Shown piece by piece: positions 1 to 28,921 of a stretch of 28,921 bases of DNA. The notes beneath the pieces are model-generated. The model made no database searches, had not been told where the DNA came from, and saw only the letters and a program-made list of their open reading frames with translations. The position numbers and the translations under genes were made by a program. Origin of the DNA: a virus; the IMG/VR virus record IMGVR_UViG_3300025151_000209, positions 1 through 28,921 of that record. One strand, written 5' to 3'. The first letter of the stretch is position 1; each line of letters opens with the position of its first letter.

Positions 1-41
1 GTTTTCAACTAATAATAAATCCCAACTTTCCATTAAGGAAC

Positions 42-49
42 AATAAATA
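42..49 (+). promoter_or_regulatory. T4-type late promoter of the tail sheath gene
   Basis: AATAAATA matches the T4 late -10 element (TATAAATA) at 7 of 8 bases. Its last base is 19 bases before the sheath ATG. With T4 spacing, transcription would start near position 55, leaving a leader of about 13 bases that contains the purine-rich AGAAAG. This is the only TAAATA element in the window with a real leader; the others abut their ATG. Confidence 0.55.
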
Positions 50-68
50 ATTAAAGAAAGTTACAACT

Positions 69-2729
69 ATGTCTAGAAGAACAATTCAATCTCCAGGTGT
101 AGAAATCAGAGAAATTGATCAAACATTGAGAGCACCAGCTAACGTTGGTACTACTGTCTTTATCCCAGGGTTTTCTAATGAAGGACCTACAGATGAAATT
201 CTTAATGTTGGTACTTTTGCAGATTTCGAACAAATTTATGGTAAACCAACAACAGCCGCTGAAAGATATTTTTATCACAGTGTGCGTCAAGTATTTAACA
301 GTGATGCTAATGTCTATGTATCTCGTCTACCTTATGGTACAGGTAACGGGTTAGGTACTCAAAAATATACTGCGCAAGTATATCCTGTTGTATCTCCTCA
401 AACTCAAGCTATTACAGCTATAGATTCCCAACCCGGGGAAACTTTAAAGTTATCATTTGATGGAAATGTCTGGTCTGAGGATGCCCCGGAGCATTTGGTA
501 GGTCAGCAAACCATTTTTATTGAAGGGGTTTTTAAAGATGACAGTACCGGTGAATTAAGTTACGTATCTACTAGCGTAAAAGCTATTTCATCAACAGCCG
601 CGGAGTTACATACTTTATCTGCTGTTGCAGACACGAAGCTAAAAGCAGTTAGCGGTAAAAGTATCATAAGCGCTCAAGCATATTCTTCTGATATTGATCT
701 TTTATCTGGATATTCCACTGAAGGTCTATCTGGTAGTGAATATTATATTATTGGTCAGCCTACATTAGTTGAACTCGATGAAGCAACATACAATAAAGTA
801 GCTAACGGAGAGTTCACTTGGAGCAATACTAATACAGTAGCAAACACTACTACTAGTTTCACAAGTGCAAATATTCTTACCGCAGCTGGCGCGGGTATTA
901 TTGTATTGAATACTGGTAAGACAAGTGTTAACGAGAAGTATGAAGGATATTATGCTACTATTATTGATAACACTGACTTCAACCCAGCTACAGACTTTGA
1001 CGGAGTAAGAAAGCAATATACAGTAACTAATACTGGTACTACTAGTGCTGATTCTTATTCTGAAGTACCTACCTCTAGATTGGATTATGCGTTAAGTGCG
1101 ACGAACTTATCTGAAACAACAAATGTTAGTAGATCAATTGAAGATGTACCGGAGTTTAACATTAACGGTCCAGAGTTTGTTGATACTGTAGCATTTGGAT
1201 TAGTTAAATCTCGTATAACACCATTTGCAAGTGACGACCTTAAGTTAAGTTATTTCCTTGCTGAAGGCTTTACTGGTTCGTTAAATTACTACAGGTCAAT
1301 ACAAAATGAAAATGGAAGCGGTAATAAGTCATTCTTCTTAGAAGCAAGAGATGATAAATCTGCTGATGTTAAAGTATTTGTTAATCCTAACATTAGTAGA
1401 AACGACGGAGACTGGACATCTGGTACCGGTGATGCTCCTACTAAATTTGTAAGAACAGCAAAATCTTCTAATAGTAATGCTAGTATTGTTAACAATGTTA
1501 TGGCAGCTAATACTGGTAGCACCGTTGCTTCATCAGCAGTTGGTCTTCTTAACGGTACTGCTAACTTCGGTAATATACCTGGTATATATCCTTTTGGTAC
1601 ATTTGTCGATACAGGCACGATTACTACTGGTAAGAACTTAGGTAGTATTTACAACAAGTTAGATAGAGTATTCAGAATAGCCTCCAATGTGGAATTATTC
1701 AATATTGATGTTTCCATTGAAGCGGGCTTAGGTACAATTGCTGCGAATCAAGAATATGGTAGCGATGCAGACTTAGTTGCTGCCGGTGGCTTCGAAGATA
1801 CCGCTTTCTTGAATATTGGAACAGCAACCGGTAATGGTACGGGATTCTATACCACATCTCAAAATATTACCGAGCAGGCACAAATTAATATTAGAGACAA
1901 ATATAGATCAATATACAATATATTTGAACAATTCGCAAGACAAACTCGTAAAGATCATATCTTTATTGCAGATATTTTGCGTAACATTGTTGTTCAAGGT
2001 GACAACGCTAAAGCTTTAGATGATAAATCTAAAAACTTTAGCAAGCATGTATATTGGCCTTTAAGGCATCAGTTCGGAATTGCTAACAGTAATTATGCTT
2101 GTGTGTACGCTAACTGGGCGAAAGTTTACGATGCAACATCTAATAAGCAAATATGGATTCCATTCTCTGGAATAGCTGCTGCAACATTTGCTCGTAACGA
2201 TGCTAACTTTGCGCCTTGGTTTGCACCTGCAGGTTTCACTCGCGGTGTTGTAACAGGTGTAAATGATATAGCAATCAGTCCAACTCAACGTCAAAGGGAT
2301 CAGTTGTACAGAGTTGCTCTTAATCCTGTAACTCAGTTCCCTAACGAAGGTATTGTTATATTCGGTCAAAAGACACTTCAAAAGAAACCTACTGCGTTTG
2401 ATAGAATTAATGTTCGTAGATTGTTCTTAGATCTAGAAAAGCGCACTAAGAGAGTAATGAAGTATTTTATCTTTGAACCGAATACATTCTTAACTCGTAC
2501 TAAGGTAGTAAACACGTTAACACCTATTTTTGAAAACGCTAAGCAAACGGAGGGTGTTTATGATTACTTAATTGTATGTGACGAAAGAAATAATACAACG
2601 GATAGAATTAACAACAATGAATTGGTGGTAGACATCTACTTAAAACCAGTTCGTGCTGCTGAGTTTATCTTGGTTAACTTCTACGCAGTTAATAATGATG
2701 TTAACTTCGAAGAGTTAGTTGGTCAGTAA
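69..2729 (+). CDS. Contractile tail sheath protein, gp18-like
   Basis: This is the tail sheath subunit, which polymerises around the tail tube and contracts on adsorption. The N-terminus has the family motif SPGVEIREID (residues 8-17), followed by a GTTVFIPGF strand. The last 200 residues match gp18 closely: IWIPFSG near 693, then a PWFAPAGFTRG segment, QRDQLY, FDRINVRRLF, VCDERNN and a C-terminal FEELVG. At 886 residues it is much longer than T4 gp18 (659). The extra length lies in a Ser/Thr/Gly/Asn-rich middle, about residues 80-560, probably surface domains facing outward. It has its own promoter and is followed 22 bases later by a strong terminator, so it forms a single-gene unit. In T4 the tube gene follows directly; here it is on the other strand. 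Identity is secure; the function of the insertion is unknown. Confidence 0.95.
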   Translation: MSRRTIQSPGVEIREIDQTLRAPANVGTTVFIPGFSNEGPTDEILNVGTFADFEQIYGKPTTAAERYFYHSVRQVFNSDANVYVSRLPYGTGNGLGTQKYTAQVYPVVSPQTQAITAIDSQPGETLKLSFDGNVWSEDAPEHLVGQQTIFIEGVFKDDSTGELSYVSTSVKAISSTAAELHTLSAVADTKLKAVSGKSIISAQAYSSDIDLLSGYSTEGLSGSEYYIIGQPTLVELDEATYNKVANGEFTWSNTNTVANTTTSFTSANILTAAGAGIIVLNTGKTSVNEKYEGYYATIIDNTDFNPATDFDGVRKQYTVTNTGTTSADSYSEVPTSRLDYALSATNLSETTNVSRSIEDVPEFNINGPEFVDTVAFGLVKSRITPFASDDLKLSYFLAEGFTGSLNYYRSIQNENGSGNKSFFLEARDDKSADVKVFVNPNISRNDGDWTSGTGDAPTKFVRTAKSSNSNASIVNNVMAANTGSTVASSAVGLLNGTANFGNIPGIYPFGTFVDTGTITTGKNLGSIYNKLDRVFRIASNVELFNIDVSIEAGLGTIAANQEYGSDADLVAAGGFEDTAFLNIGTATGNGTGFYTTSQNITEQAQINIRDKYRSIYNIFEQFARQTRKDHIFIADILRNIVVQGDNAKALDDKSKNFSKHVYWPLRHQFGIANSNYACVYANWAKVYDATSNKQIWIPFSGIAAATFARNDANFAPWFAPAGFTRGVVTGVNDIAISPTQRQRDQLYRVALNPVTQFPNEGIVIFGQKTLQKKPTAFDRINVRRLFLDLEKRTKRVMKYFIFEPNTFLTRTKVVNTLTPIFENAKQTEGVYDYLIVCDERNNTTDRINNNELVVDIYLKPVRAAEFILVNFYAVNNDVNFEELVGQ

Positions 2730-2751
2730 AATACAATATTCATAGTTATGC

Positions 2752-2779
2752 AAAGCTCGGCGAAAGCCGAGCTTTTTTT
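2752..2779 (+). terminator. Rho-independent terminator after the sheath gene
   Basis: A perfect 10-bp stem (2752-2761 with 2766-2775) is closed by a GAAA tetraloop and runs into seven T (2773-2779). It lies 22 bases after the sheath stop. The last T is also the first base of the next promoter, TATAAATA at 2779-2786. Confidence 0.93.
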
Positions 2780-2786
2780 ATAAATA
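2779..2786 (+). promoter_or_regulatory. T4-type late promoter abutting the 2793 ATG
   Basis: TATAAATA is an exact match to the T4 late consensus. The six bases TTTTAA separate it from the ATG, so the expected start of transcription falls one base before the ATG. There is no room for a ribosome-binding site. Confidence 0.65.
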
Positions 2787-2792
2787 TTTTAA

Positions 2793-3464
2793 ATGAGCGT
2801 AGGCATACAATATCCAACTAATGATAGAGCTGGTATAATTTCAGAGTTTTATAACAGACTTTTAGAGTATGATACTACCATAGCGGATTCTAATTTGTTC
2901 TACGTTTCATATTCCATTCCTGATGCGTTAACAGATGATTTATATAGAGCAATTGGTGAAACAGCAAAAGACGGGAGAATAGGAATCTCCCCTACTAAAG
3001 AAGTATTTCAAACAAACAAAATACAAGCCCTAACTACTGGAGTGGATTTACCTGATGATAAAGTTGATACTCAAGTTATACCTCATGGCTCTCAAGTGAA
3101 TGGTTATTTACCTATAACAGTAAATGCAAATAGATCAATAGATACTACTGGGTTAAAAACTGTTTTCTATGATACTAATTTAAGTTTAAATGATTTTATA
3201 TTCAAGCCTTGGATACGATTAATCAGTAGGTATGGTTCATTTACAAACGCTTTATACACTAATGTTACAGTTGTTTTTCTCGGAAAAAGAGTCAATAAAG
3301 AAAGCAACAATACAATCGTAAGAAAGATGTATAACTTCTATGATTGTATACCTGTTGATACTGAGAGTAAAGATTCATATGAATATGCTTCTGATCCTAC
3401 AGTAAACACTCATCGTATACAATGGAAGTTTAATAGGTATGATATCGAGCTCACTCGCATTTAA
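2793..3464 (+). CDS. Tail-tube-fold baseplate protein, gp54-like (probable)
   Basis: This 223-residue protein probably shares the tail-tube fold and may initiate the tube on the baseplate like T4 gp54. The C-terminal half has the order of elements seen in gp54 and gp19: a DLPDDKVDTQ segment near 85-94, beta-rich stretches, FYDCIPVDTE at 182-191 (compare the GCIPISVSAPE segment of gp54), then an alternating strand IQWKFNRYDIE at 209-219. It is shorter than T4 gp54 (320). It leads a three-gene unit behind a late promoter and overlaps the next gene by 26 bases. The rest of the tube/baseplate machinery surrounds it, which supports a tail role. It could also be a tail terminator or completion protein; the assignment rests on remembered motif patterns, not an alignment. 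Confidence 0.5.
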   Translation: MSVGIQYPTNDRAGIISEFYNRLLEYDTTIADSNLFYVSYSIPDALTDDLYRAIGETAKDGRIGISPTKEVFQTNKIQALTTGVDLPDDKVDTQVIPHGSQVNGYLPITVNANRSIDTTGLKTVFYDTNLSLNDFIFKPWIRLISRYGSFTNALYTNVTVVFLGKRVNKESNNTIVRKMYNFYDCIPVDTESKDSYEYASDPTVNTHRIQWKFNRYDIELTRI

Positions 3465-4131
3465 TGATATAGAGTACTTATCAAAACAACTAGAAACATA
3501 TAATAGTAAAGCAGTATTCGAATATCTATCTAAATTTGATACAGTACTAGATTATTTTCATTGTATTAAACAAACTATTTTTTCTGTTTCTGAGTTCAGT
3601 GGTTTTCAAATTGACAAAGGGGAACTAGCCTTATCTAGTAATGAGTTTCTTGTAGATATACCTAACTATAAAATTTTTACCTTTAATAGTAAACAATTAG
3701 AATTTAAACTCACTTATCCTAGGATAATATTTGGTACATATAAACAAAATATAAGAACAAGTATTATAGATATTAATAATTGTAATTTATCTCGTTCGCA
3801 AATAGAACAGGTATTGCATACCTTGCCTGTGAAAGAGTACAAAGAATTAACAAATTTTGTTGAAGATAAAATTATATCAAAACTTAATAATATAATTATA
3901 TTTAACACTAAATCTCAAAAACATAAAAAATTATTTACATACAGCCCGCAGGAATTATATAAACTATTATTTTATGTATGTAAGTATCATTTAGACTATC
4001 TACGGAAAATACGAATTATAATGTTCAAGGAAGGCAATTTCAGTCATTATGAATTTAATACAATGACAGTTGAAGAAATAAGTAAGTACTATAAATTATT
4101 AAAGCAAATGTATGACAAACCAAATGAGTGA
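3439..4131 (+). CDS. Unassigned protein of the baseplate-hub cluster
   Basis: This 230-residue protein has no recognised motif. The N-terminus is helical, the middle (about 45-110) mixes strands with polar loops, and the C-terminal 100 residues are helical and rich in Lys, Tyr and Leu, ending in an MTVEEISKYY-type helix. No signal peptide or clear membrane segment is seen. It overlaps the gene before by 26 bases and the gene after by 8 to 20 bases, so translation is likely coupled. Lying between a gp54-like gene and a gp26-like gene, it could be an assembly factor comparable with T4 gp51 or gp28, but that is inference from position only. Confidence 0.6.
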   Translation: MISSSLAFNDIEYLSKQLETYNSKAVFEYLSKFDTVLDYFHCIKQTIFSVSEFSGFQIDKGELALSSNEFLVDIPNYKIFTFNSKQLEFKLTYPRIIFGTYKQNIRTSIIDINNCNLSRSQIEQVLHTLPVKEYKELTNFVEDKIISKLNNIIIFNTKSQKHKKLFTYSPQELYKLLFYVCKYHLDYLRKIRIIMFKEGNFSHYEFNTMTVEEISKYYKLLKQMYDKPNE

Positions 4132-4801
4132 TATCAAAGAAATATTACAATATATTAATGATAATAACAATATTAATATAGAATTACCTTATAGTAAAAA
4201 GTCTATTAATATAAAACGTTATGGTATTGACTCATTGAATATTATTAATGACATTTTCGATAAAGATAGTAATAGTGAAATTGCTATTGATTATTTGAAA
4301 TACTTGTTTGATATTGTCTCTTCACGTATACAAGAAGATTTAAATTATATAGATTTTTTATATTTAATTTTTGCTTTAAGAGAAAAAGAAAATGCAGAAT
4401 ACACAGAACTTAATTTAACTGATATCTTAAAAGATATATCAACTAATTCTTTTGATATTGATGTAACCTCTGCAGAAGTAGTAGACGGGCCTTTAACATA
4501 CAAAATTGAATTACATTATCCTTCATTACAAAAACTTAAAGATTTAGTATCTGCCTCAAATACGGAAACAAAAGATATTGTTTTTTATAATACCTTTAAG
4601 TTTGTAAAAAGTGTAGACATACATGTACAAGACAAAAGGTCTTCTGTGAGTAAGCCAGAAGACCTTTATCAATTATATAATGTCTTAAGTTATAAAGCTT
4701 TAGACAATTTAAGCAGCTTTACCAGTACTATAAATGACAAAATATCAGAAACCTTTAAAATTAATATAGAATCTGATACCGGATTTTTGTATAATATTTA
4801 A
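4112..4801 (+). CDS. Baseplate hub protein, gp26-like (tentative)
   Basis: This 229-residue protein has the general layout of the T4 gp26-type hub family: an N-terminal beta segment (ELPYSKKSINIKRYG), a helical stretch, then a conserved-looking helix near 75-92 ending in LYLIFALREKENAEY, and a beta-rich half. T4 gp26 is 208 residues and belongs to the hub. A second start (ATG at 4124, MSDIKE) would reduce the overlap with the previous gene to 8 bases; neither start has a clear ribosome-binding site. The stop shares the palindrome TTAA (4798-4801) with the stop of the convergent tail-tube gene. The coding sequence also contains a 12-bp perfect hairpin (4635-4667) that may serve the opposite strand. 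Confidence 0.45.
   Translation: MTNQMSDIKEILQYINDNNNINIELPYSKKSINIKRYGIDSLNIINDIFDKDSNSEIAIDYLKYLFDIVSSRIQEDLNYIDFLYLIFALREKENAEYTELNLTDILKDISTNSFDIDVTSAEVVDGPLTYKIELHYPSLQKLKDLVSASNTETKDIVFYNTFKFVKSVDIHVQDKRSSVSKPEDLYQLYNVLSYKALDNLSSFTSTINDKISETFKINIESDTGFLYNI
4631..4667 (-). terminator. Probable terminator of the tail-tube transcript, inside the opposing gene
   Basis: 4635-4646 and 4656-4667 form a perfect 12-bp inverted repeat with a 9-base loop. Read on the minus strand, the stem ends in CCTTTT followed by GTC, a short T run; read on the plus strand it has no useful T run. It lies about 130 bases after the stop of the minus-strand tube gene. The stem is certain and the terminator role is likely, but the T run is weak. 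Confidence 0.55.
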
Positions 4802-5376
4802 AGTAATTTACCTATCTTATTAAGAACTTGTCCAACTTCGTTATCTCTTCTAAAGAATTGGTAAGCAAAGGATGCGTTAAATGTAACTACCTGACCATCA
4901 GTAGAATTAATAGTATATTGCATATCTGCTGCTTCAACTGGGAAAACACCAAATAACTTATAAGTACGAATAGGTTCGAATTCTCCATTAAGCTGCGCTA
5001 ATGTGATCGTACTATCATTATGTAATGTCTGATCTCCTATAGAAGTACTTTCATCAAAAGTTTCGGTCACCCAATTTTCCATTGCAATTCTTGCACTACT
5101 CTGAGCGTCAAGATAGAAGGTAATTTGATAACCAGTTGTTAAATTATATTCTACCGGTCCTGGAATGTTAAAGTTAAATCCTGAGTAAGGTACCGCAACT
5201 GGTTTAATTTTCTTACCCGGAATACTAGCTGTCGTCGCGTAAACTAATTGATCCTCTGTAAATACAGAAGCTCCTTTATTAGAAACATCAAGGACTCGAA
5301 ACTGATAGTTACGAGCGAAATCTTTAGTCTGAGCGACTTTATAGAAATCCTGTATAGTCTGTTTAATATCTGCCAT
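4798..5376 (-). CDS. Tail tube protein, gp19-like
   Basis: This is the major subunit of the inner tail tube, through which DNA passes; hexameric rings stack on the baseplate and the sheath surrounds them. Family marks are ARNYQFRVLDV (21-31), SIPGKKI (51-57), the segment LFGVFPVEAADMQY (141-154) and the closing strand VVTFNASFAYQFF (163-175). At 192 residues it is slightly longer than T4 gp19 (163). It lies on the strand opposite to the sheath and to all other recognised tail genes, with its own late promoter abutting the ATG. It converges with the gp26-like gene, sharing a TTAA at the stops. Independent control makes sense for one of the most abundant virion proteins. Confidence 0.88.
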   Translation of the reverse strand: MADIKQTIQDFYKVAQTKDFARNYQFRVLDVSNKGASVFTEDQLVYATTASIPGKKIKPVAVPYSGFNFNIPGPVEYNLTTGYQITFYLDAQSSARIAMENWVTETFDESTSIGDQTLHNDSTITLAQLNGEFEPIRTYKLFGVFPVEAADMQYTINSTDGQVVTFNASFAYQFFRRDNEVGQVLNKIGKLL

Positions 5377-5381
5377 AAAAA

Positions 5382-5389
5382 TATTTATT
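5382..5389 (-). promoter_or_regulatory. Late promoter of the tail-tube gene, abutting its ATG
   Basis: On the minus strand AATAAATA is followed by five T and then the ATG at 5376. With T4 geometry the first transcribed base would be the A of the ATG. Confidence 0.6.
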
Positions 5390-5412
5390 CTCGGGTAAAT
5401 GTTTATTTCTAA

Positions 5413-5420
5413 ATTAAATA
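5413..5420 (+). promoter_or_regulatory. Late promoter abutting the tape-measure ATG
   Basis: ATTAAATA keeps the TAAATA core and is followed by TTTTAA and the ATG at 5427. It is divergent from the tube promoter, within a 50-base intergenic stretch. Confidence 0.55.
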
Positions 5421-5426
5421 TTTTAA

Positions 5427-7202
5427 ATGGCTATTGATGCGCAAGTTTTAAATCTTATAAGGGAGCAAGATAAACGCCAAAGTAATTATAGGCAGGTATC
5501 TCGAGACTATATGAGAAATACTAATAAATCTATCAACTCTCTTGATAGTAACGTAAGATATAGTATAGAACAAACTAATGCGCTTCGTAGTGGTCTGGGT
5601 GAAGTTACAGGTAAAATATTAAGTCAAATTAAAAATAGTTCTAGAGAGACTATAAATCAAACAACTAAAGGTAATCAAGATACTGATAAGGCTTTAAAAG
5701 CGGATAATGCTACAATAGTACAAAAACTAGAGAGTATAAGAGGTTTAATGGAAAGTCAGAGAGATATAGTACGTAACTATATTAATGGTATTAAAAAGAC
5801 TAATTCTTACGAAGACGAAACTAATACTCAACTAAAAAAGAAAAAACTAACAGAAATAGCTGCTAAAACAAAAAAGGATAATAAAATAGAGAGCAATAAA
5901 AGTAGTACTGCTGGCATGCTTAGTTTAGCAGGTCTAGCTGCTATAGGAGCTGGACTTTTATTAGAGCCTTTTATGAAACTAACTACAGCCTTAGGAATGT
6001 TTCCTAAGATATATGATTCTGCAGCATCAGCTCTAGGTGCTATAAAAAATACTTTTAATAGTTTTACTAGCTGGTTCAAAGGAGCTCCTGGTACACCAAA
6101 AACCCCAACTCCTAAACCAAAACCTAAACCTCCAAAGAAGCCACCTACACCTAAACCAACACCTAAGCCACCTACACCTAAACCAACACCTAAGCCACCT
6201 TCGGCTAGGCCTCCAGGATGGCGGTCGCGACCACCAGGTAGAATAAGTTCTACTGCTAAAAGCATATCTCAAGGAGTATCAGCAGCGGCGAAAAGTACAG
6301 GTGCTATGATAAGTAAAGCAGCTGCAAAAGGATCAGCTGCTGCTAGTAAAACTGCGAGCGCTACAGCAAAAACAGTAAGTGCTGTTGCAAAGGGTACTGC
6401 TAATACGTTGAAAACGGTCGGTAAAGTTGCAGGCGCAATACAAAAAGTCCCGGGTGTAAAAATGTTAGCTAAAGGTGCTGGGATCGTTGGAGCTGGGATG
6501 GAAGTATATGAAGCTGGTAAACTTCTTACTATGGACCCCAAAGAGAGGCAAAAAGTACTCGAAGGGCAAACTGAAGAATTTTTAGAAAAGGGTGCTCTTG
6601 GGCGAGTTTGGTATAGTTTTACTAATAACTCTAAAACAATCGCAATGGCGTTGCAAACTAATGCTGATAGAATGAAGTTAAATGAAGAGACTCGCTTACA
6701 GAATGAAATTAACGCACAAAAAGAAATAATATTAGAACGAAAAAAAGCTCAAAAAGAATTAGAAAACACTCCTGAAGCAAGACAAAAAAAGCTTGCTGAA
6801 ATGGGAGACCTAAAAAAGCTCAACTTCATGGATTTCGAATCAACTGGAGACCTACAGTCTTACTTAAGTACTGCAGAGGGTAGAAAATATTATGAGCAAA
6901 TGGCTCTTCAAGAAGGTATATCTAAAAAGGAAGCAAGAGCTAAATTAGTAGAACAATACAAAAATTTTGATTTTGATGCTGCAGAGAGTCAACAAAGAAT
7001 ATTAGAGCAAGAAAATGTTATGCCATCAGTAACATTACAAGAGAGTGTAGATAAAAATACAGAAACATTTGAAACCCTAACAGAAGAATTGAGAGAATTC
7101 ATAAGTAATGCAAATAACAACGTAATGGTATCAAGCAGTACTAATATTTCTGCACCTGGTGCAGATTATGGAGAGAGACAAAGACAAATGATCGCAGGTT
7201 AA
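5427..7202 (+). CDS. Tape-measure candidate (gp29-like position) with Pro/Lys linker
   Basis: This 591-residue protein is close in length to T4 gp29 (590) and immediately precedes the gp48-like tube cap, as gp29 does in T4. Residues 1-160 are charged, Gln/Asn/Lys-rich and coiled-coil-like. A hydrophobic segment, GMLSLAGLAAIGAGLLL, lies at about 163-179. A proline/lysine/threonine linker spans about 220-262. An Ala/Lys/Ser-rich low-complexity stretch follows (about 275-345), then a glycine-rich hydrophobic patch (KGAGIVGAGM), and a charged helical C-terminus. A hydrophobic helix plus helical rods fits a tail tape measure that enters the host envelope, but the long Pro-Lys linker is unusual because it would break a straight ruler. 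It could instead be another internal tail protein. It leads a five-gene operon. Confidence 0.5.
   Translation: MAIDAQVLNLIREQDKRQSNYRQVSRDYMRNTNKSINSLDSNVRYSIEQTNALRSGLGEVTGKILSQIKNSSRETINQTTKGNQDTDKALKADNATIVQKLESIRGLMESQRDIVRNYINGIKKTNSYEDETNTQLKKKKLTEIAAKTKKDNKIESNKSSTAGMLSLAGLAAIGAGLLLEPFMKLTTALGMFPKIYDSAASALGAIKNTFNSFTSWFKGAPGTPKTPTPKPKPKPPKKPPTPKPTPKPPTPKPTPKPPSARPPGWRSRPPGRISSTAKSISQGVSAAAKSTGAMISKAAAKGSAAASKTASATAKTVSAVAKGTANTLKTVGKVAGAIQKVPGVKMLAKGAGIVGAGMEVYEAGKLLTMDPKERQKVLEGQTEEFLEKGALGRVWYSFTNNSKTIAMALQTNADRMKLNEETRLQNEINAQKEIILERKKAQKELENTPEARQKKLAEMGDLKKLNFMDFESTGDLQSYLSTAEGRKYYEQMALQEGISKKEARAKLVEQYKNFDFDAAESQQRILEQENVMPSVTLQESVDKNTETFETLTEELREFISNANNNVMVSSSTNISAPGADYGERQRQMIAG
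6141..6200 (+). repeat. 27-bp tandem repeat coding a Pro/Thr/Lys linker
   Basis: Two identical 27-bp units (6141-6167, 6168-6194) are followed by the first six bases of a third. Each codes PPTPKPTPK, residues 239-258 of the tape-measure candidate. Perfect identity points to recent duplication and to a length that can vary between relatives. Confidence 0.93.
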
Positions 7203-7205
7203 TAT

Positions 7206-8381
7206 ATGAGTAGCTATTTCAAATTAAATTCAAATCCTGAATATCTTAATGAAGTTACATTCGGGGATGTAATTCAAGGGGTTGATACTGGAAGCAAAAT
7301 AGCTCCAGTTCCGGAACCGATAATTGGTAATGGAATAATAAATGTATCAAAAAATTTCAAATGGACTAAAACTCAGAGAAGAGAAGATAATAATTATCTG
7401 CAAGATAATATACCAGTACTTCATTTAAGAGAATATTATGTAACTCAACCTGGTTTTATAACTAACGTACAAAACATATTTGAAACTGCGGTTTCATCTT
7501 TAAAGAGCTTAAAATCCGCGGTTGTTTCTGAAGGTAGTGTTGCAGATACGGTGTTTGATTTTTATGGGGATTTATTAGTCAACCCTGAAAATGCAGTTGG
7601 GGAGGATGCTGCGTTTACTGGAAAAAGTTTAACTAAAGATACTTTAAGTTTTCTTAAAAATCAAAATTTAGTTTCACGTGGAATACCTATAGGGGATTAC
7701 AAATACATGAAAACTTATGAAAACATGTACGGGGTAACTGCGAGTAATTTTAAATACATAGTTCCATATTTTGAAGATAATTGGAAATCCATAAGTAATG
7801 CCTGGCAAGATATTGACTTTAATAAGGGTCTAGGTAATGTACCAGGCGTTAGTAGTATAATAAAAGGAATGAACACTGCAAGTGATGTTGCTAAGCAAAT
7901 ATCTACAGGATTTGGAGTAGACTTTGCTAAAACATTTTCATATGCAAGTGAAGGTCCTACAAGTCGATTGAGCTTAATATTGGATAATACCTACGATAGT
8001 TATTTTGATAACAGACGGTATAATAGTTTTCAACATAATTGGGAATTAATATTTCTATTATTATACCAAAACTTACCGAATAGGAGAAATAAATTATTTT
8101 TTGATCCACCCGTTATATATAAAGCTCAGGTCCCGGGTGTATTTTCATACCTGTATAGTTATATATCTGCATTATCTGTCGAATGTGTAGGTAATAGACA
8201 ACCTCAAGAAATATTTTTAAATTTACAAGACGAAGAAGGTAGACTTGAGTTAAAGACCTTTAAAACTTTAATACCGGAAGCATTTAAGGTTAGTATAGAG
8301 CTTAAAAGCTTATTACCAGAAACCAAAAATTTATTTTTACATAGCTTACAAGATAAAATAACAACTAATGTAGTGCGATGA
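7206..8381 (+). CDS. Baseplate tail-tube cap, gp48-like
   Basis: This 391-residue protein probably joins the central hub to the first ring of the tail tube, as T4 gp48 (364) does. The C-terminal third carries the tell-tale order: a long hydrophobic segment WELIFLLLYQNL, then FFDPPVIYKAQVPGVF (about 297-312), a beta strand around ALSVECVG, and a final TLIPEAFKVSIELKSLLPE strand-helix. T4 gp48 has the comparable order NPTVWMVKNFG, SIRFDK, LPSTFTLEITM. The start lies 4 bases after the tape-measure stop, with GCAGG as a weak ribosome-binding site; the end overlaps the gp53-like gene by ATGA. The position after the tape measure agrees with T4 order (29-48-54). It could be the gp54 counterpart instead, but the gene at 2793 fits that role better. 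Confidence 0.62.
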   Translation: MSSYFKLNSNPEYLNEVTFGDVIQGVDTGSKIAPVPEPIIGNGIINVSKNFKWTKTQRREDNNYLQDNIPVLHLREYYVTQPGFITNVQNIFETAVSSLKSLKSAVVSEGSVADTVFDFYGDLLVNPENAVGEDAAFTGKSLTKDTLSFLKNQNLVSRGIPIGDYKYMKTYENMYGVTASNFKYIVPYFEDNWKSISNAWQDIDFNKGLGNVPGVSSIIKGMNTASDVAKQISTGFGVDFAKTFSYASEGPTSRLSLILDNTYDSYFDNRRYNSFQHNWELIFLLLYQNLPNRRNKLFFDPPVIYKAQVPGVFSYLYSYISALSVECVGNRQPQEIFLNLQDEEGRLELKTFKTLIPEAFKVSIELKSLLPETKNLFLHSLQDKITTNVVR

Positions 8382-8752
8382 AAATAGAAGATTTACAGAA
8401 AAAACAAAATCAAATTTTAGATTTAACTAACTTACAAGATACAAGATACGAAGGTATTTTCAATCTAGGAAAGAATAATGGATATTATTTTTACAATATT
8501 CTCAAAACAGTTAAATTTCCAGAAAATTTAAATCCGGAAATATTTTATTATAAAATAATAGACCAAAAATTACCATACACTGCTATAAGCTATAAAGTTT
8601 ATGGAACACAAGATTTATGGTGGTTTATTGTTTTAAGTAATAATATAAAAAACCCCGTGCAATATTTAACTCCTGGATCAAAACTTAAAATAATTAAAAA
8701 AGAATATTTAAAAAATATTTTAACACAAATCAAAAAGTTAAATAATGCCTAG
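8378..8752 (+). CDS. Baseplate wedge protein, gp53-like
   Basis: This 124-residue protein links baseplate wedges to each other. The central stretch is characteristic of gp53, with its LysM-like fold: YTAISYKVYGTQDLWWFIVL (67-86), NNIKNPV (88-94) and LTPGSKLKII (97-106). T4 gp53 is longer (196), so this is a compact version. It overlaps its upstream neighbour by ATGA and its downstream neighbour by 8 bases, so translational coupling is likely. In T4, gene 53 stands apart from 48; here it is fused into the tube/hub operon. Confidence 0.78.
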   Translation: MKIEDLQKKQNQILDLTNLQDTRYEGIFNLGKNNGYYFYNILKTVKFPENLNPEIFYYKIIDQKLPYTAISYKVYGTQDLWWFIVLSNNIKNPVQYLTPGSKLKIIKKEYLKNILTQIKKLNNA

Positions 8753-10109
8753 TGTAAGCCTACCAAATAATAAATTCAATGATGCATCTTCTTATATTAT
8801 AGTAGATGGGGAAAGAATTAAATTTGAAATAACATTTCGTAATAAAGAAACGTTATTGCAAATACCTATAGATAATTTTGTTAGTTTAGAAGTCGAAGAA
8901 AGTATTAACTCTCCTTTTTATAAGGGATTACTAAAAATAAAAAACGATAACAATAGATTTGATATCTTATATTCTCCTAAAAAGAATGTTAAAATAGAAT
9001 ATAATTTTGAAGAGACAGGAGAAAATCTCATTTTTATAAAAATGATGAGAGAAAAGGAAGAGAGTACTAAACTATATGTTTTTAATGTTATTGATGAATC
9101 ATCAGAAATGGTAGAAAACACAAAAACAAAAGTTTTATATTTAGAAAATGCTTCTCTGTTTTATTTACAAAATAATAAATCGTTTTTTTCTACGTCTGAA
9201 CTTGTAGAAAAAATCACAGACGTAACCCAATTATCCGATAATGACAGGCAAGTAAATGTTAGTAAAGCTATCAAACGGGTATTTGAAAATACGTTAGATG
9301 GTTTTTTTGTTGATGACGATAACTGGTATATTTCATCCAATAAAACCAATTTTACTTCAAATATAAATGATAGTAGTTTAGATTGTATAGACTATCTTTT
9401 AGATAAAGCATTAGATCAAGATAATAATTTTTTATATTTATTACAACGAAATAATAAATTCGGTCTATATAGTATAAAAAAAATGTACGACGAATACTTA
9501 GCTGCTAACCATCCAGAGAACTACGGTGGTAATTTCTTTTTGACTTCAGAAGAATCTCCTCAAGAAAATGTAAATAATAAATTCTCTTTTAGGATTTCAG
9601 ATTTCAGTGTTTATAATGAAAACTCAAAACACACGTTAAATCGATTAGTAAATCACAAAGTTATAAACTATGACTTTAAATCAAAATATTTTAACATTTT
9701 TTCGAAAGATAATACTATCGATAATCTTAGTAGTTATATTAATAATGACCTTCTAAATGTTAATACATCTATCAATAGAGTTGAAAATGTGAGAATTAAA
9801 AATAACAATTATTTCAATACAATTTACTCAACTAATCCTGATGAAAATTCTAGTAGATATGAAGGTAAAAATATTTTATTTAAAAACTTAATTAATTTAT
9901 CAACAATGCTTACAATGAGAAGCCCTGGGGTGTATAATCTCAATGTAGGTAATTTTGTTAATATACAATATGAAGCTGGTATAAAAAATAAAAAGACAAA
10001 TAAGTTAAATGGTGGTTGGTTTGTAGTTGGTTACAAACACCTTTTTAAAGTAAATAGTTTTTCTACAGAAGTAATTTGTACTAAATTCCATGAACTTGAT
10101 ATAACATGA
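8745..10109 (+). CDS. Baseplate central hub protein, gp27-like
   Basis: This 454-residue protein is the likely central hub, a trimer that adapts the six-fold tube to the three-fold spike. The N-terminal domain begins with VDGERIKFEITFRN and LEVEESINSPFYKGLLKI, the layout seen in gp27/late-control-D-type hubs (a first tube-like domain). The C-terminal domain has VGNFVNIQYEAG (about 396-407) and NGGWFVVGYKHLF (about 421-433), the typical end of hub proteins in which the product keeps tube-like symmetry. T4 gp27 is 391 residues. It is rich in Asn and Lys like its neighbours. No lysozyme-bearing gp5 spike follows it, as might be expected; the spike must be elsewhere. Confidence 0.68.
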   Translation: MPSVSLPNNKFNDASSYIIVDGERIKFEITFRNKETLLQIPIDNFVSLEVEESINSPFYKGLLKIKNDNNRFDILYSPKKNVKIEYNFEETGENLIFIKMMREKEESTKLYVFNVIDESSEMVENTKTKVLYLENASLFYLQNNKSFFSTSELVEKITDVTQLSDNDRQVNVSKAIKRVFENTLDGFFVDDDNWYISSNKTNFTSNINDSSLDCIDYLLDKALDQDNNFLYLLQRNNKFGLYSIKKMYDEYLAANHPENYGGNFFLTSEESPQENVNNKFSFRISDFSVYNENSKHTLNRLVNHKVINYDFKSKYFNIFSKDNTIDNLSSYINNDLLNVNTSINRVENVRIKNNNYFNTIYSTNPDENSSRYEGKNILFKNLINLSTMLTMRSPGVYNLNVGNFVNIQYEAGIKNKKTNKLNGGWFVVGYKHLFKVNSFSTEVICTKFHELDIT

Positions 10110-10936
10110 GTACTATACCATCAAAAACATTATTACACGAATTAGTAAATAACAAGTTTACTAGTACATATGATTTACAGATTAACGCTGTTAATCAAAA
10201 AAAACCTTTTATAGAGTATAAGGATCAGTATGAGTTATATAATGATTATATAAACTGCAAACAAAAAGTAGATCCTATAACATCAGAATCTAATTTTTGG
10301 AAAAACTCTTTAACTAAAATTGAAGGTCTACAACCAGAATTCATTCTTTATTGGCTAGATAAGTTCCATACAACACACCCTAAAGTAAAAGAAGAATTAA
10401 AAAAACAAATCAATATAGAGGAAACAATTCTACAAACGTTTAGTGATAGTATAACTAATATGTTTCGCCAAGACGAGAATATAAGTGCGAGATATACTAC
10501 TGTAGAAGATGTAGAGTTTGATACAACAATACCTAGTCCGTTAACTTCTATATTACAAGATAAATTAAACGTAAATTTTCAATCTAATATATTGAATTCA
10601 AGTACTAAAGTAAATAGTCTTTTTAATCAAAATGTTAATAAAATATTCGATGGTGGTTCTCAAGATACAGCGCATCAATCTAACCTAACAACAGACTATC
10701 ATCATTTACAAAGACTGATAGAAAATAAGCCAGAGCTCTTAGAAATAGTCGCAGATCATGTAGGCAATCTATATGAAGTTCTTTTATACGTTTTTAACTA
10801 TAAGTTAAATAATTTACAAAAAATATTTCCTGTTCAATTCACAAATGATATTGAAGGAGATAAAGTTAATGTAGATATATTAGGCAATAAAATACAAACA
10901 GAAAAAAAATTCAATACAAAAGATTTACTCGGGTAA
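10106..10936 (+). CDS. Unassigned last gene of the tube/hub operon
   Basis: This 276-residue protein is not recognised. It is polar, with a helical N-terminal half (PITSESNFWKNSLTKIEG, then ILYWLDKFHTTHP), an acidic middle, and a helical stretch LLEIVADHVGNLYEVLLYVF (about 212-231) that is moderately hydrophobic. The gene starts in an ATGA overlap with the hub gene, so its product is probably made in proportion to the hub and may be an assembly partner. Its end overlaps the convergent minus gene by 12 bases. A role like T4 gp28 or gp51 is possible but unsupported by any motif. Confidence 0.6.
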   Translation: MSTIPSKTLLHELVNNKFTSTYDLQINAVNQKKPFIEYKDQYELYNDYINCKQKVDPITSESNFWKNSLTKIEGLQPEFILYWLDKFHTTHPKVKEELKKQINIEETILQTFSDSITNMFRQDENISARYTTVEDVEFDTTIPSPLTSILQDKLNVNFQSNILNSSTKVNSLFNQNVNKIFDGGSQDTAHQSNLTTDYHHLQRLIENKPELLEIVADHVGNLYEVLLYVFNYKLNNLQKIFPVQFTNDIEGDKVNVDILGNKIQTEKKFNTKDLLG

Positions 10937-11371
10937 ACTATCAGCTTCAATAATATCTTTACCGTCAATTAATTTTTTCAGCACTTCTTCTCTAGATATC
11001 TTTAATCTATGTTCTTGTTCATTATTTTGTAACAATTGTTTAGATTGTATATCTAGCTGTTTTACTTGCAATTGAGTTTTGGATTTTTTATCCTGTGTTA
11101 CAAGCTTATTCAAGGTTTCAATAGCTCCTGTTGATGCCTTTACTAGCTCTGCAAGAGAAGAAACATTGTCAGCATCTGGCACATGAAAAACTACTTCTTT
11201 CATGTTATCAATCATCTCCATGCTATCCTTGATTAATTTAGAAGACTGATCTATAATAAATTGTTCGACTTCCTCTTTTTCTAGAGGCTCGATATCTTTT
11301 TTAGAGGCTAGTTGTTTAGCTTCCTTTGGGATATTTTTAAGCTGGGCTATAATGTCGTTAGCTTCATCCAT
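10925..11371 (-). CDS. Coiled-coil protein, possible small terminase subunit (gp16-like)
   Basis: This 148-residue acidic protein is almost wholly helical. Residues about 45-115 (KLIKDSMEMIDNMKEVV, then SLAELVKASTGAIETLNKL, then a Gln/Lys-rich heptad-like run) resemble the two-helix oligomerising core of T4-like small terminase gp16 (164 residues in T4), and the ISREEVLKKLI segment fits the C-terminal part. The start follows a TATAAATA promoter by 5 bases. It is on the minus strand, convergent with the hub operon (12-base overlap) and divergent from dut. It could equally be another small coiled-coil virion or assembly protein, so the terminase idea is a proposal. Confidence 0.42.
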   Translation of the reverse strand: MDEANDIIAQLKNIPKEAKQLASKKDIEPLEKEEVEQFIIDQSSKLIKDSMEMIDNMKEVVFHVPDADNVSSLAELVKASTGAIETLNKLVTQDKKSKTQLQVKQLDIQSKQLLQNNEQEHRLKISREEVLKKLIDGKDIIEADSLPE

Positions 11372-11376
11372 AGGAA

Positions 11377-11384
11377 TATTTATA
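11377..11384 (-). promoter_or_regulatory. Late promoter abutting the 11371 ATG
   Basis: On the minus strand TATAAATA, an exact consensus match, is followed by TTCCT and the ATG at 11371. The five-base spacer puts the expected first transcribed base on the A of ATG. Confidence 0.65.
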
Positions 11385-11405
11385 TAAGTTTCTAAGAATT
11401 AAACC

Positions 11406-11433
11406 TTGAACATAAAATAGAAATATATATCAT
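11406..11433 (+). promoter_or_regulatory. Candidate sigma70-like promoter for dut and the clamp loader
   Basis: TTGAAC (4 of 6 matches to TTGACA) and TATCAT (5 of 6 to TATAAT) are 16 bases apart. No TAAATA element precedes dut, unlike the virion units, which fits early or middle expression by host polymerase. AT-rich DNA yields such matches by chance, so this is weak. AGGA sits directly against the ATG, too close for a normal ribosome-binding site. Confidence 0.3.
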
Positions 11434-11439
11434 ATAGGA

Positions 11440-11922
11440 ATGACTGAAAATGTGAATTGGAATTTTGTAGATAAACCTGCAATAAAAGTTAAGTTTTTAA
11501 AAACTCATGAAGCTGCGATTTTACCAAAAGTTAATAATAATGCTTGGGCTACTGGCGACTCAGGCTATGATTTATTCTGTACTGAAGATGTTACTATCTT
11601 GGCTCGTGGATCTACTGTCGCCCCGGTAGGTATCACTGTAGCAGACATTTCACCAGGTTACTGGTTTCGTATTGAACCTCGATCGGGTTTAGGTTTTAAA
11701 CATAATATTCAACCACATCTTGGGGTTATTGACAATCAGTATAGAGGGGATTTAGGAGTTAAGCTTTATAACTTTAGCGATACTGACGTAACAATTGAAA
11801 AGGGTAAAGCAGTCGCGCAGTTTGTTGTATATCCTCTAGTTCAGATTGATGTTGGTTGGTCAGATGAGGTAACAGAGACAGCTCGAGGTGATAAGGGTTT
11901 TGGTTCATCTGATAAAAATTGA
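11440..11922 (+). CDS. dut: dUTPase (dUTP diphosphatase)
   Basis: The enzyme hydrolyses dUTP to dUMP and pyrophosphate, keeping uracil out of phage DNA and feeding dTMP synthesis. All five motifs of the trimeric family are present: ATGDSGYDL (37-45), PRSGLG (80-85), GVIDNQYRGDL (95-105, with the catalytic Asp), KGKAVAQFVVYP (121-132) and the C-terminal RGDKGFGSS (149-157) that closes the active site. At 160 residues it is a normal length, with nothing missing. It is followed 3 bases later by the clamp loader gene, forming a two-gene replication island among tail genes. It is probably expressed earlier than its neighbours, as judged from function and the lack of a late element. Confidence 0.96.
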   Translation: MTENVNWNFVDKPAIKVKFLKTHEAAILPKVNNNAWATGDSGYDLFCTEDVTILARGSTVAPVGITVADISPGYWFRIEPRSGLGFKHNIQPHLGVIDNQYRGDLGVKLYNFSDTDVTIEKGKAVAQFVVYPLVQIDVGWSDEVTETARGDKGFGSSDKN

Positions 11923-11925
11923 GTC

Positions 11926-12849
11926 ATGGAAATTACTGACATCTGGGTAGAAAAATACAGACCCACTAAACTGGATGATGTTGTATTATCAAAGGACACG
12001 CGTGGTTATTTTGATAATATAAAGCAAACTGGAAACCTACCTAACTTATTATTAGTAGGCTCCCCAGGTGTCGGTAAAACTACCCTCGCGAAAGTTATTA
12101 TCGGGGATATACTAAATTCCCAATATCTTTATATTAATGCATCTGATGAAAACGGTATCGATACCATACGAACCAAAGTTTTGAATTTTGCTCAAACACA
12201 AAGTATTTTTGGTACCACTAAAGTTATTATACTTGATGAGTGTGATGGGCTCAGTCTTGACGCTCAAAAAGCTCTACGTAACAGTATAGAAGAGTATCAC
12301 GATATTGCGAGATTTGTACTCACTGCAAACTATCAGCACAAAATTATACCAGCTCTTCAATCTAGATGTCATGTATTTCAATTAACACCCCCTAAACAAG
12401 AGTATGTTAAGAGAGTACTACAGATTGTAGAAAAAGAAGAATTAAATATCGAGCAATCGTATCTTTCCGAGCTGATCAGTAAATCCTATCCGGATTTGCG
12501 GAAATGTATTAATAGTATTCAAAAATATAACATCTCTGGTAATCAGATTAATGTAGTTAATGCTGCAGAGAACGTTATAGACTCATGTCTCTCCTTTGTT
12601 AAGAGTAATAACATATACAAGGCACGTAAACATGTAATTGAAAATGAGAGCGCATTTAGCAATGATTACGATACTCTCTTTAAAGTACTGTTTGACAAAC
12701 TATATACCAATAAATTAGAATTATCAGAACAAAAAAACAGAGACTGCATGGTAACAGTCTCTGAATACTTTTATAGAAATAATATAGTAATTGATAAAGA
12801 AATTAACTTCTTTACATGCTTAATTGAATTAGCTCGGCAAATATTGTGA
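11926..12849 (+). CDS. Sliding clamp loader ATPase, gp44-like
   Basis: This AAA+ ATPase opens the sliding clamp and places it on primed DNA, working with a gp62-type partner not in this window. Motifs in order: WVEKYRP (7-13), Walker A GSPGVGKT (45-52), Walker B IILDEC with the DEC-D box (101-107), sensor-1 LTAN (132-135) and SRC with the arginine finger (146-148). The C-terminal part is the helical collar. At 307 residues it matches T4 gp44 (319) well. In T4 the loaded clamp also activates late transcription, which would tie this gene to the TAAATA promoters here. Its 3' end overlaps the convergent minus gene by 21 bases and carries that gene's putative terminator hairpin. Confidence 0.95.
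   Translation: MEITDIWVEKYRPTKLDDVVLSKDTRGYFDNIKQTGNLPNLLLVGSPGVGKTTLAKVIIGDILNSQYLYINASDENGIDTIRTKVLNFAQTQSIFGTTKVIILDECDGLSLDAQKALRNSIEEYHDIARFVLTANYQHKIIPALQSRCHVFQLTPPKQEYVKRVLQIVEKEELNIEQSYLSELISKSYPDLRKCINSIQKYNISGNQINVVNAAENVIDSCLSFVKSNNIYKARKHVIENESAFSNDYDTLFKVLFDKLYTNKLELSEQKNRDCMVTVSEYFYRNNIVIDKEINFFTCLIELARQIL
12731..12763 (-). terminator. Rho-independent terminator of the 13344-12829 gene, inside the clamp loader gene
   Basis: 12738-12746 and 12755-12763 form a perfect 9-bp stem with an 8-base loop. On the minus strand the stem is followed by seven T (12737-12731), the standard terminator form. It lies 66 bases after the stop of the minus gene and wholly within the opposing coding sequence. 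On the plus strand there is no T run after the stem. Confidence 0.8.
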
Positions 12850-13344
12850 TGTATAGCTTTTATTTTCTGAAGCTAATTTATAATCTCCGTTATCAATCTT
12901 AGAACTATTACCTATATCAACCTGAGCGTCTTTTACGGCCTCGGGTTTGTGAGTAAGTTTTTCTTCTTTCTCGTTATTTTTATCGGTTCTAGTACCTCTG
13001 TGCACTTCTGCTTTTTCATCGAATTCAATTAATTCAATAGGTATGGATAAAGCATTATTATAAAAACCAGGGGATTCTTCTACAGTTATATCAGCTATAT
13101 ACTCTTTAGAACCTAATGCATTAGTTTCGTACTGAGTAGATTTAATAGCACTAAATAAAATAAACTTACCTGCTTCTTGTAGAGAAATAATATTATCTAC
13201 ATAGCCCTTCCTGGCTTCGTCTAGGTTTTTATACCAGTCGGAGCTTTTTACATTAGAACGTATTTTTACATAGTCTCCGGGAATTGCACTTGTTTTCTCA
13301 AAGCGCTGGTATACCTCTTCGTATATTTCGTTAAATTTTCCCAT
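12829..13344 (-). CDS. Unassigned protein with acidic/lysine-rich tail
   Basis: This 171-residue protein is not recognised. The N-terminal part begins MGKFNEIYEEVYQRFEK, then PGDYVKIRSN (about 22-31) and strands around ILFSAI, YIADITVEE and SIPIELIEF (to about 108), consistent with a small beta-barrel-like domain after a helix. The C-terminal 60 residues (RGTRTDKNNEKEEK onward) are polar and probably disordered. The start is fixed by a CATAAATA promoter six bases upstream. It is a one-gene minus unit with its own terminator, divergent from gp25 and convergent with the clamp loader. Late-type expression suggests a virion or assembly role, but nothing names it. Confidence 0.6.
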   Translation of the reverse strand: MGKFNEIYEEVYQRFEKTSAIPGDYVKIRSNVKSSDWYKNLDEARKGYVDNIISLQEAGKFILFSAIKSTQYETNALGSKEYIADITVEESPGFYNNALSIPIELIEFDEKAEVHRGTRTDKNNEKEEKLTHKPEAVKDAQVDIGNSSKIDNGDYKLASENKSYTSQYLPS

Positions 13345-13350
13345 TTTAAT

Positions 13351-13358
13351 TATTTATG
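13351..13358 (-). promoter_or_regulatory. Late promoter abutting the 13344 ATG
   Basis: On the minus strand CATAAATA is followed by ATTAAA and the ATG at 13344. The same ATTAAA spacer occurs in the divergent gp25 promoter 42 bases away. Confidence 0.6.
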
Positions 13359-13372
13359 CTTTTTGTTTTATT

Positions 13373-13380
13373 ATTAAATA
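13373..13380 (+). promoter_or_regulatory. Late promoter abutting the gp25 ATG
   Basis: ATTAAATA is followed by ATTAAA and the ATG at 13387. Together with the 13351-13358 element it forms a compact divergent pair in a 42-base intergenic stretch. Confidence 0.55.
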
Positions 13381-13386
13381 ATTAAA

Positions 13387-13860
13387 ATGGCGATTAACTT
13401 AGATTTTTTATCTGATCAAACGAAACCGCAAGGTCATGTATATGCAGATCTTCATTTACCGTTTGCATTAAAGACTAAGCTATCTAATAAGTATTTGAAA
13501 GATACAGGGCAGAAAAAAGATGTACAATTAGATTATGATTCTTATGCTATTAAAAACTCTGTACAAAATATTTTCAACACTATGCCGGGGCAAAAAATAC
13601 TCAACCCTAGCTTCGGCTTAGATTTAAGACAATACTTATTTGAACCTATAACAGAGGAAACCGCGAGAGAGATAGGTAATACTATAATAGAACAATTAAC
13701 AGAATATGAACCTAGGATAGTTCTTAATAATGTAGATATTGAAGCAAGAGAAAATGATAACGAATACAGAGTTATTATAAGTATAACTATCCCAGACTTA
13801 AATAATTTAAGAACGAATCTAGATGGTACTCTAGACGAAAATGGATTTAGATATAATTAA
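13387..13860 (+). CDS. Baseplate wedge protein, gp25-like
   Basis: This is a structural wedge subunit at the top of the baseplate, contacting gp6 and the first sheath ring. The gp25/GPW domain is complete: the helix AIKNSVQNIFNTMPGQK (54-70), the loop NPSFGLDLRQYLFEP (73-87), a second helix, and the EPR motif at 108-110 followed by the strands IVLNNVDIEAR and YRVIISITIP. At 157 residues it is close to T4 gp25 (132), with a short N-terminal addition. It heads the wedge operon and is followed 2 bases later by gp6, the same pairing found in most contractile tails. The gp25 fold resembles lysozyme only by old annotation and carries no enzyme residues. Confidence 0.92.
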   Translation: MAINLDFLSDQTKPQGHVYADLHLPFALKTKLSNKYLKDTGQKKDVQLDYDSYAIKNSVQNIFNTMPGQKILNPSFGLDLRQYLFEPITEETAREIGNTIIEQLTEYEPRIVLNNVDIEARENDNEYRVIISITIPDLNNLRTNLDGTLDENGFRYN

Positions 13861-13862
13861 TT

Positions 13863-15704
13863 ATGGCAGATATAACAGAATTTAATTTACCTGTAGATAG
13901 TTACGCAGCTTTTGACGCGCAAAGCATGCGAGATTTAATCATTCAACGATTAAATGATTCTCCGTCTATATTTACAGATCAAAACTTCGAAGGTAGTAAC
14001 TTAAATGCTATCATAGACGTTATTGCATACTCGTTTCATACGCTTTTATTCTATCTAAATCAAACTAGCTCAGAAGCTATGTTCTCAGACGCACAGTTGT
14101 ATGAGAATATGAACCGTATAGTTAAGTTATTAGACTATAAGCCATTAGGTAGACAATCTTCTATAGTACCTATAGAGCTCAGAGGTTCTACAAATTTATC
14201 ATCCGGTTATTATACTATACCTAGATTCTCATTTATTACTTCTAAAGGCAAAACATATTCCACTACTAAAGATATTTCTTTTAGAAAGCTTAATAATAAC
14301 TTAGCAGAAGATTTAACTATAATAGATAATTCTCTTTTTAACGAAGGTAAATACAAAGAGTATCCTAACGTTAATGCAATTGGTGAAGACTTCGAAACAG
14401 TTAGCTTGTTACCAGGTCCTTCTGTTTCTATAGATCATTTTAGTATAAAAATATTTGTAAAAGAATTTGCCACGTCTTCTATAGGAGAGGATAGATGGTA
14501 TGAATATGAAAGAGTACCTTCTCTTTATTTAAGTAATCCAAACGCTAGAGCCTTTGAGTGCAGATTTAACGAAAATAAAAACTACGAAATTAAATTTGGT
14601 AACAATATTAATGGTAAAAGACTAAAACCAGGAGAAACAATAGCCATATACTATATTGCTTCATCTGAAGAAGAAGGGCAAATTACAAAAAATAATTTTA
14701 GTGGGACTACTATAAATGTTTATAATACTACAAAGTATGATGAAATTTTTAATGATGTAAAAGATGTAACTGTTAATTACGTGTCTGTTAATGATAGTGT
14801 TGAAATTACAGCTACAAATACAGAAGATAGTACAGAGTACAGCACAGAAGAAACTGTAGAACAAATAAGAAGCAACACTCCTAAGTTTTTCAGTTCTGAA
14901 TATAAGTTAATAACTAAACAAGATTATGAAAGCTTTATTACTAGAAACTTTAAGAACCTCACTTACGACATAAAAGCTAGTAATAATTCAGATTATGTAA
15001 ATAACTTTTTAGATTATACAAGAAATGAATTAGGAATGGCTAGTTACACAGAGCACAATAATGCTTTATATAATCAATATCAGTACTCTGATAGTTTTAA
15101 TGTTAATAACATTTTCTTGACTATTATACCAAAGTTCAAAAAAGGAAATTCTGTAGTTACAAGATCTAATTATTTACCTGCTTCTCTGAAAAATGAAATA
15201 TTATTTGAAATGAGAAAGTATAAAATGCTTAACGCAGAAATATGCTTTTTAGACCCTGTGTATTTAGCTGTTGATTTTGCAGTTAAAAGAGCGACAGAAA
15301 ATAATGTTTTAAGCTATAAAGACTCGTCTAAACTAATAATTTATAGAAACAACAGCTCTATAGTAAATGATGAAACTATAAAAAATAAAGTTGTAACTAT
15401 TCTACAAAATTACTTTACTAGTTGTAAGTTAGGTAAAACCATAGATATACAAAACTTAAATAGTCAAATTTTAAGTATACAGGGGGTTGATAGTTTTGTA
15501 ACAGCAAGAGATGATGATCAGTTATCCAAAGAAGGATTAAACCTAGGGGTATATAACCCTATACACAATGGTAAAGATTTTAAAATTATAGATACTAATT
15601 TCAAGTTACGATATTTTCAAATACCTTATATAGAAGATATGGAGTCTATAAAAAATAAAATATCTGTAATTCCGGTAACTAAACAAACAACTGTTGAATA
15701 CTAA
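13863..15704 (+). CDS. Baseplate wedge protein, gp6-like (baseplate J family)
   Basis: This 613-residue protein is the core wedge subunit, which dimerises with a gp7-type partner to form the ring that opens on adsorption. The N-terminal block is typical: FNLPVDSYAAFDAQSMRDLI, the segment FEGSNLNAIIDVIAYSFHTL (42-61) and a helix ending MNRIVKLLDYKPLG (83-96). The middle (about 100-330) is beta-rich, and the C-terminal half carries the gp6 dimerisation region, including a SEYKLITKQDYESFITRNF segment. T4 gp6 is 660 residues. It is coupled to gp25 upstream and to the PKD-domain gene downstream by a one-base TAATG overlap. Confidence 0.85.
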   Translation: MADITEFNLPVDSYAAFDAQSMRDLIIQRLNDSPSIFTDQNFEGSNLNAIIDVIAYSFHTLLFYLNQTSSEAMFSDAQLYENMNRIVKLLDYKPLGRQSSIVPIELRGSTNLSSGYYTIPRFSFITSKGKTYSTTKDISFRKLNNNLAEDLTIIDNSLFNEGKYKEYPNVNAIGEDFETVSLLPGPSVSIDHFSIKIFVKEFATSSIGEDRWYEYERVPSLYLSNPNARAFECRFNENKNYEIKFGNNINGKRLKPGETIAIYYIASSEEEGQITKNNFSGTTINVYNTTKYDEIFNDVKDVTVNYVSVNDSVEITATNTEDSTEYSTEETVEQIRSNTPKFFSSEYKLITKQDYESFITRNFKNLTYDIKASNNSDYVNNFLDYTRNELGMASYTEHNNALYNQYQYSDSFNVNNIFLTIIPKFKKGNSVVTRSNYLPASLKNEILFEMRKYKMLNAEICFLDPVYLAVDFAVKRATENNVLSYKDSSKLIIYRNNSSIVNDETIKNKVVTILQNYFTSCKLGKTIDIQNLNSQILSIQGVDSFVTARDDDQLSKEGLNLGVYNPIHNGKDFKIIDTNFKLRYFQIPYIEDMESIKNKISVIPVTKQTTVEY

Positions 15705-17929
15705 TGTCAGTAAATAAAAGCGCTACATTTATTAATAGAATTGCGGCTCCTGTAACTGTGTCTCCTAGTAGTTTATCTGGGTACACTGGAATTACTGACT
15801 TTACTTTTACGTCTCATATCACAGGAGCTTTAAATGATAATATAGGTAACAAAGTAAGTAAAGCTAAACTAGTTTGGGATTTCGGAGACGGAACCTCAGT
15901 TACTGATGCAAATGTTACTCAAGTCAATCATATATACAACTATCCAGGAATATATACAGTAGAGGTATTTTACTACGACGGAGACGGAGAATCATATTTG
16001 GGTAGTTTAACTAAAAATGTTACTGCTTATAATTATAAAGAAACAGAGCTATCTTTAATGAAAGGGGTTTCCAGCTATTCAATTAAAGCAGGGGACGGAA
16101 ACTTAGATCGAAATAGCATAGACGTATACGTTAGAACTACTTGGCAAGATTATAATCCTGACGGTAATACAATATATTTCGCTGCTAGTGGTAGTAAAAG
16201 CGACATATATGATAATAATTATAAATACGCCTTTTTATTACCTTTTAGATCTTTTTATACTTTAGAAGATAGGAATTATAAGCGATCGAATAAGTTAACT
16301 GTAAATTTAATTCCTAAATATTTCGAGCTAGATAGTGATGGGGAGACCCCGATAGAGATTGATCAAACAGGTTTAACTGAGCCCCGTGGAACCTTTTTAT
16401 ATGCCGAATCAGTAATAGATCCTTTATATTCTCCGAAGATATATTATTTTGATGACTTACCTAGTACAGTAAGATTAATTGCTGCTCTTGATACTTCAAA
16501 AAATAAACTACCAGATTTTTACGTAAATAACATATCTACTGATATAAACTTAGCTGGAATGAATTTTATGGAAAGTAATATAGGTTACTTTGATATAAAA
16601 GTACAACCAGCAAAACCAGAAACAATAGTTTTTACTAGCACTGGTCACAAAGATATGCGAGTACATAATAGAAAAATTGATGGTTCTAATTTTCAAGTAT
16701 TCGCAGCTGTTGGAGATGTAGATGGTAATATCCTAAAATACTATCCTGAATTTACGTTAAGCGAGGATGGGGTTAAAAATGGTACAGCTAATACGTTTAA
16801 TGCTTTAATTTATAACTTATCTAGTTTTAATGCCTCTTATTTACCGCCACTTGAAGACCCGCAAACCCATAGTATTTCAACCTCTTCTTCAAATATAAGT
16901 AGCTTAAGTACTAATAAGTTTCCGTATAGTGTTTCTTCTAGTTGTACTCAAATAAGCTCATTTGGATATTTAAATATAACTCCTTTTATAAATGATAGTA
17001 CAGATAAAATTTTAGGAGTATCAGCTAGACCCACAACTAATATACTTGACACTGATATTCCTTTGATATCAGGCGCACTTTATTATACAGTTGATGAGAC
17101 AACTAACGGACAAGAAAGTAAACATAACGAAGATTTTAATTATCAAGAAACTTTAGAGAATTATAGATTACAACAAATATTAACGGAAGATGGAGATAGC
17201 TTTTTCGGAGGTATATTAGGCAAAATAGTAGGAACAAATTTTGATAAAGCTAGCTTCTATGGTAAAAACATATACGAAAAAATAGCAAATTTTGTAGAAA
17301 ATAGTTCTGATGTTGATGAATGTAATATAGATAAATTACAAGACCTATATAAGATATTCAACGAAGAGCCTAATTTTTCTTTATTATTAGCGCCACCGGA
17401 ATTAAAAAGACTATATGACTTTTTAACTATCAAAGTTAGCAAGCTGGTTGGTGGTTTAGAAAAACATAATCAAAATTTTGATACTTTCTATACTCAAAAC
17501 TCCGCATACGGAGTTAACTTAGACAAAGGGGATCCAATTTCAGTTGAAACTTACACAGTTACAGCTGGTACTAATTTCGTAGCAAGACAGAGATTTAATA
17601 ATGAGTATATACTCATTGAACCAATGAAAGTACCAACCAGTACTATTAATAAAGGTACTACAGAAAAATATCCTTTAAGCTGTTTTGGCACAGTAAGCAA
17701 TTGGGGCTGGCCTTTGGATGAAACATCTACCGGAGCTAACTTATCTTTAATTTATGATTTTTATCCATTTATAAATAGATACAATAATAAAAAGGAAAGC
17801 GTTATAGACTATGATAATGTTTTAAATGATACTCCGTATAGTGTTGATTCATTATCTGCTTGGAATTCGACCAATAAAACTCAATATAAAATTATAGATA
17901 AAAAACTCAGAGACGGATTGAATATATGA
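15704..17929 (+). CDS. Baseplate or tail protein with N-terminal PKD domain
   Basis: This 741-residue protein carries a clear PKD (Ig-like) domain at about 18-110: WDFGDGTSV (58-66), HIYNYPGIYTVEVFYYDGDG (76-95). The rest is not recognised; it contains long beta-rich stretches and a helical region around 480-600 (YRLQQILTEDG, CNIDKLQDLYKIFNEE, LLLAPPELKRLYDFL). PKD domains usually mediate protein or carbohydrate contacts on surfaces. The gene follows gp6 with a one-base overlap and overlaps the next by ATGA, so it belongs to the wedge operon. By position it, or its neighbour, may take the place of T4 gp7/gp8/gp10, but no family mark was seen. Confidence 0.72.
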   Translation: MSVNKSATFINRIAAPVTVSPSSLSGYTGITDFTFTSHITGALNDNIGNKVSKAKLVWDFGDGTSVTDANVTQVNHIYNYPGIYTVEVFYYDGDGESYLGSLTKNVTAYNYKETELSLMKGVSSYSIKAGDGNLDRNSIDVYVRTTWQDYNPDGNTIYFAASGSKSDIYDNNYKYAFLLPFRSFYTLEDRNYKRSNKLTVNLIPKYFELDSDGETPIEIDQTGLTEPRGTFLYAESVIDPLYSPKIYYFDDLPSTVRLIAALDTSKNKLPDFYVNNISTDINLAGMNFMESNIGYFDIKVQPAKPETIVFTSTGHKDMRVHNRKIDGSNFQVFAAVGDVDGNILKYYPEFTLSEDGVKNGTANTFNALIYNLSSFNASYLPPLEDPQTHSISTSSSNISSLSTNKFPYSVSSSCTQISSFGYLNITPFINDSTDKILGVSARPTTNILDTDIPLISGALYYTVDETTNGQESKHNEDFNYQETLENYRLQQILTEDGDSFFGGILGKIVGTNFDKASFYGKNIYEKIANFVENSSDVDECNIDKLQDLYKIFNEEPNFSLLLAPPELKRLYDFLTIKVSKLVGGLEKHNQNFDTFYTQNSAYGVNLDKGDPISVETYTVTAGTNFVARQRFNNEYILIEPMKVPTSTINKGTTEKYPLSCFGTVSNWGWPLDETSTGANLSLIYDFYPFINRYNNKKESVIDYDNVLNDTPYSVDSLSAWNSTNKTQYKIIDKKLRDGLNI

Positions 17930-20079
17930 TTAACCTAGATACAACAAGTCCATTAACGTTTAATCAGTATAAAGACTATTATAAAGACACTAGTTACAGC
18001 CAGATGTCAGAAGAGTATAACGCGTATCTAGTTGACTGGAAAAACTATAAAGTAACAAAAACAGCTGACGATAGTAATTATAGATTTAATCTTTACAAGG
18101 AGTTTTTAAAAAATATTAACATTAACGTTTTCGGACCTGATGTAGTAAATTTTTTAAACCAAATAGATTATGATGATCCATATGAATTAGATTTAGCGGT
18201 ACATTATTTTACTTTACAGTTAAATAGAGAATTTAATCGTTTAAAAAATTATAGACAAGATATAAAATTCTCTACCATAAAAAATAATTTAAAGGCATCC
18301 CCGTTGGGAATAGAGAAATATCTCAAAGCTCATATTTTAAAAGTAATAAAACAACCTGATTTTTTCCCTTTAATTAATTTAGGAAAGCTAGGTAATAAAT
18401 TGAAAATATCATTTATTAGATATGCTACAAATAGAATAAATCTTGATATATCTTCTGGTTCTCCTACTCCTGATTTTTTGAATAGAATATCTCCTAAAAA
18501 AGATGTGCGTAATCTATCTAAAAAAACTATACAGTTGTTAAGATCAAATGGTAAGTATTTAAGAACATCCTCGAAATTAAAATTAAGTATAAACCAATCG
18601 TACACTAATTGGGAGAGATTACCAGATAGATTTTTTGTAAATGAAATTAAAAAACAAGAAAATTTAATTACAAATTACTACTCTAAAATAAAAGATAAAT
18701 ACATAGGTACAGATACATTTCTATTATCAGGTAATACTGATACTGCAGGTTTATTTCCTCTATATAAAGCGGAAAATAGTAACGCCTATGTTTATAAGTA
18801 CTACAATCCGGATGTAAGCTATAATTACGGCTCTAAAACAAGAGCAGATAAAATACCATTTCAATTAAGTTTTAACAATGCAGGTCTTGGAGTCGCTTTA
18901 TCTAAAAATCTTACGTTTAACATTGATGTTTCTGCTACCAATGGTTTTTATTATATACCTGACCCATCTAAAATACAACCTGGTGTTAGCTTTTATAAAA
19001 ATAAATTTAAAGCACCGATAAATTTTAACGCTGATAATAGTTGGATAAAAACGTATGATATTAATAGTGTAAAGGTGAGAGATAATAACTCTCTCAAAGG
19101 AGTAGGATATCAATCAAGAGAGGCTTCGTTAAAATATACCCCCACTGGTATTAATAAAGTATCAGATGAGTTTAGCTTCTGGAAAGGAGATGATCATTTA
19201 ACATGGAAAAATGACGACGTGTATGAGAGGTTTAACATGAACTCATATCCAGAAGATAAGCGCTTTAAAGATTTATTAGTTAATACTCATACTGGTTTAC
19301 AAATCAAAAATGACATATATGGTAACGAGTTTATTTTATTAAAAAATACTAAACCGAAAAGAAATAATAAAGGAACTGTTACAGTAGAATCAAAAGTAAG
19401 TCAAACTGAAACAAAAGTATCTTGCGAAATATATGATGGCTTATATTTTAATGCCGCTCTATCTGCTTTAACCGCAGCCGAGCCTACAAAATATTCAAGT
19501 TTAACTGGCATGTACGATACGGTGTTATTTAATGATAATCCTGGATGTTCAGCATCTCACCAAAACGCTCAAACGGGTGAAATTTCTAGCTTTTTCGCGC
19601 CTTTGAGTACAGAAACTTGCGGTAATGTATTAGGGGATGTTTTAGTAGACGCTGGACCCTTTGCGAATCATCCTTGCAAAGGACCTGATTATACGACTAC
19701 TATTTTTAATAACATACAAATACCATATTTAAGTCTTAATTTGGCTAGCCCATATTCAACAGTTTACGAAAGCAATGGTGCTACGGTAAATAGAGCTTCA
19801 TTATATAACGAAACATTTACCGAAGTTGGTAGTGCTTATATAAGAGATGTAAATGATCAAAAAATATATACTCTATATGAAAAAATGAGCGCAGTGTTAG
19901 CAAAAATGCCTACTACTCATTTGAGTGCAGTATCGGCTAACGAAGTCGTAAATTTAGATATCGTTGGTAGTACTATCATAATACAAACATCCGCTGCAAC
20001 GTTTAGTGAATATTATTCTTATGACGGAGATGAATTTAGCATACAAAAACCAGCAAGAGCTTTAATAACTACAACTTAA
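17926..20079 (+). CDS. Unassigned wedge-operon protein, gp7-like candidate
   Basis: This 717-residue protein opens with a helical region of about 150 residues (FNLYKEFLKNININVFG, DDPYELDLAVHYFTLQLNRE, GIEKYLKAHILKVI) followed by a long beta-rich part. The helical N-terminus and the place after gp25-gp6 would suit the gp7 partner of the gp6 dimer, but this is inference from order. Cysteines at 541, 565 and 584 cluster in a glycine-rich stretch near the C-terminus. It overlaps the PKD gene by ATGA and is the last gene of its unit; the next gene has its own late promoter 1 base after this stop. Confidence 0.55.
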   Translation: MINLDTTSPLTFNQYKDYYKDTSYSQMSEEYNAYLVDWKNYKVTKTADDSNYRFNLYKEFLKNININVFGPDVVNFLNQIDYDDPYELDLAVHYFTLQLNREFNRLKNYRQDIKFSTIKNNLKASPLGIEKYLKAHILKVIKQPDFFPLINLGKLGNKLKISFIRYATNRINLDISSGSPTPDFLNRISPKKDVRNLSKKTIQLLRSNGKYLRTSSKLKLSINQSYTNWERLPDRFFVNEIKKQENLITNYYSKIKDKYIGTDTFLLSGNTDTAGLFPLYKAENSNAYVYKYYNPDVSYNYGSKTRADKIPFQLSFNNAGLGVALSKNLTFNIDVSATNGFYYIPDPSKIQPGVSFYKNKFKAPINFNADNSWIKTYDINSVKVRDNNSLKGVGYQSREASLKYTPTGINKVSDEFSFWKGDDHLTWKNDDVYERFNMNSYPEDKRFKDLLVNTHTGLQIKNDIYGNEFILLKNTKPKRNNKGTVTVESKVSQTETKVSCEIYDGLYFNAALSALTAAEPTKYSSLTGMYDTVLFNDNPGCSASHQNAQTGEISSFFAPLSTETCGNVLGDVLVDAGPFANHPCKGPDYTTTIFNNIQIPYLSLNLASPYSTVYESNGATVNRASLYNETFTEVGSAYIRDVNDQKIYTLYEKMSAVLAKMPTTHLSAVSANEVVNLDIVGSTIIIQTSAATFSEYYSYDGDEFSIQKPARALITTT

Positions 20080-20080
20080 T

Positions 20081-20088
20081 AGTAAATA
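20081..20088 (+). promoter_or_regulatory. Late promoter abutting the lectin-like gene ATG
   Basis: AGTAAATA keeps the TAAATA core and is followed by TTATAT and the ATG at 20095. It begins 1 base after the preceding stop, so no terminator separates the units; read-through may add to expression. Confidence 0.45.
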
Positions 20089-20094
20089 TTATAT

Positions 20095-21858
20095 ATGGCA
20101 GGGCCCTTAGAATTCGCAAGCAAACAATCTGATTACTGGTTCATAGAAGAAACAGATGAGTTTTTAGTATGTACCGTAACCTCTGTTTCCGCTGATTTTG
20201 ATGGATGCTATGGAGATAAGTTAATTTCTATATATCCAATGCTGCACAAAATTAATAGAAAGACAAATAAGACTGACTTTCTATTTCCAAGAACAACTTC
20301 AATATCAGCAATTTCTACTAATGACACTTATGTATATTCTACTGTACCTGATATCAGTTCTAATATAGCAATAGAAGAAATATCTAAACCTATAATTTCT
20401 TACAACGAAAAAACAGATTACTATAATGTAACTTTTCTAGGTAAGTATACAGATAAAGATATTAATATATTTACTTACAATTTTCAGTATGCAGACGGTT
20501 TAATGCATTTGCTAGAATCTCATGTCTTAGTTCCTGAGTCAAAAAACCCGGAGGCTAAATTTACTTTTGAAGATGGGTATATACATAAAGATTATACTAT
20601 CGACGGTATAACTACAGCAGGATTTAATAGTAATTTGGGTTTATTATTTCCATATTTTTCAGGTGGAGAGATACCACCTAATTACAAAATAAGACCATGG
20701 CATGAGAATAATAATTTGGTTTTTTCAAAAGCAATATACTCAACGATCAGTACCAAGCTTGAAGGTAACTCTGCTTTACCTATGGGATATTCCGGTGGCT
20801 ATATTACTCATAAATCTTCCGCAAAAGCTTTAGAATCCGACGGAGTTATGCGAATTGAGTTTACTTATAAATGCTTCAATCTTGAAGAAAATAGTCAATC
20901 CAATACTCTTATACCTTTTGTAACAGGGGCATGGGGTCAAGTAAATAATGATCCAATATCTGCCGCGAGAGGAATAGCAACTGCAGGTCAATCTATAAAT
21001 GCTGATAACTATGGAGAAGGTTTTTGTGTATTTTTATATGAACCTAATACAGAAGAATTCCCTATTCACGTAATCGCGGATGACTCGAGAATTAGTTACA
21101 ATAATATAGATGGCATAGGAACTAAAAAATTTATTTCAGATCCTGATAATAATGAATTAGTACTTAACGGTTATGGTAGTGGTATAGGTTATAGCCCTGC
21201 GTCTGCTACGTACCTTGAAAATACTGATAGTGGTCCAAATCAGTTCAGAGTACCAGGTATAAAGGCAAAGGGTTATGTTGGTATCTGTTTTGATATTAGT
21301 GGTTTATTTTGCACAACAAAAGATGGTAAACCAGGTGCTCTTCCTGGTACAGGTTTGAGTACTGCAATAAATACAAGCTTTAGAAAAACTATTGGTGTCC
21401 GAGGTGGATATAGACAGAAGTATCAAGCTTTATTTAGATCAAGTACAATTACAGATATAGATCTACATGAAGTAGTAACAGCATATTCTAATGCTACATC
21501 AAAAGATATACGCATTGATATAAGAAATGGTACCGATGTTAGAATATATGGTAAATTGAGTACAAGTAATACATGGAAGAGCTTGTATAATTTTAACTTA
21601 TCTAATCTATATGATCGAGTACCTAAGTTCTTAAAAGCGGGGTTATCATTTTCTACCTCAGATAAAGTGAGTAATTTTGAATTACAAAAATTTAGAGTAC
21701 AAGGAATCCAATCAGATACACCATCTATACCAGACGTTGTAACTAGTGGTTCTCCTGTAAGTCCACCATCTGCGAGATATAATACAATTACAACAGGTGG
21801 TTGTGGATCATGCTCTAGCGATATTTCACAATTATGCGATAATTACAATAATTGTTAA
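20095..21858 (+). CDS. Tail adsorption protein with L-type-lectin-like domain
   Basis: This 587-residue protein has an unrecognised N-terminal part (about 1-200). A domain with the motif order of L-type (concanavalin-like) lectins follows at about 225-540: RIEFTYKCFN, GEGFCVFLYEP (307-317), a glycine-rich loop GSGIGYSPAS (about 360-369), GYVGICFDISGLF (about 393-405), IGVRGGY near 433, and closing strands ending FELQKFRVQG. In lectins the GxGF and the (V/G)xFD elements face the sugar site, so host glycan binding is plausible. The protein ends in a cysteine module with the spacing C-x2-C-x7-C-x5-C (570, 573, 581, 587). It has its own late promoter and is followed closely by a second gene whose C-terminus is also cysteine-rich. 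Confidence 0.6.
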   Translation: MAGPLEFASKQSDYWFIEETDEFLVCTVTSVSADFDGCYGDKLISIYPMLHKINRKTNKTDFLFPRTTSISAISTNDTYVYSTVPDISSNIAIEEISKPIISYNEKTDYYNVTFLGKYTDKDINIFTYNFQYADGLMHLLESHVLVPESKNPEAKFTFEDGYIHKDYTIDGITTAGFNSNLGLLFPYFSGGEIPPNYKIRPWHENNNLVFSKAIYSTISTKLEGNSALPMGYSGGYITHKSSAKALESDGVMRIEFTYKCFNLEENSQSNTLIPFVTGAWGQVNNDPISAARGIATAGQSINADNYGEGFCVFLYEPNTEEFPIHVIADDSRISYNNIDGIGTKKFISDPDNNELVLNGYGSGIGYSPASATYLENTDSGPNQFRVPGIKAKGYVGICFDISGLFCTTKDGKPGALPGTGLSTAINTSFRKTIGVRGGYRQKYQALFRSSTITDIDLHEVVTAYSNATSKDIRIDIRNGTDVRIYGKLSTSNTWKSLYNFNLSNLYDRVPKFLKAGLSFSTSDKVSNFELQKFRVQGIQSDTPSIPDVVTSGSPVSPPSARYNTITTGGCGSCSSDISQLCDNYNNC

Positions 21859-21860
21859 AA

Positions 21861-22916
21861 ATGAAAACCTATACTTATATATTAGATACAGGGACTCAGC
21901 TAGCTGGGCAAGATACGAGTACCACGGGCACTATAAGTTTATCTGGTACTAATTCCTTTACATTCAGCTTGACAGGAATTGATCAAAATGAATCTACCAT
22001 TAATAAAATAGTAGCAGTATATCCAGATAGTAAAGAAGAAGTAGTTTACAGAAATTTAACCAATGGTGTATCTTCTATAAGCGCAGAGACGTTTACTAAA
22101 ATAATTGAAAGTACAGTATATGATAACTTATCTACGTTTGTAGTGTTTTATCTTCAAAGAGACGATGGATATGAAGATACTCATACTCTAACTATTGATT
22201 TATCGTCTGCAACTTTGTCCACTTATACAGATGTTAATTTAGTTAAATGTGATTTTGTACAAACTGATAATTACGATAGTAACTTATTTTTAACTTTCAA
22301 TACTGATGATGAAGGTTTAGCTGGCATTAATTTAATTAATTTTGATTATATTAATAAGTCTGGTTATTTTACTTATAATCCAGAAAACATATTAACAGAG
22401 AACGTACCCGGGTCTGGAGAAATATCATTAGAAGCTGATACTATATTTTATAACTCAGACAAACCTTTGAAAGCAAAGGTATTACGGGAAGGTAGTACCC
22501 GAGAGAGAGTAATTGTAAAATTTAGAACAAGAGTTCCAACAGTCACCGCCGCGATTGGTGATGATATATATGTTCCAGCAATTCCTAATACTACGTTTAT
22601 GCATACTAGTGGCTGTCTTGTATGGCACGCTAATAGTAATGAACAGGTAAAAACATTTACAGTGCCTATCGTTAATGTTTTGGGTAGTAATGTTTTATCG
22701 GCTGCTAAAGGTATTCAATCAGTAAGTGAGAGTGATGTCGCTAATATTTATCTAAAAGACTTTTTTGTTAATAATTATTACGTAACAAGTACAATAAGCG
22801 AAGCTTTTAAATCAGTATCAGCAAATTACCTTTTCGTAGATTTATTTGAAATAGATGCTTGCGATACAACTATATGCAGTACTTGTAGTACCCTTACTGC
22901 TTACATAAACTATTAA
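21861..22916 (+). CDS. Tail protein with Calx-beta-like domain and Cys-rich C-terminus
   Basis: This 351-residue protein begins at ATG 21861, two bases after the preceding stop; a TTG at 21852 is possible but overlaps that stop. Residues about 185-275 read like a Calx-beta domain: ISLEADTIFYN, AKVLREGSTRERVIVKFRT, then a GCLVWHANSNEQVKTFTVPIVN-type segment (about 250-272) that matches the usual GxLxF...G..KTFTVPI ending. Such domains are beta-sandwiches and often bind calcium or serve as stalks. The N-terminal part is beta-rich and unknown. The C-terminus carries C-x4-C-x2-C (334, 339, 342), echoing its neighbour; the two may bind each other. It shares the transcription unit of the lectin-like gene. 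Confidence 0.52.
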   Translation: MKTYTYILDTGTQLAGQDTSTTGTISLSGTNSFTFSLTGIDQNESTINKIVAVYPDSKEEVVYRNLTNGVSSISAETFTKIIESTVYDNLSTFVVFYLQRDDGYEDTHTLTIDLSSATLSTYTDVNLVKCDFVQTDNYDSNLFLTFNTDDEGLAGINLINFDYINKSGYFTYNPENILTENVPGSGEISLEADTIFYNSDKPLKAKVLREGSTRERVIVKFRTRVPTVTAAIGDDIYVPAIPNTTFMHTSGCLVWHANSNEQVKTFTVPIVNVLGSNVLSAAKGIQSVSESDVANIYLKDFFVNNYYVTSTISEAFKSVSANYLFVDLFEIDACDTTICSTCSTLTAYINY

Positions 22917-22921
22917 TAGGG

Positions 22922-22929
22922 AATAAATA
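22922..22929 (+). promoter_or_regulatory. Late promoter abutting the 22935 ATG
   Basis: AATAAATA is followed by five T and the ATG at 22935, the same arrangement as the tail-tube promoter. It opens the last plus-strand unit of the window. Confidence 0.6.
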
Positions 22930-22934
22930 TTTTT

Positions 22935-23756
22935 ATGGCTTTAGAAGATGAAATTATTAATATAGATCAGCTGGAAGTAGCAAAAGAAATCCAGATTGGA
23001 GATCTCATCTTAATAGAAACAACAGATGGTACGAAATTAATTGATTTTAAAGATTTTATTATTGGTACCGATAATGTAACTTTTTACGATAAAATAGCCG
23101 CGCTGGAAACAAACGATGATACAGATAGTGGAGAGACTATACTAAAAGCTTCAAACATAGAAGCTTTGAGCTCGAAGTATGCCTATCATGAAAGTCTATT
23201 GTCTTCTATTAGCGCAGTAAACAATACTACTGATAACTTAGATTCAAGATTATCAGTAGCATTATCAGACATAAGTAATTTAGCGGCTCAAATAGATGCG
23301 AATGTGTCTGTAGCTAGCTATACAACTTCTAAAATCGGCTTTGCCGCAGCAAGATATAATCGAGAGACTAAACTTCGAAGTGTGTCATTCACAGAGGAAG
23401 TTTTCACCGGAAGCTCACTAACCAGTGGTTATAATATATCAGTTGCCGCGGCATCCGATACTAATACTTGGAAATACACTGCAGTAGGTATTTATACATT
23501 ACAAATAACAGGTTTTTTAACGTTTGAGACCAAGCAATCATCAGGTGGTGTAATAAATGATACAATTCAATTATTAAAAAATGGCAAAATAATAGCCACT
23601 TATAGATTTAATGATGTTAACAATTCCGGTAGAGACCGACAATACACTTTACCAATAGCTACAGTAGTAAAACTCGAACAAGGTGATATTTTAACATTTA
23701 AATGTGGTGGTAAACAAAGACTACTGAGCGGTAATATTGCTGGTACAATTATTTAA
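22935..23756 (+). CDS. Small tail-fiber-like protein with C1q/TNF-like C-terminus
   Basis: This 273-residue protein has three parts. Residues 1-50 (INIDQLEVAKEIQIGDLILI, TDGTKLIDFKDFII) resemble the N-terminal attachment segment common in fibers of marine T4-like phages. Residues about 75-125 are coiled-coil-like (LSSKYAYHESLLSSISAV, LDSRLSVALSDISNLAAQID). Residues about 155-273 form a beta domain with GIYTLQITGFLTFE, DTIQLLKNGKIIATYRF and VVKLEQGDILTF, the strand pattern of C1q/TNF-like trimeric jelly rolls. The whole suggests a short trimeric fiber. It overlaps the giant fiber gene by one base (TAATG), suggesting a shared structure. Family assignment is by pattern only. Confidence 0.58.
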   Translation: MALEDEIINIDQLEVAKEIQIGDLILIETTDGTKLIDFKDFIIGTDNVTFYDKIAALETNDDTDSGETILKASNIEALSSKYAYHESLLSSISAVNNTTDNLDSRLSVALSDISNLAAQIDANVSVASYTTSKIGFAAARYNRETKLRSVSFTEEVFTGSSLTSGYNISVAAASDTNTWKYTAVGIYTLQITGFLTFETKQSSGGVINDTIQLLKNGKIIATYRFNDVNNSGRDRQYTLPIATVVKLEQGDILTFKCGGKQRLLSGNIAGTII

Positions 23757-26700
23757 TGAAAATACATACGTTCAATAGTGATACTGTAAAGCCAGTAAAG
23801 CTAGTAAACAATATTGACCCGAAATTATTGTATACTGGATTTGCTGAAAACTTTGACTTCGGTCTTAGATTACAGACCTATAACGTAATTAATAATCTCA
23901 AAGACAGAAAAACAAATTATAATACTGCATATTTCTTATCAGAGTTAAAGTCATTAAGTTCTGTACTCGAATTAGAAGTACCTTATACATTTGATGCTAC
24001 AAATAAATTTACTACATCTATATATGTAAATGGTAAGTATGCGTATTCTAATTCCGATAAAACCCAAATATCTCTACAGCAATTAACCACTAGTCAATCA
24101 ACAGTAAGTGCATTAAGTAGTGAGTTTTTCTTTACATTTAATCTAAGTACAAATAGGTTTCTATACCTTACTCATGAGATAAATGACACAACATATTATG
24201 CATATGTTGATAAAGTCGGTTCTAGCAAAATTGTTAAACTCACTACAACTCTCCCATCAGACGAATCACATATATTTAGATATAACTTTGATGGTAAAGG
24301 TATAAGGTTATTTCCGAAGTATATTACTAACCACGGATCTGGAAGTGGTTTTATTATTGACTCAAGTTATAACAGTCGATTAGAGGCTGGAACTACTGGT
24401 AATTCAACTTCTGCGCCAACTCTTTTAAAAATTAATAGACACTCATTAACGTATGATAAGAAATATGTTAATAATAGTTTTTGTTATTACTTGTCGAGTT
24501 ATAACAAAGACGATGTAAATCTTGACTTATCAACAACAGTAGAGTCAATTAGTAATAACTATTTGTTTTTTGGTAGTAATTATTCCTATGTAGCGAAAGA
24601 TGAAACGTTGTCTTTTAATTTCTTACCATTAAAAAACCAAGCAACAAATGAAGAGTATTTTGTACCTTCAAACCATTTTAATGCAGAGCCTGATAACATA
24701 AATAGATCATACGAAAAAATATTTGGTGGTAATAATCAAAACACCGGTTTTGATAAAATGTATCTTAGCTACAATACAGGTACCAAAGATATGAGATTCC
24801 CGCCATCTAAGATGACATATTTTACTACTCCATCTAGTATGTCTCCTTATGATAGATTAAACATAAATGATTCTAAGATAGAGCATTTAGGGGCAGTTGC
24901 AGGAAATAATCCACTCATTGCAGATAAAGTTTTTAAAAGAAGAGAAGATGTAAAAAATAATTATTTTTCTGATGATGTCAACGCGACCTATCTCTGTTCC
25001 TGGTTATCTGGTAATGAGCTTGGAGATAAAATATGGGTAGATAGATTTTACAATCCTTCATACTCTTCGTTTAGCGATGCAATATCGGGCACTTCTTTTT
25101 ATAATATTGTTACAGGAGCTAATGCGCGATCCACACATGTATTTGATATAAGTTCGAGACTAACTTTTGAACCTAATAACGATTATGCTTATTATCATAT
25201 AGGTGAATTAGATTATGAAAGTCATTTAGAATCTCTTAATAATTATCTTTTATCTGAAAATATAGAAATATTAAACTCTAAAGGTGGAAGAGGTAAAGTA
25301 GAAAGAGTAAAAAGAGATTTAGAAATAGATTTTGATGGAGATAATTTTGGTAGATATTTAACAGATAAAAAAGGAGATTTCAGTTTTACGTTTTGGTTAA
25401 GTGCACAAGATTACAGTAAGCCTCTAGGCTACATGCTCTTAGGTAATTATTTTGAAGAAGGCTTTGGAGTTTTCAATACAGATTTAGTCACACCTAATAT
25501 ATACTTACCAACTGGTAATAAATTATTACTAATAAATAATGACTTCGAAGTTTATGATGAAATAGAAATTTTCGAAGGAGACACTCCTATAACAATTAAA
25601 GGAGTAGCAAGAAAGGACATCTTTAGCGAATTTTATATTTTAGGAGAAAATAATATAATTTATATTTACAATAGTAATCCTAATCTTATTAGTAAGGTTA
25701 CTGATTTATCTGGAATTCAAAATTTAGAAATTGATGATATTGATTTAAATGAAGAGAGAATTTACCTATCAATAAATCCTTACGATGGTATAAAATCAAA
25801 ATATTTCTTTTATGATATAAGCACTAACGAGACATCGAACGCGACTTCTCTCAATGATTTAGTTAGTGCAGATACTTTCGGCCGAAAGGGTAAAATATTT
25901 ATAAGTACAGAAAATAATTACAGATCTTTTTACGAAGTTGATAGCGATATAGAAACTGGTAACGAGATAGCATTTACTAGTAATGAAGATGTTTTCGCGA
26001 TTAAGCAAAGATTACCAGAAAGCCAAGACGTACCTTACAACTTAATTTACAAAAATAATTATACTAATGATTCTACTAACACCATAACACTGACGAGTGG
26101 GTCTCTCAACGCATTAGTTACAAATGTAATAGTAGATGATGAGGATAATATATTTACTTTGTTTGATACTAACCGAATATCTAAACACAAGCCTACTAGA
26201 CAATTAGTATCTCATACAGAGCTAACTTTCTTAAACAAAACCTCTAAAAAGTATATTGACTTTATATTTGATTTTGAAGGCAAAGAATATAAAAAATATA
26301 TTCTTATAGTAGAGAGTTTAACAGATAGAACTTTACTACATAAACTCACCACAGATTTTAATTTAGTTAAAACTACTAGTCTGGGTAGTAAAATTATTAA
26401 TAATTTAAAATTAACTAAAACAGTTACTGGTTTTAATTATCTCAAGAAAATAGGCGCTAGTAAAAATAGACTTAAAGTAAAACTTAAAACCAAACCACTA
26501 TTCACAAAAACAGGTGCATATAAAAAAGAAGAAACAATTATTGATTATAATATTTCACAATTAGTTAATGGATATAATCATTTTACTGTTAACGTTAGTA
26601 CTAAGAAAGGGTTCATGGAATTATATGTCAATGGCATAAAAAATACCACTCAATACTTCCAACCTGGTAAATACATATTAGATAATCCTTTAGGCTCTGG

Positions 26701-28660
26701 ATTATACATTGGAGCTGTAAGTACACCCTATAATCTAAACTTTTCTAATAGATTACTACAAAAAGGTAAATACTTTCTCAGAGACATTAAGATAAGGGGA
26801 TTACGTATGTATGATAAACCTCTTAACTTCTATGAAATACAAACTCATATAAATTATCATAGAATTCAAAAAGACTGTGTATGGTCTATACCTATCGGTC
26901 AAAGAATATATACTGACACTATCGATAGAGTATTTAAATTTAATATACCTGAAAAGGTAACTAATACATACGATGTACTAATTAAAAATTTAGATATACG
27001 CGACAGAGATACTCTTAATAAATTAAGAGCGGAAATTCTTAAAGAACTGCCCAAGATAACTCCATTTTACGATGAAGTTAGAGATGTTATCTTTGAAAGA
27101 CAACTAACTACAGATCCAAACGTAAGAATAGATAGACCACAAATACCTACCACCTACTTATTAGATCCAGGCGCATGTATTGTAAAATATATAAATGGTA
27201 GACGTAGATTGTTCTTTATTGTTGAAAGAGGAGAATATGTAGTTAAGGATGATGAGACAGTTGTAATACCAGAAAAACCGGTGCCGGAAATAGAATTAAA
27301 TTGCCCTCCGAGTTTATTCCTGAAAGAGTCATCATGGAAGTTAAATCCCGACACTGGTCGATATTATAGATTTATTCCAACTGTCACTCCTGAAGGATGT
27401 GATAGCATAGGTATAGAATTAGAATGCCCACCAGAGCAACCAATTTGGTCTGAACAGCTCCAAAAATGTATACCTATAGAACCTCATGAGGATCCTGTTG
27501 AAGATCCAGACTGTGATCCTCCAAGAGTATGGGACCCTGTTGCTGGAAGATGTAAAGCACCAGACCCATGCCCTCCAGGTACAACCCCTGTATATAATTC
27601 AAAAGGAGTCAGAATTAGATGTCAAAAGAATACTGAATGTCTTCCAGGGTATGTATGGGATAAAGAAAAAGAAGAATGTGTAATTAAAATTAATTGTAAG
27701 CCTGATGAATATTACGATCCGCCATCTGGGAGATGCATTCCCAGAAAGAAAGACAAAACAGGGCCCATAGAATGCGAGATTCCTGGTTACGTATGGAACG
27801 AAGCTAAAGATGAATGTGAAAGTCCTGGATGCCCACCGGGTGAAGATTGTGGTGGTTTTGATTGTCTTCCTTGGGAAGATTGCGGTGGTGATGACCCTCC
27901 GCATCAGGATCCGGATCCGGAAGAGTGCCAAGAAGGGGAAGTGTGGAACGAAGCTAAAGGAGAATGTGAGCGACCGTGCCCCGCGGGTGAAGATTGCGAT
28001 GGGGATGACTCAGAGGATACTAATTACCACGTATACTATGTTGTTCTTGAGGGCTATGTCGGTAACGACGAAAAAAGGCTCCGTTTTGATTTTAATTACT
28101 ACGGTCAAACTATTTATACAGAAGGAGATACAACAATAAAATTAATACCATATCCTGGTGGGGAATCTGACATAAATAAAGTACCATCAGCGGCAATACC
28201 ATTAAACCATTCCATTCCATTTGCAGTTGCAATGATAATCAAGAGAGGGGATTCTGATCATACTTATTTTAAAGGCCCGAATGTTAATAATGCAGATTTT
28301 GTTCCAAATGTAATCAATACAATTCCCGGTGCACCGGATGTATTTAAAAATGCGGGAGTTCAAGTCTGGATAACAGAAACACACTCTTCAGGTGTTGATT
28401 ATGGAGTAACAAAAACCACAGGAGCTAATACAACTTTACAATCAATCCTCGATGTTTTAACATTATATATACATTTTAAAAATCCCAACTATACCGCAGT
28501 AACAGGATTTACCAGGCCAGAAGGGATTGGAGATTATAAAGCAGGTTACGATCAAGGTGGAGCTCCTAAATTTGGCGATGGTGCTAGTGTTGGGTTTCGG
28601 TCAGCGACACCCGGTTACGATTCTGCGACTTTCAGAATGTCGATAAATCTAACATCTTAA
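23756..28660 (+). CDS. Giant tail fiber/adhesin with LamG-like domain and Cys-rich repeats
   Basis: This 1634-residue protein is the largest in the window. Residues about 1-860 are beta-rich and Asn/Ser/Tyr-rich without clear motifs; 640-830 show propeller-like repeats (VDDEDNIFTLFDTNRI). A LamG/concanavalin-like domain spans about 870-1025, with YNHFTVNVSTKKGFMELYVN around 940-958 and GLYIGA. Residues 1183-1414 hold 22 cysteines in repeated modules of the form C-x(2)-PG-x-(V)-(W/Y)-(D/N)-x(4-6)-C, rich in Pro, Glu and Asp. A final domain of about 220 residues (1415-1634) is unknown. The order of stalk, lectin-like module, cysteine array and tip domain suits a receptor-binding fiber. Its stop shares TTAA with the convergent small gene. 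Confidence 0.7.
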   Translation: MKIHTFNSDTVKPVKLVNNIDPKLLYTGFAENFDFGLRLQTYNVINNLKDRKTNYNTAYFLSELKSLSSVLELEVPYTFDATNKFTTSIYVNGKYAYSNSDKTQISLQQLTTSQSTVSALSSEFFFTFNLSTNRFLYLTHEINDTTYYAYVDKVGSSKIVKLTTTLPSDESHIFRYNFDGKGIRLFPKYITNHGSGSGFIIDSSYNSRLEAGTTGNSTSAPTLLKINRHSLTYDKKYVNNSFCYYLSSYNKDDVNLDLSTTVESISNNYLFFGSNYSYVAKDETLSFNFLPLKNQATNEEYFVPSNHFNAEPDNINRSYEKIFGGNNQNTGFDKMYLSYNTGTKDMRFPPSKMTYFTTPSSMSPYDRLNINDSKIEHLGAVAGNNPLIADKVFKRREDVKNNYFSDDVNATYLCSWLSGNELGDKIWVDRFYNPSYSSFSDAISGTSFYNIVTGANARSTHVFDISSRLTFEPNNDYAYYHIGELDYESHLESLNNYLLSENIEILNSKGGRGKVERVKRDLEIDFDGDNFGRYLTDKKGDFSFTFWLSAQDYSKPLGYMLLGNYFEEGFGVFNTDLVTPNIYLPTGNKLLLINNDFEVYDEIEIFEGDTPITIKGVARKDIFSEFYILGENNIIYIYNSNPNLISKVTDLSGIQNLEIDDIDLNEERIYLSINPYDGIKSKYFFYDISTNETSNATSLNDLVSADTFGRKGKIFISTENNYRSFYEVDSDIETGNEIAFTSNEDVFAIKQRLPESQDVPYNLIYKNNYTNDSTNTITLTSGSLNALVTNVIVDDEDNIFTLFDTNRISKHKPTRQLVSHTELTFLNKTSKKYIDFIFDFEGKEYKKYILIVESLTDRTLLHKLTTDFNLVKTTSLGSKIINNLKLTKTVTGFNYLKKIGASKNRLKVKLKTKPLFTKTGAYKKEETIIDYNISQLVNGYNHFTVNVSTKKGFMELYVNGIKNTTQYFQPGKYILDNPLGSGLYIGAVSTPYNLNFSNRLLQKGKYFLRDIKIRGLRMYDKPLNFYEIQTHINYHRIQKDCVWSIPIGQRIYTDTIDRVFKFNIPEKVTNTYDVLIKNLDIRDRDTLNKLRAEILKELPKITPFYDEVRDVIFERQLTTDPNVRIDRPQIPTTYLLDPGACIVKYINGRRRLFFIVERGEYVVKDDETVVIPEKPVPEIELNCPPSLFLKESSWKLNPDTGRYYRFIPTVTPEGCDSIGIELECPPEQPIWSEQLQKCIPIEPHEDPVEDPDCDPPRVWDPVAGRCKAPDPCPPGTTPVYNSKGVRIRCQKNTECLPGYVWDKEKEECVIKINCKPDEYYDPPSGRCIPRKKDKTGPIECEIPGYVWNEAKDECESPGCPPGEDCGGFDCLPWEDCGGDDPPHQDPDPEECQEGEVWNEAKGECERPCPAGEDCDGDDSEDTNYHVYYVVLEGYVGNDEKRLRFDFNYYGQTIYTEGDTTIKLIPYPGGESDINKVPSAAIPLNHSIPFAVAMIIKRGDSDHTYFKGPNVNNADFVPNVINTIPGAPDVFKNAGVQVWITETHSSGVDYGVTKTTGANTTLQSILDVLTLYIHFKNPNYTAVTGFTRPEGIGDYKAGYDQGGAPKFGDGASVGFRSATPGYDSATFRMSINLTS
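27302..27997 (+). repeat. Cysteine-module repeats within the giant fiber gene
   Basis: About seven degenerate modules of 14-19 residues, each bounded by cysteines, with key residues P/G after the first Cys, an aromatic then D/N in the middle and a final Cys. Two copies are recent at the DNA level: 27791-27820 and 27941-27970 agree at 26 of 30 bases, and the GGTGAAGATTG stretch after each is also shared. The region looks more GC-rich than its surroundings. Confidence 0.85.
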
Positions 28661-28875
28661 CGACCTGAGAGGAATAGAGATTGTATATTTTGTAGTTCCA
28701 TTAAATAGTCTCTATAGATGTTTGCAGCTTTAGCATCTGTACCTTCCATGATGAGCTCTTTACCATCATGCTGATATTTCTCTAATAGAGATTGATATTT
28801 ACGGATTGTACTCTGAAGAGCTTGGTAAGTTAATGTTGGTTTGTTTCGTTCGAATTCGCTTACGTTCATATTCAT
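28657..28875 (-). CDS. Small unassigned late protein
   Basis: This 72-residue protein is not recognised. It is helical and charged: MNMNVSEFERNKPTLTYQ, then QSTIRKYQSLLEKYQHDGKE and an Ala/Tyr-rich helix ending in MELQNIQSLF. An in-frame ATG further upstream (28899) lies within and before the promoter, so 28875, five bases after AATAAATA, is the better start; the next ATG at 28869 is also possible. It is convergent with the giant fiber, sharing a TTAA at the stops. The size and two-helix look suit a small assembly or scaffold protein, but there is no direct evidence. Confidence 0.65.
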   Translation of the reverse strand: MNMNVSEFERNKPTLTYQALQSTIRKYQSLLEKYQHDGKELIMEGTDAKAANIYRDYLMELQNIQSLFLSGR

Positions 28876-28880
28876 ATTTT

Positions 28881-28888
28881 TATTTATT
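28881..28888 (-). promoter_or_regulatory. Late promoter abutting the 28875 ATG
   Basis: On the minus strand AATAAATA is followed by AAAAT and the ATG at 28875. It fixes the start of the small gene by the same rule as the other late units. Confidence 0.55.
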
Positions 28889-28921
28889 CTTATGAGCAAA
28901 TGTGTTTACTAAAGTTCTTAA

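Follow-up and report, generated by a model that had tools for sequence, protein, structure and literature searches.

Where do the mRNAs of a T4-like phage begin when its late promoter elements stand only 5 or 6 nt before the start codon? The question is raised by the 28,921-base window (the whole stretch of DNA analysed here), which gene matches to PHROGs and Pfam mark as part of the genome of an uncultured T4-like myovirus, and in which the initial annotation had noted nine TAAATA sites at this distance from an ATG. With TAAATA as the search word for the element, all nine were found at the starts it had named, five with a gap (the nucleotides between element and ATG) of 6 and four with a gap of 5. 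The features of the window that bear on the question are the following.

44..49, plus strand: late element of the tail sheath gene gp18 (ATG 69), gap 19, leadered, the one late unit of the window outside the pattern
69..2729, plus strand: tail sheath gp18 gene (PHROG 23, 1.4e-63)
2752..2775, plus strand: intrinsic terminator with a 10-bp stem, its T-tract running into the late element at 2781
2781..2786, plus strand: late element, gap 6 to ATG 2793, right after the intrinsic terminator; most orthologues have a gap of 5-7
4798..5376, minus strand: tail tube gp19 gene (PHROG 45), predicted leaderless
5382..5387, minus strand: late element, gap 5 to ATG 5376 (gp19), covered by orthologue comparison
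5415..5420, plus strand: late element pointing away from that of gp19, gap 6 to ATG 5427
11377..11382, minus strand: late element, gap 5 to ATG 11371 (unnamed protein, 10925-11371)
11406..11411, plus strand: sigma70-type -35 TTGAAC of the dUTPase/clamp-loader unit
11428..11433, plus strand: sigma70-type -10 TATCAT after a 16-nt spacer, gap 6 to ATG 11440
11440-11922, plus strand: dUTPase (PHROGs/Pfam), replication unit, without late element
11926-12849, plus strand: clamp loader gp44 (PHROGs/Pfam), sharing the unit 11440..12849 with dUTPase
12738..12763, minus strand: terminator-like near-perfect palindrome with T-tract, inside the gp44 3' end
13351..13356, minus strand: late element, gap 6 to ATG 13344 (gene 12829-13344)
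13375..13380, plus strand: late element, gap 6 to ATG 13387 (gp25), covered by orthologue comparison
13387-13860, plus strand: baseplate wedge gp25, first gene of the unit 13387..15704, predicted leaderless
13863-15704, plus strand: baseplate wedge gp6, second and internal gene of the gp25 unit
20083..20088, plus strand: late element, gap 6 to ATG 20095; gap 6 in 8 of 13 orthologues
22924..22929, plus strand: late element, gap 5 to ATG 22935
28881..28886, minus strand: late element, gap 5 to ATG 28875 (72-aa ORF 28657-28875)

The remaining window genes mostly had no match in PHROGs or Pfam good enough for naming; a large tail-region protein (15704-17929) carries a PKD domain (PF18911, 1e-7). 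No tRNA genes were found in the window, and two are present in clade record G004. Relatives were collected by scanning IMG/VR with gp6, the sheath, gp44 and a 1634-aa tail-region protein, which gave 112 loci, some of them sharing contigs. In a gp44 tree, whose exact root is unsure because several deep references sit on long branches, the window falls in a well-supported group of 23 rows nested in 86 uncultured sequences, and these 86 are separate from the T4, cyanophage and pelagiphage references. Among the matches listed, identity to the nearest deposited phages is at most about 41% for gp44 and 35% for the portal, and none exceeds 42% for gp44, portal, sheath or gp6. A second IMG/VR contig (L021) has sheath-to-tube proteins 100% identical to those of the window, with the same closely spaced elements.

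As a word, TAAATA is no more frequent in the window than expected (77 hits against 95), and only its position is special. At a gap of 5-6 nt it precedes 9 of the 23 gene-start ATGs but only 1 of the 834 other window ATGs (Fisher p = 1.2e-14), and it is missing at that distance from all 12 operon-internal genes, in line with the earlier claim about such genes. The comparison with a shuffled background proposed earlier points the same way: of the 857 distinct starts in the window clade, 153 have TAAATA at a distance of 5-7 nt from the ATG (fused elements hereafter) against 6.7 expected from dinucleotide shuffles (maximum 10), and in the wider set 213 of 864 against 7.3. Chance placement is ruled out by these window and clade-wide counts. 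At least two fused starts, forming half or more of the motif-bearing starts, are found in 42 of 63 wider contigs. The weakest of the nine elements is that of 28875, which is without the HTTWYA signature described below and precedes the least certain unit, ORF 28657-28875 on the minus strand. This ORF has a 97% identical homologue in L106, and the counterpart there contains an indel, yet an in-frame ATG again stands 5 nt from TAAATA (a single case).

The distance is kept in relatives as well, down to about 30% protein identity, though the rest of the intergenic region and a large part of the protein have changed. For the gene at 22935, the gap is 5 in 6 of 6 relatives at 28-49% protein identity; for 10925-11371 it is 5 in 26 of 34 motif-bearing orthologues, for 12829-13344 it is 6 in 23 of 43, and for ATG 5427 it is 6 in 3 of 3 orthologue upstreams, one of them from the same phage. 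The late element, present before gp19, gp25 and others, is absent from the starts of dUTPase (no TAAATA in 33 orthologue upstreams) and gp44 (none at gap 5-7 in 73 orthologue upstreams). From codon 2 onwards, the N-terminal codons of close orthologues vary mostly at third positions, which indicates coding constraint, and by this measure the fused start codons are sound.

The T4 late box of 8 bp has its first two bases at -13/-12 and spans -13 to -6 (PMC2988020), in agreement with the end at about -6 on which the original proposal was built. A box ending at -6 puts +1 at the sixth base after TAAATA, which in the clade would be the A of the AUG or a base 1-2 nt before it. The bases around the starts fit this geometry. 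A pyrimidine precedes the ATG in 72 of 73 gap-5 starts compared to 287 of 610 starts without the motif (p = 1e-20), which makes the A of ATG the purine of a Y-R step; in gap-6 starts the base before the ATG is a purine in 44 of 55, and in gap-7 starts a purine occupies -2 in 22 of 25. The purine thus remains the sixth base after TAAATA, and the Y-R step stays at positions 5/6, wherever the ATG stands. In the wider clade the -1 pyrimidine rule holds less strictly (92 of 114). HTTWYA follows TAAATA in 54 of the 73 gap-5 starts but in only 24 of 843 background copies, and the downstream bases (HTTW) are better conserved in the register of TAAATA than in that of the ATG (best column 1.42 versus 0.95 bits). 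The TA at -13/-12 is not conserved in the clade, and the full 8-bp T4 consensus is thus not kept. The earlier prediction that the first transcribed base lies at or near the A of ATG is therefore supported by promoter geometry and initiator register, which place the predicted +1 on the AUG or no more than 2 nt from it.

A single short motif had been proposed to encode both late transcription and leaderless translation. In that form the claim is not supported, because early genes including dUTPase have fused promoters of the sigma70 type; the part concerning T4-type late promoters with a start near the AUG stands, with gp55 in all clade records checked and the element almost only at operon-first positions. 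The label 'early' is based here on gene function and promoter type. First genes without TAAATA carry TTGA-N16-TATAAT, with the end of the -10 mostly 6-7 nt from the ATG. The gap is 4-9 in 29 of 47 sigma70-type matches of the window clade (1.0 expected) and in 41 of 47 of the wider clade (1.4 expected), with a peak at 6 in both, compared to 0 of 2 in T4. The sigma70 -10 element ends at -7 and the T4 late box one base closer to +1, so that the gap peaks of 6 (early) and 5 (late) would both set +1 on the A of ATG. At gap-6 early promoters, -1 is a pyrimidine in 12 of 14 cases in the window clade and in 20 of 25 in the wider set. Since the early promoters are likewise fused, leaderlessness would be a trait of the whole expression system and not of the late motif alone, and as a prediction from sequence it is phage-wide. 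Simple scans found neither a late element nor a fused early promoter in 99 of 225 (about 44%) window-clade first genes.

Our main reading, to which we give a probability of roughly 0.8, is that the promoters of this uncultured T4-like clade place +1 on the start codon or 1-2 nt ahead of it, by a gp55-type promoter in late units and a sigma70-type promoter in early units. In late units, host RNA polymerase with a gp55-type late sigma would read TAAATA (-11 to -6), followed by HTTWY and a purine +1, which would make these transcripts dependent on gp55. In early units, a sigma70-type holoenzyme of the host would read TTGA-N16-TATAAT, whose -10 is one base further from +1. The actual 5' ends of both mRNA classes would then lie at or almost at 5'-AUG, and the ribosome would bind the 5' end directly, without a Shine-Dalgarno sequence, so that translation in the host would be leaderless. 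Downstream operon genes would be reached via overlapping or very close stop and start codons. We also lean, with less assurance, towards the view that across the whole clade the early (host sigma70) and late (gp55) programmes run mainly from promoters fused to start codons, with most first-gene mRNAs beginning at the AUG.

A different reading takes TAAATA with its A/T-rich surroundings for a Kozak-like signal of translation initiation, of the kind seen in Flavobacterium, and puts the real promoters elsewhere. The rare use of Shine-Dalgarno sequences by the clade (0-15% of starts in most loci, and none of the 23 window starts) agrees with it, as does the mildly raised A at -3 in starts without the motif (0.49), a feature shared with F. 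johnsoniae (PMC6847099). SD-like sequences occur in 7 of the 153 fused starts (2.2 expected by shuffling), and the no-motif starts have some (81 against 46.6 expected). But a translation signal would be needed before operon-internal genes too, and only 6 of 376 such starts have one; moreover, the conserved downstream bases track TAAATA and not the ATG (the 1.42 versus 0.95 bits given above), a gp55 homologue is present, and early genes use another element at a distance appropriate for sigma70. We consider this reading very improbable.

Equally little can be said for the TAAATA units being ordinary host sigma70 (extended -10) promoters instead of gp55-type ones. TAAATA is A/T-rich and host-type promoters do exist in the clade genomes; however, no -35 enrichment is seen at fused TAAATA in the window clade (TTGA 5 versus 5.5 expected), and in the wider clade TTGA is found 16 times versus 9 expected, whereas the early genes do have a -35. 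Further points against such promoters are that dUTPase starts lack TAAATA, that gp44 starts lack it at gap 5-7, and that gp55 is in every clade record checked. The gp55 late-sigma homologue was found in 12 of 12 large clade records (E 4e-40 to 9e-77), as well as in T4, P-SSM2, Mosig and a Rhizobium phage; its presence is judged from clade records, as the window fragment ends short of the gp55 region. The late co-activators gave another picture. No match to the gp45 sliding clamp (PF09116, PF02916 and a custom profile) or to gp33 (PF16805) was obtained in the 12 clade records (G001-G012), which are possibly fragments; gp33 was found in T4, P-SSM2 and Mosig, and the gp45/gp33 models find T4, Mosig and, for two of the three models, P-SSM2. 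The clamp loader gp44 occurs in all 12 records, which makes a diverged clamp likely, and since gp45 and gp33 were not detected, late transcription in the clade may be wired differently from that of T4.

That the short distance is a mere by-product of genome compaction, with leader length unselected, is suggested by the small intergenic gaps and the many starts overlapping the upstream gene, but it is hardly tenable given that 52 fused versus 10 leadered elements are found in the window clade where 40-79 nt are free, so that lack of room is not the cause, that T4 is compact too and yet has longer gaps, and that the late and early gaps peak at 5 versus 6, each setting +1 at the AUG. Fused elements follow operon position: they precede 54 of 145 divergent starts, 45 of 171 starts with at least 15 nt of intergenic space and 27 of 75 with 5-14 nt, amounting to 126 of 391 divergent or at least 5 nt intergenic starts, versus 6 of 376 starts where the upstream gene overlaps or almost reaches the ATG. 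Because the terminator at 2752-2775 abuts the element at 2781, the gene at 2793 appears insulated from upstream transcripts. The palindrome at 12738-12763 is likely the terminator of the convergent minus-strand unit 12829-13344, located just past its end.

A few heavily used virion genes would retain a short leader under our main reading. The gap of 18-19 before gp18, corresponding to a leader of 13-14 nt, is kept in G001 (65680) and G004 (124853), and the leader text AGAAAGTTAYAACT is near-identical in the window and G001. The gap is 19 for gp23 of G003 and 9-23 for gp21. One distant sheath gene (L023) is fused with a gap of 5. These gaps suggest that some abundant virion proteins (gp18, gp23 and gp21) keep a short leader.

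Late transcription of T4 (gp55, gp33, gp45; TATAAATA) shares with the clade the core element at a predicted -11 to -6, a homologous gp55, virion genes on both strands and the lack of a -35. The clade has a TATAAATA-like element, in which TAAATA is followed by the predicted +1 six nt later; it differs from T4 in the relaxed TA at -13/-12, the conserved HTTWY segment and the undetected gp45 and gp33. The T4 leaders are about 20 nt long with a Shine-Dalgarno sequence, compared to a predicted 0-2 nt without one in the clade. When the same gene caller was used as for the window, TAAATA in the T4 late region stood mostly 21-28 nt before the ATG (most commonly 27-28) with a Shine-Dalgarno sequence between, which confirms the earlier statement that T4 late mRNAs have leaders. 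The T4-like cyanophages and pelagiphages, represented by P-SSM2 and Mosig, likewise have TAAATA elements and a gp55 homologue, but the P-SSM2 gaps are mostly 12-25 with none at 5-7, and those of Mosig are mostly 9-32 with few close ones. SD-like starts make up 55% in T4, 20% in P-SSM2 and 67% in Mosig; low Shine-Dalgarno use is thus common to P-SSM2 and the clade, unlike the strong use in Mosig.

Leaderless mRNAs, with +1 at the start codon and translation without a leader, are known from phages lambda and P2 and from mycobacteria (PMC4633059), and the paper on phage AR9 notes that transcripts of phages often lack a leader (PMC5312081). The lambda and P2 cases are single genes, whereas in the clade many early genes, and many late genes in operon-first position, are predicted to have leaderless mRNAs, made with the phage's own sigma in the one case and that of the host in the other. 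Flavobacterium, a member of the Bacteroidetes, resembles the clade in the absence of Shine-Dalgarno sequences, but F. johnsoniae mRNAs are mostly leadered (87% >10 nt; PMC6847099). The Bacteroidetes -10 element TAnnTTTG is not enriched in the clade, so that the promoter type does not support a Bacteroidetes host.

Leaderless mRNAs (PMC4633059) and T4-type late promoters (PMC2988020) are thus known separately. In the literature searched, we found neither an account of T4-type late genes being leaderless nor a T4-like clade in which both promoter classes are predicted to give leaderless mRNAs from operon-first genes. Textbooks explain phage gene control with T4, whose late mRNAs have leaders with Shine-Dalgarno sequences; a large T4-related group that keeps the late sigma and drops the leaders, those of early genes included, would be a natural system for high-output leaderless translation. 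If the prediction is true, it implies either a host with routine leaderless initiation or a phage-driven switch of the ribosome towards leaderless mRNAs. Fused promoters would offer a hint to the host and an easy way to recognise the true start codons of these genomes, and two promoter classes with a one-base difference in spacing would mark the transcription start without RNA data.

As to the host, a search in MAG contigs returned only distant relatives. A phage-encoded bS21 is found in G004 (80975-81127), G006 (80554-80682), G007 (167052-167213) and G009 (190766-190903), and also in Pelagibacter phage Mosig. As a clue to the host it was set aside: the PDB matches of the G004 protein are to many bS21 chains and do not decide between hosts. 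Among cultured T4-like phages, Rhizobium phage RHph_I1_18 (MN988519.1) has a few TAAATA-N5-ATG starts, including that of gp25 (119183-119569), and is a possible cultured test case.
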